Below the pieces are notes generated by a model, which did not search any database, had not been told where the DNA came from, and worked only from the letters and a program-made list of their open reading frames with translations. The translations under genes and the position numbers were made by a program. Shown here piece by piece: positions 1 through 64,000 of a stretch of 64,000 bases of DNA (position 1 is the stretch's first letter; each line of letters begins with the position of its first letter). The DNA is from Methylotenera sp. (lineage in GTDB: Bacteria; Pseudomonadota; Gammaproteobacteria; Burkholderiales; Methylophilaceae): positions 1 through 64,000 of the forward strand of contig NZ_JAUXOY010000012.1 of NCBI RefSeq assembly GCF_030684185.1. Reading direction: 5' to 3'.

Positions 1-643
1 TGGTGTCACCAGGCGTGCCAGTGCCACTGATCGCAGGACTGGCGTTCTTGGTAATTGAGTCTGTCGTTAAACTGCCGGTGTCATTGACTGCATCATGCGT
101 TAGGCTGGCAGTTGGCGCAGCCGGGGCCGTCGCATCAACAGACAAAGAATTTTCCTGCGGAATAACCCTAATGTCATCAATTAGCAATGATTCAGTGGGA
201 GGTCTTCCAGCAATATCATACTCATAGGCAAATTTAAAATTATTCAGAACATCGTTAATTCTCACCAAATCAACAAAACCAAATCCGTAAACATTAAACA
301 AGCCATTTGCACCAGCGGCGGTCTCTTCAAGGGCTTCATTGATGTCTTTGCCCCCTTCAATCGCCTTAATGACAGTTTCAATGGTTGCAAGATTAATCGC
401 GCTGTCTAAAGCACTTGGCACAATCGCCTCAGCCAGTTCTGGCGTAAAGGCTACCAGCTGATTTTCGCCAATATGAATGACACGCCCATTCGTAAGCTCT
501 AAATCGACTTCAACACCACTCGCGGTTTGAATAGTATCACCAGTCTGCACCTGGTCTCCCAAATGCAGTTCGCGCTTTGCCCCATTATCTGAAAGTACAA
601 ATGCTGTGCCTGTCATTGCTACTACTCTGCCGATTATTGCCAT
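1..643 (-). CDS. LapA-like giant adhesin, N-terminal retention module (partial)
   Basis: Surface adhesin secreted by a type I system and held at the outer membrane by its N-terminus. An open frame starts at ATG 643 and runs off the left edge, giving 214 residues with no stop. Residues 1-115 look like the retention module of LapA/BapA proteins (start MAIIGRVVAMTG). A TAAG motif at residues 108-111 (bases 311-322) matches the di-alanine site cut by LapG. From about residue 165 an Ig-like, Asp/Thr-rich repeat begins (NDTGSLTTDSITKNASP), as in Bap-type stalks. The neighbours LapG, LapD and a T1SS transporter support the call. The C-terminal RTX region and total size lie outside the window. Confidence 0.88.
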   Translation of the reverse strand, partial: MAIIGRVVAMTGTAFVLSDNGAKRELHLGDQVQTGDTIQTASGVEVDLELTNGRVIHIGENQLVAFTPELAEAIVPSALDSAINLATIETVIKAIEGGKDINEALEETAAGANGLFNVYGFGFVDLVRINDVLNNFKFAYEYDIAGRPPTESLLIDDIRVIPQENSLSVDATAPAAPTASLTHDAVNDTGSLTTDSITKNASPAISGTGTPGDT

Positions 644-923
644 GATTGTGTCCTAAATTAAATCCACATAAATATCGAATTACGCGTTTATACGCCTTTT
701 TCACAATCGCATTAAATACCCTATTACACCAAAAATATATTGTACTGATGGCCAATATTAACCATTACTCAACACTCTAAAAACACAATGCAAATGAAGA
801 GCCATACAAAAACCATCTTTATTGTTATATGCTAACCTTGTATAAATATTGATAATTACGAAGCAATACGAATCAATAATTATTATTTTATATTTTTCAC
901 CTCCTCGTTTACAAAGTCATGGA
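644..923. promoter_or_regulatory. AT-rich divergent region between adhesin and lapG
   Basis: About 280 bases between the adhesin start and the preferred lapG start, presumably holding both promoters. A TATAAA at 841-846 could be a -10 for lapG. If so, transcription would begin near 853, so a TTG at 849 could not be the lapG start. No clear -35 box was found, and the promoter assignment is tentative. Confidence 0.35.
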
Positions 924-1631
924 GTGCGAGTTATTTCAAGTTTCACCAAAAATCATGTCATCCAGAAGCAGTCTGGCAACTTTATTGCATTGATTGTATT
1001 GGTATTTTTCTGTTTTACCGGTATTTATGCAGCTGGATATGACTTCAATAAACTCAGCGGTCTTGCCAAACTGAGATATGGTGATGAAGCTTATAAGAAC
1101 ATATTAGAACTCCAGCAATTACTCACTCAATTAAAATCCGCTTCTGAAGCTGAAAAACTCAAGAAGATAAACGATTTTTTTAACCAAAAAATTAATTATG
1201 CTGAAGATATAGATTTATGGGGTCAATCAGATTACTGGGCAACACCACTGGAATCTATAGGCCGTGAAGCCGGTGATTGCGAAGACTACAGCATTGCCAA
1301 ATATATCTTTCTAAAAATCCTAAACGTCCCCAATGATAAATTACGGCTCACTTATGTCAGAGCTGAAATCAACCATCAAGAAGTTCGTTCCGTCAGAGCC
1401 CATATGGTACTTAGCTATTATTTGACTCCTCAATCTGAACCATTGATTTTAGATAGTTTAGTGCCGGAAATTATGCCATCATCTGCCAGAAAAGACTTAA
1501 CACCAATTTTTAGTTTTAATGACAAAGGCTTATGGGTTGGATCAAGCACCAAACCAAAAGGCGAAGCCACCACTCACCTTTCAAAATGGCGCGATGCCCT
1601 GACACGCATGCAAGCCGATGGAATTGAATAA
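924..1631 (+). CDS. lapG: LapG-type periplasmic cysteine protease (BTLCP)
   Basis: Bacterial transglutaminase-like cysteine proteinase that releases the LapA adhesin by cutting its N-terminal TAAG site when c-di-GMP is low. The frame is open from TTG 849. I prefer GTG 924 because a possible -10 lies at 841-846 and the added N-terminus is unlike the family; no in-frame ATG precedes the catalytic region. A hydrophobic export segment (IALIVLVFFCF) follows. The catalytic triad is visible as Cys119 (GDCEDYS), His160 (RAHMV) and Asp177 (LILDSL), numbered from 924. It lies 20 bases upstream of lapD on the same strand and divergent from its likely substrate. Function is confident; the start is not. 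Confidence 0.88.
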   Translation: MRVISSFTKNHVIQKQSGNFIALIVLVFFCFTGIYAAGYDFNKLSGLAKLRYGDEAYKNILELQQLLTQLKSASEAEKLKKINDFFNQKINYAEDIDLWGQSDYWATPLESIGREAGDCEDYSIAKYIFLKILNVPNDKLRLTYVRAEINHQEVRSVRAHMVLSYYLTPQSEPLILDSLVPEIMPSSARKDLTPIFSFNDKGLWVGSSTKPKGEATTHLSKWRDALTRMQADGIE

Positions 1632-1651
1632 TTAAAAGCAAGGATACTGAA

Positions 1652-3601
1652 ATGTCACTTATTAAACAACTTTGGTTAGCTATTATCTTCATAATCGTTT
1701 TAGCCACAGGCGGCAGCTTTATTTTAAGCACGCTTTCGAGTAAAAACTACCTGGAAGAACAGCTGCAAATGAAGAATATTGACAATGTCACTTCGCTTGC
1801 CCTATCCATGTCGCAAATGCAAAAAGACGCCACAACGCTTGATTTGCTTATGTCAGCACAATTTGACTCTGGCCATTATCGATACATCGGTCTGTTTGAC
1901 CCCAATGGGAAAGTGTTAAGTGAGCGAGTGAACGCCAAAAGCCAAACTAAAGCACCCTCCTGGTTTATCAAGCTCATCCCGATTAAAGTTCAACCTGGTG
2001 TTGCGGATATTCAAGATGGCTGGTCGCAATATGGTTCATTAACCTTAGAAAGTGATTCTAATTTCGCCTACGATAAACTGTGGGATGCCACCATTCAAAT
2101 TGGGCTATGGGCATCGTTAATCGGCTTAGTTGCCTGCTATGCCGGTGGGAAAATTCTACAAAAAATTCTAAGCCCTTTAGATGAAGTTGTTAGCCAAGCT
2201 AAGGCTATTGGTGAAAATCGATTTATCACGATTAATGAGCCGAAAACAAATGAATTCAGAGCGGTTGTAAATGCCATGAACAGTCTTTCTAATCGCATTA
2301 AAAACACCGTAGTAGAGGAATCATCACGATTAGAACAATTGCGTTTTCAGGCTAACTTTGACCACGTCACCGGTTTAATGAATTATGATTACTTTATAAG
2401 AAAAATTGACTCCAGCATTAGTCATGAAGAAACATTTAGCGCTGGTGTTTTAATCGTCTCCCGACTTTCAAACCTTGCCACTATTGACCAGGCGCTTGGT
2501 CATCAAGAAACCAATGCCCTATTACGAAGAATCGGCGATGCGTTAAATAATGAGTGCAAAAATTTCCCGTCACTCTACGCGGCACGACTTAATGGAACGG
2601 ATTTTGCCGTATTCTCAAATCAGCCCGTTGATTCCGATTCACTTGGCACGCAGATTAAAAATGTACTGGTAAACTTTAGCTACACGCAGCAAGAATCGCT
2701 GAACGCCAACTTCTTAACGGTGGCAATCAATGTCACCAAGGCTGATGCTGCTGAAAATTTAATCTCCATACTAGAAGCTGCTGAAAAGTTCATCACATTT
2801 ATCGATAGCGTTCTTGATAAAATGAACAACAAGAACAGAAATACGCTGCATGTGATTAACCACAGCGAACTCACTAAATTTAAAAATGATGATAAAGATA
2901 AATGGCAGCAGTTACTCACTTCTGCGCTAGACAACAAACGCATTCAGCTTGAGCCATATCCAGTCATTGATCAAAAAGGCCAATTAATTCATTTTGAAAG
3001 CCCAGTAAGACTGCAGTTAGTGCCCGATGGTAAATGGTTCTGTGCAGGTGAATTTATCACGTGGGCGACTCAGCTCAAATTAATGAGTCGAGTAGATGAG
3101 CTTGTACTAGAAACAGCTATAGAATTACTATCGAATGGCGCCGACCCTATAGGCCTTAATGTCTCAGCAAGTGCTATTTGCAACCCAACATTTATTGAAA
3201 AAACAACTCAGCTTATCAAGCAGAATGCTAGCATTGCCAACCGTATATGTTTTGAAATTCCAGAAAAAAGCACATTCGATCACTTGGCAGAGTTCCGCAA
3301 CTTCTGTAGCCAAATAAAACCGCTGGGATGCAAAATTGGGATTGAACACGTTGGTTCACGAATCTCACGCTTAGGTGAGCTGCACGATATTGGCTTAGAC
3401 TATATCAAAATTGACGTTTCAGTGATTCGAGACATTAACAACAATGAAGCCAACAAAACGCTGTTAAGAGGCTTATGTATGATTGCCCACTCTATTGGCG
3501 TACGAGCTATCGCCGAAGGCGTGCAATCCGATAATGAAATCGCCACATTGAAAGAAATTGGTGTTGACGGTATGACGGGGCCAGGTATTAAGCTCGTCTA
3601 A
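1652..3601 (+). CDS. lapD: LapD-type c-di-GMP receptor (degenerate GGDEF-EAL)
   Basis: Inner-membrane receptor that sequesters LapG in the periplasm when its EAL domain binds c-di-GMP. The 649 residues show TM1 at about 7-27, a periplasmic LapD/MoxY-type domain, TM2 at about 145-165, a HAMP segment, then GGDEF and EAL domains. The GGDEF signature is degenerate (NGTDF at 314-318). The EAL motif reads E-S-P at 449-451, and the usual DDFGTG segment reads EHVGSR. It should therefore bind rather than make or degrade c-di-GMP, as known for LapD. The gene follows lapG by 20 bases. Confidence 0.9.
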   Translation: MSLIKQLWLAIIFIIVLATGGSFILSTLSSKNYLEEQLQMKNIDNVTSLALSMSQMQKDATTLDLLMSAQFDSGHYRYIGLFDPNGKVLSERVNAKSQTKAPSWFIKLIPIKVQPGVADIQDGWSQYGSLTLESDSNFAYDKLWDATIQIGLWASLIGLVACYAGGKILQKILSPLDEVVSQAKAIGENRFITINEPKTNEFRAVVNAMNSLSNRIKNTVVEESSRLEQLRFQANFDHVTGLMNYDYFIRKIDSSISHEETFSAGVLIVSRLSNLATIDQALGHQETNALLRRIGDALNNECKNFPSLYAARLNGTDFAVFSNQPVDSDSLGTQIKNVLVNFSYTQQESLNANFLTVAINVTKADAAENLISILEAAEKFITFIDSVLDKMNNKNRNTLHVINHSELTKFKNDDKDKWQQLLTSALDNKRIQLEPYPVIDQKGQLIHFESPVRLQLVPDGKWFCAGEFITWATQLKLMSRVDELVLETAIELLSNGADPIGLNVSASAICNPTFIEKTTQLIKQNASIANRICFEIPEKSTFDHLAEFRNFCSQIKPLGCKIGIEHVGSRISRLGELHDIGLDYIKIDVSVIRDINNNEANKTLLRGLCMIAHSIGVRAIAEGVQSDNEIATLKEIGVDGMTGPGIKLV

Positions 3602-3616
3602 TACAGATTTACTGAC

Positions 3617-3647
3617 AAGCGCTAATGAGATGACTTAGTTAGTGCTT
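3617..3647. terminator. Hairpin between convergent lapD and luxR genes
   Basis: AAGCGCTAA at 3617-3625 pairs with TTAGTGCTT at 3639-3647 with one mismatch, between two convergent genes and overlapping the stop of the leftward one. It could be a weak bidirectional terminator. There is no strong T-run. Confidence 0.3.
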
Positions 3648-4280
3648 ATAATTACTATTGAGCATCAACGCTAGTTGCAATCTATCTTTTGCACCCAAAC
3701 GCTCGAAAGTTTTAGCTAAATGCGCTTTCACAGTGCGCTCTGTAATGCTGAGAATTCTGGCAATCTCTTTATTGCTTAGCCCTTTTGCCGCCTCAATGGC
3801 CACTTCTTTCTCTCGACTGGTTAACTTAGCTAATAAACCATCAACATATTCAGGCTGATTACCAATTAATTTGGTAGACACCTCTATAAGACTTTGAAGA
3901 ATATCTTGCCCCAACCACAATCCGCCGTGAGTAATCACCGCCTTAATTTCTTTAAGTACAGCTGGCGCGATATAAGCATGACAATAGCCCATAGCGCCCA
4001 GCCTTAAGGCATGGATAGATTCAGCCTGATTAGGCATATTGGCTAATATGACAATTTTTGCATTCTCATAATTATTTGCGATGGAAGCGATTGTATTCGC
4101 CATCCACTGCTGCCTATCCTCGTTCATGTGCAGCCAAAAGATTATAGCTTCGCCGTTTTTGCCCTTAGACTTTGCAACATTAACCACTTCAGGCACTGCC
4201 GCAGCTATTGTTGATTTGGGGAATGCTTCAGTCCAGTTATCTAAAAGCGCGGGTAATGTACTAATGAAAATATCCTGCAT
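3639..4280 (-). CDS. LuxR-type regulator with pseudo-receiver domain
   Basis: Transcription factor of 213 residues. The C-terminal 65 residues form a typical LuxR/NarL helix-turn-helix (LTSREKEV, NKEIARIL, ERTVKAHLAKTFERLGAKDR). The N-terminal 130 residues resemble a receiver fold, but the position where a phospho-acceptor Asp is expected reads IIFWLHM, with Trp in place of Asp, so ordinary phosphorylation looks unlikely. Its ATG directly follows the TAA of the membrane-fusion protein gene, implying co-translation with the secretion genes. It probably regulates the adhesin/T1SS genes; this is inferred from position only. Confidence 0.82.
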   Translation of the reverse strand: MQDIFISTLPALLDNWTEAFPKSTIAAAVPEVVNVAKSKGKNGEAIIFWLHMNEDRQQWMANTIASIANNYENAKIVILANMPNQAESIHALRLGAMGYCHAYIAPAVLKEIKAVITHGGLWLGQDILQSLIEVSTKLIGNQPEYVDGLLAKLTSREKEVAIEAAKGLSNKEIARILSITERTVKAHLAKTFERLGAKDRLQLALMLNSNYKH

Positions 4281-5693
4281 TTATCTCTCACTGAACGCGT
4301 ATGATTTTGCTTTCAACACTGGCTTGAGCAAGTATGAAAGCACTGTTTTTTTACCTGTCATGATATCTACTTGGGCCACCATGCCAGGAATAATTGGCAA
4401 ACCTGTTCCCAGACTAGACTTTAAGGTTCGTACTCTAACCACATAGTAAGCATTGCCTTTTTCATCCACAATCGAGTTAGCCGACACTCCTTCTACTACC
4501 GCATCCAGTGCGCCATAAATGCTGTAATCATAAGCAGTAAGCTTGACGATTGCAGGCTGCTCCAGCCGAACAAATGCAATGTCTTTGATTTGTATTTTAG
4601 TTTCCAGAATCAGGGCTTCATCGGTAGGCACTACCTCCAGCACTTCTTTGCCAGGCTGAATCACTCCACCTACAGTATTATAAAATAACCGGCTCACCTT
4701 ACCGTTGACTGGCGATTTTAATGTAGCCTGTTTAACCTTATCCGTAAGCCCGACACTGGTTTCAGAAATACTATTTAAACGCGCAGTAATATCGTTTAAC
4801 TCTGTACGCACTTTGCTTTTAAAAGTCTGTTCAATTTCAGTCACTTTACGTCTGGCTTCGCCAATAGATGACTGAATTCGGCTAATCTGAGCACGTGCCT
4901 GATCAATATCACCTCTGGCCTTTGTAGACTCTCTTTCTAATTTGAGAATATCGATTTCAGAAACAGCACCACTCGCTAATAGAGGTTTATTGGCTTGCAA
5001 CTCTTTTGTAGCAGATTCATAGTTTTTTTCTGCAACTTCTTTACGGAACTGAACCTCAATCAATTCTTTTTCCCTTTGCACCATTTGGTCTCGCGCGATA
5101 CTGATGGTCGACTGTAACTCTTCTTTGCTGGAAATATACAAGGCATATTCCTGATCATAAGTTTGCGGAGCCTCTAGTTGCACCTCTTTTGGCGGGTTAA
5201 ATGCAGAGCCTTCTGCCAGCGCCATGAGCCTGGATTGTTTAGCTAAAAGCGCTAAATATTGCGTTTGATTTTCTCTCAATGAAGACGCCGCCCTTGTTTC
5301 ATCAATGCGGATAAGTGGCGTTCCAACCACCACTGTTTGACCTTCAGTGACTAAAATCTCAGACACGATACCTCCATCTAATGATTGAATAATTTGCACC
5401 TGCTTAGATGGAATTACTCGCCCTTCACCTCTAGTGACTTCATCCACTTTGGCAAAATATGCCCAAACTACCAAAACGGCAAGCGCTGAAGCAACACCAT
5501 AGAGCAAAACTTTAGCTTTTAGCGGCGTCTGCTCTAAAATCGCCAAATCAGCTTCGTCATCCCAATGTAAATCTTCTCTGGTTTCTGTGGGCGCCCAGCG
5601 ATCTAATAAATAATAAATAGGCTTCGTTAGCCAGGCTTGCCTTTTGAAAGACTCATTCACTTTGCCGATTTTTTTGAATAAATTCTCACTCAT
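4281..5693 (-). CDS. T1SS membrane-fusion protein (HlyD/LapC family)
   Basis: Periplasmic adaptor linking the inner-membrane ABC transporter to an outer-membrane TolC-like channel for adhesin export. It is 470 residues, the usual HlyD size. One TM helix lies at about 60-80 (VLLYGVASALAVLVVWAYF), followed by a lipoyl/barrel half (IPSKQVQIIQSLDGG). A long alpha-helical hairpin spans about 135-300, and the second barrel half with the HlyD C-terminal motif (PGMVAQVDIMTGKKT) lies near 435-450. Its ATG overlaps the ABC gene stop (ATGA), and it abuts the LuxR gene. No outer-membrane partner is in the window. Confidence 0.93.
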   Translation of the reverse strand: MSENLFKKIGKVNESFKRQAWLTKPIYYLLDRWAPTETREDLHWDDEADLAILEQTPLKAKVLLYGVASALAVLVVWAYFAKVDEVTRGEGRVIPSKQVQIIQSLDGGIVSEILVTEGQTVVVGTPLIRIDETRAASSLRENQTQYLALLAKQSRLMALAEGSAFNPPKEVQLEAPQTYDQEYALYISSKEELQSTISIARDQMVQREKELIEVQFRKEVAEKNYESATKELQANKPLLASGAVSEIDILKLERESTKARGDIDQARAQISRIQSSIGEARRKVTEIEQTFKSKVRTELNDITARLNSISETSVGLTDKVKQATLKSPVNGKVSRLFYNTVGGVIQPGKEVLEVVPTDEALILETKIQIKDIAFVRLEQPAIVKLTAYDYSIYGALDAVVEGVSANSIVDEKGNAYYVVRVRTLKSSLGTGLPIIPGMVAQVDIMTGKKTVLSYLLKPVLKAKSYAFSER

Positions 5694-7858
5694 AGCGCTT
5701 TTCCTACTTTGCCGCTTCTCAAAGCTTCCGTCACCTGATCTTTAGGACCATCGGCCACAATTCGGCCAGAATCAATCACAATGATCCGATCAACTAAATC
5801 GTATAAAGAAGAACGGTGCGAAATCAATACCAGCGTTTTATGTTTGGTTGATGCCAGCAAACGACGCTTTATCGCATCTTCACCTGAGTGATCCATCGCA
5901 CTTGTTGGTTCGTCTAATAACAATATTGAGGGATTGCCAATCAACGCCCTTGCAATACCTACCCCCTGCCTTTGGCCGCCAGATAAAGTTTCGCCGCGCT
6001 CACCAATTAACATATCAAAACCTTTAGGGTGCGCATTTACAAATTCATCTATGCCGCCAACATGCGCAGCAGCAAGCACTGCGTCATCATCTACATGCTG
6101 GGCAGATATGGTTAAATTCTCACGCATGGTTCCGTAAAACAAATGTGTATCCTGCTGCACATAACCTACGCAGCGTCTAAGTTCAGCCGGGTCTATTTGT
6201 CGCGCATCTATGCCATCTATCAGAATCGCGCCAGAAGTTGGCTGGTACAAACCAAGTATCAATTTATGAATCGTTGACTTACCTGAACCCATGCGGCCTA
6301 ACAAGGCCACATGTTCACCCGCTTTAATTTTGAATGAAACTTTGGTCAGCGCATCTTGCTCAGTACCTGGGTAACTGAAGCTCACTTCCCTGAATTCGAT
6401 ATTGCCGCTGAATGCCGGGCGAGACAAAAACTTGGCATCTAATGGACGCTCTACCTCTCTGTGCATAATCTCATCAAGTGAAGTCAACGCTGTCGCGGCA
6501 TTATGGTATTGCGTTAATAAACCCGCAGTTTGTGCGATAGGCACTAGTGCTCTAGAAGCAAGCATCGTGCAGGCAATTAAACCACCCATGGTCAAATCAC
6601 CATTCACCACTAAATAAACCCCTAGAACAACCAGCGTAATATTAATGAGCTGTTGGATACTACTGGCGCCATTATTGATAGAGGAAGATAGGAGCCTTAA
6701 CTTGCTCGACACTTCAGTTAAAAAGTGAGCGCTGTGTTCCCATTTGCGCTGCATTTGACCTTCTATACCTAATGCCTTAACCGTTTCAAGTCCGACCAGG
6801 CTTTCAATCAGCGTGGCGTTTCTAATGGCACTCGCGCGATACATCGTTTCAGATAGTTCGTGCATTTTTGTCTGCACGCTGAACGAATAAACCAAAATTA
6901 AAATCGCCCCAATAATGACAGGAATTGCCATAGGCCATGCAATCCAAGCCATCACAACAACAAATATCAAACCAAATGGAATATCAATCAGTGTTGTAAT
7001 CGTGGCGGATGTGATGAAATCACGCACAGTTTCAAAAGAGCGTAAATTAGAAGCAAAAGAACCCACCGAATTAGGCCGCTGTTCGAGCCGTATGCCTAAC
7101 ACCTGCTCCATAATGCGTGCGGTCAATTTTACATCAACGCGTGTACTCGCCCAATCAAGAAAATAACTACGCAAGGTACGCAGAATTAAGTCGCCAATGA
7201 TTATTAAAGAAATACCGATTGCCATCACCCATAACGTTTCAACGGCGCGATTTGGTACAACGCGATCATAAACATTCATAGTGAAAAGCGGCATGGCTAA
7301 AGCAAACATGTTCACCACAAATGCAGCAACCATAATGTCACGGTAAATACGGCTATTTTCTGCAAGCGTGCCCCAAAACCAGTGCCGCAATCTGACTTTA
7401 CCAACAATTGGCGCACGTTGATCAAACGAAAATTTTGCTTTTGCGACTATATAATAACCCGAGTACCGCAACTCTAACTCATTGATAGCGATTGATATTT
7501 CAGCTTCCCCCAGCTCGGGAAAAATCACATGGGCTTGGTTTGCACTAAAATCCAGCTTGGTAACAACGCAAGCCTCTTCATCTTTTAACAATAAAATAGC
7601 CGGTAAAAATTCTGAGCGAATTTTTTCAAGCGGTTTCTTTAATACAGTCACTGCCAGGTTCACGCGCTCAGCAGAGCGTTTTAAAAGAGCAGGTGTCATT
7701 CTGCCGTCACGAAGCGGCAAACCAGAGATTAGCGCATCTCTGGAAGTCGCTACACCCTGAATACGACAAATTAGCAGCAGGCTATCAAGTAAAGAATCGA
7801 CCACACCTACATTTCCGTCACCAGCATTTCCAAGTTGAGTCAAACCTTCAGCACTCAT
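5690..7858 (-). CDS. Type I secretion ABC transporter (LapB family)
   Basis: Inner-membrane ATPase/permease that exports the adhesin. The 722 residues comprise an N-terminal C39-peptidase-like domain (about 15-135), a six-helix permease (about 165-440) and a nucleotide-binding domain (about 480-715). Walker A (GRMGSGKST), the signature LSGGQRQ and Walker B (ILLLDEPTSAMD) are all intact. The N-terminal domain does not show a peptidase Gln/Cys catalytic arrangement, as expected for RTX-type exporters. An AGGGGAAA ribosome-binding site precedes ATG 7858. It heads the ABC-HlyD-LuxR operon. Confidence 0.94.
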   Translation of the reverse strand: MSAEGLTQLGNAGDGNVGVVDSLLDSLLLICRIQGVATSRDALISGLPLRDGRMTPALLKRSAERVNLAVTVLKKPLEKIRSEFLPAILLLKDEEACVVTKLDFSANQAHVIFPELGEAEISIAINELELRYSGYYIVAKAKFSFDQRAPIVGKVRLRHWFWGTLAENSRIYRDIMVAAFVVNMFALAMPLFTMNVYDRVVPNRAVETLWVMAIGISLIIIGDLILRTLRSYFLDWASTRVDVKLTARIMEQVLGIRLEQRPNSVGSFASNLRSFETVRDFITSATITTLIDIPFGLIFVVVMAWIAWPMAIPVIIGAILILVYSFSVQTKMHELSETMYRASAIRNATLIESLVGLETVKALGIEGQMQRKWEHSAHFLTEVSSKLRLLSSSINNGASSIQQLINITLVVLGVYLVVNGDLTMGGLIACTMLASRALVPIAQTAGLLTQYHNAATALTSLDEIMHREVERPLDAKFLSRPAFSGNIEFREVSFSYPGTEQDALTKVSFKIKAGEHVALLGRMGSGKSTIHKLILGLYQPTSGAILIDGIDARQIDPAELRRCVGYVQQDTHLFYGTMRENLTISAQHVDDDAVLAAAHVGGIDEFVNAHPKGFDMLIGERGETLSGGQRQGVGIARALIGNPSILLLDEPTSAMDHSGEDAIKRRLLASTKHKTLVLISHRSSLYDLVDRIIVIDSGRIVADGPKDQVTEALRSGKVGKAL

Positions 7859-8340
7859 GTTTTCCCCTGTTTAATGATTACGGCTCAATACTGATTATGC
7901 TACCGAAAATAAATCCAACGAACTTAATCCGGCAAACTTAATCCAGCAAACTTTTATATGGTGCAATTTTAATGCCAAATATTGCCAGCTAATACGCAAT
8001 TGAACAATATTGACCTGAATTACCCAACATTACTATCGAAAGTCTTAGCGCTAAGCATAATCTCATTGTTAAAAATATTAACAAAATTATTTACTTCAAA
8101 TTTACAAGGCTTTACATACGCCAAGTCGCACATACGCCATTTCAACGCACAAGTAGTAGCATTATAAGCTTAGGTGATAAATAGCAAATCTTATTTGAAA
8201 TGTATAACATCGCGTAACAATTCAATACGCAAGAGTAAGGGATGTTTATAGATTAAATTGAGACTTTGAGGACTGGTGAAATCAAGCTGATGGGATTTGA
8301 TATAAATGAACTGCTTACATTCACTGGGGCATTGATTTTT
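7859..8340. other. Intergenic region upstream of T1SS operon
   Basis: About 480 bases without a supportable gene. It should carry the leftward promoter of the secretion operon. The only clear structure is a short direct repeat at 7921-7955. The rest is AT-rich, and short open frames here show no coding signal. Confidence 0.5.
7921..7955. repeat. 14-bp direct repeat upstream of T1SS operon
   Basis: AACTTAATCCGGCA (7921-7934) is followed directly by AACTTAATCCAGCA (7935-7948) and a partial third copy. A related AACG start precedes it. It lies about 65 bases upstream of the ABC transporter start and could be a regulator-binding site or a chance duplication. Confidence 0.4.
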
Positions 8341-8414
8341 TGGAGGCGCGAACCAGAGTCGAACTGGTCTAAACGGCTTTGCAGGCCGCGGCATAACCGC
8401 TTTGCTATCGCGCC
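8341..8414 (-). tRNA. tRNA-Cys (GCA)
   Basis: The reverse strand folds as a 74-base tRNA. The acceptor stem GGCGCGA pairs with TCGCGCC, then T and an encoded CCA. The anticodon loop CTGCAAA gives GCA for cysteine. The T-arm GTTCGACTC is intact. It follows tRNA-Gly in the same direction, as in the uvrC-pgsA-glyW-cysT order known from E. coli. Confidence 0.95.
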
Positions 8415-8466
8415 TTATATGTGAGAATTATTTTGAACAAACAATTCTACATTACAAGCTGAAACT

Positions 8467-8500
8467 AAAACGGCGAAAGCATGTTTGCATTCGCCGTTTT
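8467..8500. terminator. Hairpin between the two tRNA genes
   Basis: A perfect 11-base stem, AAAACGGCGAA (8467-8477) with TTCGCCGTTTT (8490-8500), and a 12-base loop. The T4 end serves either strand, so it could act as an intrinsic terminator between tRNA-Gly and tRNA-Cys or as a processing signal. Confidence 0.55.
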
Positions 8501-8553
8501 ATGCCACTTAAAATAAACTATGTTTACTAAATTAAACATACTTACTGAATTTT

Positions 8554-8629
<76 letters not shown>

Positions 8630-8712
8630 GTCGTTAAGACAGGCGCCATTATAGCGATTTTCAGAATACCGTCAAGACTAAACGTTAATCTTAATGCTTA
8701 TTTATTTGTCTT

Positions 8713-9309
8713 TTATTGTCCTTTTAATTTTGGCAACGCCGCCTTTAGATAATAAGCCATTGATAGCAATGTTAAAAATGCAGCAATCACAATTAAAATG
8801 TGTCCAAATAATTGAGTTGGGAAAACACCCCATTCACCCAAATCAACATCATCCCAAAACAACAAAAATAAAATAGCAACCATCTGCACGGCAGTTTTAA
8901 CTTTACCTATCATCGCGACACCTACACTGCTGCTCTGCCCTTCGCCGGCCATCCATTCTCGTAGTGCGCTTACCGCTATTTCACGACCGATAATAATTAA
9001 AGCGACAATTGCACCTACACGTCCAAATTCCACCAACACTATAAGCGCGGCAGCCACCATCAGCTTGTCTGCCACAGGGTCTAAAAACGCGCCAAATGCT
9101 GAAGTTTGATGCCAACGCCTCGCCAAATAACCATCTAGCCAATCGGTAAATGCAGCAATCGCGAATACCACAGTAATAAAGATATTGACTTCATGCGAAG
9201 GCATCGCGCTTAATTTGTGTAGATTTTCTGGCCAATAAAAAGCGCCAACAAATATGGGAATCAGCAAAATACGTAACCATGTGAGCATGGTAGGAATGTT
9301 GACCTTCAT
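8713..9309 (-). CDS. pgsA: CDP-diacylglycerol--glycerol-3-phosphate 3-phosphatidyltransferase
   Basis: Makes phosphatidylglycerophosphate, the committed step to phosphatidylglycerol and cardiolipin, at the inner membrane. It is 198 residues, normal for the family. The CDP-alcohol phosphotransferase motif is present near residues 58-84 in the order DWLDGYLAR, G, FLDPVADK. Several hydrophobic helices follow. The order uvrC-pgsA-tRNA-Gly-tRNA-Cys on one strand is widely conserved in proteobacteria and supports the call. Confidence 0.96.
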   Translation of the reverse strand: MKVNIPTMLTWLRILLIPIFVGAFYWPENLHKLSAMPSHEVNIFITVVFAIAAFTDWLDGYLARRWHQTSAFGAFLDPVADKLMVAAALIVLVEFGRVGAIVALIIIGREIAVSALREWMAGEGQSSSVGVAMIGKVKTAVQMVAILFLLFWDDVDLGEWGVFPTQLFGHILIVIAAFLTLLSMAYYLKAALPKLKGQ

Positions 9310-9353
9310 TTATTGCTCCCCCAATATTAACGCTGTATTAACGCTGCTAACCA

Positions 9354-11171
9354 TCAATGAAACTCTCCGTATATTTTTTCTGCCAGATTTTGGCTGATGC
9401 CTTCAACTTGGGCAATTTCGTCAATACTAGCACTTTTTACGCCCTCTAAGCCACCAAAGCGCGTTAACAGGGCTTTGCGGCGTTTTGCTCCTATACCTTC
9501 AATATCTTCCAAACTGGAATGCATACGCGCTTTAGCACGCTTGGCTCTGTGGCCTGTAATGGCGAATCTATGCGCTTCATCTCGTATTTGTTGCAGCAAG
9601 TGCAAACCTTTATTGTCTTTTTCCAAGTTGAGCATTTCACCTGTGTCAGAAAAAATCATGGTTTCCAAACCAGGTTTGCGCGCTTCACCTTTAGCAATGC
9701 CGACTAGCAGAATATCCTCTAAGCCAACTTCTGCCATCACTTCCACTGCAATACCGAGCTGGCCTTTGCCGCCATCAATAAATATTAAATCAGGCCGCAC
9801 ACCCTCACCTGCCGCTACTTTTTTATATCTGCGCGTTAACACGTCACGCATCGCGGCATAATCATCGCCTGGGGTAATGCCTGTGATGTTGTAACGACGA
9901 TATTCGCTGTTTTGCATATCGCCACGGTCAAACACCACACAACTACCCACAGTAGCTTCGCCCATGGTGTGGCTAATATCAAAGCATTCGATTCGCTCGG
10001 TACTGTCAGGCAAATTTAATGCCTCGCGCAAAGCCACTAATTTGGCAGTTTGATTCGCTGAAGTTGCTGCACGCTGACCTAAAGCCAGTTCAGCATTGGT
10101 TTGCGCCATTTTCAGCCATACACGTTTATCGCCAATCGCATTGGTGTTGATTTTCACCTTACGCCCTGCTTGCTCGCTTAGCACTTGTTCAATAATTTCT
10201 GTTTCAATTTTAATGCCCACCACAATCAACGGCGGCGTATTTTGCGCCACATAATGCTGCGCTAAAAAGGCTGTCATGCTGGTTTCCAGTGTTTCACCAT
10301 CGGTGTTTTTTGGCATGTAACTTCTATCTCCCAAATGCCGACCACCGCGTATCATCACCAAGTTAATACAATGCTGACCTTGCAGCTCGGCGCAAGCAAT
10401 CACATCAGCGTCAGAGACATTAAAGTCGCTCACAAACTGCTTGGCCTGCACTTGACGTAATGCCTGCATACGGTTTCTAAATACAACTGCCAACTCATAT
10501 TCCTGATTAGCCGCTGCCGCATTCATTTGCTCGCCCAATGCATCAATCACCTCATTGGTTTTACCCTGCAAAAACATCGCTGCTTGATGCACATCATTAC
10601 GATAATCCGTGTCAGAAATCAGCCCTACACAAGGCGCTGTGCAACGCTCAATTTGATGCTGCAAGCATGGACGGCTACGATTTGCGAACACGGTATTTTC
10701 GCAAGTACGCAATTTGAATACTTTTTGCAAAAGCTGAATACTTTCCCGCACCGCAACTGAATTGGGAAAAGGCCCAAAGTATTGACTACAACCTTTAGTT
10801 TTATTTCCTTGGCGCTGCGTACCCCGATGAAATGCCAAGCGCGAGTATTGATCGCCAGTAAGTGTGATGTAAGGATAGGATTTGTCATCACGAAACAGCA
10901 CGTTATATCGCGGCATCAAACCTTTAATCAGATTATTTTCCAGTAGCAAAGCTTCCGCTTCATTGTGGGTAACGGTGGTTTCAATTTTAACGATATTACT
11001 CACCATCATCCGCGTACGCGGACTAGGCAAGTTTTTATTAAAATAGGATGAAACACGCTTTTTGAGGTCTTTGGCTTTACCTACATAAATCACCTCATCT
11101 GTAACATTTATCATGCGATAAACGCCTGGCAGATTGGGTAGGTTTTTTAAAATGGGTTTGGGGTCGAACAT
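9354..11171 (-). CDS. uvrC: UvrABC excinuclease subunit C
   Basis: Makes both incisions around bulky lesions in nucleotide excision repair. At 605 residues it is full length. The N-terminal GIY-YIG domain (PGVYRM then VIYVGKA) covers about 15-95, a UvrB-interacting UVR region lies around 200-235, an RNase H-like endonuclease core (ECFDISHTMGEATVGS) is near 390, and a C-terminal tandem HhH region (LEDIEGIGAKRRKALL) is near 555-600. It lies 44 bases upstream of pgsA on the same strand. Confidence 0.97.
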   Translation of the reverse strand: MFDPKPILKNLPNLPGVYRMINVTDEVIYVGKAKDLKKRVSSYFNKNLPSPRTRMMVSNIVKIETTVTHNEAEALLLENNLIKGLMPRYNVLFRDDKSYPYITLTGDQYSRLAFHRGTQRQGNKTKGCSQYFGPFPNSVAVRESIQLLQKVFKLRTCENTVFANRSRPCLQHQIERCTAPCVGLISDTDYRNDVHQAAMFLQGKTNEVIDALGEQMNAAAANQEYELAVVFRNRMQALRQVQAKQFVSDFNVSDADVIACAELQGQHCINLVMIRGGRHLGDRSYMPKNTDGETLETSMTAFLAQHYVAQNTPPLIVVGIKIETEIIEQVLSEQAGRKVKINTNAIGDKRVWLKMAQTNAELALGQRAATSANQTAKLVALREALNLPDSTERIECFDISHTMGEATVGSCVVFDRGDMQNSEYRRYNITGITPGDDYAAMRDVLTRRYKKVAAGEGVRPDLIFIDGGKGQLGIAVEVMAEVGLEDILLVGIAKGEARKPGLETMIFSDTGEMLNLEKDNKGLHLLQQIRDEAHRFAITGHRAKRAKARMHSSLEDIEGIGAKRRKALLTRFGGLEGVKSASIDEIAQVEGISQNLAEKIYGEFH

Positions 11172-11283
11172 AACGTTATTTTAGCACTAGCTCGCATTCC
11201 ATACTTTCACGTGTAAATAATGCACTTTAGCTCGCATATTCAACGGTGAAGACCTTTACTGTCTGATGCGGAGAAAATGAAGA

Positions 11284-12141
11284 TTATTCCTCTTTTTTAG
11301 CTTCTGCCATACGCAATAACCGTGCTTCTTCTGCCTTTTTTATATCATCAATCTCACGCATCACGCTTTTCAAATCTACCGCTTTAGTGCTTTGCCTGAA
11401 GCGCCCTGTCAGCTCGGTTTCCAGCGTTAAATCGCCATGCGCATACAGCGCCCAAATTTCTTTGCCATATTGCGTTGTTAATAACTCTGGCGCAAAACGT
11501 CCAAAATAATCACTTAAATTTCTAACATCGCGCTCTAGCATCTCACTTGCGTTATTGTTACTTGCGGCATCTACCGCTTGCGGTAAATCTATAATCACCG
11601 GGCCATCGGCACTCATTAGAATATTAAACTCAGATAAATCGCCATGCACAATGCCCGCACACAACATACGCACCACTTCTTTAATTAAAGTACGATGATG
11701 AATACGCGCCTCTTCTGCACTAAAAGTTACATCGTTCAAGCGCGGTGCGGCGTTGCCATTGGCATCCGTCACTAACTCCATCAGTAACACGCCTTCGTAA
11801 AAGTTGTACGGCTCAGGCACGCGCACACCGGCATTGGCAAGGCGATACAACGCATCGACTTCTGCACTTTGCCAAGCTGCTTCTTGTGATTCTCGACCGA
11901 ATTTTGAGCCTTTAGCCATCGCACGGCTTTGGCGACTATTTTTAACTTTACGGCCTTCGGTGTAATCTACACTCTGACGAAAACTGCGTTTATTTGCCTC
12001 TTTATATACCTTCGCGCAGCGCACATCGTCGCCACAACGTACTACATACACAGTCGCTTCTTTGCCGCTCATGAGCTGGCGAACAACATCGTCAATCAAG
12101 CCATCTTCGAGAAGGGGTTCAAGTCTTTGGGGAGTTTTCAT
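11284..12141 (-). CDS. RIO-type serine/threonine protein kinase (PA4780-like)
   Basis: Predicted cytoplasmic atypical protein kinase of 285 residues with RIO1-like features. The nucleotide loop is GKEATVYVV and a Lys lies in CAKVYKEA. The catalytic loop is HGDLSEFNIL and the metal-binding motif is IIDLPQAVD. The family is called PA4780-like in proteobacteria; its substrate is unknown to me. The last 25 residues are charged and probably helical. It stands alone between uvrC and a palindromic element. Confidence 0.85.
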   Translation of the reverse strand: MKTPQRLEPLLEDGLIDDVVRQLMSGKEATVYVVRCGDDVRCAKVYKEANKRSFRQSVDYTEGRKVKNSRQSRAMAKGSKFGRESQEAAWQSAEVDALYRLANAGVRVPEPYNFYEGVLLMELVTDANGNAAPRLNDVTFSAEEARIHHRTLIKEVVRMLCAGIVHGDLSEFNILMSADGPVIIDLPQAVDAASNNNASEMLERDVRNLSDYFGRFAPELLTTQYGKEIWALYAHGDLTLETELTGRFRQSTKAVDLKSVMREIDDIKKAEEARLLRMAEAKKEE

Positions 12142-12181
12142 GTGGGCATTTTAGTACTAGTTGTAAGAAATCCTAGAATTA

Positions 12182-12248
12182 TCATTCTCTGTTGTAACGT
12201 TTAACTTGCTAAGAAGCAATTTAGTGTTTTCGCCACAACAGAGAATGA
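12182..12248. repeat. 67-bp nested palindrome
   Basis: TCATTCTCTGTTGT (12182-12195) is the exact reverse complement of 12235-12248. An inner TTGCT/AGCAA hairpin lies at about 12208-12220. The element sits between the kinase gene and the SRPBCC gene and could act as a bidirectional RNA hairpin or be a small mobile palindrome. It has no T-run. Confidence 0.5.
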
Positions 12249-12275
12249 CTAAGCGTGAAAGGTTTATTCTGAGAA

Positions 12276-12797
12276 TTACTCTGAAATCTTTTTAAGATTT
12301 TGTAATCCTGATTTAAATATGCCATCAATTGCGGCTTTTGCGGCTTCGTCATCCTGACCTTTAGCACCCGGATTAGCTGGATCTTTGCGTTTAAACATGG
12401 CACGCCATGTCACGATACTTTTACCGTCACCCGCTGCTTCAACTTTAAGCGTTGCGCCGTATTCACGCACTGGCAATACGCTTTCTGTAATCTCATATTT
12501 CATTGTCATGTTTGTAGCATCAAAGCTCGTTAGCACTTCATTGATTTTGCCACCATCTTGCGTGGTTAAGACACGTGTAGCCCCAACTTCATCAGCCTTA
12601 CCGCTGTTTAATTCAGTTTTAGCAATCGCTGGATGCCAGCTCATATCTGCAAAACTACCCACTTTAGCCCAAACCTTATCTGCTGGCGCATTGATTTCAA
12701 TGGTTTCTTTCAATCGAATGGTTTCGTCTATTGCAGCTGTCGCGCTATGTGTCATAGCAAACAATGAAACCAGCATTGTTGTAAAAAATCTATTCAT
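12276..12797 (-). CDS. Exported SRPBCC-family protein (MxaD-like)
   Basis: Periplasmic START/SRPBCC-fold protein of 173 residues. The chosen ATG at 12797 has a good GAGGAA site four bases upstream and gives a signal peptide (MNRFFTTMLVSLFAMTHSA, cleavage near TAA). The ATG at 12836 lacks both. The mature part carries typical features (EINAPADKVWAKVGSFADMS, WHPAI). It resembles MxaD, a protein encoded near methanol dehydrogenase in methylotrophs, but no mxa or xox genes are nearby, so this is family resemblance only. Ligand and role are unknown. Confidence 0.75.
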   Translation of the reverse strand: MNRFFTTMLVSLFAMTHSATAAIDETIRLKETIEINAPADKVWAKVGSFADMSWHPAIAKTELNSGKADEVGATRVLTTQDGGKINEVLTSFDATNMTMKYEITESVLPVREYGATLKVEAAGDGKSIVTWRAMFKRKDPANPGAKGQDDEAAKAAIDGIFKSGLQNLKKISE

Positions 12798-12898
12798 ATA
12801 TTCCTCAAAAAAATGTAAATAATTAAAAATATCCAATCAATATGGGTGCGTAGAAATATACATGAAAATTAAAATTATTTGTATGTAAAAAAATCACC

Positions 12899-12957
12899 AT
12901 TCATCCAACAACCCACCACCTATCGCCCAATCAGCTATGCAACTTCTTCCTCAATAA
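12899..12957 (-). pseudogene. Decayed 3' end of a 4-oxalocrotonate tautomerase gene
   Basis: Bases 12899-12932 match 13704-13737, the 3' end of the intact tautomerase gene, with three mismatches in 34, and weaker similarity continues for about 20 bases. Read leftward it gives EEVA, then DWAIGGGLLDE after a frameshift and a stop, against EEVAYEDWAIGGELLDE in the intact gene. The N-terminal two-thirds is gone. It lies beyond the GDSL hydrolase gene, so that gene is flanked by an intact and a broken copy of the same 3' end. Confidence 0.7.
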
Positions 12958-13011
12958 AATATATAAATCACGTGTGAAGGAGCTTATGTATCCAAGGTCT
13001 TGACGGCAATT

Positions 13012-13677
13012 TTAATTAGCAATGCATAAAAGTTCAAAACTATCAAACCATGCTTTTGCCATTTTATGCTGCCCAGAAATTGATGGGTGCATGCCATCAA
13101 ACGTATCTATATCTTGCCAATTTTTGTAATGTGGCACCATTAAAATAGGTGACTTTAAGTTACTTTTAAAAAAAGCTAATATGTCTAAATGTAATCTAAT
13201 ATATTTTGCTGTGTACCCATTTAGGTGCAACTGGCTGATTAAAATGCGTACATTAGGATTGTGTTCCCGCAATTGCAAAATGATGGCATGCATGGGTAAT
13301 ACAACAGATTTAATAGCATTTAATGAACCTAAATCGTTATTGCCTAGATGAATTAATGCAAAGTCTGGTGCCGTGAGTTTCAGTAAATCTATAATTAACG
13401 ACTGCTGCACTTGCAATGTTGTTGCGCCATAAAAACCTTGGTGTTCGTTATCAAAGTCGGCTGGCCACTTAAAAGATGGATTAAACCCTGCTTTCTGCAT
13501 ACCAATAAAATCTACATGATAATTTTCTTGTTTGAGTAGTTTTGATAAGGCTAGCCGATAAGAATATTCATCAGCGATATAACCGCCCTGCGTAACACTA
13601 TCGCCAATTGCCACTATTTTTATGTGTTGCAGTTTACAGTTGTTTTGAGTAGCCGCATTTGCTGTACATACATACAT
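13012..13677 (-). CDS. SGNH/GDSL-family hydrolase, repeat-borne start
   Basis: Predicted esterase/lipase-like hydrolase. Motifs are GDSVTQGG (nucleophile Ser), HLGNNDLGS (oxyanion Asn) and DGMHPS (catalytic Asp/His). The 5' end is odd. The frame opens in a (TGTA)6 repeat at 13665-13688, and the first in-frame ATG (13677) is inside it; a TTG at 13689 is also in frame. The residues after the repeat, TANAATQ, look like a signal-peptide cleavage region, but its hydrophobic part is missing. A well-placed ATG at 13709 with GGTGAG upstream is out of frame at six copies and would be in frame at seven. The start is therefore uncertain and may be phase-variable. It overlaps no neighbour and follows the tautomerase gene. 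Confidence 0.72.
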   Translation of the reverse strand: MYVCTANAATQNNCKLQHIKIVAIGDSVTQGGYIADEYSYRLALSKLLKQENYHVDFIGMQKAGFNPSFKWPADFDNEHQGFYGATTLQVQQSLIIDLLKLTAPDFALIHLGNNDLGSLNAIKSVVLPMHAIILQLREHNPNVRILISQLHLNGYTAKYIRLHLDILAFFKSNLKSPILMVPHYKNWQDIDTFDGMHPSISGQHKMAKAWFDSFELLCIAN

Positions 13678-13688
13678 ACATACATACA
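13665..13688. repeat. Tetranucleotide microsatellite (TACA)6
   Basis: Six perfect TACA copies on the plus strand (TGTA on the coding strand of the GDSL hydrolase). Because the unit is not a multiple of three, gain or loss of a copy shifts the frame between the ATG at 13709 and the hydrolase body. Confidence 0.9.
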
Positions 13689-13701
13689 AGTATAACGCTG
13701 G

Positions 13702-13884
13702 TTATTCATCTAACAACTCACCGCCTATCGCCCAATCTTCATAAGCCACTTCTTCAAAGGTAATGTACGTATAAGATTTTGGCTTGTGCGCAACGCGCTC
13801 TAGGGTTTCAGTAATTTCTTTGGCGATTTGCGCTTTTTGTTCGCGGGTTACTTCACCAGCAAGTTTGATGTTGACGTAAGGCAT
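13702..13884 (-). CDS. 4-oxalocrotonate tautomerase family protein
   Basis: Small tautomerase of 60 residues, the usual family length. Met is followed by Pro2, the catalytic base after Met removal, in MPYVNIKLAG. Central helix residues include TREQKAQIAKEITETL. An AAAGGA site lies upstream of ATG 13884. The substrate in this organism is unclear. Its 3' end recurs as a decayed copy at 12899-12957. Confidence 0.88.
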   Translation of the reverse strand: MPYVNIKLAGEVTREQKAQIAKEITETLERVAHKPKSYTYITFEEVAYEDWAIGGELLDE

Positions 13885-13911
13885 GTTTATTTTTCCTTTT
13901 CACAAAGTTCA

Positions 13912-14075
13912 ATTGTCATTGCGGGCTTGATCCTCAATCTGCTTACAAGATGATGAAACAGCCAGCATTTGGCTTGTCCGTAGAATATATGCGATATCCT
14001 TCGACAAGCTTGGTTGGTGAGCTTGTCGAACCACAGGAACCAAATTGCATTACTCATACGCCAAAGTTCAGGGTG
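13912..14075. repeat. REP-like palindromic repeats
   Basis: An intergenic stretch with REP-like sequence. GTCATTGCGGGCTTGATCC begins near 13915. TTCGACAAGCT (14000-14010) and AGCTTGTCGAA (14020-14030) are exact inverted arms around a 9-base loop, followed by GTTCAGGGTGACA near 14066. These resemble palindromic motifs common in proteobacterial intergenic DNA. No gene is visible here. Confidence 0.55.
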
Positions 14076-14101
14076 ACAACTCGCGATCTAGCATGACTGA
14101 A

Positions 14102-14746
14102 TTAAGTTAAATCTTGCTGAATCATTGCAAACACTGAATGAAACATGGCTTCTGTCAGGCGTTTGGTTTGCGTGTTGTAACGACTGCAATGGTAACTATC
14201 TACCAAAATCAGTCCATTGGGAAGCATATAACGCGCTGAATGGCCAAATTTGTAATCTTTAACTTTTAAACCAAACGCTTTAAGCACTGCCAGATGCGCC
14301 ACATTACCCAAGGCAAGGATGATGCTATTAGTGTTTATCTGATTTAATTCCGCCGCTAAGAACTGATTGCAAGTAGCTATTTCCGCTGGCAGTGGCTTGT
14401 TGTCTGGCGGCAGACACTTAACAGCATTGGTGATACGGCAATTCACAAGTTGCAAATCATCATGGGCTGAAACAGACTGGGACTTGGTGGCAAAGCCGTA
14501 TTTATGTAGCGTTTCATACAAAAGCACACCGGCATAATCTCCAGTGAATGGCCGCCCCGTTTGGTTTGCCCCGTGCATACCAGGTGCCAGACCCACAACA
14601 ATCAATTTGGCATTTTCATCGCCAAATGGTGGTACAGGTTTGCAAAAATAGGTGGGATTTTTTGCTTTCACCTCATCTAAAAAAGTGGCTAATCGCTCGC
14701 ATTGCCTGCATGTAATATCAAATGCGGACTTAGTGGCCATGCTCAT
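14102..14746 (-). CDS. Type 5 uracil-DNA glycosylase (UdgB-like)
   Basis: Base-excision repair glycosylase of 214 residues. Motif 1 reads GLAPGMHGANQTGRPFTGD, very close to the UdgB family (type 5). Motif 3 reads SYHCSRYNTQT, where Thermus-type enzymes have a similar HPS..NT segment. Cysteines in CRQC near residue 14 and later CRITNAVKC/CNQF could hold the 4Fe-4S cluster typical of types 4 and 5. UdgB enzymes lack the catalytic Asp of type 1 and accept several deaminated bases. The start at 14746 overlaps the CDF gene by 17 bases; ATG 14740 is an alternative. Confidence 0.85.
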   Translation of the reverse strand: MSMATKSAFDITCRQCERLATFLDEVKAKNPTYFCKPVPPFGDENAKLIVVGLAPGMHGANQTGRPFTGDYAGVLLYETLHKYGFATKSQSVSAHDDLQLVNCRITNAVKCLPPDNKPLPAEIATCNQFLAAELNQINTNSIILALGNVAHLAVLKAFGLKVKDYKFGHSARYMLPNGLILVDSYHCSRYNTQTKRLTEAMFHSVFAMIQQDLT

Positions 14747-15428
14747 GTCTGCCTAAGCCAGGCTTGCCTTGCCCTGATTGACTACGCAGTGTTTTCCAAA
14801 TGTCGCGTATCAGGTTTAAAGTAAACACTAACAACAATAGTGAGATGAGCAAAGATAAAATAGGGTCAATTGGCATCCAGCCTGTGAAGTAAATCACCAC
14901 CCCTGCAGCGACAGCAGCTATCGAACCTAATAAATCCCCTATTACATGCAAAAAGGCAGCGCGATTATTCAAGCTTTCTGCGTGATGAAGCGCCTGGTGG
15001 TGCAACTGCTTGGCAACAATTAAATTAACGATTAATCCTAGCGTAGCGATGATCATTAGCCCTAAACCCTGCACATGGTGCGGTTCTTTGAACCTTGATA
15101 TTGCTTCAACCACCACAAACACAATCACCGCCAGCATGGTGAGCGCATTGATGATTGAAACGACCAACTCCGCGTAACTAACACCAGATTTATGCCTTTT
15201 GACATTGGGTTTTTTAGCCATGACACTGGCCATCCAAGCCAAACCTAGCGCTGCAACATCTGAAAACATGTGTCCTGCATCACTCAGCAATGCCAAAGAG
15301 CCGGTATACCAACTACCTACCGCCTCAACTACCGCAAATATAAAAATGAGTAAAAATGGGATAAGGTAATGATTATGGTCATCATGATCGTCGTGATTAT
15401 GATGCGGGGGTTGGTGTGAATTTGTCAT
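14730..15428 (-). CDS. Cation diffusion facilitator, zinc/cobalt exporter type
   Basis: Inner-membrane metal/proton antiporter of the CDF family, 232 residues and six predicted helices. The metal-site signatures are LLSDAGHMFSDV in helix 2 and HVIGDLLGS in helix 5 (HxxxD pairs). His/Asp-rich tails at the N-terminus (HQPPHHNHDDHDDHNH) and C-terminus (HEHGH) suggest zinc binding. It is shorter than the usual 300 residues because it lacks most of the C-terminal cytoplasmic domain. The UDG gene overlaps its 3' end. Confidence 0.88.
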   Translation of the reverse strand: MTNSHQPPHHNHDDHDDHNHYLIPFLLIFIFAVVEAVGSWYTGSLALLSDAGHMFSDVAALGLAWMASVMAKKPNVKRHKSGVSYAELVVSIINALTMLAVIVFVVVEAISRFKEPHHVQGLGLMIIATLGLIVNLIVAKQLHHQALHHAESLNNRAAFLHVIGDLLGSIAAVAAGVVIYFTGWMPIDPILSLLISLLLLVFTLNLIRDIWKTLRSQSGQGKPGLGRHEHGH

Positions 15429-15504
15429 AGGTGAAATGCTAACCGAAAAGTCATTTTATTTAGCATTTTGATGGTTAAAAATTTAATGGTTGAATTGATG
15501 AAGT

Positions 15505-15510
15505 TATAAT
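15505..15510 (+). promoter_or_regulatory. Possible -10 box upstream of rlmJ
   Basis: A consensus TATAAT at 15505-15510 lies 24 bases before the rlmJ ATG. No good -35 was found at the right distance, so the promoter is only suggested. Confidence 0.35.
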
Positions 15511-15534
15511 GCCTCCATCTTATGGGAACCTCTT

Positions 15535-16377
15535 ATGCTTAGTTACCGCCACGCTTTTCACGCAGGCAACCACGCTGACGTACTTAAACATTACGTGCTT
15601 GGCCTTGTGCTGGATTACATGAACCAAAAAGATAAACCTTATTGGTACATTGACACTCATGCTGGCGCAGGCATGTACAGCCTAACCGAAGGCTATGCTA
15701 CGCAGAATGCAGAATTTGAACAAGGCATCGCTAAACTGATGTCCGCTAAGAATCTGCCAAAACCGCTTGCTGATTTTGTTGCGCAGATTCAAAGATTTAA
15801 CACCAATACACTCGACTTTTATCCCGGTTCGCCTATGGTTGCACAAGACTTTTTGCGTGCTGATGACAAAATGCACTTATTTGAACTGCACCCCAGCGAC
15901 TGCAAATTACTGATAGAGAATTTTAAAGGTCAAAGCAAACAAGTAAAAATCGAGATGCAGGACGGCTTTACAGGCATCAAGGCTTGCCTGCCACCGCCAC
16001 CGCGCCGCGCCGCAGTGCTGATAGACCCGCCTTATGAAGACAAACAAGATTATCAGCGTGTTGTCAGCATGATTAAAGATAGCCTGACACGCTTTGCCAC
16101 TGGCACCTATATGGTGTGGTATCCGCTACTACAACGACCGGAGCCGCGCGATATGATAAATGACTTAATGCATTTAAATGCGCCAAACTGGTTGCATGTA
16201 GAAATGAACATACACGAACCCTCGACTGAAGGTTTTGGCATGTTTGGCAGCGGCTTGTTTGTTATAAATCCACCTTGGACATTACCAAATATACTGGCTG
16301 AAACTATGCCAGTTTTAACGCAGCTATTAGCGTTGGATGAAACTGCCCATTATGAATTAGAGAGTCAACTAGCTTAG
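15535..16377 (+). CDS. rlmJ: 23S rRNA (adenine2030-N6)-methyltransferase
   Basis: Methylates A2030 of 23S rRNA. It is 280 residues, the E. coli RlmJ size. The N-terminus MLSYRHAFHAGNHADVLKH is a family hallmark. The catalytic DPPY motif is at about residue 164 (LIDPPYEDK), and the SAM-binding segment DTHAGAGMY is near residue 40. The gene is monocistronic. Confidence 0.95.
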   Translation: MLSYRHAFHAGNHADVLKHYVLGLVLDYMNQKDKPYWYIDTHAGAGMYSLTEGYATQNAEFEQGIAKLMSAKNLPKPLADFVAQIQRFNTNTLDFYPGSPMVAQDFLRADDKMHLFELHPSDCKLLIENFKGQSKQVKIEMQDGFTGIKACLPPPPRRAAVLIDPPYEDKQDYQRVVSMIKDSLTRFATGTYMVWYPLLQRPEPRDMINDLMHLNAPNWLHVEMNIHEPSTEGFGMFGSGLFVINPPWTLPNILAETMPVLTQLLALDETAHYELESQLA

Positions 16378-16380
16378 TTA

Positions 16381-16556
16381 AACCCAGATTTTCCATTAGG
16401 CGATTTTTCATCTACTTGAATGTTAACTTGCCCATTTTGCGTCTTTTTTGTGCAAATTTTCTGTCAATAGAATGACTATTGACCATAAAATTTTCACAAA
16501 AAATCCATCAAACTGTGCGGCGTTACCATTCCAAGTCCTAATGGAAAATCTGGGTT
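16381..16556. repeat. 176-bp MITE-like palindromic element
   Basis: The two ends are perfect 20-base inverted repeats (16381-16400 and 16537-16556). Internal sequence is also imperfectly self-complementary: GTCAATAG (16463-16470) pairs with CTATTGAC (16476-16483) across a 5-base loop, flanking T-rich and A-rich runs pair, and CTTGAATGTTAAC near 16415 pairs with the segment near 16522-16535. The unit resembles a non-autonomous hairpin element. It has no open frame, and target duplications are not obvious. It fills the gap between rlmJ and the next gene. Confidence 0.65.
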
Positions 16557-16639
16557 AAAACTAACTCTTTAAGCTGTTACAATATTGAGCTAACCTGAAA
16601 CCCTAATTACCTAATACCCCAATTAAAGGCTTTAAAAAC

Positions 16640-17182
16640 ATGCAAGAAAAACTCAAAAAAACCGCTACTGAGTACAAGCAAAACAACATCATGAGCAACA
16701 TTCTGTTTGGTAGCCGCTGGTTACAAGTACCGCTTTACTTGGGCCTCATTGTCGCGCAAGCAGTTTATGTATTCTTTTTTGGCGTCGAATTAGTGCATTT
16801 AGTGAGCAAAGCCAGCACCTTGGTTGAAGCAGACATCATGCTAATTGTATTGGGTTTAATTGACGTAGTGATGATTTCAAACCTGCTGATTATGGTGATT
16901 GTGGGTGGCTACGAAACCTTTGTATCACGCCTAAATTTAGAAGGTCATCCTGATGAACCCGATTGGTTATCTCACGTGAATGCCAACTTACTTAAAGTGA
17001 AACTGGCAACAGCGATTATTGGTATTTCATCGATTCATTTACTTAAAACTTTTATTAACGCAGAAAATTTAAGTGATAAAGTAATGATAGCGCAAACTGC
17101 TATACACATGACCTTTGTGTTTTCAGCAATTGCCATTGCTTATATTGATAAGTTAATGACTCACCCGGAAAATAAGCATTAG
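16640..17182 (+). CDS. UPF0114/YqhA family membrane protein
   Basis: Integral inner-membrane protein of 180 residues and four predicted TM helices (about 31-50, 67-92, 120-140, 150-170). NILFGSRWLQVPLYLGLI and IVGGYETFVSRL are typical of the YqhA/TIGR00645 family. Function is unknown. Its stop codon overlaps the convergent DUF2914 gene stop by four bases. Confidence 0.88.
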   Translation: MQEKLKKTATEYKQNNIMSNILFGSRWLQVPLYLGLIVAQAVYVFFFGVELVHLVSKASTLVEADIMLIVLGLIDVVMISNLLIMVIVGGYETFVSRLNLEGHPDEPDWLSHVNANLLKVKLATAIIGISSIHLLKTFINAENLSDKVMIAQTAIHMTFVFSAIAIAYIDKLMTHPENKH

Positions 17183-18279
17183 TAAACCCGCACAATAGCT
17201 GGCAGCTCGGACGTTACAGTTTCAACACTAAATTCCTGAACTGCCACTGTTTTATCATTTTCCGTCTCAACGCTGACCTTCCAGTCGCCAGCTTGTAAAT
17301 CCGTCTTATAGGTATATCCTCGAAAGCCATCGTAACGCCCGCCAGATAAAGTAAATCCAATACGTGATTTGGTTTGCCAGCCTGCTTTTTTGTCATAATA
17401 TTGCCAGCGGTGATACAAGCGCGTTTTTAATCCGCTTGGTGCAAAAACCGATGAAAAGCAATATACGCGCTGCCCAGGAACCACTTTTAAATCATTGCTG
17501 GTTTTTTGCCAGAATACCCACCAATTTGATGGTTGCTGACTCAATTGATAATTACCGTCTATTTTATTCAGCGCATAGCCCACTGCAATATCACGCTTTA
17601 CTAGTGGCACTGGTGGTATCACATCAAAAGCATACGCCAGCATCAATACTGCAGCAATCAACCCAACTGGTTTAATGCTGCCATCATGATTAGGTGTTTT
17701 TTTATACAGCCAATACGCAGCAGCAGCGCCCAATATTGTGCTCGAATAAAACCAAACGGCATGTATGCTGCCCATTAAATATGGGATAGCAAAATTAAAT
17801 AGCAGCATGGCGCAAAATCCAAACAATGCCCAGCTTAAAGTGAAGCGCTTGTATTCATCTTCTAAATACTCATTAGCCACTAACATTAAGCCAAGAATGA
17901 CAGACATAAACCAGGCTAACCAATGATTTGCACTTTTAAAATACAGAATAAACAATGCGCTTAATAAGTTGCCGAACATGAATTGCAACATAAAGTAGGG
18001 AAGGTTCTTCCAATACAAACGCTGGTGAATTTTTGCTAACCATGGGGGTAACTTTGCAACGTCACCCAAGATAAACCTTGGGCTGCCTATAGTGAAAAGA
18101 ATCGCTGCTGCAATCAGTAGATAGATGAAAAAAGTGATTAAATCAGAGGATGCAACATTGCGGCCTATGGTTAGTGCATCCCATAAAAATCCGCCGAAGA
18201 AGAAAATGGCTGGAAAGAAATCACCCAGCTTTAATACATGATGGTATAGGCGAGTTTGCTTTAACTTGGCGATGACCAT
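17179..18279 (-). CDS. Membrane protein with C-terminal DUF2914-like domain
   Basis: The 366 residues have about eight hydrophobic helices over 20-230, then a soluble domain (about 245-366) with the DUF2914 character: VYCFSSV, RLYHRWQY, RIGFTLSGGR, GDWKVSVETENDK. The domain probably faces the periplasm. Function is unknown. It may share a leftward transcript with the small membrane protein gene 21 bases upstream. Confidence 0.75.
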   Translation of the reverse strand: MVIAKLKQTRLYHHVLKLGDFFPAIFFFGGFLWDALTIGRNVASSDLITFFIYLLIAAAILFTIGSPRFILGDVAKLPPWLAKIHQRLYWKNLPYFMLQFMFGNLLSALFILYFKSANHWLAWFMSVILGLMLVANEYLEDEYKRFTLSWALFGFCAMLLFNFAIPYLMGSIHAVWFYSSTILGAAAAYWLYKKTPNHDGSIKPVGLIAAVLMLAYAFDVIPPVPLVKRDIAVGYALNKIDGNYQLSQQPSNWWVFWQKTSNDLKVVPGQRVYCFSSVFAPSGLKTRLYHRWQYYDKKAGWQTKSRIGFTLSGGRYDGFRGYTYKTDLQAGDWKVSVETENDKTVAVQEFSVETVTSELPAIVRVY

Positions 18280-18300
18280 ATACGGTTTTTATACTAAAAC

Positions 18301-18726
18301 CTATACGATACTGCCAAGCACAAAGCCAATCACAATACCTGTGATAAGTGCGATAGTGACTGCTCGGTAAGTAAGTACATCTTTGGAATATCCACGTTTA
18401 ATTGCCACATAAGACACCAAATAACCAACTGCATTGAGCAGCCAGATAATAGACAAACTAAGCACCTTCACAATCAAAGGCCCCACAATCGGCACTAATG
18501 TAATGATGCCTAATACCCAGGCTAGCACATGAGAAGCCGTAGCAAACAACAGCACACCCGTAGTGACGGCTTTAGCATGCCAGCCGAAATGCCAGGCAGC
18601 AAATACTACTGCTATAAGCAACGTGGATAAGGGCAGCATCCATTTCCATGCGCCTCGCTTTGCTGGCTGGGTAATCTCCTCTGGGGCGAAGATATGGGTA
18701 TTTTCCGGTTTATGCTCTAAGGTCAT
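18301..18726 (-). CDS. Small hydrophobic membrane protein, unknown
   Basis: The 141 residues have a hydrophilic N-terminus (MTLEHKPENTHIFAPEEI) and four hydrophobic stretches at about 30-47, 55-77, 82-105 and 120-140. I do not recognise the family. It lies 21 bases upstream of the DUF2914 protein gene and probably forms a pair with it. No clear ribosome-binding site was seen. Confidence 0.6.
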   Translation of the reverse strand: MTLEHKPENTHIFAPEEITQPAKRGAWKWMLPLSTLLIAVVFAAWHFGWHAKAVTTGVLLFATASHVLAWVLGIITLVPIVGPLIVKVLSLSIIWLLNAVGYLVSYVAIKRGYSKDVLTYRAVTIALITGIVIGFVLGSIV

Positions 18727-18805
18727 AGAAGAGATAATAGCAGGAAATTGGAATAACCATTTGGCATGCCAATGGATGCACTACATGACGCCTGAAAACT
18801 CCTTA

Positions 18806-18830
18806 TTCGCAAGAATAGTATTCTTGCGAA
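18806..18830. repeat. 25-bp perfect palindrome
   Basis: TTCGCAAGAATA (18806-18817), a central G, then TATTCTTGCGAA (18819-18830) are exact inverted arms with a 1-base centre. A second near-palindrome, CCATTTGGCATGCCAATGG, lies at about 18752-18770. Both sit between acnB and a small membrane protein gene, so they could be an operator or the acnB terminator. No T-run follows. Confidence 0.6.
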
Positions 18831-18903
18831 CTTATCCAACGTCATGCAACAGAAACCTCCACCAGCAACCTTAGCAATCTAAGTACTCTTAATACAGAAG
18901 ATA

Positions 18904-21513
18904 TTAGTGATTTGCTATTTCAGCGATTGGTATCACCTTTTTGCCTGTGCTTAAAGTATCAAGCGCCGCCTTATACTCGGTCATTTGGTCAAAGTTTAGA
19001 TACTTATAAATTTCAGCAGTATTAGCCAGTTTATTACCGACTGTTTCCAAATATTCTGCATGGGTTGGCATGCGGCCAAGCTTCGCGCAAACTGCCGCCA
19101 ATTCAGCTGAACCTAAATAAACACGAGCGTCTTTGCCCATGCGGTTGTCAAAGTTACGGGTACTGGTAGAGAACACAGTCGCTTTATCTGCCACGCGTGC
19201 TTGATTACCCATGCATAAAGAACAACCAGGTATTTCTGTTCTTGCACCCGCCACACCAAAAACTGAATACACCCCTTCATCACGTAATTGTGCTTCATCC
19301 ATGCGTGTCGGCGGCGCAATCCATAAGCGTGTTGGAATGCTGCCAGAGCCTTCAAGCACTTTAGCCGCAGCACGATAATGGCCGATATTGGTCATGCAGC
19401 TGCCAATAAACACTTCATCAATCTTGTCACCTACTACTGCTGATAATGGTTTGATGTCGTCAGGGTCGTTCGGGCAAGCCACTAATGGTTCTTTGATTTC
19501 GCTCAAATCAATTTCAATGATATGCGCATACTCTGCATCGGCATCCGGTTTTAATAATTCCGGCTTAGCGAGCCATGCCTGCATGTTCTCAATACGACGT
19601 TGCAAGGTACGGGCATCCTCGTAACCATTTTCAATCATATTCTGCATCAGTACGATATTTGAATTGAGGAACTCAATCACTGGCTCTTTGTTTAACAGCA
19701 CGGTACAGCCATTCGCAGAGCGCTCTGCGGAGGCATCCGCAAACTCAAACGCCTGCTCTACTTTTAAATCCGGCAAGCCTTCAATTTCTAAAATACGACC
19801 ATTAAATACGTTTTTTTTGCCTTGTTTGCCTACGGTTAGATTACCTTCCTGAATGGCCGCGTAAGGGATTGCGTTGACCAAATCACGTAAAGTAATGCCC
19901 GGCTGCATGGTGCCTTTAAAGCGAACCAATACTGATTCTGGCATATCCAGAGGCATCGCGCCTGTTGCAGCGGCAAATGCCACCAAACCAGAACCCGCTG
20001 GAAAAGAAATACCAATCGGAAAGCGTGTATGAGAGTCGCCGCCGGTACCTACGGTATCCGGCAAGATCAATCTGTTAAGCCATGAGTGAATCACGCCGTC
20101 GCCTGGACGTAGTGAAACGCCGCCTCGGCTTGACATAAATTCTGGTAGCTCATGCTGTAATTTAATATCAACAGGTTTTGGATAAGCGGCGGTGTGACAG
20201 AAACTCTGCATGACCAAGTCGCTGCTAAAACCCAAACAGGCCAACTCTTTCAACTCATCACGTGTCATACCGCCAGTCGTATCTTGCGAACCTACCGTCG
20301 TCGCTTTTGGTTCGCAATATGTGCCTGGACGCACTCCTTCGCCTTCAGGCAAACCGCACGCACGACCGACCATTTTTTGCGCCAACGTATAGCCTTTGCT
20401 AGAAACAATGGATGGCGTAGCTTTAATAAAAACATCCGTTTCATTTAGTCCTAACGCTTTACGTGCATTTGCAGTTAAACCGCGACCAATAATCAACGGA
20501 ATGCGCCCGCCAGCACGTACTTCATCTGGCATGGTAACTGGGTTAAGCTCAAAGCTTGAGATAACTTCGCCAGTCTCGTTCAGCACTTTTCCTTCATACG
20601 GTTGAATCACAATCACATCACCCGTACTCATTTTTGACACGTCGCATTGAATCGGCAGAGCACCTGAATCTTCCGCTGTGTTAAAGAAAATAGGCGCAAT
20701 TTTAGCGCCCAAGATTACACCGCCGGTGCGCTTATTCGGAATATTAGGAATGTCATTACCCATAAACCACTGCACTGAGTTGATGGCAGATTTACGTGAT
20801 GAGCCTGTACCCACCACATCGCCTACATACGCAAGCGGTAAGCCTTTTTGCTTTAGTGTATCGATTAGTTTTAAGCCATCTGGCATTTTATTTACGAGCA
20901 TGGCTTTAGCATGTAACGGAATATCAGGGCGGCTCCACGCGTCCTGCGCCGGACTTAAGTCGTCGGTATTCGTCTCGCCATCCACCTTAAATACCACCAT
21001 TTTAATTTCTTTAGCCAACACTGGCGCATTGGTAAACCATTCGGCATTTGCCCAAGATTCAATGAGCTTTTTAGCATGCAAATTACCCGATTTCATCAGC
21101 ACATCCACATCGTGAAATGCATCGAACATAAGGATTGTGCTGCTTAATGCTTCTACAGCATGGGCTGCCATAGGGGGATTTGAATTAGACAAGTCAAGTA
21201 AAGAAACTAAAGCTTGCACGTTGTACCCACCAAGCATCGTACCTAACAGTTCTACCGCTTTTTCAGGTGAGATTAAGGGGGACTTAGCTGTGCCTTTAGC
21301 AATGTCTGACAGAAATGCGGCTTTAACATAGGCTGCCTGATCGACGCCTGCTGGCGTGCGATTGGCAATTAAATCAACGAGCGTTTCCGCCTGACCTGCT
21401 GGCGGATTTTTAAGTAACTCGACTACTTGGGCAACTTGCTCAGCAGTTAAAGGTAATGGGGGTAATTGGAGGGCGGCACGTTCTTGCACGTGCGCTGCAT
21501 AGGCTTTTAACAT
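18904..21513 (-). CDS. acnB: Aconitate hydratase B / 2-methylisocitrate dehydratase
   Basis: Iron-sulfur hydratase interconverting citrate and isocitrate. AcnB also hydrates 2-methyl-cis-aconitate to 2-methylisocitrate. The 869 residues match AcnB, with the N-terminal HEAT-like domain ([15 protein letters not shown]), swivel domain and catalytic core. Cluster cysteines are visible in [14 protein letters not shown] and [12 protein letters not shown]. With prpD, prpB and prpC on the other arm of the island, and no AcnD/PrpF seen, it is the likely third enzyme of the methylcitrate cycle. Confidence 0.96.
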
Positions 21514-21619
21514 GGTGGTTTGCGTCTTTAAGTTTGGTTAAATGATTCGTTGTAATTATACAACCAGCTCAAAACACATGGCGCTTGCACCCATGTAAAT
21601 TTTAAATTAGTTGTGTTAT

Positions 21620-21952
21620 CTATATGCCGTTATCTATATACAAATCTTTGGCAAATGGCGTACTGCAACTTTTGCCTTTAGCCGAGGCTTCCATTCTATC
21701 TAGCACGTCTTTTTCATAGCCTTTGCCGTGCTTTAGTTCTAAAAATGCCCGCACTTCATATACATCTGCAAAGCCGTTTTTATCTGTGTCCATCGCCGCC
21801 ACGTTGTCTTCAACGGTAGGCCCTGTGTATCGGCCATCTTTATCAGTAAGATAACCCAACACATCATCAGCACTTACAGCCGTTACGATTAAAAATGAAC
21901 CCACCAAAACAACCAGCTGCGATATACGTCTAAACATTTTATTTGCACTCAT
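21620..21952 (-). CDS. Small exported EF-hand protein
   Basis: The 110 residues start at ATG 21952, chosen for the AGGA site eight bases upstream. A signal peptide spans about 1-28 (RRISQLVVLVGSFLIVTAVSA). One canonical EF-hand loop, DTDKNGFADVYEV, has Asp/Asp/Asn/Asp/Glu at calcium positions. A C-terminal Cys lies in KGKSCSTPF. It sits between fumarase and acnB without obvious link to their metabolism. Function is unknown; calcium binding is predicted only. Confidence 0.7.
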   Translation of the reverse strand: MSANKMFRRISQLVVLVGSFLIVTAVSADDVLGYLTDKDGRYTGPTVEDNVAAMDTDKNGFADVYEVRAFLELKHGKGYEKDVLDRMEASAKGKSCSTPFAKDLYIDNGI

Positions 21953-22064
21953 GATTAACATCCTCAAGACTTTCCAGTGAGACTGATATTAAAACAAATA
22001 GTGCAATGGTTACTGTGACTAATGACACATAGTTTAAATTATTATGGACTAAATTTTCATGCGT

Positions 22065-23621
22065 CTAATTTACAGGTCTTATTTCAACAACTTTATGTTG
22101 CGCAATCTTGGCTTTCCATTCTTCTGGGCCTGTGGTGTGAACTGATACACCTTTGCTATCTACCGCCACCGTTACAGGCATATCTTGCACGGTAAACTCA
22201 TAAATCGCTTCCATCCCCAAGTCAGCAAAGGCAAGCACTTCTGCTTTTTTAATGGCTTTGCTGACCAAATAAGCTGCGCCGCCAACGGCGGTTAAATAGA
22301 CCGATTTGTATTTTGCAATCGTGGTTATTGTTTCATCGCCGCGTTCAGCTTTGCCCACCATGCCCAACAACCCGGTTTGGCCTAACATCATCTCTGTGAA
22401 ACCATCCATACGCGTTGCAGTGGTTGGACCTGCTGGCCCTACCGCCTCATCTCGAACTGCATCTACCGGCCCTACGTAATAAATAAAACGGTTTTGAAAA
22501 TCTACAGGCAATTTTTCCCCTTTTGCCAACATGGTAGCAATGCGTTTATGCGCAGCATCGCGGCCTGTGAGCAATTTCCCACTGAGCAGCAAAGTTTGGC
22601 CGGGCCGCCAAGTCTGAATATCGGTCTGAGTAATTGTATCTAAATTCACCCGCAATGAAGCTTCACTTGGTGCCCAATGCACACCGGAAGAATTGATCAG
22701 GTTCCAATCATTCAAATCTGGCGCTTCCAGTTCCGCTGCACCACTTCCATCCAACTCAAAATGCACATGACGCGTGGCAGCGCAGTTAGGAATAATTGCT
22801 ACGGGCAAGCTGGCCGCATGCGTTGGATAATCCAGAATCTTCACATCCAACACCGTCGCTAAACCGCCCAAGCCTTGGGCGCCTATACCTAAATTATTCA
22901 CTTTTTCAAAAATCTCCAAACGCAATTCTTCTATTCTACTGAGCGCTTCATTATTCCGGCCTTTTGCTTTCAGTTCGTGCATATCAATCGGCGCCATGAG
23001 CGACTCTTTAGCCAACAGTACTGCTTTTTCCGCAGTACCGCCTATACCGATACCCAACATGCCAGGTGGGCACCACCCTGCACCCATTTGGGGCACAACT
23101 TCCAAAACCCAATCTACAATACTGTCATTCGGATTCAACATTACCAGCTTGGCTTTATTCTCCGAACCGCCGCCTTTTGCTGCGATACTCACCTCAACTT
23201 TGTCACCTGCCACCAGTGAAACATGTACCACTGCAGGCGTGTTGTCCTTAGTATTGGTGCGCATTCCAGCGGGATCACTTACAATAGAAGCGCGTAATTT
23301 ATTTTCTGGTAGCATGTAAGCACGATGCACACCTTCATTCACCATTTGCTCAATATCAAGTACTGCATCCCATTGAACATTCATGCCTACTTTAACGAAA
23401 GCAACAACAATGCCAGTATCCTGACAAAGTGGGCGCTTGCCTTCTGCACACATGCGAGAATTGGTTAAAATCTGTGCAATGGCATCCTTAGCAGCAGGGG
23501 ATTGTTCCGCCTCGTAAGCACGACCTAAAGCCTGAATATAATCAACCGGATGGTAATAGGAAATATATTGCAAGGCATCAGCGATGCTTTGAATGAAGTC
23601 AGATTGCTTGATGGTCGTCAT
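22065..23621 (-). CDS. Fumarate hydratase, class I (iron-sulfur)
   Basis: Converts fumarate to malate. The 518 residues match the single-chain class I fumarase. Cluster-type cysteines occur in RPLCQDTG, AGWCPPGMLGIGIGG and IPNCAATRH, and the C-terminal beta domain contains RDAAHKR and GPAGPTTATRMDGF. A TAAGGTAAAA site precedes ATG 23621. It lies 17 bases downstream of the acyl-CoA ligase gene, so probably the same operon, and links succinate dehydrogenase to malic enzyme. Confidence 0.95.
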   Translation of the reverse strand: MTTIKQSDFIQSIADALQYISYYHPVDYIQALGRAYEAEQSPAAKDAIAQILTNSRMCAEGKRPLCQDTGIVVAFVKVGMNVQWDAVLDIEQMVNEGVHRAYMLPENKLRASIVSDPAGMRTNTKDNTPAVVHVSLVAGDKVEVSIAAKGGGSENKAKLVMLNPNDSIVDWVLEVVPQMGAGWCPPGMLGIGIGGTAEKAVLLAKESLMAPIDMHELKAKGRNNEALSRIEELRLEIFEKVNNLGIGAQGLGGLATVLDVKILDYPTHAASLPVAIIPNCAATRHVHFELDGSGAAELEAPDLNDWNLINSSGVHWAPSEASLRVNLDTITQTDIQTWRPGQTLLLSGKLLTGRDAAHKRIATMLAKGEKLPVDFQNRFIYYVGPVDAVRDEAVGPAGPTTATRMDGFTEMMLGQTGLLGMVGKAERGDETITTIAKYKSVYLTAVGGAAYLVSKAIKKAEVLAFADLGMEAIYEFTVQDMPVTVAVDSKGVSVHTTGPEEWKAKIAQHKVVEIRPVN

Positions 23622-23638
23622 TTTTACCTTACAAATTT

Positions 23639-25288
23639 TTATCTAGATGATTTGGCGTAAGCAATTGTATTGTTAATGTCTTTGCGCAAAATTTTACCAT
23701 TTTTAGTTCTTGGAAAATCTTTAGTGAGATACACGGTTTTCGGGGTTTTGTATGCTGCCAAATGCTGTTTACCAAAAGCTAACAGCTCATCTGCAGTCAC
23801 TTTAGAATTCGGTTGCAGAATCACGTAAGTCACCACAAGCAGCTTGTCTTTTTCAAGCTCCTCCCCGACTGTCGCGCAATCTGCCACCGCAGGGTGTGAT
23901 TTATACACACGCTCAATTTCATAGGGAGAAACACGGTAACCAAAGCTTTTGATAATGTCGTCTTTACGGCCTAAAAACCAGATATATCCATCTTCATCAT
24001 AACGTGCATAATCCCCTGAAAAGAACCAGCCGTCATGTTTATATTTTGCAGTTTCTTCATCTAAATTCCAATAGCGTAAAAACAAGCCCGGATCAGACTC
24101 CGGCACGCTAATCATGCCTTCTTCACCTTGTGCAACTTCTTCTAAGGTCTCAGGATTGAGCAATTTAATCGCGTGTCCGGGTTGAGGAAAACCAGCCGAG
24201 CCTGCACGAATCGGACGGAATATACTTTGGCTTAAATAGTAAGAAAACTCACTCATACCCACCGCCTCATAAATATCCCGGCCGAAGCGCTCTCGCCATT
24301 GCTGCAATACCTCATCGGACAAGTGCTCACCTGCACTCATGCAGTGGCGTAAGCTTGGCACATCAGCCTGCACAGCTTTTGATTTTTGTATGATTTGACG
24401 ATAAATGGTAGGTACGCCTACAAAAATAGTGGCTGAGTGCTTGGCTATTAAGCGCGTCCATAAATCAGCATCGTTTTTGCCTTCATGCACAATCACAGTT
24501 TTTCCCAAATACAAAGGGTCCATCAATCCTGAACCTAACACATAGGTCCAGTTGAACTTACCTGAATGCATGATGCGGTCTTGCGAACTCGCATCAAAAT
24601 TAAACCAGTATTGTGAAGCTGGCTCACGGCCTATCAAAGCACGGTGCGCATGCAGCACACCTTTAGGGTAACCAGTCGTACCCGAGGTGTAGACCAGATA
24701 GGCAGGATCATCCGCAGCGGTTAAATATGCCGGTGAACAGGTTTGAATTGTCGATAGCTGTGATTCTAAATCGTACACAATTAAAGTAGCGTGCGATGCA
24801 ATTTCGCCTACGCCCGATAAAAAAACATGCTTCAAATTCGGCAAACCGGATAGATGATCCTGCAATGAAGGCCATGCTGCTTTATCTGTCACTAATACAG
24901 CAGCGCCAGAATCTCGCGCCAAATAGGCTACTTCTTCGGCAGTGAGTAATGTTGAAGTTGGCACTGAAATTGCGCCGCGTTTCATCGCTCCCAAAAAAGC
25001 CGTTGGATAATCCAGATTATTGGGTAAACGGATTAGCACACGTTCGCCCGCTTCCACATTCAGGTTTCTAAGCAATTGTGCAAATTGATTGGTGCGTTTC
25101 GCCAATTGCTCAAAAGTAATTTGCGAAGTGCCTTGCACGTCATCTTCCACTATCATCGCAATTGTGGCTGCTGCTGTTGTATTCAGATGCTTATCAGTAC
25201 ACGCAACACCAATATTAAAGTGTTTTGGAACGCTCCATTTCCACTCATTAAATGGTTCAAATTTGGGAAATTGTTCAAGTTTTTGCAT
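23639..25288 (-). CDS. AMP-forming acyl-CoA synthetase, substrate unknown
   Basis: Activates a carboxylic acid to its CoA thioester using ATP. The 549 residues have the adenylation motif YTSGTTGYPKGVLH, the A5-type SAGEHLSDEV, WFFSGDYARYDEDGY and the catalytic Lys in RTKNGKILRKD near the C-terminus. The length and sequence resemble benzoate/medium-chain acyl-CoA ligases more than PrpE, which is about 630 residues. From position next to a CitE-like lyase and the methylcitrate genes it could activate propionate, mesaconate or a related acid. A GAAGG site precedes ATG 25288. Confidence 0.85.
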   Translation of the reverse strand: MQKLEQFPKFEPFNEWKWSVPKHFNIGVACTDKHLNTTAAATIAMIVEDDVQGTSQITFEQLAKRTNQFAQLLRNLNVEAGERVLIRLPNNLDYPTAFLGAMKRGAISVPTSTLLTAEEVAYLARDSGAAVLVTDKAAWPSLQDHLSGLPNLKHVFLSGVGEIASHATLIVYDLESQLSTIQTCSPAYLTAADDPAYLVYTSGTTGYPKGVLHAHRALIGREPASQYWFNFDASSQDRIMHSGKFNWTYVLGSGLMDPLYLGKTVIVHEGKNDADLWTRLIAKHSATIFVGVPTIYRQIIQKSKAVQADVPSLRHCMSAGEHLSDEVLQQWRERFGRDIYEAVGMSEFSYYLSQSIFRPIRAGSAGFPQPGHAIKLLNPETLEEVAQGEEGMISVPESDPGLFLRYWNLDEETAKYKHDGWFFSGDYARYDEDGYIWFLGRKDDIIKSFGYRVSPYEIERVYKSHPAVADCATVGEELEKDKLLVVTYVILQPNSKVTADELLAFGKQHLAAYKTPKTVYLTKDFPRTKNGKILRKDINNTIAYAKSSR

Positions 25289-25340
25289 TATTCAACCTTC
25301 ATAAAAATCAGTGTTTAGCGATGATGCGCAAAATACGGCT

Positions 25341-26504
25341 TTACAGTATCGCTCCATACGGCCAGTTTTGACGTATTACCTGTGCTGGCAATAGCTCAAG
25401 CACATGCAACGCAAAATCCTTGTCATCAGGGGTGATTGCGCGTAATGCATGCGCGCGTAACAAGGTCTGCAATGCTTTACCAAACATTGGCGGGTCTAGC
25501 ATTTCACCCTCAAACTTAATTGCGCCGCCGTGTAATGCGTCGGCTTCAATCGCCGCTTTAAGGATGCGAACCTTTTGGTTTACATCAGTGGGCGAAGGCG
25601 TATAAGCCGTTTTACACAAATGAATGTGGCCTGGGTGTATCACCTGCTTGCCGGTCAAACCCATCGCAGCTTCTTGGCAAGCGTGTTTATAGACGATACG
25701 TGACTCATTATCACCATGTAGATCCAGCCATCGACGCACATCATGCGGCTCAACAAATTTTTCAGGCATGATATTGGCGCCTATCAAGGTTTCAACACCG
25801 CCAATTACGCCTTTACCCGCAATACGTGCCTCAAACATCAGTTGATTCATATAGAACTGCAACTCCTCAATCCAGTGTTCAGGCGTGATGTGTATTCCCA
25901 TCGCTTTTGAAAAGTCATGAATACCGAACACTACGTGCTTCACTGTGCTGTATTGCATCAACTCAGGCGCAATTTTGAGCGACTTCGGATGCTCGATAAT
26001 CGGCTGTATCGTAATATTGGGGTTAATATCAATTAAAAAGCTGGATAAATCCCGTACTTCAGCTGCACCATAAGCCTCGCCCGCTTTAGCAAGCATCACC
26101 ACATCAATACAATCAGACATGTCACTGACCAACTGCATGTCTAATTCGTATTCATCTGTACGAAATGAATTAGATCTAATGGCAATCGTGACATCTTTGT
26201 TGACTTTACGAAGCTCTGGCAATTCCTGGCGCAACAAATCTCGGCTCATTTCTTTTTGACGACAGCCATCTTCAAGGTCAAAAATTAAGGTATGCGCATT
26301 GGTATTATGTGCATGTTTTCTCATACGTGCAGCGGCCTGCGCCACATCCTCATAAATACCCAGCGCAGGTGAGTATTTAACTGGCGGGTAATATAACTGT
26401 ATACCGGGCCAATTCTCACCGAGCATAGCGCTATTGGTATAGCACTTGATTTTGCCGTGGTTATTAATGCCTAAATCAGCTACATTATGATGTGTGTCAT
26501 TCAT
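25341..26504 (-). CDS. HpcH/HpaI aldolase / CitE-superfamily CoA-ester lyase (long form)
   Basis: Predicted Mg-dependent lyase cleaving a beta-hydroxyacyl-CoA such as malyl- or citramalyl-CoA. The 387 residues keep the superfamily marks FDLEDGC, the metal ligands Glu in PIIEHPKSL and Asp in GIHDFSKAMG, and VIHPGHIHLC near the C-terminus. It has an extra C-terminal stretch of about 80 residues relative to ordinary CitE. It sits between sdhE and the acyl-CoA ligase in one leftward run. It is one of three such lyases in this island; the substrate is unresolved. Confidence 0.82.
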   Translation of the reverse strand: MNDTHHNVADLGINNHGKIKCYTNSAMLGENWPGIQLYYPPVKYSPALGIYEDVAQAAARMRKHAHNTNAHTLIFDLEDGCRQKEMSRDLLRQELPELRKVNKDVTIAIRSNSFRTDEYELDMQLVSDMSDCIDVVMLAKAGEAYGAAEVRDLSSFLIDINPNITIQPIIEHPKSLKIAPELMQYSTVKHVVFGIHDFSKAMGIHITPEHWIEELQFYMNQLMFEARIAGKGVIGGVETLIGANIMPEKFVEPHDVRRWLDLHGDNESRIVYKHACQEAAMGLTGKQVIHPGHIHLCKTAYTPSPTDVNQKVRILKAAIEADALHGGAIKFEGEMLDPPMFGKALQTLLRAHALRAITPDDKDFALHVLELLPAQVIRQNWPYGAIL

Positions 26505-26539
26505 GTTATGTCTTTCACTTGTTTTAATTGTTACTTAAT

Positions 26540-26845
26540 CTAGCCATTAATTTCTTCATTAACACTTAATTTAGTCAACACGCTTTGCATTGCTAAAGCA
26601 TCTAATTGCTTAGCAGTTAAAACGTCAATACTCGTAAACTTTATTCTTGATGTCACCACATCTAAAAATTCGTTATCAGGCAAATCCAGCAAACTATCAA
26701 AAGCCAGCAACTCTTGAGCACTTAAAGTTGCCAAGTGGTTTTCGGAAAAACGTTGCAACACAATATCCAGCTCAAGTAAGCCACGTCGACAGCGCCAGCT
26801 CAAGCGGCGCACCTCTTCTTCTGTCATGCTTTTCTTATCACCCAT
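26540..26845 (-). CDS. sdhE: Succinate dehydrogenase assembly factor SdhE
   Basis: Promotes covalent flavin attachment to SdhA. The core RRGLLELDIVLQ carries the family RGxxELD motif. Start choice: ATG 26845 gives 101 residues with GAGA upstream; ATG 26827 gives 95 with a GGTGAT site and is equally possible. An ATG at 26866 has no ribosome-binding site. It follows sdhB closely, as usual in betaproteobacteria. Confidence 0.9.
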   Translation of the reverse strand: MGDKKSMTEEEVRRLSWRCRRGLLELDIVLQRFSENHLATLSAQELLAFDSLLDLPDNEFLDVVTSRIKFTSIDVLTAKQLDALAMQSVLTKLSVNEEING

Positions 26846-26885
26846 TTGCGTCTCTAAGAACCACATTTACTTTTAATTGCACCAG

Positions 26886-27626
26886 TTATACCAACTTAAT
26901 TTCTATCTGTTTTTTTGCCTTATTTTTATGCTCGCGTGCTTGCTCAAATTTAAGGTCTTTAATTTTTGCGATGGCGGCATTAGGGTTAAGCTTTTTCGGG
27001 CAAACTTCCACGCAGTTCATAATATTGTGGCAACGATACAAACGGTCCGGCTCTTCCAGATTCTCTAAACGTTCATCAATTGCCTGGTCACGGCTATCTA
27101 CCATAAAGCGATAGGCTTGCATCAGGCCTGCTGGTCCGACAAATTTGTCAGGGTTCCACCAAAATGACGGGCAAGAGGTCGTGCAAGCGCCACACAAAAT
27201 ACATTCATATAAACCATCTAATTTGGCGCGGTCTTCTGGTGACTGCAAACGCTCGGTTTCTGGTGGCGGATCGTTATTCACTAAATAGGGTTTAACTGAA
27301 TTATAGTTCTCAAAAAACTGGGTCATATCGACTACTAAATCGCGAATTACAGGCAAACCCGGCATTGGACGCAAGATGACTGGCTCTTCTAAATCCGACA
27401 ACTTGGTAATGCAAGCCAAGCCATTTTTACCGTTGATATTCATGCTGTCAGAGCCGCAGACACCTTCGCGACAAGACTTACGCAAACTTAGACTGTCGTC
27501 CAAATCCTTAATGCGTAATAGTGCGTCCAATAACATTTGGTCACTATCTTCCAGAACCACATCGTAATCCTGCATATAGGGTTTTTTATCGACGTCTGGG
27601 TTAAATCTATATATTGAGAATTTCAT
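26886..27626 (-). CDS. sdhB: Succinate dehydrogenase iron-sulfur subunit
   Basis: Carries electrons from SdhA flavin to quinone through three clusters. The 246 residues start at ATG 27626 (MKFSIYRFNPDVD), preferred over an upstream TTG. The 2Fe-2S ligands are in SCREGVCGSDSMNINGKNG and LACIT. The 4Fe-4S motif is CILCGACTTSCP, and the 3Fe-4S ligands are in CHNIMNCVEVCPKKLNP. It belongs to the sdhCDAB-sdhE operon. Confidence 0.97.
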   Translation of the reverse strand: MKFSIYRFNPDVDKKPYMQDYDVVLEDSDQMLLDALLRIKDLDDSLSLRKSCREGVCGSDSMNINGKNGLACITKLSDLEEPVILRPMPGLPVIRDLVVDMTQFFENYNSVKPYLVNNDPPPETERLQSPEDRAKLDGLYECILCGACTTSCPSFWWNPDKFVGPAGLMQAYRFMVDSRDQAIDERLENLEEPDRLYRCHNIMNCVEVCPKKLNPNAAIAKIKDLKFEQAREHKNKAKKQIEIKLV

Positions 27627-27693
27627 GGTGATGTCTCTATTCAATGCACTTTGTTAATACGCACGTGTTCAGGTTAATACACAAGTGTTTAGG

Positions 27694-29472
27694 TTAATAC
27701 ACACGTGCTTTAGGCTCAAAACTCTCTACAGTCTGCGGCTTCAAGCGCACTGGCTTATAAGCCAGGCGATTGCCTTCACGGTAATAGAGCGAATGTGTGA
27801 GCCAGTTTTTATCATCCCGCTCACTGTAGTCTTCTCGCGCATGAGCACCGCGGCTTTCATGTCTGGCCTCCGCAGCATGCATAGTCGCTAAAGCCACTTC
27901 TACCAAATTATCAAGTTCCAGCGCCTCTACTCTTGCGGTGTTAAACACCTGGCTTTTGTCTTTAATCACAGTATTTTTTGCGCGCTCAGCGACTTGGTTG
28001 ATTTTACTCACGCCTTCTTTCAGTAAGTCTGGGAAACGGAACACGCCACAATGCATTTGCATGGTTTCACGCAGCGCCGTGCCTACATCTTTTACGGATT
28101 CGCCCTGCGTTTGTGTGTCTAAGCGATTTAATCTAGCCAAAGTCATATCAAAGGCATCTGCTGGCAGCGGCTTGTGACCAGAATGCAGTAAGCTTTCCTT
28201 TCGGACTTCTTCGACCATTTTGTCACCCGCAGCGCGACCGAATACCACTAGATCCAATAAAGAATTTGAACCTAAACGATTTGCTCCATGCACTGAAACA
28301 CAAGCACACTCGCCCACCGCATATAAGCCATTGACTACTGATTGGCCGCCATTAGCATCAGGCACAACCACCTGACCAAACAAGTTGGTCGGAATACCGC
28401 CCATCATGTAATGGGCAGTTGGTACGATTGGAATCGGGTCATAAACAGGGTCTACATTGGCAAATGTTTTTGCAATTTCGCGTATGCCGGGCAATTTATC
28501 GTTAATCAGCGCCTCGCCTAAATGGTCTAATTTCAGATACACCGCGTCTTTATTTTTACCCACACCGCGACCTTCTTTTATTTCAGTTGCAGTGGCACGT
28601 GACACCACATCACGACTGGCTAAGTCTTTAGCATGTGGTGCGTAGCGTTCCATGTATCGCTCGCCTTCGCTATTCACCAGATATCCGCCTTCACCGCGCA
28701 CACCTTCAGTAATCAGCACGCCAGCATTCAGCACACCTGTCGGATGAAATTGCCAAAACTCCATATCTTGCAAGGGAATATTGGCGCGTGTGGCCATACC
28801 CAAGCCATCGCCCGTATTGATGAAAGCATTGGTACTGGCTTTGAATATGCGACCTGCCCCGCCCGTAGCCAGCATGGTTGCTTTGGCGCGGATGCAATGC
28901 ACTTCACCTGTTTCAATCTCTAACGCCAGTACACCTAACACATCCCCATCGGCATCTTTTAACAAATCAAGCGCTAACCACTCTACAAAAAACTGGGTAT
29001 TCGACTGGATATTGCGTTGATATAAAGTGTGCAGCATGGCATGGCCAGTTCTATCAGCCACCGCGCAGGTGCGCGAAATCGCGCTTTCGCCAAAATTTTG
29101 CGTCATACCGCCAAATGGGCGCTGAAATATCTTTCCATTCTCCAAACGGTCAAATGGCATACCAAAATGCTCAAGTTCGACAATTGCCGCAGCGGCATTT
29201 TTACACATAAACTCAATCGCATCCTGGTCGCCCAAATAGTCTGAGCCCTTGATGGTGTCATACATGTGCCATATCCATTTGTCATCTGCCACATTTCCTA
29301 GTGCCGCGGCAATTCCGCCCTGCGCAGCGACTGTATGAGAGCGTGTTGGGAATACTTTAGACAAAACAGCTACTTTCAAGCCCGACTGAGCTAACTGCAA
29401 TGAAGCGCGTAAACCTGCACCGCCTCCGCCCACCACCAAAGCATCAAATATTTGAGTTTCTAACGCCATCAC
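27694..29472 (-). CDS. sdhA: Succinate dehydrogenase flavoprotein subunit
   Basis: Oxidises succinate to fumarate. The 592 residues have the FAD-binding dinucleotide fold ([16 protein letters not shown]), the histidyl-FAD site [10 protein letters not shown] (His46), the substrate segment HPTGV, and the catalytic region near [18 protein letters not shown]. Order sdhC-sdhD-sdhA-sdhB-sdhE with short gaps is the standard betaproteobacterial operon. Methylophilaceae often lack a complete TCA cycle, so a full Sdh next to a methylcitrate cluster is meaningful. Confidence 0.97.
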
Positions 29473-29525
29473 GATTAAACCTTTAAATAAAATTCAGATT
29501 TTTAAATAGATTTTGACTATTCAAA

Positions 29526-29870
29526 TTAAACCAATAAGAGCCACAAGACCCAAGCCAAATAAATCCACAGCAACACAACCAAAATATTTTGCAATACGCG
29601 CTGTACAACATAGTTAGGCACATAGTCTTTAAATACATCCCGTATGCCTAACCAGGCATGCATGGACAACGCCAGCCAAAATATCAAACTAGCGATACGC
29701 CACCAGATGGGTTGGAAAAAACTCACCCACGCCTCGTAATTTTCTGGCTGGATGATGAAAAATCTTAACAATGCAACAATGCTATAAATTGCCATCACAA
29801 GACCGGTAAGTCTTTGTGTTAACCAAGCACGCATGCCTGGGTAGCGTTCTGTTAAAAGTTCGATCAGCAT
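29526..29870 (-). CDS. sdhD: Succinate dehydrogenase membrane anchor subunit
   Basis: Small hydrophobic anchor of 114 residues with three TM helices, starting at ATG 29870 (MLIELLTERYPGMRAWLTQR). An upstream start at 29918 would run into sdhC and is rejected. The Arg/His-containing segment SMHAWLGIRDVFKDYVP in helix 2 is typical of quinone/heme binding in SdhD. It begins five bases after sdhC ends. Confidence 0.92.
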   Translation of the reverse strand: MLIELLTERYPGMRAWLTQRLTGLVMAIYSIVALLRFFIIQPENYEAWVSFFQPIWWRIASLIFWLALSMHAWLGIRDVFKDYVPNYVVQRVLQNILVVLLWIYLAWVLWLLLV

Positions 29871-29874
29871 CTTG

Positions 29875-30303
29875 TTACAACCATAATTTAATCGCCAATA
29901 CCAAGGTCGCAATGGCACCCAGCACCAGCACCACTTTGCTTGTATAGCGCGCTTTCATTAGAGTGGTCATCCAATGCACATCCATTGCGAGGTGACGAAT
30001 ACCCGCAAAAAAGTGATGAAAAAAAGCCCATGCCAACCCAAGAAGCATGAGCTTTATAAAAGGAGAATGCAGAATTGACACTACGGATTCAAAGCTCTGC
30101 GCTGAACTTAATGAAAATTGCAATAACAGCAAAATCACAGGCAGAATTAAAAACAAAATACAGCCTGTTGCTCTATGCAAAATAGAAACCAAGGCATTAA
30201 TCGGCAACCTGATGGTGAATAGATTCAGGTTCTTTGGCCTGTTTTTTTGACCAGGTCTTAGCTTCACTTTTTGGCTATTTTGTGGCTGATTGTTTTGCAT
30301 CAT
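29875..30303 (-). CDS. sdhC: Succinate dehydrogenase cytochrome b556 subunit
   Basis: Membrane subunit of 142 residues with three TM helices. The signature SILHRATGCILF near residue 40 and the heme-ligand His region HHFFAGIRHLAMD near residue 92 are typical. The hydrophilic N-terminal 25 residues (QNNQPQNSQKVKLRPG) are longer than usual. It lies just downstream of the malic enzyme gene and is probably co-transcribed with it. Confidence 0.95.
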   Translation of the reverse strand: MMQNNQPQNSQKVKLRPGQKNRPKNLNLFTIRLPINALVSILHRATGCILFLILPVILLLLQFSLSSAQSFESVVSILHSPFIKLMLLGLAWAFFHHFFAGIRHLAMDVHWMTTLMKARYTSKVVLVLGAIATLVLAIKLWL

Positions 30304-30311
30304 CTAAAACC

Positions 30312-31520
30312 TTATTTAGCCTGTTGCAATCTGGCCGCATCCGCAACCGCACCTGACACGCGCGCTAGCAGGCGCTTATCGAATGGTTTTGGAATAATAT
30401 AATCCTTACCGAAACTCAGGCTCGTTAAGTTATAGGCTTGCAGTACATCGGCTGGCACAGGCTCACGCGCCAGTGCTGCCAAAGCGCATGCTGCAGCTAT
30501 TTGCATTTCATCAGTAATTTGCTTAGCCTTAGCATCCAACGCGCCACGGAACAAATATGGGAAGCACAAAGCGTTATTCACTTGGTTTGGGAAATCCGAA
30601 CGGCCAGTCGCCATTAAAATATCGTCCCGTACTGCATGCGCAAGGCTTGGCAGTATTTCAGGGTCCGGATTCGCCAGCGCAAATACCACCGGGTTGGCTG
30701 CCATCAGTTTAAGCAATTCTGGTGACAAGGTATTAGCCGCTGAAACACCAATAAACACATCGGCTTGCGGCATCACATCTGCCAAGGTTTTAGCAGCACT
30801 CGGCACTACAGCTAAATGGCGGTTATTGTCATGCAAGTCAGCGCGTGAGGTATCCAACACACCAGACTTATCCACCATAGTGATATTGGTAGCGCCCATC
30901 AATTTAAGCAATCTTGCACAAGAACAACCTGCTGCACCTGCGCCTAAAAATACGATTTTTGCAGTTGGTAAGGTTTTACCTTGCAGTTCTAAAGCATTCG
31001 ACAGTGCAGCGGCGACAATCACTGCCGTTCCGTGCTGATCATCATGAAATACTGGAATATCCAAACGTGCACGCAATTCTTTTTCAATTCTAAAACAATG
31101 CGGCGCGGCAATATCTTCCAGATTGATACCGCCAAAAGTTGGCGCGATATTCACCACTGTTTCGATAAATGCTTCAATAGTTGGTGCATTCACTTCAATA
31201 TCAAACACATCAATGCCGGCAAAATGCTTAAATAAAACCGCTTTGCCTTCCATGACAGGCTTACTGGCAAGCGGCCCCATATTGCCAAGCCCAAGCACAG
31301 CCGTGCCATCAGTAATGACTGCCACGAGATTGCCTTTATTAGTGTATTTGTACGCATTGGCCGGATCACGATTAATTTCACGCACCGGTACCGCAACGCC
31401 TGGTGTATAGGCTAAAGACAAATCGTCCTGAGTAGCACACGGTTTAGATGATTCAACTGAGAGTTTTCCTGGTTTAGGAAACTCATGGTAATCAAGTGCG
31501 CGTTTTTTTAGATCATCCAT
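30312..31520 (-). CDS. Malic enzyme, short form
   Basis: Decarboxylates malate to pyruvate with NAD(P) reduction. At 402 residues it covers the malic and NAD-binding domains (SLAYTPGVAVPVREI, GNLVAVITDGTAVLGLGN, FLGAGAAGCSCARLL) but lacks the C-terminal phosphotransacetylase-like domain of MaeB, which is about 760 residues. Short malic enzymes are known. Here it occupies a place next to sdhC where many betaproteobacteria, as I recall, have malate dehydrogenase. Cofactor preference cannot be read reliably. Confidence 0.93.
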   Translation of the reverse strand: MDDLKKRALDYHEFPKPGKLSVESSKPCATQDDLSLAYTPGVAVPVREINRDPANAYKYTNKGNLVAVITDGTAVLGLGNMGPLASKPVMEGKAVLFKHFAGIDVFDIEVNAPTIEAFIETVVNIAPTFGGINLEDIAAPHCFRIEKELRARLDIPVFHDDQHGTAVIVAAALSNALELQGKTLPTAKIVFLGAGAAGCSCARLLKLMGATNITMVDKSGVLDTSRADLHDNNRHLAVVPSAAKTLADVMPQADVFIGVSAANTLSPELLKLMAANPVVFALANPDPEILPSLAHAVRDDILMATGRSDFPNQVNNALCFPYLFRGALDAKAKQITDEMQIAAACALAALAREPVPADVLQAYNLTSLSFGKDYIIPKPFDKRLLARVSGAVADAARLQQAK

Positions 31521-31575
31521 TATGCTTAATACCTTTAAGGGTTTAGTTTTTTTAATACTTGATACTTTTAACTAT

Positions 31576-31676
31576 GTGCTTTTCAAAATTGAATTTGGCA
31601 AGGCGGACGAGTGAAGACAGTACGCATAGTACGGCGAGCGAAATCCAACACCGCCAAAATCAATTTTCAAAAGCAC
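31576..31676. repeat. 101-bp inverted-repeat element between mae and gntR
   Basis: Outer arms of 24 bases (31576-31599 and 31653-31676) are inverted with two mismatches. The interior contains GTGAAGACAGTACGCATAGTA and GGCGAGCG, itself partly palindromic around ACGCATAGT. The right end reaches the last base of the gntR frame. It resembles a small dispersed palindromic element and may act as a terminator/attenuator between gntR and the malic enzyme operon. Confidence 0.6.
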
Positions 31677-32413
31677 TATTCAAGCTCATTCATGTAATGG
31701 TGATTATCTGTCACACACAAACCCAGCCGCCATTCCATGGGTTTGTCGCCATAAGTGAACGATACGCGCTCTATACTCAATAGCGGCTCACCTTCTTTTA
31801 AGCCCAGCGCTTTTGCCACTTCACCTTTAGCCGCCACGGCCTTTAGCCTCTCTTCTGCACGTATCATACGCACACCAAATTCCGACTCATACATGCTATA
31901 CATAGAACCATTATTTTCTTCTACACGGCTACCATTTAAGCCTTTGAATGGAGCCGCAGGGACAATGATGTGATCAAAAATCAGCGGCCTGCCTGAAAAC
32001 GTGAGCAAGCGCTTTATTTCAATGGTCGAAGCACCCGCCTTTAAATCTAAAACCTGCCCCATGCGCACATCAGCCTTGCCTTTGGTGCATGAAATAAACT
32101 CGTTCTGCAATAATTCTTTTTGACCATCTACCGAAGTCAGCCTTAAAAAGCGCAGCTTCATACCCTCAGCACTATGCGTTGCCACAAAAGTACCTTTTCC
32201 TTGACGACGTATAAGAATGTTTTCTGTAGCAAGCGCATCGATTGCTTTTCTAACCGTGCCCTGACTGACTTTATAGCGGCCGGCCAACTCAACCTCACTC
32301 GGAATCATATCGCCTGGGCGCCATTCCCCACCAATCAAGCTTTGCGTCAGCAGCACTTTAATTTGATCATAAAGCGGCTTATAACTTGGCGAGTTGTAAT
32401 GTTTGTCTATCAT
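31676..32413 (-). CDS. GntR/HutC-family regulator (UTRA domain)
   Basis: Repressor-type transcription factor of 245 residues. The N-terminal winged helix (PGDMIPSEVELAGRYKVSQG, TVRKAIDALATENIL) spans about 8-75, and a C-terminal UTRA effector domain spans about 95-240 (RLLTFSGRPLIFDHI, EEPLLSIERVSF-like segment GEPLLSIERVSFTYGDKP). It is divergent from the citE-mch-prpBCD block and upstream of mae-sdh, so it probably controls both arms. Its ligand is unknown; a CoA ester, methylcitrate or another organic acid is plausible. Confidence 0.88.
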   Translation of the reverse strand: MIDKHYNSPSYKPLYDQIKVLLTQSLIGGEWRPGDMIPSEVELAGRYKVSQGTVRKAIDALATENILIRRQGKGTFVATHSAEGMKLRFLRLTSVDGQKELLQNEFISCTKGKADVRMGQVLDLKAGASTIEIKRLLTFSGRPLIFDHIIVPAAPFKGLNGSRVEENNGSMYSMYESEFGVRMIRAEERLKAVAAKGEVAKALGLKEGEPLLSIERVSFTYGDKPMEWRLGLCVTDNHHYMNELE

Positions 32414-32430
32414 AGTATTGAGTTATCTCA

Positions 32431-32461
32431 TTTAAGTTGAACAACTGTTTAAGCTGAACAA
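32431..32461. promoter_or_regulatory. Direct repeat, candidate operator near gntR start
   Basis: TTTAAGTTGAACAA (32431-32444) and TTTAAGCTGAACAA (32448-32461) differ at one base and are spaced 17 bases apart, 18-48 bases upstream of the gntR ATG. The position suits autoregulation. The identity of the binding protein is inferred only. Confidence 0.45.
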
Positions 32462-32542
32462 AAAGTTAATCTGCAGATAAATTAAAGTTAAATGTCATTA
32501 GGCTTATTTATAGCATGCCTGTTTTTAATAGTCTAGCATTTT

Positions 32543-32567
32543 ATATCTTATATAAGACATAAGATAT
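32543..32567. promoter_or_regulatory. Palindromic operator candidate overlapping citE promoter region
   Basis: ATATCTTAT (32543-32551) and ATAAGATAT (32559-32567) are exact inverted arms, and TCTTATATAAGA (32546-32557) is a perfect palindrome nested inside. The site ends four bases before a -35 box, a typical place for a GntR-family operator. Confidence 0.6.
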
Positions 32568-32570
32568 ATA

Positions 32571-32600
32571 TTGACATTTTTTAAATTCTCTCTATATAAT
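32571..32600 (+). promoter_or_regulatory. Consensus sigma-70 promoter of citE-mch-prp operon
   Basis: A perfect -35 TTGACA (32571-32576) and a perfect -10 TATAAT (32595-32600) are separated by 18 bases. Transcription should start near 32607, giving a leader of about 30 bases with AAAGG before ATG 32638. Such a strong core promoter normally needs repression, consistent with the adjacent palindrome and GntR gene. Confidence 0.8.
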
Positions 32601-32637
32601 CGACCCAGCTAAATATTAATAGAATAAAGGCTCAAGA

Positions 32638-33519
32638 ATGACCCAATACTTTCGCCCGCGCCGATCCATGCTTTACGTGCCAGGCTGCAACACGCACTAC
32701 CTTGAGCGCGCACGTACACTGCATGCCGATTCGGTTATCCTTGATTTAGGTGACCCCATCCTGGTGGAATGCAAGGAAGAATCGCGCGACAATGTAGTTC
32801 GCTTTGTAAATGAGGGCGGCTATGGCTCGCGTGAAGTTGTAGTGCGAGTGAATGATTTAATTTCGCAATGGGGTCCAGATGACATTGCGGCCGTCGCAAA
32901 AACTAAAGTGGATGCGGTGTTGTTCCCTAACATTGAATCGCGTGAAGATGTGCTGACAGCGCTTTCACTGCTTGATGCTGCCGGCGGCAGTCATTTGCCC
33001 ATTATGGTGATGATAGAAAGCCCGATTGCAGTGCTTAATGCCAAAGAAATTGCCAGTGCATCAGACCGTATCGTATGTATTGTAATGGCAACTTCAGACT
33101 TGATTTCTCAGTTACATGCTCGTGTAACCCATGAGCGCTCTGCAATTTTAACTTCACTTTCTCTGGTTATTTTAGCGGCACGCGCCTATGGCCACGCAGT
33201 GGTTGACGGCATCACCAGCGATTTCAAAAACATGCATTCATTTGAGTATGCATGCCGCTTGGGCCGCGACATGGGCTTTGATGGAAAGTCGCTTGTGCAC
33301 CCTGCCCAATTGGCTTATAGCAACGATGCTTATACGCCACAAGCAACTGAGGTTAACCATGCTCGCGAAATCATTGCTGCGCTTAAAACGGCTAACGAAG
33401 CTGGCAAAGGCACGGTTGTGGTTAACGATAAACTTGTTGAACGCCATCACGTCAGGGCAGCAGAGCGATTATTAAAATTAAGCGATATGATCAAAACCTT
33501 GGAAGAGAGCCATGTCTAG
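32638..33519 (+). CDS. CitE-superfamily CoA-ester lyase with altered DLED motif
   Basis: The 293-residue HpcH/HpaI-type lyase or thioesterase resembles malyl-CoA/CitE-like proteins (RPRRSMLYVPGCNTHYLERA, VVVRVND, LVHPAQL). The metal ligands Glu in VMIESPIAV and Asp in ATSDLISQL are kept. The usual LDLEDAV reads LDLGDPI, losing a conserved Glu. It could be a beta-methylmalyl-CoA or malyl-CoA lyase, a malyl-CoA thioesterase, or an enzyme with shifted activity. It opens the rightward operon; its stop overlaps the mch start by eight bases. Confidence 0.82.
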   Translation: MTQYFRPRRSMLYVPGCNTHYLERARTLHADSVILDLGDPILVECKEESRDNVVRFVNEGGYGSREVVVRVNDLISQWGPDDIAAVAKTKVDAVLFPNIESREDVLTALSLLDAAGGSHLPIMVMIESPIAVLNAKEIASASDRIVCIVMATSDLISQLHARVTHERSAILTSLSLVILAARAYGHAVVDGITSDFKNMHSFEYACRLGRDMGFDGKSLVHPAQLAYSNDAYTPQATEVNHAREIIAALKTANEAGKGTVVVNDKLVERHHVRAAERLLKLSDMIKTLEESHV

Positions 33520-34594
33520 CACCCTAAATAAAATTAGTAATGGAAACTTCTTTGAGGATTTCCAGCTCAATCAGGTCATTCATCACGCAACACCCCGCAC
33601 CATTGGTGAAGGTGAAGTAGCTTTGTATATTGCTTTAACAGGCACTCGACAAGTATTGCACTCTGCCGACACCGTCGCCCAGTCACTTGGCTACAACACC
33701 AGACCTGTTGATGATTTACTGGCTTTTCATATTGCCTTTGGCAAAACTGTACCTGACATTTCTGTGAATGCAGTGGCCAATCTGGGTTATGCAGACGTAC
33801 GCTTTTTACACCCTGTTTATATTGGCGATACGCTTAGCACCAGTTCGACCGTTATAGGATTGAAACAAAACTCCAACGGAAAATCTGGTGTGGTTTATGT
33901 GCGTTCAATTGCTATCAATCAACTACAGCAACCCGTATTTTCATGGGTGCGCTGGGTCATGATTCATAAAAACAATTTTAATACCCCAGCGCCAGACGCA
34001 GTTGTACCAAGCTTACCAAGCCATGTTCCTGTTGAAGAATTAAGTGTGCCCGGCTTTCTGGATGCAAGGAAATTCAACACCGCAGTCACAGGTGGTCAGC
34101 ACCTATGGGATGACTATGCGGCTGGTGAGCGTATCAATCATCCCGCAGGTATAACTATCAGCGATAGTGACCATACACTTGCGACCAAGCTTTATCAGAA
34201 TAACGCCCGCTTACATTTTGACGATGTCATGATGAAAAAAACTGCGTTTGGGCGTCGCTTAATGTATGGCGGCCACGTCATTTCATTATGTCGCGCACTT
34301 TCACATGATGGATTGGAAAATGCACTTTCAATAGCTGCAATCAACGCAGGGTCACATTGCAATCCATCATTTGGCGATGACACTATTTACACATGGTCTG
34401 AAGTGCTTGATAAATGGGTAGTACCCAACAGAACAGACGTCGGCGCACTTAGATTGCGCATGGTAGGCGTTAAAAACATACCTGCAGATTCGCTTGCAAG
34501 CATGTACATCAGTAACGAAGGCAAACAAACCTATCACCCTAATGTGGTGTTAGACCTAGATTACACCGTGCTTATGCCACGGAAACCAGTTTAA
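33512..34594 (+). CDS. mch: Mesaconyl-CoA hydratase (beta-methylmalyl-CoA dehydratase)
   Basis: Reversibly hydrates mesaconyl-C1-CoA to beta-methylmalyl-CoA. The 360 residues form two MaoC-type hot-dog domains (about 15-160 and 200-350). Segments HATPRTIGEGEVALYIALTG, FGKTVPDISVNAVANLGYA, ENSNGKSGV-like NSNGKSGVVYVRS, YGGHVISLCRALS and GALRLRMVGVKN closely match the Rhodobacter/Methylobacterium Mch family as I remember it. Start ATG 33512 overlaps the upstream lyase gene. With a lyase it would yield propionyl-CoA plus glyoxylate, feeding the prp genes downstream. Confidence 0.88.
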   Translation: MSSTLNKISNGNFFEDFQLNQVIHHATPRTIGEGEVALYIALTGTRQVLHSADTVAQSLGYNTRPVDDLLAFHIAFGKTVPDISVNAVANLGYADVRFLHPVYIGDTLSTSSTVIGLKQNSNGKSGVVYVRSIAINQLQQPVFSWVRWVMIHKNNFNTPAPDAVVPSLPSHVPVEELSVPGFLDARKFNTAVTGGQHLWDDYAAGERINHPAGITISDSDHTLATKLYQNNARLHFDDVMMKKTAFGRRLMYGGHVISLCRALSHDGLENALSIAAINAGSHCNPSFGDDTIYTWSEVLDKWVVPNRTDVGALRLRMVGVKNIPADSLASMYISNEGKQTYHPNVVLDLDYTVLMPRKPV

Positions 34595-34615
34595 ACGAGC
34601 TTTAGGATAATAATT

Positions 34616-35617
34616 ATGGTAACTACACAGCAATTGGTTCACCCGAAAGACGCATTATTTAGCGGAGAAAAATCATTTCCTATCATTCCTTCTTGCGAGC
34701 ATTTTGCAGGAAGTGAAAAACTGATACTTAAAGCATTGTCTATGCAAGACACTATCGGGCCGGTATTTGATATTACCTGTGACTGTGAAGATGGCGCACA
34801 AGCTGGCCAAGAGCGTGGCCATGCTGAAATGATAGTGCGTGTGCTTACAAGTGAAGCGAATAAACACCAAATGGCTGGTGCGCGTATTCACGATTACACC
34901 CACCCGGCATGGAAACAAGATGTGGATATTTTGGTTGGCGGTGCAGGCCAGGTTTTGAGCTATATCACCATTCCAAAATGTACAAGCTACGCCCAAGCTA
35001 GCGAAATGATTGCCTACATTCAAAAAACGGCCACCTTCAATGGTATTGAGCGCGAAATTCCAGTGCATATTCTTATTGAAACACATGGTGCATTAAAAGC
35101 TGTGCATGAAATCGCTACTTTACCTTGGGTGCAAGTATTGGATTTTGGTTTGATGGACTTTGTCAGCGGTCATCATGGTGCGATTCCAGCTTCGGCAATG
35201 CGTAGCCCGGGACAGTTTGAACACCGCTTATTAGCCCGCGCCAAAGCTGAATTAGTCGCAGCAGCCCTGGCAAACGGCGTTGTGCCCGCGCACAATGTAA
35301 CGCTAGACCTTAAAAATGTAGACACAACACATTCAGATGCGTCACGCGCGCGTAATGAATTCGGTTTTTTACGCATGTGGAGTATTTACCCGACTCAAAT
35401 CGAGGCAATCGTCGATGCAATGAAACCAAATTTTGATGAAGTGCAAGATGGCGCCAATATTCTATTAGCAGCTCAAAAAGCCGATTGGGGGCCAATTCAA
35501 TACGATGGTGAATTGCATGATAGAGCAACTTATCGGTATTTCTGGGAAATCCTACAAAAAGCTAAACTCACTAAAGTGGCAATTCCCGCTGAAGCTGCTC
35601 AAGCTTTTTTCAGTTAA
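34616..35617 (+). CDS. HpcH/HpaI aldolase / malyl-CoA lyase-like protein
   Basis: The 333-residue CitE-superfamily lyase is distinct from the two others nearby. The N-terminal motif is ITCDCEDGAQ, the Arg loop GARIHD, and the metal ligands Glu in LIETHGALK and Asp in GLMDFVSGHHGAI. Placement between mch and prpB makes it the best candidate for beta-methylmalyl-CoA lyase (to propionyl-CoA plus glyoxylate), inferred from context. A TAGGA site lies eight bases upstream of ATG 34616. Confidence 0.8.
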   Translation: MVTTQQLVHPKDALFSGEKSFPIIPSCEHFAGSEKLILKALSMQDTIGPVFDITCDCEDGAQAGQERGHAEMIVRVLTSEANKHQMAGARIHDYTHPAWKQDVDILVGGAGQVLSYITIPKCTSYAQASEMIAYIQKTATFNGIEREIPVHILIETHGALKAVHEIATLPWVQVLDFGLMDFVSGHHGAIPASAMRSPGQFEHRLLARAKAELVAAALANGVVPAHNVTLDLKNVDTTHSDASRARNEFGFLRMWSIYPTQIEAIVDAMKPNFDEVQDGANILLAAQKADWGPIQYDGELHDRATYRYFWEILQKAKLTKVAIPAEAAQAFFS

Positions 35618-35653
35618 TTTTTAAATTTAAATCTAACCATTCAGGTCGTTAAT

Positions 35654-36538
35654 ATGACACAAGAAAACACTGCAGGCACACGTTTTCGCGCTGCCCTAAG
35701 CGCTGAGAAACCGCTACAAATTATCGGTGCAATCAATGCATATCATGCAATGCTCGCCACCCAAAGCGGCTTCAAAGCGCTTTATTTATCTGGTGGCGGC
35801 GTGGCTGCCGGCTCGCTTGGCTTGCCGGATTTAGGCATTTCAACACTTGAAGATGTATTGATTGATGTTCGCAGAATTACTGATGCGGTCGACACCCCTT
35901 TACTTGTAGACATTGATACAGGCTGGGGCGGCGCTTTTAATATCGCACGCAGTGTAAAAAGCATTGCAAAAGCCGGTGCAGCCGCGGTGCATATTGAGGA
36001 CCAAGTTTCGGCTAAACGTTGCGGCCATCGCCCAAACAAAGCGATTGTCAGTTTAGACGAAATGGTAGACCGCGTAAAAGCTGCTGTAGATGCAAAACCA
36101 TATGATGATTTTGTGGTGATGGCGCGTACTGATGCCTTAGCGGTTGAAGGCTTGCAATCTGCCATTGATCGCGCTTGTGCCTGTGTAGAAGCAGGGGCCG
36201 ACATGATTTTTCCCGAGGCGATAACTGAATTGAGTATGTATAAACAATTTGCCGCCGCCGTAAAAGTACCTGTGCTTGCCAACATTACCGAATTTGGCAG
36301 CACGCCATTATTTACCGTTGATGAGCTACGCGCGGCAGATGTCAGCATGGTGCTATACCCACTCTCTGCATTTCGGGCCATGAACCAAGCTGCACTTAAA
36401 GTCTATCAAGCTGTTAAACATGACGGCACTCAGCAAAATGTAATTGGCCTGATGCAAACGCGCGCCGATTTGTATGAACACTTGGGCTACCATGCCTTCG
36501 AACAAAAGCTCGATGAATTATTTAAAGGAGAAAAGTAG
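35654..36538 (+). CDS. prpB: 2-methylisocitrate lyase
   Basis: Cleaves 2-methylisocitrate to pyruvate and succinate, the last step of the methylcitrate cycle. The 294 residues match the PrpB/PEP mutase family. The active-site loop KRCGH has Cys123, the same position as in E. coli PrpB. Metal-binding segments VDIDTGWGG and HIEDQV are present. The prpB-prpC gap is two bases. Confidence 0.96.
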
Positions 36539-36540
36539 CA

Positions 36541-37716
36541 ATGTCCGCAACTACTCAAGCACCTACTCAAGCAATTGGCACAGAAACGCCTAAAAAGAAA
36601 AAAGGCGTTGCGCTTGCTGGCGTTTCAGCAGGCACAACCTCAATTTGTACGGTAGGTCATACCGGCAACGATTTGCATTATCGCGGTTACGATATTATAG
36701 AACTCGCTAAACATGCCACATTCGAAGAAGTTGCCTATTTGCTGATTCATGGAGAATTGCCGAACAAAACACAACTGACCGCTTACCACGCGAAGCTGAA
36801 AAAATTACGCGACTTACCCATCGCGCTAAAAAATGTACTGGAACAAATTCCAAAAAATACGCACCCGATGGATGTGATGCGAACTGGCTGTGCCATGTTG
36901 GGCACTTTAGAGCCTGAAACGGCAGATCGTAACACGCAAGCCGCGCAAGATTTAGGTGACCGATTGATTTCTTGCTTTGGCTCAATTTTACTGTACTGGT
37001 ATCACTTTAGTCACAATGGTAAGCGCGTCAATTTAGAAACAGACGATGATAGTATCGCCGCACATTTTTTACACGTATTACACAGCAAAGCACCCAGCCA
37101 ATTGCATATTGATGCAATGAACACTTCACTGGTGTTGTACGCAGAGCATGAATTCAATGCTTCTACATTTACCGCTCGAGTTATTGCTGGCACGCTATCA
37201 GACATGTATTCATGCATCACAGGTGCAATTGGCGCATTACGTGGCGCTAAACATGGCGGTGCAAATGAAGCCGCGATGGAAATCATAGAACGCTACAAAA
37301 ATGCCGATGAAGCCGAGGCAGACATTTTAGAGCGTATGGCACGTAAAGAAATCATCATTGGTTTTGGACATCCAGTCTACACCATTGCCGACCCTAGAAA
37401 TGAGTCAATAAAAGAAGTTAGCCGCAAGTTATGTGAAAATAGCGGCAATATGACGCTATTTAATGTTTCATCTCGCATTGAAGAAGTGATGTGGCGCGAG
37501 AAAAAAATGTTCCCTAACCTGGATTGGTACAGCGCCTCCAGTTATCACATGATGGGCATTCCTACCGGCATGTTCACGCCAATATTCGTGATTTCCCGCA
37601 CGACTGGATGGGTAGCACATGTCGTCGAGCAGCGTATTGACAACAAAATTATTCGCCCAAATGCGGAGTATATCGGCCCAGATAATCGTCCCTACGTATC
37701 TTTAGAGAAACGTTAA
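36541..37716 (+). CDS. prpC: 2-methylcitrate synthase
   Basis: Condenses propionyl-CoA with oxaloacetate. The 391-residue short (type II-like) citrate synthase has PrpC marks such as [17 protein letters not shown] and [15 protein letters not shown]; catalytic His residues lie in these segments, and the Asp is near the [14 protein letters not shown] region. An N-terminal extension of about 25 residues is Lys-rich ([19 protein letters not shown]). GGAG lies upstream. The prpBCD order matches known clusters. Confidence 0.95.
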
Positions 37717-37749
37717 TTTTCAAAATAATTCAATTAAAGAAAGCTCTGA

Positions 37750-39210
37750 ATGTCATCTCACATTTCCAACGTACGCCCCACCCCAGACCAAGTCATTGTC
37801 GACATAGCAAACTATGTGGCTGATTACGAAATAAAATCCGAAGAAGCATTTGACACTGCCCGTAACTGCTTAATGGATACATTAGGTTGCGGTTTTGAAG
37901 CTCTGGACTACCCAGCCTGCACCAAATTATTAGGCCCGGTGATTGCTGGTACAGTAGTGCCGAACGGTGCAAAAGTACCTGGCACTTCATACCAATTAGA
38001 CCCGATTTTGGCAGCTTTTAATATCGGTGCAATGATACGCTGGTTAGACTTTAACGATACTTGGCTGGCGGCCGAATGGGGTCATCCCTCTGACAATTTG
38101 GGTGGCATTTTGGCAACTGCCGACTACCTTTCACGCAAGAATGTAGCTGAAGGAAAAGCGCCATTGACCATGAAGGATGTTCTCACCGCCATGATTAAAG
38201 CACACGAGATTCAAGGTGTGTTAGCGCTGGAAAACAGTTTCAACCGCGTAGGATTAGACCACGTCATTTTAGTTAAAATCGCATCAACAGCGGTGGTGAC
38301 TAAATTACTAGGCGGCAATAAAGAAGATATCATCAATGCCGTTTCTAACGCGTTTGTAGACGGCCAAAGCTTGCGCACTTATCGCCATTCACCTAATACC
38401 GGCTCGCGTAAGTCATGGGCAGCAGGTGACGCAACAAGTCGTGCGGTACGTTTAGCATGGATGACCATGCAAGGTGAAATGGGTTACCCATCCGCACTCA
38501 CCGCAAAAACATGGGGCTTCTACGATGTGTTATTTAAAGGCAATGCGTTTAAATTTCAGCGCGGATACGGTTCTTACGTAATGGAGCAAATATTATTTAA
38601 AATCTCTTTCCCAGCTGAGTTTCATGCGCAAACCGCTGTAGAGTGCGCGATTCAATTGAATGCACAAATCGGCAATAAACTACAAACACTAGAACAAATC
38701 TCACAAATCGATAAAATCGTCATCACGACACATGAATCAGCAATCCGTATTATCGACAAAACCGGTCCGCTAGATAACCCAGCTGACCGCGACCATTGCA
38801 TTCAATACATGGCAGCGATTGGCTTGTTAAAAGGCAATTTAACCGCACAGGATTATGAAGATGCAGCAGCCGCTGACCCACGCATTGATGCGCTTCGCGA
38901 AAAAATGGTGTGTATTGAAAAGGCTGAATATTCAGCTGATTACCTGAATCCAGAAAAACGCTCGATTGCCAATGCGATTCAAGTGTTCTTTAAAGAAGGC
39001 TCAACATCAGAAAACATCGCCGTAGAATACCCTATCGGTCACCGCCGCCGCCGCAGTCAAGGCATACCAGAACTCGTAAAAAAATTCCAAGTAAATTTAG
39101 CACGCCGTTTTGATGCTAAAAAACAAGCGGATATTTTAGCTTTGTGTCTAAACCAAACTAAATTAGAAGCGACTTCTGTGAATACCTTTGTAGATATGTT
39201 GGTAGCTTAG
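37750..39210 (+). CDS. prpD: 2-methylcitrate dehydratase
   Basis: Dehydrates 2-methylcitrate to 2-methyl-cis-aconitate, which AcnB can rehydrate. The 486 residues match PrpD of the MmgE/PrpD family, with [40 protein letters not shown] and SFVDGQSL-like [20 protein letters not shown]. It is the last gene of the rightward operon; a repeat lies three bases beyond the stop. Presence of PrpD rather than AcnD/PrpF indicates the E. coli-type route. Confidence 0.96.
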
Positions 39211-39213
39211 CTT

Positions 39214-39300
39214 GTAGGGTGTGCAAATGTTTTCTTGCACACCACGTTTAAAAATGGTGATTGAATCGGTGGGCAAATAAAATCATTTTGCCCACCCTAC
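39214..39300. repeat. REPIN-like composite repeat after prpD
   Basis: Outer GTAGGGTG (39214-39221) and CACCCTAC (39293-39300) are inverted. Inside are two hairpins, GTGTGCAA/TTGCACAC (from about 39220) and GTGGGCAA/TTGCCCAC (39269-39276 with 39288-39295). Two REP-like hairpins in opposite orientation form a REPIN. The related single hairpin at 40117-40148 shares the sequence. The first hairpin may also terminate the prp operon. Confidence 0.7.
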
Positions 39301-39357
39301 GCTTGCTCAAAAACCTCTTCGTTCAGAGCATTTTAATAACCAGCAATACATTCAAGC

Positions 39358-39882
39358 TCATGCCGCATTGACATCTTTAACGTTACCAACCGAAATTTGG
39401 ATAACTTCCCGAGCGATTGCTGTTTCCTGTTTTGTTCGCGTTTCAGCCACCAACACGGCTTGACCGTTCGTGATGGCGTCTCGGATTAAATCCGAAAACC
39501 ATCCTTCTTTATTTTCAGAACTGACTTTGGAGCCAACCGTTGCCCCAGCTAATCCACCCAAGCTGGCGCCCCATCCCAGCAGCGCTAAGGGAGCAAGTAG
39601 CGGGCTGGCAACGAAAAGACTGACATTTGCCGCAATAAGTGCCACTCCCGCAAGCCCGCCGATTCCAGTTCCGACTGCAGTACCAATTGCACCGTCTACA
39701 ACCATATCTTTCAGAACTTCATTACTTCTTGTTTCTTGCGTGGCTATAGGTAGCTCCGAACCTGTATCAAAAATCTGCAATCGTTCTTTCAGCAGACCTT
39801 TTTCGATAAGACTAGAAAATGCGCTTTGGGCCTCTTCGCGATTAGCAAAAATGCCTGATACGTGATGGCGATATTCGTTCAT
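39358..39882 (-). CDS. YflT-like stress protein with glycine-zipper segment
   Basis: The 174 residues comprise an N-terminal alpha/beta domain (about 1-60, HHVSGIFANREEAQSAFSSL) like general stress protein 17M/YflT, then a hydrophobic Gly/Ala-rich region of two helices (about 65-125, GAIGTAVGTGIGGLAGVAL), then a soluble tail with TRTKQETAIAREVI. AAAGGAGAA lies upstream of ATG 39882. Function is unknown; a stress or membrane-associated role is inferred from the family. Confidence 0.7.
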   Translation of the reverse strand: MNEYRHHVSGIFANREEAQSAFSSLIEKGLLKERLQIFDTGSELPIATQETRSNEVLKDMVVDGAIGTAVGTGIGGLAGVALIAANVSLFVASPLLAPLALLGWGASLGGLAGATVGSKVSSENKEGWFSDLIRDAITNGQAVLVAETRTKQETAIAREVIQISVGNVKDVNAA

Positions 39883-40116
39883 GATATTTCTCCTTTGTAT
39901 GCCCTACTAAAAAATTTATTTTTAATTCTATCCGGCATGATCTTAGGCGTCTGTGCGCTGAAACTCATAAGAGATGAATGAACCGATATCTCCCATTAGC
40001 CTGAATTAACAATATCGACAATTAACGCAAGCCATTGATTTGTAATTATTTTATAAAGTTCATAGACTATTTCCAGCTACAATAGGTTAAACATCCTATG
40101 GCGACCGAGGTAATTG

Positions 40117-40148
40117 GTGTGCAAATAAAAGCTTTTTGCACACCCTAC
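40117..40148. repeat. REP-like single hairpin
   Basis: GTGTGCAA (40117-40124) pairs with TTGCACAC (40136-40143), followed by CCTAC. It is the same family as the composite repeat at 39214-39300. The remaining 39883-40199 gap shows no gene and should hold promoters for purB and the stress protein. Confidence 0.65.
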
Positions 40149-40175
40149 GTCTAGGGTAAAATAATGACTTACTAA

Positions 40176-41570
<1,395 letters not shown>

Positions 41571-41617
41571 TTCAATGGCCGCGCTCACAAAGGCAGGCAG
41601 ATAAAGGTAGCTTACAG

Positions 41618-43354
41618 TTGAAAAAACTCCTTTTAACCTGTTTATTGCTGCTATTTTGGACTCTGCCAGTACTGGCAGATTCAGCGCAATATCAGGTTGA
41701 AATAGAAGCCCCGACAGAGCTCAAGGAATTACTGCAAAAACATTTAGATATGGTCAAATGGCGCGATAATCCGCGCATGAACCCTGCCGAGTGGCAACGG
41801 CTATATTTACTAGCCCCTCAAAATATCAAAAATCTAGTAGCCACTGAAGGGTATTTTTCACCAAAAATCAGCCCTTCACTAGAAAATCAAAATGGCATTT
41901 TCACTGCCAAATTCACGGTTGATTCAGGCTCGCCAGTTTTAATCAGCAACGTAAACCTCAAGTTTACGGGTGACATCAATCAGCAGCAAATAGACGATAA
42001 AACCAGCATTCCAAAACTACGTGATGCATGGCTGTTAAAAACTGGCGAGCCGTTTCGGCAAGATGATTGGGATCAAGCCAAACGAAAACTATTAACCACC
42101 TTGTTGGTCGAGCGCTTTCCGAACGCGACGATTAGCAACAGCAGGGCAGAAGTAAATCTTGAGAATCAAACCGTTGCGCTGACCGTTGAGATTGATAGCG
42201 GCTCAGTGATTACGTTCGGGGAAACCACCATCGAAGGTTTAGAGCGCTACCCTGCCCGCGTTGTAGAAAATCTGAATCCAATCAAGCCGTCTAGCATTTA
42301 CAACCAATCTGACTTACTCACGTTTCAGGCGCGTTTGCAGGAAAGCGGCTATTTTCAGAGTGTAGCCGTGTCAGCAGACACGCAACTTGCCGATAGCAAT
42401 ATTGCGCCAATTAAAGTCACTGTCGTAGAAAATAGAAGTGTCAAAATGGGCATTGGCGCAGGCTACAGCACCAATACTGGGGCCCGCACTCAGTTGACTT
42501 ATGATGACCTGAATATACTGGATCGCGGCTGGCGGCTCATCAGCAGCTTAAAACTTGAGCAAAAAGCACAATCAATTGGCGGGGAAATCAAACTGCCAGT
42601 CACAAGTAAAGGTTATCGGGATAGCTTCAACGCGAGCCTGAACCGCAGCGCGATTGAAGGCCAAACCCTGACAACCAGTCAAGTAGGGGTGAAGCGCGCT
42701 TGGGGTCCACGAAAACGTGAGCAATATATCGGGTCGAGCTACTTAGTAGAGCAACAGGATGTGGATGGTGGTGAGTCCACCACTAAAAAAGTGGGAGTGC
42801 TATCTTATGGCATTACACTCCGCCACACTGATAACGAACTTTCACCCACCCGCGGCTACTTGTTTAATGCACAGTTCTCCGGCGCGCCACTTGATGCACT
42901 TTCTGATGGTAAGTTTTTGCAGAGCTATTTTAAAACCCAAGCCTATTACCCTATTACACTTAGTACGCAATTGATTGGCCGTGCTGAATTCGGTATGGTG
43001 AATGGTAAAAATGGTGCGCCAGAAGCCTTTCTATTCCGTGCTGGTGGTGATCAGTCCGTTCGCGGTTATGCTTTTCAAAGTCTAGGGATTAACGAAGGCG
43101 ATGCCATCGTTGGCGGCCGTTATTTGGCAACGGGTAGCGTAGAAGTTATACAGTGGCTGACTAACCAATGGGGCGCCGCCGCTTTTGTCGATTTTGGCAA
43201 TGCGGCAAACCGCATACAGGATTTAGACCCGGTGTATGGCTATGGCTTAGGCGCGCGCTGGAAAAGCCCGATAGGTCCAATTGGCGCCGACATTGCCTAT
43301 GGTGAAGCTACCAGTAAATATCGGCTGCATTTCAATATCGGGGTAGCTTTCTGA
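41618..43354 (+). CDS. tamA: TamA outer-membrane translocation protein
   Basis: Omp85-family barrel that works with TamB in outer-membrane lipid/protein transport. The 578 residues start at TTG 41618 with AAAGG upstream and a signal peptide (KKLLLTCLLLLFWTLPVLA); no nearby ATG is suitable. Three POTRA-like domains span about 25-265, then a 16-strand barrel with RGYAFQSLGINEGD-type motif and a terminal Phe-containing strand (RLHFNIGVAF). The stop overlaps the tamB ATG by one base. Confidence 0.93.
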   Translation: MKKLLLTCLLLLFWTLPVLADSAQYQVEIEAPTELKELLQKHLDMVKWRDNPRMNPAEWQRLYLLAPQNIKNLVATEGYFSPKISPSLENQNGIFTAKFTVDSGSPVLISNVNLKFTGDINQQQIDDKTSIPKLRDAWLLKTGEPFRQDDWDQAKRKLLTTLLVERFPNATISNSRAEVNLENQTVALTVEIDSGSVITFGETTIEGLERYPARVVENLNPIKPSSIYNQSDLLTFQARLQESGYFQSVAVSADTQLADSNIAPIKVTVVENRSVKMGIGAGYSTNTGARTQLTYDDLNILDRGWRLISSLKLEQKAQSIGGEIKLPVTSKGYRDSFNASLNRSAIEGQTLTTSQVGVKRAWGPRKREQYIGSSYLVEQQDVDGGESTTKKVGVLSYGITLRHTDNELSPTRGYLFNAQFSGAPLDALSDGKFLQSYFKTQAYYPITLSTQLIGRAEFGMVNGKNGAPEAFLFRAGGDQSVRGYAFQSLGINEGDAIVGGRYLATGSVEVIQWLTNQWGAAAFVDFGNAANRIQDLDPVYGYGLGARWKSPIGPIGADIAYGEATSKYRLHFNIGVAF

Positions 43355-46300
43355 TGCTGCGCCGCCACTTTGTTTATTTTCTGTTTGGCTTTGTGCTGCT
43401 GGCATTTACACCAGCGCGCGGAGAAATGTCGATTAGTGCCAATGCCAGCCTTGATACGTTTAACTACGAGCTTGATAACATCCACCTGAAACTTGAAAAA
43501 CTGGATGCCCGCTGGCAGTTTTCGCCATTTGGCGAAGGTAGGTTGCTTGTCGAGAAAATGCGCGCAAATCGCCTCATTGTTACAATTGGTGATAGCTCTA
43601 AAAATGCTAAGGATAAAGGTCTTCCTGAACGCATCAAACCACCCTTCCCCATTAAAATTCAACAAGCAGAAGTTGCCGAAGTGGTGATTATCAGTGGCGG
43701 TGAAAGCCATATTTTAAGCAATGTGAAATTTAATCTTGAAGCCGACGCAAAATCTATCAAGCTGAACTCCCTGCGCGCCGCTACACCTTGGGGCGAAGCG
43801 GCAACAACGCTGCAAATGAGCACCGCAAAACCGTTTCCCCTGACTGGCAGGGTTGTACTAAAAAAAGCTGATGGCAATACACCTTATGATGTCAAAGTGC
43901 AGCTTTCAGGTGACCTGAAAACCTTGCATTTTGACAGTGCAGGCGCGCTGGCAAAGCAGAACGGGCTATTAGCAATATTGCAAAGTAATCAGGAGGGTGT
44001 GGCACCCGTTGCCAGTTTTATTGCCAATGGCCAGTTAGGCTTGGTGGATGATTACCCGCTGTCTGCTAATATCAAAATCAACGAACTTCAGCCTGAGCGC
44101 CTTGGTAACTACCCAGCCGCAAAACTCAACTTTGACGTTAATGCTCAAGGCAAGCTGCTGCCTAAGTTACAAACAAGCCTGCAATTCGTGGCGCTAGATA
44201 GCCAATGGCAAGGCCAAGCCATTCAAAGTGCTGGCAAGATGCTTATTGAAGGTGCTGAAATCCAAGGCACTAAAGTTCTAGACACTAAAGTCCAGGGCAC
44301 TAAAGTCCAGGGCACAATTATCCGTAATATCGACTTTCAGGCCAGCATCGCCGACAATAACATCAAGGCCAAAGGAAGCCTTGGCCAGCCTGATAGCCGC
44401 CTTGAATGGCAGGCAGATTTAGCTGACCTGAGCAAATTTGGGGCGGAATATTCTGGCAACGCAAAGGCTAACGGCACATTAACAGGTTCTTTTGAGAACC
44501 TGGCCCTGCAATTTAAATTACTGGCACAAAATTTGAGCCTGCCAGGCGGCTTTAAAGCTGACAAACTGGAAGGACAGGCAGTCGTGATGTCTGATGAAAA
44601 TGGCAAGGTAGAAGGTGAATTCAAAGCCAGCAATTTGCAATACGGCCAACATACTCTGGCAGATGGAAGCATGACTTTACAAGGCACTCGCGCAAATCAT
44701 CAGCTTAAAATGACGGCCCAAGGTCAGGAGTTTAAATTTGAAAGCATGTTGCAAGGCGGATTAACAGGAACAAATGATTGGCTAGGCGTATTGCAGCATC
44801 TTACTTTTAATGGAAATGCACTCATCAAACTTACCGCACCAGCACCACTTATACTTAGTACTAAAGGTGCGACACTAGAAAAAGCCAGCTTACAGCTCAC
44901 TAAAGGTCGCGTGTTTATCGACCTTTTAAAGATAGGCTCAGATGGGTTTGCAAGCAAAGGCCATGCAGACCAAATTGCGCTGGAAGATTTACCAGCTGGA
45001 TTATTTAGCTTACCTTCAACCCTGCAAGGCAACCCCATATTTTCAGGAAAATGGGATATTAGCGCCTCAGATAGCCTAAACGGTAACCTTAGCTTTTGGC
45101 GAGAATCTGGCGATTTCACAATGACTGCGGCTGATGGCACGACAAAACCACTTGGGCTGCAGGAAGTAAAACTGGATGCGGAATTATTAAACAACCATGC
45201 CACGGTCAAGGCAAAGCTTAACGGACAGAACGTTGGCAATTTAGATGCCAACTTAACCACCACCTTTACCAAGGTCGATTCTGGCTATGCCTTACTCGCC
45301 AGCGCACCGCTAACCTTGGACGGCACAGCTCTACTCCACACACTAGCATGGTTACCATTACCATCTTCACTGATGGATGCCAGCTTTGATGGTGCGCTGA
45401 ATATATCAGTTGCTGCCAATGGCACGCTTGGCGCGCCCAATTTAAGCGGCAATGTTAATGGCAAGAATTTGCAATTTTCACTGCCCACAGAAGGTGTCAA
45501 TTTTAGCCATGGCATTCTTGAGGCGAGCTTTGAAAATGACCAGCTACTCATCAAAAAAGCGTCATGGCAAGGTGGCGAAGGTCATTTAAATGCCACGGGT
45601 TCGCTGTTGCTGAATAAAGGTAAACCCGCAATTGATCTGGACTGGACTGCGGAAAAGTTCACCGCAATCTCCCGTGCGGATCGCTTGTTAACCTTAAATG
45701 GCGCGGGCAAAACCACGTTAGCAAATGACATGCTGACCATTTCAGGTAGCTTTACCGTTGTGAAAGGCTTGGTTGAACTTGCTGATGAAGACACGCCTGC
45801 ACTTGGTGATGATGTCGTGATATTAGGCCAAACCGAGTATATTCCAGAGTCGGCGCTCAGGATTCTACTTAATGGCTTACACATTGACCTGGGCAAAGAG
45901 TTTATTCTACGCGGCCGAGGACTTGATGCCGAACTGACTGGCGCCCTTACCTTAACGGGTTTAACCCAGTATCGGCCGCACACAGAAGGTGTCATTCAGG
46001 TTAAAAAAGGCACCTATATGGCCTATGGCCAAGTGCTCACTATAGAGCGAGGCGTTATCAACTTTAACGGTACTGTAGATAACCCAGGCGTAAACATACG
46101 CGCCATGCGTAACAGCAAACCAGTTAATGCGGGTATTGAAATTACCGGCACGGCTTTCCTGCCCATCACCAAGCTGGTTTCTGACCCAAATGTGACCGAT
46201 AGCGAAAAGCTATCATGGCTGGTGCTCGGCCATGGCATGGATCAAACCACCAAGAATGATTATGGCTTACTGTCGTTAGCTGCCGGCGTATTATTATCAC

Positions 46301-46566
46301 AAGGGCAATCGGTGCCGTTGCAAACTCAACTTGCCCGCGCGGCCGGGCTGGATGAATTTAGTTTCGCTGGCGGTGACGCGACAAACGCTTCAGTTGTATT
46401 TGGCAAACGTCTTACCTCCAGACTTTATTTGAGTTACCAAAAAAGCATCAGCGGATTACTGGATGTCGCCAGACTCACTTTTAACATGACATCACGTTGG
46501 TCATTGCGCGCTGAAGCAGGCACAGAAAGTGCGGTAGATGTGCTGTATACTTTTAGCTTCAAATAA
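43354..46566 (+). CDS. tamB: TamB translocation/assembly module
   Basis: Long periplasm-spanning AsmA-like protein anchored in the inner membrane. The 1070 residues have an N-terminal signal anchor (YFLFGFVLLAFTPARG), a long beta-rich taco-like middle, and the C-terminal DUF490 domain (about 760-1070) with YPHTEGVIQVKKGTY-like RPHTEGVIQVKKGTY, VNIRAMRNSKP and FGKRLTSRLYLSYQKS. It is shorter than E. coli TamB, about 1260 residues. An in-frame 15-base repeat lies near residue 305. It is translationally coupled to tamA. Confidence 0.93.
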   Translation: MLRRHFVYFLFGFVLLAFTPARGEMSISANASLDTFNYELDNIHLKLEKLDARWQFSPFGEGRLLVEKMRANRLIVTIGDSSKNAKDKGLPERIKPPFPIKIQQAEVAEVVIISGGESHILSNVKFNLEADAKSIKLNSLRAATPWGEAATTLQMSTAKPFPLTGRVVLKKADGNTPYDVKVQLSGDLKTLHFDSAGALAKQNGLLAILQSNQEGVAPVASFIANGQLGLVDDYPLSANIKINELQPERLGNYPAAKLNFDVNAQGKLLPKLQTSLQFVALDSQWQGQAIQSAGKMLIEGAEIQGTKVLDTKVQGTKVQGTIIRNIDFQASIADNNIKAKGSLGQPDSRLEWQADLADLSKFGAEYSGNAKANGTLTGSFENLALQFKLLAQNLSLPGGFKADKLEGQAVVMSDENGKVEGEFKASNLQYGQHTLADGSMTLQGTRANHQLKMTAQGQEFKFESMLQGGLTGTNDWLGVLQHLTFNGNALIKLTAPAPLILSTKGATLEKASLQLTKGRVFIDLLKIGSDGFASKGHADQIALEDLPAGLFSLPSTLQGNPIFSGKWDISASDSLNGNLSFWRESGDFTMTAADGTTKPLGLQEVKLDAELLNNHATVKAKLNGQNVGNLDANLTTTFTKVDSGYALLASAPLTLDGTALLHTLAWLPLPSSLMDASFDGALNISVAANGTLGAPNLSGNVNGKNLQFSLPTEGVNFSHGILEASFENDQLLIKKASWQGGEGHLNATGSLLLNKGKPAIDLDWTAEKFTAISRADRLLTLNGAGKTTLANDMLTISGSFTVVKGLVELADEDTPALGDDVVILGQTEYIPESALRILLNGLHIDLGKEFILRGRGLDAELTGALTLTGLTQYRPHTEGVIQVKKGTYMAYGQVLTIERGVINFNGTVDNPGVNIRAMRNSKPVNAGIEITGTAFLPITKLVSDPNVTDSEKLSWLVLGHGMDQTTKNDYGLLSLAAGVLLSQGQSVPLQTQLARAAGLDEFSFAGGDATNASVVFGKRLTSRLYLSYQKSISGLLDVARLTFNMTSRWSLRAEAGTESAVDVLYTFSFK
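44266..44310. repeat. In-frame 15-bp minisatellite in tamB
   Basis: Three tandem 15-base units (44266-44280, 44281-44295, 44296-44310), consensus GGCACTAAAGTCCAG, encode GTKVL, DTKVQ and GTKVQ. Copy changes would lengthen the protein by five residues without a frameshift. Confidence 0.8.
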
Positions 46567-46589
46567 CCATTTGAACACAAATAAACCAG

Positions 46590-48019
<1,430 letters not shown>

Positions 48020-48046
48020 AACAAGCACTTAAAAAGAGACCAAATA

Positions 48047-48802
48047 GTGAGCTTAGCCAAAGAGGCATTACAATTTTTACGCACGACACAAAGTGGTGTT
48101 CTTTCAACGTATTCAGCAAAATTTCCTGGTTATCCTTTTGGCTCTGTTGCGCCTTTTGTTTTGGATCATAGCGGTCAGCCTGTTATTTTAATAAGCAGCA
48201 TCGCTGAACACACGCAAAACATCATAGCAAACCCTAAAGTGTCATTGCTGGTTTTTGCTGGTAATGACGATTTACAAGCCAGCGCACGCCTGACTATTAT
48301 TGGTGAAGTAAAACAAATTGGTAAAGAAGATATAGATTTACGCACACGTTATTTGCGCTACCTACCGCAAGCTGCCAGCTATTTTGATATGCACGACTTT
48401 AATTTTTATCGTATTGAAATCGCGCAGGTGCGCTACATTGCCGGCTTTGGCAGAATGGGCTGGATTTCCAGGGAAAAGCTTTCTAGTGATGGTCTCTCAG
48501 GTAATAAGCTTTCGGATGGCAACCCTGTTGACAACTCGCAACTCGCAGCCCAGGAAACTTCTATTATCGAACATATGAATGCTGACCATCTTCATAGCCT
48601 CATCGCGTATAGCAAACACTTTCATGGCATTAATCCTGAGCACGCCGAAATGCTGGGGATTGATAGTGATGGTTTTGATGCCAAAGTGACTATTAGCAAT
48701 GGGCAAACGCAAATTTTACGCTTCAATTTTGACCAACCGATTCATGACGCGCAGTCAGCCAGAGCAGCATTAGTCAGCATGTCGAAAGCGGCAAATCCAT
48801 GA
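48047..48802 (+). CDS. HugZ-like pyridoxamine-phosphate-oxidase-fold protein (DUF2470)
   Basis: The 251 residues start at GTG 48047 with AGAGA upstream. The N-terminal split-barrel domain (about 5-150; TTQSGVLSTYSAKFPGYPFG, YRIEIAQVRYIAGFGRMGWI) is followed by a DUF2470 domain (about 170-245; IIEHMNADHLHSLIAYSKHF). Similar proteins bind heme or act in heme use, so HugZ-like fits, but the substrate is not proven here. The next gene overlaps its stop. Confidence 0.82.
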   Translation: MSLAKEALQFLRTTQSGVLSTYSAKFPGYPFGSVAPFVLDHSGQPVILISSIAEHTQNIIANPKVSLLVFAGNDDLQASARLTIIGEVKQIGKEDIDLRTRYLRYLPQAASYFDMHDFNFYRIEIAQVRYIAGFGRMGWISREKLSSDGLSGNKLSDGNPVDNSQLAAQETSIIEHMNADHLHSLIAYSKHFHGINPEHAEMLGIDSDGFDAKVTISNGQTQILRFNFDQPIHDAQSARAALVSMSKAANP

Positions 48803-49152
48803 TTCAAAACATTAAACTTCAATACCTTCGGCTGGGCGCAAGTATCAGTCTCATCGCGCTGATACTATTGTGTTTGGCATGGGAGACCATATTGGCGCCG
48901 CTAAAACCCGGCGGGTCCTTGCTTATGCTGAAAACTGTTCCGCTACTATTACCTTTGTTTGGCATATTGCACGGCAAGCGCTATACCTACCAATGGGCAA
49001 GCATGTTTATTTTGCTTTATTTTACTGAAGGCGTGGTGCGTGCATGGTCTGATGTTGGCCTTTCAGCCAAATTAGCGCTTATAGAGGTTGTACTTAGTGT
49101 CGTGTTTTTTGGTTGTGCTATTTATTTTGCAAAATTTACCCGAGCAAAATAA
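48799..49152 (+). CDS. DUF2069 membrane protein
   Basis: The 117-residue inner-membrane protein has four predicted helices (about 13-30, 45-60, 66-83, 92-112). Segments LGASISLIALILLCLAWE and VVRAWSDVG fit the DUF2069 family. Function is unknown. The ATG overlaps the HugZ-like stop (ATGA), so it closes the NYN-wrbA-hugZ operon. Confidence 0.82.
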   Translation: MIQNIKLQYLRLGASISLIALILLCLAWETILAPLKPGGSLLMLKTVPLLLPLFGILHGKRYTYQWASMFILLYFTEGVVRAWSDVGLSAKLALIEVVLSVVFFGCAIYFAKFTRAK

Positions 49153-49180
49153 CTATGCTAAGAATAACTAGGCTAAGAAA

Positions 49181-50548
49181 TTACGGAAACAATTTACCCG
49201 GATTCAAAATATTATTCGGATCAAACGTCAATTTAACAGCCTTCATCAGATTGATAGTCGTCTCATCAATCTCACGTGAAATAAATGGGCGTTTTGCCAT
49301 ACCAACGCCGTGTTCGCCTGACAGCGTGCCTTGCAGTGATAACACCAGACTGAACACTTCGTCCAGGCACTCATAAGCACGCTTCATCTCATCGGAATTT
49401 TCTGGATTCACCAATAAATTCACATGAATATTACCATTGCCCGCATGGCCGAAATTCACATTGGATATTTGATATTGCGCAGCCAGCTTTTCCAACCCTG
49501 TCAGCAATTCTGGCAAGTGTGAAACAGGCACAGCAATGTCTTCATTGATTTTTTTCGGGGCAATATCTTTGAGCAAAGGTGACAATGCCTTACGTGCCGC
49601 CCACAGCGCTTTGGTATCTTCAGCTGGTTTTGCCTCAATTAAGCCTTCCACTTGGCAGGCTTGCAAAATAGCTTGGGTCGCTTCAATGATTTCCTGCTGT
49701 GCGCCATCCACTTCTATCATCAAATAAGCACGGGCATTCTCAGGCAACAGGTTTTTATGGCGGCCTCGAATAAGATTAAGCGCACCGTTATCCAAAAACT
49801 CTAATGCGCTCGGCGTATAAGGCTGTGCCATAATCGCGGCGATTGCTTTTGCACAACTAAAAGTATCTATAAATTCTGCTGTTATGCCGCCTGTGTGTTT
49901 AGGCAAAGGCGTGAGTTTAAGTGTAGCTTCCACAATGACTGCCAGCGTGCCTTCAGAGCCAACCAACAATCTGGTTAAATCATAGCCAACCACGCCCTTG
50001 CTGGTGTAACAGCCTGTTTTGATAATATCGCCATTGCCAGTGACTGCTTTTAAGCCCAGTACATGGTCGCGCGCAACGCCGTACTTCACGGCATGTGGCC
50101 CTGCCGCACAAGTGGCAAGGTTGCCCCCTATACTGCAATACGCTGCGCTTGACGGGTCTGGCGGCCAAAAGAAACCAACCCCTTTTATGGCATCTTGCAA
50201 CTCTTGATTCAACACACCAGGTTCGATAATCGCCATGCGGTTGTCTGGGTCTACGCTGATAATTTTGTTCATGCGCTCAAGTGAAAGTGCCACTCCACCA
50301 GCTTCCGGCACACTACCACCCGCTGTGCCAGTACCGCGCCCACGCGGCACGACAGGCACTTTATGTGCATTGCAAAGCTTGATGACAGCCTGAACTTCTT
50401 CAACATTGAGCGGAAAAACCACGGCAATCGGCGCATGAAAAATGCGCGAATTATCGTAAGCGTAGGCATAGCAATCAACAGGGTCGGTGTAGACCCTGTC
50501 AGCAGGTAAAACCTGCGCCAGTTTTGCAAGAAAATCAGGGCTGGACAT
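49181..50548 (-). CDS. FAD-linked 2-hydroxyacid dehydrogenase (GlcD/D-lactate type)
   Basis: Flavoprotein of 455 residues that oxidises a D-2-hydroxyacid, most likely glycolate or D-lactate. The N-terminal FAD domain has VVPRGRGTGTAGGSVP and SIGGNLATCAAGPHAVKYG. The C-terminal FAD-oxidase domain has NFGHAGNGNIHVNLL and LSGEHGVGMAKRPF. No GlcE/GlcF subunits lie nearby. It follows lpdA by nine bases on the same strand. Glycolate oxidation would make glyoxylate, which is also the co-product of the mch/lyase route; this link is speculative. Confidence 0.86.
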   Translation of the reverse strand: MSSPDFLAKLAQVLPADRVYTDPVDCYAYAYDNSRIFHAPIAVVFPLNVEEVQAVIKLCNAHKVPVVPRGRGTGTAGGSVPEAGGVALSLERMNKIISVDPDNRMAIIEPGVLNQELQDAIKGVGFFWPPDPSSAAYCSIGGNLATCAAGPHAVKYGVARDHVLGLKAVTGNGDIIKTGCYTSKGVVGYDLTRLLVGSEGTLAVIVEATLKLTPLPKHTGGITAEFIDTFSCAKAIAAIMAQPYTPSALEFLDNGALNLIRGRHKNLLPENARAYLMIEVDGAQQEIIEATQAILQACQVEGLIEAKPAEDTKALWAARKALSPLLKDIAPKKINEDIAVPVSHLPELLTGLEKLAAQYQISNVNFGHAGNGNIHVNLLVNPENSDEMKRAYECLDEVFSLVLSLQGTLSGEHGVGMAKRPFISREIDETTINLMKAVKLTFDPNNILNPGKLFP

Positions 50549-50557
50549 TAAGTTCTG

Positions 50558-52357
50558 CTATCTTTTTTTGATGTAGAGGTCAGTAATCGTGCCCTCTTTC
50601 ATCTCTGCCGCGAAGCAGACGGTTTCAGACAAAGTTGGATGGGCATGAATAGTCAGGCCTAAATCATGCGCATCTGCGCCCATTTCTATGGCTAGTACAG
50701 CTTCTGCCAGTAACTCGCCAGCGTTCACACCAACGATACCTGCGCCGATGATACGGTGAGTGTGTTTATCGAATATCAGTTTAGTTGAACCCTCAGTACG
50801 CGCGATAGAGAGCGCGCGGCCACTAGCGGCCCAAGGGAATGAAGCTTTTTCAATCTCAATACCTTTGGCTTTTGCTTCTATTTCAGTCACGCCTACCCAC
50901 GCCACTTCCGGGTCGGTATAAGCGACTGACGGAATGACTGAAGCCACGAATTCAACCTTCTCGCCAGCAATCACTTCTGCAGCAACCTTACCTTCATGCG
51001 TAGCTTTGTGTGCCAACATAGGCTGACCAACAATATCGCCAATCGCAAAAATATGCGAAATCGTATTTCCATTGTTATCACGGGTGCGCATTTGTTTATC
51101 TACTGCAATAAAACCGTAATCATCTACTGCCACACCGGCATGTTCAGCACCGATATTTTTACCGTTAGGACGGCGACCGATAGACACCAATACGCGGTCG
51201 TAAACTTCTACACCTTTAGGGGCATCTGCATTACCATTGACACCTTCAAACGTTACATGAATACCATCATTTTTGGCATCCATTTTTGCGACTTTTGTGT
51301 TAAGCATGATGCTTTCAAAACGTTTTTCCATGCGTTTTTGTAGTGGGCGCACCAAATCACGGTCACAGCCTTGGATTAAGCCATCTGTAAACTCAACTAC
51401 ACTGACTTTGGTGCCCAGCGCATCATATACCGTACCCATTTCTAAGCCGATAATACCGCCGCCGATGACCAACATACGTTTTGGTACATCTGCTAATGCT
51501 AACGCACCAGTAGAATCCATAATGCGCTCATCTTCAACTGCACCTGGAAATTTAGTAGCTTGTGAGCCTGCCGCAATAATCGCATTGTCAAAAGAAACCG
51601 TCGTCACCTTACCATCAGCCGCAGTAATGGCTATTTGATTTGGGCCAGTAAATTTACCTACACCCTGCACCGTGGTAACTTGGCGTTGTTTTGCCATTGC
51701 AGCCAAACCGCCAGTGAGTTTGCCAACGACATCATTGGCTTTCCAGTTACGCAGTTGGTCTAAATCAACTGTTGGCGCACCAAAGCTCACGCCATGATGT
51801 GCAGTTTCTTCTGCCTCGGTAATCACTTTTGCGGTATGTAGCAAAGCTTTAGAAGGGATGCAGCCTACGTTTAAACAAACGCCACCAAGTGTTGAATAAC
51901 GCTCAATCAGCACAACTTTTTTACCCAAATCCGCAGCGCGGAATGCGGCTGTGTAACCACCAGGACCTGAACCTAAAACGACGACTTCTGCATGTAAATC
52001 TGCAGTGCCTGTAACTGCTGGAGTAGCAACAGCTGCGGCGACTGGCTTTACTTCAGCAGGCGCGGGTGTAGTATTCTCTGCAACCACTTCTTTCTTATGC
52101 GAGGCTTCAGCATTTGCTTCAGCCAGAACCATTAATATCAAACTATCTTTAGCGACTTTATCGCCCACCTTTACTTTTAATTCTTTAACGACACCCGCGA
52201 TTGAAGAAGGAATATCCATCGATGCTTTATCAGATTCCACAGTAATCAATGAATCCTCTTTGGCAATCACATCGCCAACTTTCACTAACACTTCAATCAC
52301 ATCCACGCTGTCAAAGTTGCCGATATCCGGCACTAATACTTCTACTAAATTGCTCAT
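50558..52357 (-). CDS. lpdA: Dihydrolipoyl dehydrogenase with N-terminal lipoyl domain
   Basis: E3 subunit of the pyruvate dehydrogenase complex. The 599 residues include a lipoyl domain (about 1-85; Lys in TVESDKASMDIP), an Ala/Pro/Val linker (about 85-120), then the flavoprotein (GSGPGGYTAAFRAADLG; redox pair CLNVGC; C-terminal HAHPTLSE). The lipoyl domain is nearly identical to that of AceF here. In many betaproteobacteria lpdA follows aceF directly; here about 9.6 kb separates them. Confidence 0.95.
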   Translation of the reverse strand: MSNLVEVLVPDIGNFDSVDVIEVLVKVGDVIAKEDSLITVESDKASMDIPSSIAGVVKELKVKVGDKVAKDSLILMVLAEANAEASHKKEVVAENTTPAPAEVKPVAAAVATPAVTGTADLHAEVVVLGSGPGGYTAAFRAADLGKKVVLIERYSTLGGVCLNVGCIPSKALLHTAKVITEAEETAHHGVSFGAPTVDLDQLRNWKANDVVGKLTGGLAAMAKQRQVTTVQGVGKFTGPNQIAITAADGKVTTVSFDNAIIAAGSQATKFPGAVEDERIMDSTGALALADVPKRMLVIGGGIIGLEMGTVYDALGTKVSVVEFTDGLIQGCDRDLVRPLQKRMEKRFESIMLNTKVAKMDAKNDGIHVTFEGVNGNADAPKGVEVYDRVLVSIGRRPNGKNIGAEHAGVAVDDYGFIAVDKQMRTRDNNGNTISHIFAIGDIVGQPMLAHKATHEGKVAAEVIAGEKVEFVASVIPSVAYTDPEVAWVGVTEIEAKAKGIEIEKASFPWAASGRALSIARTEGSTKLIFDKHTHRIIGAGIVGVNAGELLAEAVLAIEMGADAHDLGLTIHAHPTLSETVCFAAEMKEGTITDLYIKKR

Positions 52358-52512
52358 GCTAACCCTTTGTTAAAACTTTAATAATTCAATGTGATTTTAT
52401 CACCAAACTTTGCTTTTAGCCCTGCCAAAATGGTTAATCAGTAGTATGATTTATGCACTAAAAAATAAAGCCTCACGACTGATATGGCTTTTCAAAAAAA
52501 TAAGGATTTTTC

Positions 52513-55500
52513 ATGTCATTCCTGCATTCAGGCTTACAGTTCACCAAAATGATTTTTGTTCATTTATGGCAAATATTAAGTACTGTACTTAGCTTTTTCT
52601 TCGGTTCCGTTGAGTACAAAGCGCCATCTTGGGTGAAATGGTGCGGTGGCAAGCTCTGCAACTTACGTGCTGCCATTGCACAAAATCCAGTCAAAATCTT
52701 AGGTGTGATTGCTTTGTTAGCGGCATTGCTTGCAGGTAGCTGGCAAGGCTGGGCATGGTATAAGGCAATGCCTCAGCCAGTTACCGTAAAAGTCACCGTC
52801 ACCGCGCCAACAAGAACGGAAATTGAATACAACCTACCTCCAAACCCGCTGACAATAAGCTTTGATAGTTCTGTGGCACCGATTGAGCATGTTGGTAAAA
52901 CCGTGACCGCAGGCCTTACAGTAATGCCAAAAATCGAAGGTGTATGGAAATGGCGTACTGAGAATGAGTTATCGTTTCAGCCAAAAGCCGATTGGCCTGT
53001 AGGCACGCAATATAAAGTAAGCTTAAATGCAAAAGCGTTTACGTCAAAAACTTTATTGGATAAATGGGATGTGGAATTTACTTCGCCCTTATTTATCGCA
53101 GGCATAGTGAATAGCGAGTTTTATCAAGACCCAATCAATGCTGCGATGAAAAAAGTAGTGGTGAACCTGAACTTTAGCCACCCTGTTGATGCGGTAAAGT
53201 TAGAAAAAAGCATTACCCTTAAAATGCGAACCAGAAAAACCAGCTTGTTAAGCTTTGGGTCAGACACTATTCCATTTGTCGTGAGTTACGACAAGTTAAA
53301 ACTTAACGCTTATATCCACTCCGCGCCACTCTCTATTCCTAAAGACGATAGCGTGCTGAAAGTGACCATCAATAAAGGCTTGAAGGCAGTTAATGGCGGC
53401 AAGCCTTTTGATACCGCCTTAACACAAAGCGTTAACGTGCCCGGCCTTTATAGCCTGCTGATTAACGAAGTCAGCCCGATTGTGGTTTCTAATGATCAAA
53501 ATGAGCCTGAGCAGATTTTATTACTCAACGCTTCTGCTACTGTCAATGAAAAAGAAATGGCAAGCCATATTAAAGCTTGGGTACTGCCGCGTAATAAACT
53601 GGTGAGTACCGCTGAAGAATTGAAGCATCCATATGTATGGGGTAACAATAAAGAAATTACTGCAGCGTTATTGGCAGCCAGCAAACCACTCACATTAGTA
53701 GCGACTCCTGCCGAGCGTGAAAATGTTGAATCACATTCATTTAAATACAAAGCCCCTGTAGGCAGTTACATTTATGTGCAAATTGAGAAAGGCTTAAAAT
53801 CATTTGGTGGCTATCAATTAGGCGCAGTTAATCAGCACATATTGCAAGTGCCGCCTTTTCCTGCTGAAGTAAAAATTCTAAGCCAAGGGTCATTATTGGC
53901 ATTAAGCGGCGAACGTAAAGTGGCGGTATTAGCGCGTGATTTACCTGGAATTAAAATGGAGATTGGCCGTATTCTACCAGGCCAGTTGCAGCACTTGGTC
54001 ACACAAAGCAATGGTACTTTTAACAGCCCTTCATTCAATTACTATATTGATGGAGACAACTTAACTGAGCGTTTTGAGAAAAATATTCCACTAAACCTTG
54101 AGTCTGGTAAAGCGCATTATGAGGCACTTGATTTAACTGAGTACTTAAGTCAGGGTGAAGTAAAACGCGGTGTATTCTTGCTCACAGTGCGCGGCTACAA
54201 GCCGACTAAAGAAGCATCTGGCGATAACACAGAAGATGAACAAACCAGCCATGACAATAACCCCTCAACTCCATACCCAGAGGAGTTTGTTGATAAACGC
54301 CTTATACTGGTGACGGATTTAGGCTTGATTGCTAAAAAAGAGTTAGATGGCTCACAAGTGGTCTATGTGCAATCAATTCATACCGGCTTACCTGTGGCTG
54401 GTGCTACGGTTGAAGTCATCGCCAAAAATGGTCAGGCGATTTTCAGCCACACTACCGATGCTAATGGACGCGTAAGTTTTACCAAGTTAGATGGCTTGCA
54501 ACGCGAGCGTGCGCCGATTATGTACATTGTGAAAAAAGCTGGCGACTTAAGCTTTTTACCTATTAACCGTTATGACAGAAACCTGGATTACTCACGTTTT
54601 GATGTCGGCGGTGTGGCTAATGCTGCAACTTCAGACAGCTTAAATGCTTACTTATTCTCAGACCGTGGTATCTATCGTCCTGGCGATACCATGCATATCG
54701 GTATGATTGTTAAAACAGCCACTTGGGCAAAGGCTTTGGATGGCCTGCCACTAGAGGCGGAAGTATTAGATGCGCGTGGCTTAACGGTAAAAAAACAAAC
54801 GGTCAGATTAGGCGCAGGCGGCTTTAACGAACTGGAATATAAAACTTTGGAAACCGCGCCGACTGGCAGCTACACCATTAACTTATATTCAGTAAAAGAC
54901 AATAATGCATATCAGCAATTAGGCTCGGTCACGGTAAAGGTCCAGGAATTCTTACCAGACCGCATGAAAGTTAAAGCCTTATTCGCGAAAGATGCTACGC
55001 TTTACCCGGAAAATACTGAAGGCTGGCTCAACCCCAAAGATTTAAAAGCTAATATCAATGTGCAAAACCTGTTTGGCACACCTGCTGAAAACAGGCGTGT
55101 GACAGCAACGCTGACGCTTAGCCCTGCCTACCCTGCGTTTAGTCAATATAAAGACTTTGCATTCTATGACCCGCTACGTGCTAAAGAAGGCTATAGCGAG
55201 AAGCTAAGCGATGCCACAAGCAATGTACAGGGAGTTGCCGAGTTTGCACTTGGTTTGGAAAAATACACTAAAGCGACCTACAGACTTAACATTGTTGCAC
55301 AGGCGTATGAAGCTGGCGGCGGACGCAGCGTTTCTGCAGAAGCTGCGACATTAATCTCTGAACAGCCTTATTTAATCGGCTTTAAAGCTGATGGGGATTT
55401 GAATTATGTAAGCAAAGCCAGTAAACGCAACGTCAACTTGATTGCAGTGAACTCCATCCTGCGAAAAGTTGCTACTGAGGACTTGAGCTTGAATTTAATC

Positions 55501-58482
55501 GAGCGCAAATATGTATCAGTACTGACTAAACAAGGTAGCGGTACGTTTAAATATGAATCTCGCAAAAAAGAAGTGCTGGTTAAAGCATCGCCCTATACCA
55601 TCAATTCGTCTGGTAATATCTTGACGCTTGCAACTGAAATACCGGGTGATTTTGCTTATGTGCTTAAAAATAAAGATGGTTTAGAGCTTAATCGCGTGGA
55701 ATATAGCGTGGCAGGCTTGGGTAATGTGAGCCGCTCACTGGAGCGCAATGCAGAGTTGCAACTGGTGCTGGATAAAAAAGACTATGTTCCAGGTGAAGAA
55801 ATTAGCGTGAGCATACGTGCGCCATACGTGGGTGCAGGGCTCATTACCATCGAGCGTGATAAAGTCTATGCACAGCATTGGTTTAAGGTAGACACACAAG
55901 CTTCCGTACAGAAAATCACATTGCCTGCAGATTTTGAAGGTAATGGCTATGTGAGCGTACAGTTTGTAAGAGACCCAAGCTCCGACGAAATTTTCACCAG
56001 CCCGTTATCTTACGGTGTAGTGCCGTTTGCCACCAGTCTGGCGCAACGTACAAATATACTGAAACTCACGGCACCCGCTTTAATTAAACCTGGCCAAGTG
56101 CTTAAAATGAAGCTAGAAGCCGCTAAACCAGGTCGTGCTGTAATCTTCGCAGTGGATGAAGGCATATTGCAAGTAGCGCGGTATCAAAACCCTGATGCGC
56201 TTGGTTTCTTCTTTCAGAAACGCCAGCTAGAAGTTTCAACCTCGCAGATTCTGGATTTAATCCTGCCTGAATTCAAAAAAATAATGGCCGCAACCGCGCC
56301 GGGCGGTGATGCTGACGGTGCATTAGGCAAACACTTAAACCCGTTCAAACGCAAAACCGACAAACCAGCGGTCTATTGGTCTGGCATTGTGGATGTCACG
56401 GGAAGCAAAACGTTTGAATACACCGTACCAGAAACATTTAACGGCAAAATGCGCCTAATTGCAGTGATGGTGAATGATGTCAGCATCGGCATGACTACTG
56501 GTGATGCAATTGTGCGCGGTGACTTTGTATTATCACCCAATGCACCGCTGACGGTAACACCAGGTGATACATTTGATGTAAGCGTAGGTGTAGCCAATAA
56601 CGTGCAAGGCTCGGGCAAGGATGCTGCAGTCACGCTTAATCTGGCAGCCTCACCCACGTTCGAGTTAGTCGGCACAGCTAAACAAGTCCTTAAAATTAGC
56701 GAAATGCGCGAAGGTACTGCGCTTTACAAGCTTAAAGTCAAAGATGGCGCAGCCGCCAAATTAGGCTCAGCTCGACTAGAGTTTGTCGCCAGTATCGGTG
56801 CCAAATCCGCAAAATTAGGTACCGAAATTAGCGTACGCCCAGCCACACCGCATTTAACCTTGATGCAAACAGGCAGCTTTAAGGGTGACACTCAAGTGAC
56901 AGTAAAACGCAATCTATTTGCAGAATATCGCGTTACCCAAGCCAGCGTTTCACCATTGCCTTTAGTAGCGGCTGGTGGCTTGCTTGATTACTTAAGTAAT
57001 TATGAGCATAGCTGCACTGAACAGTTAGTCAGCCAGGTATTTCCGCTTGTGGTGCTAAAAAAACGTCCTGAATTACTCACCAGCATCAGTAAAAGCAAAA
57101 ATGCTAACGTTGAAAATGCCTTAAGCGTATTACGTTCACGCCAAAATGCTGAAGGTGGTTTTGGTTTATGGGACGCCAGTGTAAGTGCCGACGAGTTTGC
57201 CAGCGTGTACGCAGTACACATGTTGCTTGAGGCACGCGACCACGCAAATGCTGGCGAAGCCATCCCTGCGGATATGCTCAAAAAAGGCTTGGATTACCTG
57301 CAAAGATTAGCTGCCAGCCCTGCTAACAGCTTAAATGATGCCCGCGTGCGTGCCTATGCCACCTACTTACTTACTCGCGAAGGCATAATTACCACACCAT
57401 TATTAGCTAATTTACGCAGCACGCTGGACGCTAAAACTTTAACGGATGCTAGTTTTAAAGAATGGCGTTCAGATTTAACTGCCGCCTATCTTGCAGCAAG
57501 CTACCAGTTGCTACAGCAACATGCAGTGGCAAATGAACTGATTGCAAAACCAATCAATCTGCTTGGTGCCAGCAACCAAAAAGCCATCTATGGGCATTAT
57601 TACGATGATGTCGTGCGAAACGCACAAACGCTGTATCTGGTTTCACGTCACTTTCCTGACCGTGTAAAAGACATTTCAGCCACAGGCTTAAGTAACATTA
57701 TGCAGCCGATTTCTGCCGGACGATTTAACACATTATCTTCGTCTTATGCACTATTAGGCTTTGATGCTTATGCAAACGTCTCTGGCAAAAAAGTAGTAGG
57801 CGAAATGGGCATTAGCGCCATAGATAAGCAAGGTAAAGTCACGGTACTTACATTGCCAGAAAACATAGCTCCGCTAGTTAACTTCGCACCAGATACTACT
57901 CGCTTGAAACTGCAAGGGCCAAGCAGTTTACCGTTATTCTACGCGGTAACAGAATCTGGTTTTGACGTAAAAGCACCAACAACTGCTTTGAAGCAAGGCA
58001 TTGAAATCATTCGTGAATATACCGACGATAAAGGTGCTGCGCTTAAATCAATTACGATGGGTGATGAAATCACCGTACGTATCAAAATACGTGCAATTGA
58101 CGGCAATATCGACGATGTAGCTATTGTTGATTTATTGCCAGGTGGTTTTGAGCCAGTGCTGCAGGCTGAAGCAAGCGTTACCGAAACCTCTATTCATGAA
58201 GGATATGAAGATGGTGAAAGTTACGCGGCCGAAGCCTCTAGCTGGACTAGCCCATTAGGCATAGGTGGCGGTTGGCAACCAACGTACGCCGATATTCGTG
58301 AAGATCGCGTGGTGTTCTACGGCGCGGTAACGAATACCATTACCGAATTCACCTACAAAATCAAAGCAACCAATAGCGGTCAATTTGTAGTGCCCCCAGC
58401 CTATGCAGAATCTATGTATAACCGCTTGTTACAAGCGCGGTCATTGCCAGCAAGCATAGCAGTGGAGCGCCCTGGCAAGTAA
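52513..58482 (+). CDS. Bacterial alpha-2-macroglobulin (YfhM-like)
   Basis: Large protease-trapping protein of 1989 residues thought to protect the cell envelope. The N-terminus has two hydrophobic segments (about 14-32 and 62-80, KILGVIALLAALLAGSW) and no lipobox, so it is probably TM-anchored. MG-type beta domains and an Ig-like bait region follow (SVKDNNAYQQLGSVTVKV). The thioester motif SCTEQL has Cys1501, so covalent trapping is possible. A complement-like helical domain follows (AEGGFGLWDASVSADEFAS), then a receptor-like domain. AAGGA precedes ATG 52513. It is followed by pbpC, a widely conserved pair. Confidence 0.93.
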   Translation: MSFLHSGLQFTKMIFVHLWQILSTVLSFFFGSVEYKAPSWVKWCGGKLCNLRAAIAQNPVKILGVIALLAALLAGSWQGWAWYKAMPQPVTVKVTVTAPTRTEIEYNLPPNPLTISFDSSVAPIEHVGKTVTAGLTVMPKIEGVWKWRTENELSFQPKADWPVGTQYKVSLNAKAFTSKTLLDKWDVEFTSPLFIAGIVNSEFYQDPINAAMKKVVVNLNFSHPVDAVKLEKSITLKMRTRKTSLLSFGSDTIPFVVSYDKLKLNAYIHSAPLSIPKDDSVLKVTINKGLKAVNGGKPFDTALTQSVNVPGLYSLLINEVSPIVVSNDQNEPEQILLLNASATVNEKEMASHIKAWVLPRNKLVSTAEELKHPYVWGNNKEITAALLAASKPLTLVATPAERENVESHSFKYKAPVGSYIYVQIEKGLKSFGGYQLGAVNQHILQVPPFPAEVKILSQGSLLALSGERKVAVLARDLPGIKMEIGRILPGQLQHLVTQSNGTFNSPSFNYYIDGDNLTERFEKNIPLNLESGKAHYEALDLTEYLSQGEVKRGVFLLTVRGYKPTKEASGDNTEDEQTSHDNNPSTPYPEEFVDKRLILVTDLGLIAKKELDGSQVVYVQSIHTGLPVAGATVEVIAKNGQAIFSHTTDANGRVSFTKLDGLQRERAPIMYIVKKAGDLSFLPINRYDRNLDYSRFDVGGVANAATSDSLNAYLFSDRGIYRPGDTMHIGMIVKTATWAKALDGLPLEAEVLDARGLTVKKQTVRLGAGGFNELEYKTLETAPTGSYTINLYSVKDNNAYQQLGSVTVKVQEFLPDRMKVKALFAKDATLYPENTEGWLNPKDLKANINVQNLFGTPAENRRVTATLTLSPAYPAFSQYKDFAFYDPLRAKEGYSEKLSDATSNVQGVAEFALGLEKYTKATYRLNIVAQAYEAGGGRSVSAEAATLISEQPYLIGFKADGDLNYVSKASKRNVNLIAVNSILRKVATEDLSLNLIERKYVSVLTKQGSGTFKYESRKKEVLVKASPYTINSSGNILTLATEIPGDFAYVLKNKDGLELNRVEYSVAGLGNVSRSLERNAELQLVLDKKDYVPGEEISVSIRAPYVGAGLITIERDKVYAQHWFKVDTQASVQKITLPADFEGNGYVSVQFVRDPSSDEIFTSPLSYGVVPFATSLAQRTNILKLTAPALIKPGQVLKMKLEAAKPGRAVIFAVDEGILQVARYQNPDALGFFFQKRQLEVSTSQILDLILPEFKKIMAATAPGGDADGALGKHLNPFKRKTDKPAVYWSGIVDVTGSKTFEYTVPETFNGKMRLIAVMVNDVSIGMTTGDAIVRGDFVLSPNAPLTVTPGDTFDVSVGVANNVQGSGKDAAVTLNLAASPTFELVGTAKQVLKISEMREGTALYKLKVKDGAAAKLGSARLEFVASIGAKSAKLGTEISVRPATPHLTLMQTGSFKGDTQVTVKRNLFAEYRVTQASVSPLPLVAAGGLLDYLSNYEHSCTEQLVSQVFPLVVLKKRPELLTSISKSKNANVENALSVLRSRQNAEGGFGLWDASVSADEFASVYAVHMLLEARDHANAGEAIPADMLKKGLDYLQRLAASPANSLNDARVRAYATYLLTREGIITTPLLANLRSTLDAKTLTDASFKEWRSDLTAAYLAASYQLLQQHAVANELIAKPINLLGASNQKAIYGHYYDDVVRNAQTLYLVSRHFPDRVKDISATGLSNIMQPISAGRFNTLSSSYALLGFDAYANVSGKKVVGEMGISAIDKQGKVTVLTLPENIAPLVNFAPDTTRLKLQGPSSLPLFYAVTESGFDVKAPTTALKQGIEIIREYTDDKGAALKSITMGDEITVRIKIRAIDGNIDDVAIVDLLPGGFEPVLQAEASVTETSIHEGYEDGESYAAEASSWTSPLGIGGGWQPTYADIREDRVVFYGAVTNTITEFTYKIKATNSGQFVVPPAYAESMYNRLLQARSLPASIAVERPGK

Positions 58483-58494
58483 TTGATAAAATTT

Positions 58495-60849
58495 ATGGCA
58501 TTCAAACAACGGCGATTAGCCAGTTTATTAAAAAAAACGCTTATCGCCGTTGCTCTTCTAGCCTTAGTGCTAACCGTCCTGCGTCTTTACCCCAAACCAG
58601 CATTAGCTGACCTAATCCCTCACTCCACTGCCATTTACGCCGCTGATGGCACATTATTAAGAATAACCCTGGCGCAAGATGCCCAGTACCAGCTATGGGT
58701 GCCACTATCGGACATCGCTCCCAACGCGATAGACGCCGTTAAACTTTATGAAGACAGTTATTTTGACTGGCATTTTGGCGTCAACCCTATCTCACTGCTA
58801 CGTGGCATGGTACGTACTTATTCAGGCAACTCACGCCAGGGAGCTTCCACCATCAGTATGCAACTAGCGCGCGGCTTATACGGTATAGACTCACGCAACA
58901 TTTCAGGTAAAGCAAAACAAATACTAGCTGCTATTTGGCTTGAATGTCGCTATTCCAAACGTGAAATTTTAGAAGCCTATTTAAATATCGCGCCCTATGG
59001 CGGCAACATCAAAGGCATTGCAACGGCCAGTTTATTTTATTTTAACAAACCAGCCAGCCGTATAAACCTGCCTGAGGCGATAACACTTGCAGTTATTCCG
59101 CAAAACCCAAACAAACGCCTGAGCATAACCCACAAAAATACACCGCTAAATGAAGCCCGCTCACGCCTATGGAAAAATTGGCTGGCTGGCCATCCGCAAG
59201 ACGCAAAATATAGTGTGGATATGGCCTTGCCCGCACAACCCATGCGAGCCAATAAAAAGTTAAAGGGGGTCAACAACTTACCAATCCGCCATTTACCATT
59301 CCTGGCACCGCATTTCACTGATGCCCTGTTAGCTGAAAACCATAACCAGCCGAACATCGAATCCGGCTTAAACCTTCACGCACAGGCCACACTAGAACGC
59401 ATGATTGCTAGTTATATCGCCAACAATAAAAATATTGGCATTAACAACGTAAGCGCCATGCTGTATGACGCAAAAACCATGCAAGTGAAAGCATTGGCGG
59501 GTTCAGCGGATTACTTTAATGCCGAGATTTATGGCCAGGTGAATGGCACCGCTGCCAAGCGGTCCCCTGGCTCAACCTTAAAACCCTTCATTTACGGCTT
59601 GGCAATGGATCAAAGTTTAATTCATCCAGCCAGCGTGCTAAAAGATGCTCCCACCAGCTTTGGCCCATACAGCCCGGAGAATTTTGATGGCCGCTTCATA
59701 GGTCCAATTACCGCAACAGAGGCACTGATACGCTCGCGCAATGTGCCAGCCGTGAGCTTAGCCGCAAGGCTTAGTCAGCCGAGTTTATATGACTTTTTAA
59801 AAAATGCTGGCGTGAGTAAATTAAAAAGTGAATCTCACTATGGGCTGGCATTGGCGTTGGGCGGCGGCGAGCTGACCATGGAAGAATTAGTGAGTTTATA
59901 TGCGATGCTGGCTAACCACGGTCGCTTTGCTCCCTTTAGCTTAACCAGGAACAATGCCGCCACTTTCCCGCTATTGAGTGAAGAGTCAGCCTATATTACG
60001 CTAGATATGCTACGGCAAAACCCGCGTCCGGACACAGGCGAACCAGACCGTTACAAAACCGCATGGAAAACCGGCACATCATGGGGCTTTCACGACGCCT
60101 GGACAATAGGCGTAAGCGGCAATAATGTGTTAGCCGTGTGGATAGGCAATTTTGACGGAAAATCCAATCCATCATTTATAGGCATTAAAACCGCCGCACC
60201 GTTATTCTTTCAAATTTTAGATAGCCTACGCCACCAACGCTTATTAAATCCGCAAACCGAATTGGAAGCCATGCCGCCTCGCGGCTTAACCAAAGTAAAA
60301 GTCTGCACCGCAAGTGGTGACTTACCTAACCAATACTGTAAAAATCTTGGCGAAACGTGGTTTATTCCAGGAAAATCACCGATTAAAGTCAGCACCCTGC
60401 ACAGACCCGTTTACTTTGATAACACCACCAACCAAGTCGTCTGTAGCGCAGGAGCGAACACTAAAGAAGAAATCATCGAGTTCTGGAGCTCAGACATGCT
60501 GCGCCTATTCCGAGAAGCCGGGATGCCGCGCCGCGTACCGCCAACCTTACCTGCAGCATGCGGGAATAAAACCAATCAAACAATAGACGATAAGCCGCAA
60601 ATCACTTCTCCACTAAGAGGCGTGGTTTACACCATACGCCTAAGCAAACCAGAAACCATCGCGCTAAAAGCCAGCCGTGGTGGCCAGGGTGCAATTTACT
60701 GGTTTGCAAACAATAGCTTTATCGCAAAAAGTGAGGCGGGCACGGGCATAGCATGGACACCACAACAAGCCGGGCATTATGTATTACGTGCGGTAGATGA
60801 AACAGGGCAGGCGGATAACCGCGAGGTGGTGGTTGAGTTTGTGCCTTAA
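58495..60849 (+). CDS. pbpC: Penicillin-binding protein 1C
   Basis: Bifunctional cell-wall enzyme of 784 residues with TM at about 15-35. The GT51 transglycosylase (about 55-220) has the catalytic Glu in YEDSYFDWHFGVNP and GASTISMQLARGL. The transpeptidase (about 300-560) has the nucleophile in SPGSTLKPF, RSRNVPA and KTGTSWGFHDAW. A PBP1C-type C-terminal domain follows. I prefer ATG 58495; a TTG at 58483 abuts the macroglobulin stop. It is translated directly after the macroglobulin gene. Confidence 0.95.
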   Translation: MAFKQRRLASLLKKTLIAVALLALVLTVLRLYPKPALADLIPHSTAIYAADGTLLRITLAQDAQYQLWVPLSDIAPNAIDAVKLYEDSYFDWHFGVNPISLLRGMVRTYSGNSRQGASTISMQLARGLYGIDSRNISGKAKQILAAIWLECRYSKREILEAYLNIAPYGGNIKGIATASLFYFNKPASRINLPEAITLAVIPQNPNKRLSITHKNTPLNEARSRLWKNWLAGHPQDAKYSVDMALPAQPMRANKKLKGVNNLPIRHLPFLAPHFTDALLAENHNQPNIESGLNLHAQATLERMIASYIANNKNIGINNVSAMLYDAKTMQVKALAGSADYFNAEIYGQVNGTAAKRSPGSTLKPFIYGLAMDQSLIHPASVLKDAPTSFGPYSPENFDGRFIGPITATEALIRSRNVPAVSLAARLSQPSLYDFLKNAGVSKLKSESHYGLALALGGGELTMEELVSLYAMLANHGRFAPFSLTRNNAATFPLLSEESAYITLDMLRQNPRPDTGEPDRYKTAWKTGTSWGFHDAWTIGVSGNNVLAVWIGNFDGKSNPSFIGIKTAAPLFFQILDSLRHQRLLNPQTELEAMPPRGLTKVKVCTASGDLPNQYCKNLGETWFIPGKSPIKVSTLHRPVYFDNTTNQVVCSAGANTKEEIIEFWSSDMLRLFREAGMPRRVPPTLPAACGNKTNQTIDDKPQITSPLRGVVYTIRLSKPETIALKASRGGQGAIYWFANNSFIAKSEAGTGIAWTPQQAGHYVLRAVDETGQADNREVVVEFVP

Positions 60850-60861
60850 AATCAGTTACTG

Positions 60862-61842
60862 TTAAAACAGTGTTAAAAGATGTTGCCCTAGCGTTTGGGT
60901 GTTGACGAAAGTCATACCATACATAGCACTTAAACCCTTACATTGCTCGCTATCCAGATCAGCCACACAAAGAATGAAGCAACTCTGGTCTATATGTAAG
61001 CGTTTACGAAGTGCTACGTATTTATCAAGTTCCTGCCGAAAATCCCCAGCCTTACATTCAATATAAAGTGGCAGCGTTTTATTGATAAGAAAAAATACGT
61101 CCAGCTCTCTTTTTTCGTTAGATGGAAACGAAAGCGTCATGTTTCTGGCGCATGAGTACTCAACTTTACGCTCTTGGCATATCCTTAAACCTATCATAAG
61201 CGCATACCATTCCAGCCAATCTCCTGCAAAAAAACGCCTTACACTGGGGGCATTTTGCAGGACAATGCGAATATTTTTCTCTTTCTTATTGCTGATACAA
61301 CGAGCAATTAGAGAGTGGTCATACAGACGCTGGATAAAGGCTTCAAGTGCTTTAACATCTTCTTTAGATTTCTTATCCAGATAAATCAGGTTGCTGTTAA
61401 ATTCCTTTTGCTGTGCGTAACGAATTCGTTCGCATACTTCGCCAAGTAATTCATAGTCCGAGCCAATGGCAACAGCCGCTTCGTCAAAAAAACCCGTAGT
61501 GTCAACCGCATCAACATTGGCTGTAGCAGTGATATTTTTTGTTTTGAACCATTCAATGACTGGGGCATGCTGTGCGGCTGAACTCAACATATCCGAATTA
61601 TGTATGTCAAAAACTTCGCTAGGCTTTTCTAAATTACCCGACGCTGAGTCTTTGGAGGGTATACGAAGTTCATTCAGCTCTTTTCGCAGTGCAAAATACA
61701 TGTCAGATAGTTTACTAACAAAAAAGTGTGTGTCGTAGACTGACGTTGCAGTTCCACATTGAACACAATCACTACTGGTTCCAACCAGTTCACGTTCATG
61801 CTCAGTGATGTTTCCACACTTGTTACATCGGGAGATTGCCAT
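60862..61842 (-). CDS. Zinc-ribbon protein with PD-(D/E)xK nuclease-like domain (DUF1887-like)
   Basis: The 326 residues have an N-terminal zinc ribbon (Cys6, Cys9, Cys26, Cys29), a charged helical middle (about 40-200), and a C-terminal nuclease-like core with ELDVFF (Asp248) and YIECKAGD (Glu262, Lys264). The preceding FFAGDWLEWYALMIG segment resembles DUF1887 nucleases such as Card1/Can2, but no CARF domain is evident. Specific targets are unknown; defence or nucleic-acid processing is inference. It is convergent with pbpC and has a tandem repeat just upstream of its start. Confidence 0.7.
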   Translation of the reverse strand: MAISRCNKCGNITEHERELVGTSSDCVQCGTATSVYDTHFFVSKLSDMYFALRKELNELRIPSKDSASGNLEKPSEVFDIHNSDMLSSAAQHAPVIEWFKTKNITATANVDAVDTTGFFDEAAVAIGSDYELLGEVCERIRYAQQKEFNSNLIYLDKKSKEDVKALEAFIQRLYDHSLIARCISNKKEKNIRIVLQNAPSVRRFFAGDWLEWYALMIGLRICQERKVEYSCARNMTLSFPSNEKRELDVFFLINKTLPLYIECKAGDFRQELDKYVALRKRLHIDQSCFILCVADLDSEQCKGLSAMYGMTFVNTQTLGQHLLTLF

Positions 61843-61854
61843 GATAGTCGAATC

Positions 61855-61889
61855 AAAAATTAAAAATTAAAAATTAAAAATTAAAAATT
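61855..61889. repeat. Heptanucleotide tandem repeat (AAAAATT)5
   Basis: Five perfect AAAAATT copies, 13 bases upstream of the nuclease-like gene ATG (reverse strand). Length changes here could alter promoter spacing or translation initiation of that gene. Confidence 0.85.
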
Positions 61890-61933
61890 AATTTTATCAT
61901 CATTATCTGAAGGTTAGCGATGATAATAGGTTA

Positions 61934-61967
61934 TTCCGTCATCCACGCGTTGACGAGAGTGACGGAA
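61934..61967. terminator. Hairpin downstream of aceF
   Basis: TTCCGTCA (61934-61941) pairs with TGACGGAA (61960-61967) across an 18-base loop. It lies just beyond the aceF stop and could end the aceEF transcript; it lacks a strong T-run and may be a REP-like hairpin. Confidence 0.45.
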
Positions 61968-61984
61968 ATATTCAGAGACAAATG

Positions 61985-63325
61985 TTAAAGCAACAATCTA
62001 CGCACATCACTCAGCATCATACGCATATGACTGGTAAAGCGCGCACCATCGGCGCCATCTACCACGCGGTGGTCGTATGAAAGTGACATTGGCAGTATTA
62101 GACGCGGCTCAAAAGTCTTGGTTTTAGCATCATACACAGGCTGCATGCTAGAGCGCGAAACACCTAAAATCGCGACTTCCGGGCAGTTGATAATGGGTGT
62201 AAACATAGTACCGCCAATGCCGCCAAGACTGGATATAGTAAAACAGCCGCCTTGCATTTCTTCAACTTTCAGCTTGCGTTCACGCGCTTTAGATGAGAGT
62301 TCGGCTAAATCACGGGCAATATCTAACACGTCTTTTTGTTGCACATCTTTAACGACTGGCACAACCAAACCATCTGGAGTGTCACAAGCAAAGCCGATGT
62401 TAAAATAGTTTTTCAAAATCAAGCTATCGCCGTCTGGTGATAAAGATGAATTAAAGTTTGGATAGGCTTTAAGTGCATTAACTGAAGCTTTAATCAAGAA
62501 TGCCAACATAGTGAGTTTTACCCCACGTTTTTCAGCATCGGCCTGCATAGACTTTCTAAAGTCTTCCAAGTCGGTAATATCGGCTTCATCAAATTGCGTC
62601 ACATGCGGTGCAGTTACCCAGTTACGGTGCAAATTGGCACCCGAAAGCTTTTTAATACGCGATAAAGGTTTATTGACGATTTCACCAAACTGACTGAAAT
62701 CAATCACTGGCATAGGCAAGGCAGCAAAACTGCTTACGCCAGCACCCATGTTTTCAGTACGCGGTTTACCTAACTCACCTTTTACATAGGCTTGAACATC
62801 TGCCTGTAAAATGCGGTTCTTAGGCGCGCTACCTTTAACAAACGCTAAATTAACGCCTAACTCACGTGCAAATTTACGTACCGATGGACTAGCATGCGAA
62901 AGTTTGCCTGAATCAACGACTGCACTTGCACCCACTGGCATAGGTTGCTGTGCTGGTGCTATGGTTTTTGGTGGTTCTGGTGCAGGGCGGCTAGGTTCTG
63001 GAATATCGACCGTTGCCACCACTGGCTTTTCTGCAGCAGGTTGCGCTTCTGGTTTAGCCTCAGTTGGTTTAACTGGTGCTGCTACATCACTAACATCCAT
63101 CGTTAAAATCAAACTACCTTCAGAAGCTTTATCGCCCACTTTAATTTTGACTTCTTTTACCACGCCTGCAAATGGTGATGGAATATCCATAGAAGCTTTG
63201 TCAGATTCAACCGTAATCAGTGAATCTTCCTTAGCGACTGTGTCACCAGCTTTAACTAAAACTTCAATGACATCGACACTATCAAAGTTGCCGATATCGG
63301 GGACAAGGATGTCTTGAATTGCCAT
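61985..63325 (-). CDS. aceF: Pyruvate dehydrogenase E2, dihydrolipoamide acetyltransferase
   Basis: Core of the pyruvate dehydrogenase complex, transferring acetyl to CoA. The 446 residues include one lipoyl domain (about 1-78, Lys in TVESDKASMDIP), a linker rich in Pro/Ala, an E3-binding domain (about 140-180, ASPSVRKFARELGVNL) and the catalytic domain with SYDHRVVDGADGARF near 415. It has only one lipoyl domain, where E. coli has three. It follows aceE by 12 bases. Confidence 0.97.
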   Translation of the reverse strand: MAIQDILVPDIGNFDSVDVIEVLVKAGDTVAKEDSLITVESDKASMDIPSPFAGVVKEVKIKVGDKASEGSLILTMDVSDVAAPVKPTEAKPEAQPAAEKPVVATVDIPEPSRPAPEPPKTIAPAQQPMPVGASAVVDSGKLSHASPSVRKFARELGVNLAFVKGSAPKNRILQADVQAYVKGELGKPRTENMGAGVSSFAALPMPVIDFSQFGEIVNKPLSRIKKLSGANLHRNWVTAPHVTQFDEADITDLEDFRKSMQADAEKRGVKLTMLAFLIKASVNALKAYPNFNSSLSPDGDSLILKNYFNIGFACDTPDGLVVPVVKDVQQKDVLDIARDLAELSSKARERKLKVEEMQGGCFTISSLGGIGGTMFTPIINCPEVAILGVSRSSMQPVYDAKTKTFEPRLILPMSLSYDHRVVDGADGARFTSHMRMMLSDVRRLLL

Positions 63326-63337
63326 GTGTGCGTGTCC

Positions 63338-64000
63338 TTAAACTGTCGTTGGGTTAGGCTTGTCAGCATCTAACTGGTATTTTTTAATCGCTTCGCTTAC
63401 TTTGCTTGCAGGTAATTTACCTTCGTCAGCCAGTGCTTTAAGCGATGCGACAACAACGTAGTATTTATCAACCTCAAAGAAGCTGCGGAGTGCTTCGCGG
63501 CTGTCTGAGCGGCCATATCCATCAGTGCCCAGCGCTACAAACTTACCTGGCACAAAGCCTGCAATTTGCTCAGCAAAAGATTTCATGTAGTCGGTTGATG
63601 CAATGGTTGGCCCTTGCGCGCCCTTCATCACCTCTGCCACGTAACTTAATCTTTGCGGCTTCTCAGGGTTGAGCATATTCCAGCGTTCGGCATCCAGCCC
63701 ATCACGACGTAGTTCATTAAAGCTAGTTACGCTCCAAACATCAGCTGAAATACCCCAGTCTTTTTCTAGCAACTCTGCCGCAGCAATGACCTCGCGTAAA
63801 ATCACACCACTACCCATCAACTGCACTTTTTCTCCTTTAGCCTTTGATTTACTAAAGTTGTAAATGCCTTTAAGGATGCCAGCCTCAGAACCTTTCGGCA
63901 TTTCTGGATGCGTGTAGTTTTCGTTCATCAAGGTAATGTAGTAGTAAACATCTTCTTGATTTTGCACCATGCGGCGCAAGCCTTCCTGAATAATCACGGC
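63338..64000 (-). CDS. aceE: Pyruvate dehydrogenase E1, C-terminal part (partial)
   Basis: The 3' end of the homodimeric (E. coli-type) pyruvate dehydrogenase gene; 220 residues run from the right edge without a start. Segments GLRRMVQNQEDVYYYITLMN, QLMGSGVILREVIAAAELL, VWSVTSFNELRRDG and ALGTDGYGRSDSREALR are typical of AceE C-termini. The bases at the edge still read as protein (AVIIQEG), so the gene continues outside. Confidence 0.97.
   Translation of the reverse strand, partial: AVIIQEGLRRMVQNQEDVYYYITLMNENYTHPEMPKGSEAGILKGIYNFSKSKAKGEKVQLMGSGVILREVIAAAELLEKDWGISADVWSVTSFNELRRDGLDAERWNMLNPEKPQRLSYVAEVMKGAQGPTIASTDYMKSFAEQIAGFVPGKFVALGTDGYGRSDSREALRSFFEVDKYYVVVASLKALADEGKLPASKVSEAIKKYQLDADKPNPTTV

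Follow-up and report, generated by a model that had tools for sequence, protein, structure and literature searches.

What feeds the methylcitrate cycle (MCC) of Methylotenera? The cycle has been described in this genus (PMC4109929), and in situ transcription of its gene cluster has been reported, in general, above that of the main RuMP assimilation pathway. The substrate of the cluster is declared unknown in the accessible text of PMC3728764. We analyzed a 64,000-nucleotide window (the whole stretch of Methylotenera DNA under study) that contains this cluster and tentatively propose, with somewhat less than even confidence, that its genes specify a citramalate cycle with the MCC as the closing arm; this acetyl-CoA (acetate) route would do the work of the glyoxylate shunt. 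The proposal draws on enzyme families, gene order, an operator and co-occurrence, all read from sequence; its direction, the substrates of lyA, lyB, lyC and lig, and the mesaconase step are what we infer.

Organization of the gene block

Profile searches recovered every gene named in the original prediction (mch, three CitE-type genes, prpBCD, acnB, sdhCDAB-sdhE, a class I fumarase, malic enzyme, an acyl-CoA ligase and a GntR regulator), in two divergent runs with one promoter region between them. The plus-strand run begins with lyA (32638..33519), mch (33512..34594) and lyB (34616..35617) and continues with prpB (methylisocitrate lyase, 35654..36538; TIGR02317, 430 bits, cut-off 354), prpC (methylcitrate synthase, 36541..37716; NF009006, 674 bits, cut-off 550) and prpD (methylcitrate dehydratase, 37750..39210; TIGR02330, 859 bits, cut-off 458). 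With acnB (aconitase B/2-methylisocitrate dehydratase, 18904..21513, minus strand; TIGR00117, 1481 bits, cut-off 1287) the MCC gene set is complete, each member lying above its curated cut-off. On the minus strand, the regulator gene (31676..32413; PF00392 and PF07702) is followed by maeB, a 402-residue malic enzyme (30312..31520; PF00390, PF03949) whose match to the NADP-type model NF009501 (528 bits, cut-off 1178) is confined to the first half of the profile (positions 7-401 of 764). Then come sdhC (29875..30303; PF01127), sdhD (29526..29918; PF01127), sdhA (27694..29472; PF00890, PF02910), sdhB (26886..27644; PF13085, PF13183), the SDH flavinator gene sdhE (26540..26866; PF03937, 68 bits), lyC, lig and the fumarase gene. 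A 115-residue ORF (21620..21967, minus strand) that has no match in NCBIfam or Pfam is probably outside the pathway.

The order lyB-mch-lyA // gntR // maeB-sdh-lyC-lig is kept in 51 of 80 named loci, and the block is thus not a chance arrangement. It is already known as the MCC cluster of Methylotenera and Methylophilus, published as prpCBD, cyl1, maoC, cyl2, gntR, mdh, sdhABCD, cyl3, 'prpE', fum and can (PMC4109929, PMC3728764). The original prediction took the mesaconyl-CoA/lyase module to be the less described part; the lyases and maoC were in fact already placed in that cluster, although the accessible text of PMC4109929 leaves cyl1-3 and maoC without an assigned function and labels the ligase prpE.

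The CitE-like proteins

The products of lyA, lyB and lyC are the only HpcH_HpaI matches in the window genome. All three had been predicted to be lyases; three CitE-like proteins are indeed present, but lyA carries the glutamate of a thioesterase group, which leaves two lyases and one thioesterase-like protein. In lyA, Glu268 takes the place of the lid aspartate, as in all 80 hits kept and in the Ruegeria, Rhodococcus and Methylobacterium homologues, a replacement that marks the (3S)-malyl-CoA thioesterase (Mcl2) group (PMC3832036). The Glu-Asp pair that holds the Mg2+ waters is not kept: lyA has LGDP, with Gly38 (Gly in 77 and Glu in 3 of the 80 hits) replacing a glutamate described as absolutely conserved, and the plasmid homologues from the same three genera retain LEDA/LEDG. 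This glycine counts against the citramalate-cycle reading, and since lyA combines the lid glutamate with loss of the pair, we class it as Mcl2-like rather than as Mcl2.

According to PMC3832036, conservation of the alanine preceding the Mg2+ aspartate is 100% in each of the two groups of malyl-CoA lyases. At this position lyA has Ser (79/80), lyB Met (76/76) and lyC His; hence none of them is classed as a malyl-CoA/beta-methylmalyl-CoA lyase (MCL), and the methionine makes propionyl-CoA binding by lyB doubtful, a point against the citramalate-cycle reading. The catalytic set of the CitE-like superfamily (Mg2+ Glu and Asp, catalytic Arg, lid Asp) is found in both lyB and lyC. In lyB, of the 3QQW group (527 bits to 3QQW, 379 bits to 3R4I), E58, D59, R90, E155, D181 and D302, positions assigned by motif, are kept in all 76 hits. 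The lyC product (25341..26504, minus strand) belongs to a CitE-like subfamily of its own: E78, D79, E171, D197 and D337, again assigned by motif, are invariant among 85 hits, and R110 is invariant in a 15-row alignment and absent from the invariant list of the 85-hit set. The predicted structure of lyC has a pLDDT of 59, and no conclusion rests on it. We regard lyB, which in genome G011 adjoins mch at a locus devoid of lyA, as a candidate beta-methylmalyl-CoA (and malyl-CoA) lyase, and lyC as a candidate (S)-citramalyl-CoA lyase.

Relatives of lyB occur in 84 of the 300 genomes of our order-level sample, and 67 of these 84 lack mch, which counts against the citramalate-cycle reading. Among 13 such mch-less loci inspected, gntR lies nearby in 11 and acnB, prpC or prpD in 6, an arrangement that would suit a housekeeping role in which CitE-like proteins and a thioesterase dispose of dead-end CoA esters (malyl-, citramalyl- and methylmalyl-CoA) that arise when enzymes of the TCA and methylcitrate cycles catalyze side reactions. 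Such a role is highly improbable, as it leaves unexplained the five-gene set with its dedicated ligase and Mch, the co-occurrence and the AcsA linkage described below.

The origin of mesaconyl-CoA

Mch is a homologue, over nearly its whole length, of the bacterial mesaconyl-C1-CoA hydratase (beta-methylmalyl-CoA dehydratase), with 437 bits to 4E3E, which we take to be the Chloroflexus protein, and 365 bits to 8HGN, titled 'beta-methylmalyl-CoA dehydratase'. It is 50% identical to the Ruegeria homologue and matches the haloarchaeal Mch model only weakly, and by sequence it belongs to the bacterial group. The original prediction ran from mesaconyl-CoA via beta-methylmalyl-CoA to glyoxylate and propionyl-CoA, and through the MCC and C4 acids to pyruvate; the gene set fits, but a source of mesaconyl-CoA was missing and one 'lyase' is the thioesterase-like lyA. 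Two of the sources suggested elsewhere in the genome were not borne out: among 25 genomes, the window genome included, crotonyl-CoA carboxylase/reductase (TIGR01751) is nowhere above cut-off, arguing against an ethylmalonyl-CoA pathway, and a search of the window genome for CaiB/BaiF CoA-transferases (PF02515) gave nothing at E <= 1e-20. The earlier line-up is half of the proposed cycle, and the missing source probably lies within the same block: lyC, lig and the class I fumarase, previously left outside the module, likely constitute the mesaconyl-CoA supply.

The AMP-forming acyl-CoA ligase gene lig (23639..25288, minus strand) adjoins lyC in all 15 genomes that have lyC. Its product scores best on models other than PrpE, reaches none of the curated cut-offs of the 25 models listed, and is a candidate mesaconate-CoA ligase. 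The class I fumarase (22065..23621, minus strand; PF05681/PF05683) may double as a mesaconase, as class I fumarases can (PMC4682846). PF05681 has a single copy in the window genome, the only fumarase found there (class II fumarase gave no match at E <= 1e-20), and class I fumarase occurs in 25/25 genomes, with or without lyC; its location in the block therefore need not imply a mesaconase. Conceivably, as the original prediction strictly read would have it, mch and a lyase send propionyl-CoA from mesaconyl-CoA of unspecified origin into the MCC, with lyC, lig and the fumarase unrelated and lig a propionate-CoA ligase, as gene order and the published name prpE (PMC4109929) would allow. We hold this to be very unlikely in view of the ligase scores, the PrpE proper that adjoins prpBCD above cut-off in the lyC-bearing genomes G291 and G251, the lack of a crotonyl-CoA carboxylase/reductase above cut-off in the 25 genomes and the restriction of lyC to genomes with mch (15/15), even where lyC-lig lies at another locus.

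A probable SdhR operator

The GntR/HutC-type regulator is most likely SdhR, to judge from its operator. Between the gene runs, beside the regulator gene, the core TCTTATATAAGA (32546..32557) is identical to that of the published SdhR palindrome, TCTTATGTCTTATATAAGACATAAGA (PMC4494728), and is the sole site with at most one mismatch in the window; the right arm, CATAAGA, is exact and the left matches at 5 of 7 positions. The operator is conserved upstream of lyA and gntR across loci. In f23, another family of the same order, an exact SdhR operator lies upstream of lyC in 7 of 8 genomes, and the same operator precedes lyA. Against this, none was found within 20 kb of the compact loci L035, L037 and L038 or of the f23 locus L104.

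Phyletic patterns and gene-neighborhoods

The 15 lyC-bearing genomes among the 300 (8 in f23, 7 outside it) all belong to the 19 with mch, and all have prpB and prpC; lyC and lig are tied to mch by co-occurrence, neighborhood and a common operator. Isocitrate lyase (ICL) is above cut-off in 1 of the 15 as against 152 of the 300 overall (Fisher p = 3e-4, relatedness ignored); G022, with both lyC and ICL, counts against shunt replacement. In the window genome no glyoxylate shunt (ICL plus malate synthase) was found, TIGR01346 giving only a weak below-cut-off match at prpB, and malate synthase (PF01274) has no match in the seven lyC-bearing genomes outside f23, the window genome among them. Seven of the eight f23 genomes lack ICL; as a point against the proposal, malate synthase is present in all eight and sucA adjoins the module in seven, so the module is more than a patch for absent enzymes. 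The methylmalonyl-CoA mutase family has no match in 14 of the 15, including the window genome, leaving the MCC as the propionyl-CoA sink seen.

In f23, lyC-lig occupies a separate locus, divergent from the acetyl-CoA synthetase gene AcsA in 8/8, and is followed by TIGR00645 and then fumA, a class I fumarase gene, in 7/8; in G191, acsA, mqo and two other ORFs stand between lyA and gntR. In Methylophaga-type loci lig is followed by ppsR-ppsA (PEP synthase) in all five that extend far enough, and Ruegeria has an Mcl2-like - Mch - sdh neighborhood, which counts for the citramalate-cycle reading. The cluster might instead serve the catabolism of an external C5 dicarboxylate (mesaconate, citramalate, itaconate or methylsuccinate), an unnamed in situ or DOM substrate that lig would activate and Mch/lyB and fumarase/lyC would split, with the MCC clearing the propionyl-CoA. 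In Methylotenera, MCC genes show high levels in situ (PMC3728764), and in OM43 NB0046 they rise on high-molecular-weight DOM with an HpcH/HpaI aldolase and a CoA ligase of neighboring locus tags (PMC5120137). This is distinctly unlikely: no transporter is found among the window cluster genes with an NCBIfam or Pfam family match, and the AcsA link of f23 would have no role.

Seven Gallionellaceae-type loci hold the five-gene core and regulator and nothing more. The Gallionellaceae are autotrophs, and there, for example, the same enzymes might run in reverse as glyoxylate salvage, from glyoxylate and propionyl-CoA through beta-methylmalyl-CoA, mesaconyl-CoA, mesaconate, citramalate and citramalyl-CoA to acetyl-CoA and pyruvate, much as the 3-hydroxypropionate bi-cycle does in its second half. 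Rhodobacter and Chloroflexus Mch do run in opposite directions (PMC5592240), and for the Chloroflexus lyase cleavage of citramalyl-CoA is the efficient direction (PMC3832036). However, none of the seven lyC-bearing genomes outside f23 has a match at E <= 1e-20 to CaiB/BaiF, the transferase family of the bi-cycle, the adjoining MCC would draw on the same propionyl-CoA, the cluster shows no source of glyoxylate, and the acetyl-CoA synthetase and PEP synthase neighbors suit acetyl-CoA as the starting point; we consider reversal unlikely.

A proposed citramalate cycle with the methylcitrate cycle as closing arm

In the cycle that we propose, lyC would condense acetyl-CoA and pyruvate to citramalyl-CoA, lyA or another thioesterase would hydrolyze its thioester to citramalate, the fumarase would act as mesaconase to give mesaconate, and lig would activate this to mesaconyl-C1-CoA, which Mch would hydrate to beta-methylmalyl-CoA for cleavage by lyB to glyoxylate and propionyl-CoA. 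PrpC, PrpD, AcnB and PrpB would then convert propionyl-CoA and oxaloacetate to pyruvate, regaining the carrier, and succinate, which Sdh and fumarase would take to malate. Glyoxylate could be joined to acetyl-CoA by lyB or lyC and, with lyA, yield malate via malyl-CoA; malic enzyme would provide pyruvate for gluconeogenesis, and SdhR would switch the whole set. The computed stoichiometry closes: on balance, glyoxylate and succinate are made from acetyl-CoA and oxaloacetate, or malate from 2 acetyl-CoA. The equilibrium of Mch lies toward beta-methylmalyl-CoA, in support of this direction, but for haloarchaeal Mch dehydration is the catalytically faster one (PMC5592240). Citramalyl-CoA synthesis is unfavourable, and the Chloroflexus malyl-CoA lyase is reported to achieve it only when pyruvate is in high excess (PMC3832036). 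Data from OM43, where acnB did not track the other MCC genes and sdh did so only weakly (PMC5120137), likewise count against the proposal.

The same sequence from acetyl-CoA and pyruvate to glyoxylate and propionyl-CoA is the Rhodospirillum rubrum citramalate cycle, proposed in 1997 and later questioned, which activates mesaconate by a CoA-transferase and reaches succinyl-CoA by the methylmalonyl-CoA pathway, where the window has a ligase and the MCC; a review of that cycle mentions the methylcitrate route only as one general fate of propionyl-CoA (PMC8307300). The second half of the ethylmalonyl-CoA pathway (Rhodobacter, Methylobacterium) shares Mch, malyl-/beta-methylmalyl-CoA lyase and malyl-CoA thioesterase, but, as noted above, its carboxylase/reductase is above cut-off in none of the 25 genomes and its mutase family has no match in the window genome. 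The glyoxylate half of the 3-hydroxypropionate bi-cycle (Chloroflexus, Accumulibacter) shares Mch and CitE-like lyases linking glyoxylate and propionyl-CoA with acetyl-CoA and pyruvate, whereas the window has ligase and class I fumarase in place of CaiB/BaiF, and the MCC attached. The haloarchaeal methylaspartate cycle shares the steps from mesaconate through mesaconyl-CoA to glyoxylate and propionyl-CoA, with an Mch of another line.

New here are the thioesterase-group glutamate of lyA, the lyC-lig pairing with mch, prpB and prpC (15/15), the absence pattern of ICL, malate synthase and crotonyl-CoA carboxylase/reductase, the f23 lyC-lig/AcsA locus with its SdhR operator and the Methylophaga-type PEP synthase link. 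It is possible, though we put it more cautiously still, that an acetyl-CoA assimilation cycle (oxidative with malic enzyme and pyruvate dehydrogenase), with pyruvate as carrier, ligase and mesaconase replacing CoA-transferases and the MCC replacing methylmalonyl-CoA mutase, is common to RuMP methylotrophs (Methylotenera, Methylophilus, Methylophaga), Gallionellaceae and f23. If the proposal holds, the substrate of the MCC cluster would be acetyl-CoA, the citramalate cycle would gain a defined, assayable gene set, acetyl-CoA assimilation in bacteria without isocitrate lyase and the ethylmalonyl-CoA pathway would be explained, and 'obligate' methylotrophs would have a multicarbon pathway.

Organization of the block

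The 20-kb block (18904..39210) consists of two divergent gene runs, probably both operons, which meet at a 224-base gap. The rightward run comprises lyA (32638-33519), mch, the gene for the mesaconyl-C1-CoA hydratase, lyB (34616-35617), prpB, prpC and prpD, and the leftward run comprises gntR, maeB, sdhC, sdhD, sdhA, sdhB, sdhE, lyC (25341-26504), lig, a gene for an AMP-forming acyl-CoA ligase, fumA, a small ORF and acnB. The genome, of 2.72 Mb and 99.98% complete, has no HpcH_HpaI matches other than the three CitE-like genes, lyA, lyB and lyC. With families assigned by profile matches, both the gene set and the divergent arrangement that had been noticed in the original prediction are confirmed. 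The small ORF between fumA and acnB (21620-21967, minus strand) codes for 115 amino acids with a hydrophobic start and, by eye, an EF-hand-like stretch, DTDKNGFADVYEV; it has no Pfam or NCBIfam match. Three genes beyond acnB is a gene for a TIGR00645 (HI0507-type) membrane protein (16640-17182, plus strand; 194 bits).

The hydratase and the three CitE-like proteins

Mch matches the structures 4E3E (437 bits), which we take to be from Chloroflexus, and 8HGN (365 bits), deposited as 'beta-methylmalyl-CoA dehydratase'. For the lyB product the matching structures are 3QQW, deposited under the name 'putative citrate lyase', and 3R4I, deposited as 'citrate lyase'; PMC3832036 lists both simply as CitE-like. 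The nearest solved structures to lyA are malyl-CoA lyases. According to PMC3832036, the lid residue is an aspartate across the superfamily, except for a glutamate in the malyl-CoA thioesterase group; lyA carries the glutamate, which is kept in 80/80 lyA hits retained for residue counts (coverage of at least 85-90%, no stops). It is also seen in a Ruegeria homologue (41% identity), near which lie genes for Mch (50%) and sdhC, sdhD and sdhA. Two points call for caution: lyA has a glycine in place of a glutamate that the same paper calls absolutely conserved, and by residue comparison the alanine marking malyl-CoA lyases is absent from lyA, lyB and lyC alike. The earlier interpretation, whereby mesaconyl-CoA hydration and CitE-type lyases feed propionyl-CoA into the methylcitrate cycle (MCC) and thence succinate to pyruvate, is partly supported and extended: the line-up of lyase, Mch and MCC is kept, but lyA is of the malyl-CoA thioesterase type at its lid residue. 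The lyC product is a distant CitE relative with intact catalytic residues and 71-80% identity across the other 14 genomes with lyC; its AlphaFold model has a mean pLDDT of 59, and a plasmid search recovered no close relatives (119 records, all below 60% identity).

Phyletic distribution and gene neighborhoods

Of 300 genomes sampled at the level of the order, taken to be GTDB Burkholderiales, 83 matched mch at E <= 0.001; 64 with weak MaoC matches alone were dropped, leaving mch (at least 50% identity) in 19. lyC occurs in 15/300 genomes, all among these 19; lig adjoins it in every one of the 15, and prpB and prpC are likewise always present. The six mch-less genomes of the window's family are also devoid of lyC, lyB and a PrpB-type hit; in this family, then, a genome has either the entire set or none of it.

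The neighborhoods in the 15 genomes, for which the longest open frame was taken as the gene and an ORF without a label should not be read as a called gene, are of three kinds: 1) the full block, in the window, G191 and G282; 2) a compact form in which lyC, lig, lyA, mch and lyB stand together (L034, L035, L037, L038), prpBCD being located elsewhere (L107-L110); 3) the arrangement of family f23, in which lyA-mch-lyB-prpB-prpC lies opposite sdh-gltA-sucA in 7/8 genomes and lyC-lig occupies a second locus. Where a longer open frame encloses lyA or lyC, as at some f23 loci, the position of the gene comes from tblastn. Among the best 80 of 239 lyC loci, all named, 51 have the window's gene order, seven Gallionellaceae-type loci have the five-gene core plus the regulator, seven Methylophaga-type loci read prpDCB-lyB-mch-lyA // gntR // maeB-lyC-lig, and 15 are partial, mostly through contig ends; the nearest loci in this set bearing a genus name are from Methylotenera. 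One locus recorded as Sulfuritalea sp. (L113) has a full Methylotenera-type block at 84-96% identity, and its naming or binning may be wrong. In f23 the TIGR00645 family recurs between lig and fumA (L097-L101, L103, L104), making it a possible membrane partner of the pathway; in L099, the 1135-aa ORF that follows fumA encodes Mfd and is an unrelated neighbor. A different mch context is seen in family f29 (L045 in G075, L046 in G029), with CaiB/BaiF-type genes near mch in both genomes, both isocitrate lyase and malate synthase present in both, and another CitE-like protein adjoining mch in L045.

A proposed citramalate cycle closed by the methylcitrate cycle

We consider it most likely that the block specifies a citramalate cycle closed by the MCC. 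As a citramalyl-CoA lyase, the lyC product would join acetyl-CoA and pyruvate to citramalyl-CoA, from which hydrolytic removal of CoA would give citramalate; the class I fumarase, acting as a mesaconase, would convert this to mesaconate, and the lig product, as a mesaconate-CoA ligase, would yield mesaconyl-CoA. This would then pass via beta-methylmalyl-CoA to glyoxylate and propionyl-CoA, and the MCC would give back pyruvate and form succinate. With lyC, the fumarase and lig in these roles, there is a place for every gene except the small ORF. A stoichiometry script gives acetyl-CoA + oxaloacetate -> glyoxylate + succinate, with one ATP converted to AMP; adding a malyl-CoA/thioesterase branch gives 2 acetyl-CoA -> malate, and malic enzyme with pyruvate dehydrogenase gives full oxidation. 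A citramalate cycle was formerly proposed for R. rubrum, as reviewed in PMC8307300; as outlined there, it has a methylmalonyl-CoA arm and CoA transfer, whereas the present version would have the MCC and hydrolysis plus ligation.

Several enzymes are missing from all or some of the genomes with lyC. Isocitrate lyase is above cut-off in 1/15 (G022) versus 152/300 overall (Fisher p = 3e-4, uncorrected for relatedness). Malate synthase has no match in the seven outside f23 and is present in 8/8 f23 genomes. PMC6794327 describes Methylophilaceae as without the serine cycle, the ethylmalonyl-CoA pathway and the glyoxylate shunt. The ethylmalonyl-CoA pathway, raised in the original prediction as one to look for elsewhere in the genome, was rejected as a source of mesaconyl-CoA, given that crotonyl-CoA carboxylase/reductase is above cut-off in 0/25 genomes. 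The CoA-transferase route of the 3HP bi-cycle was likewise rejected, as CaiB/BaiF CoA-transferases have no match at E <= 1e-20 in the seven genomes outside f23. Methylmalonyl-CoA mutase family members have no match in 14/15 genomes, the exception being G191. A role as a patch for missing 2-oxoglutarate dehydrogenase was rejected as a general rule, since sucA is found in G014 and at 7/8 f23 loci.

A mesaconase role is known for other class I fumarases (PMC4682846). A class I fumarase is the only fumarase found in the window genome and one is present in 25/25 genomes; its occurrence was accordingly rejected as proof, and the role here is no more than a possibility. It is favored by the placement of fumA after lyC-lig in 7/8 f23 genomes (about 10 kb away in G152).

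Neighboring genes for AcsA, Mqo, malic enzyme and PEP synthase argue that the cycle would run forward from acetyl-CoA, as do the MCC being the only propionyl-CoA sink seen and the Mch equilibrium reported in PMC5592240. Acetyl-CoA synthetase is encoded divergently from the lyC locus in 8/8 f23 genomes (in L099, TIGR02188 at 974 bits against a cut-off of 725). The G191 insertion, between lyA and gntR, holds acetyl-CoA synthetase and malate:quinone oxidoreductase, and is mixed, in that a 469-aa ORF with no assignment and an aspartate decarboxylase lie beside them. At 5/5 Methylophaga-type loci reaching far enough, lig is followed by ppsR and PEP synthase (tblastn for all five, family profiles for two), and in G251 (L108) the same pair follows prpBCD-prpE. 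The strongest objections to the proposed cycle are the unfavorable synthesis of citramalyl-CoA and the uncertain substrate of lyB.

A shared operator and the GntR regulator

The palindrome TCTTATATAAGA at 32546-32557 is the sole such site in the window at up to one mismatch. In upstream regions 150 bases or longer, exact copies precede lyA in 76/82, gntR in 82/87 and lyC at separate f23 loci in 7/8 cases; Markov shuffles (20 per region) gave zero exact sites. The SdhR motif is given as TCTTATGTCTTATATAAGACATAAGA in PMC4494728, citing Suvorova 2012, and comparison with it makes SdhR the most likely identity of the regulator. Through this shared operator, lyC and lig of f23, and possibly acsA as well, are linked to the mch-prp locus. 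No site is present in 20 kb of sequence at three compact loci (L035, L037, L038) or at the f23 locus L104, and sites occur at 9/13 lyB loci without mch; hence, the operator alone is insufficient to define the pathway. Among the mch-less lyB relatives, those at L082, L085, L087-L093, L095 and L096 stand beside a related gntR, often with an SdhR-type operator and in some cases with acnB, prpC or prpD. Such a CitE-like protein recurs in the TCA/MCC neighborhood of many genomes of the order.

Relation to the published methylcitric acid cycle cluster

PMC4109929 lists 'methylcitric acid cycle genes' (prpCBD, cyl1, maoC, cyl2, gntR, mdh, sdhABCD, cyl3, prpE, fum, can) as a strongly conserved set in genomes without 2-oxoglutarate dehydrogenase. 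Thus, the module, which had been thought less described, belongs to a published block, and what is new is the functions proposed for the lyases, the MaoC protein and the ligase. According to PMC3728764, in situ expression of the cluster generally exceeds that of the RuMP genes, with gntR among the most over-expressed, and the metabolite it handles is stated to be unknown. In PMC5120137, the MCC genes of OM43 are up on dissolved organic matter (DOM), with acnB not following and sdh doing so weakly; its Table 1 has an HpcH/HpaI aldolase and a CoA ligase with neighboring locus tags, about 10-fold up from deplete to DOM, which we infer from names and tag numbers to be lyC and lig. In the part of the literature covered, no paper linking citramalate steps to the MCC in these bacteria was found. 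Together these observations present a known cluster with a new, testable reading of its previously unexplained half.
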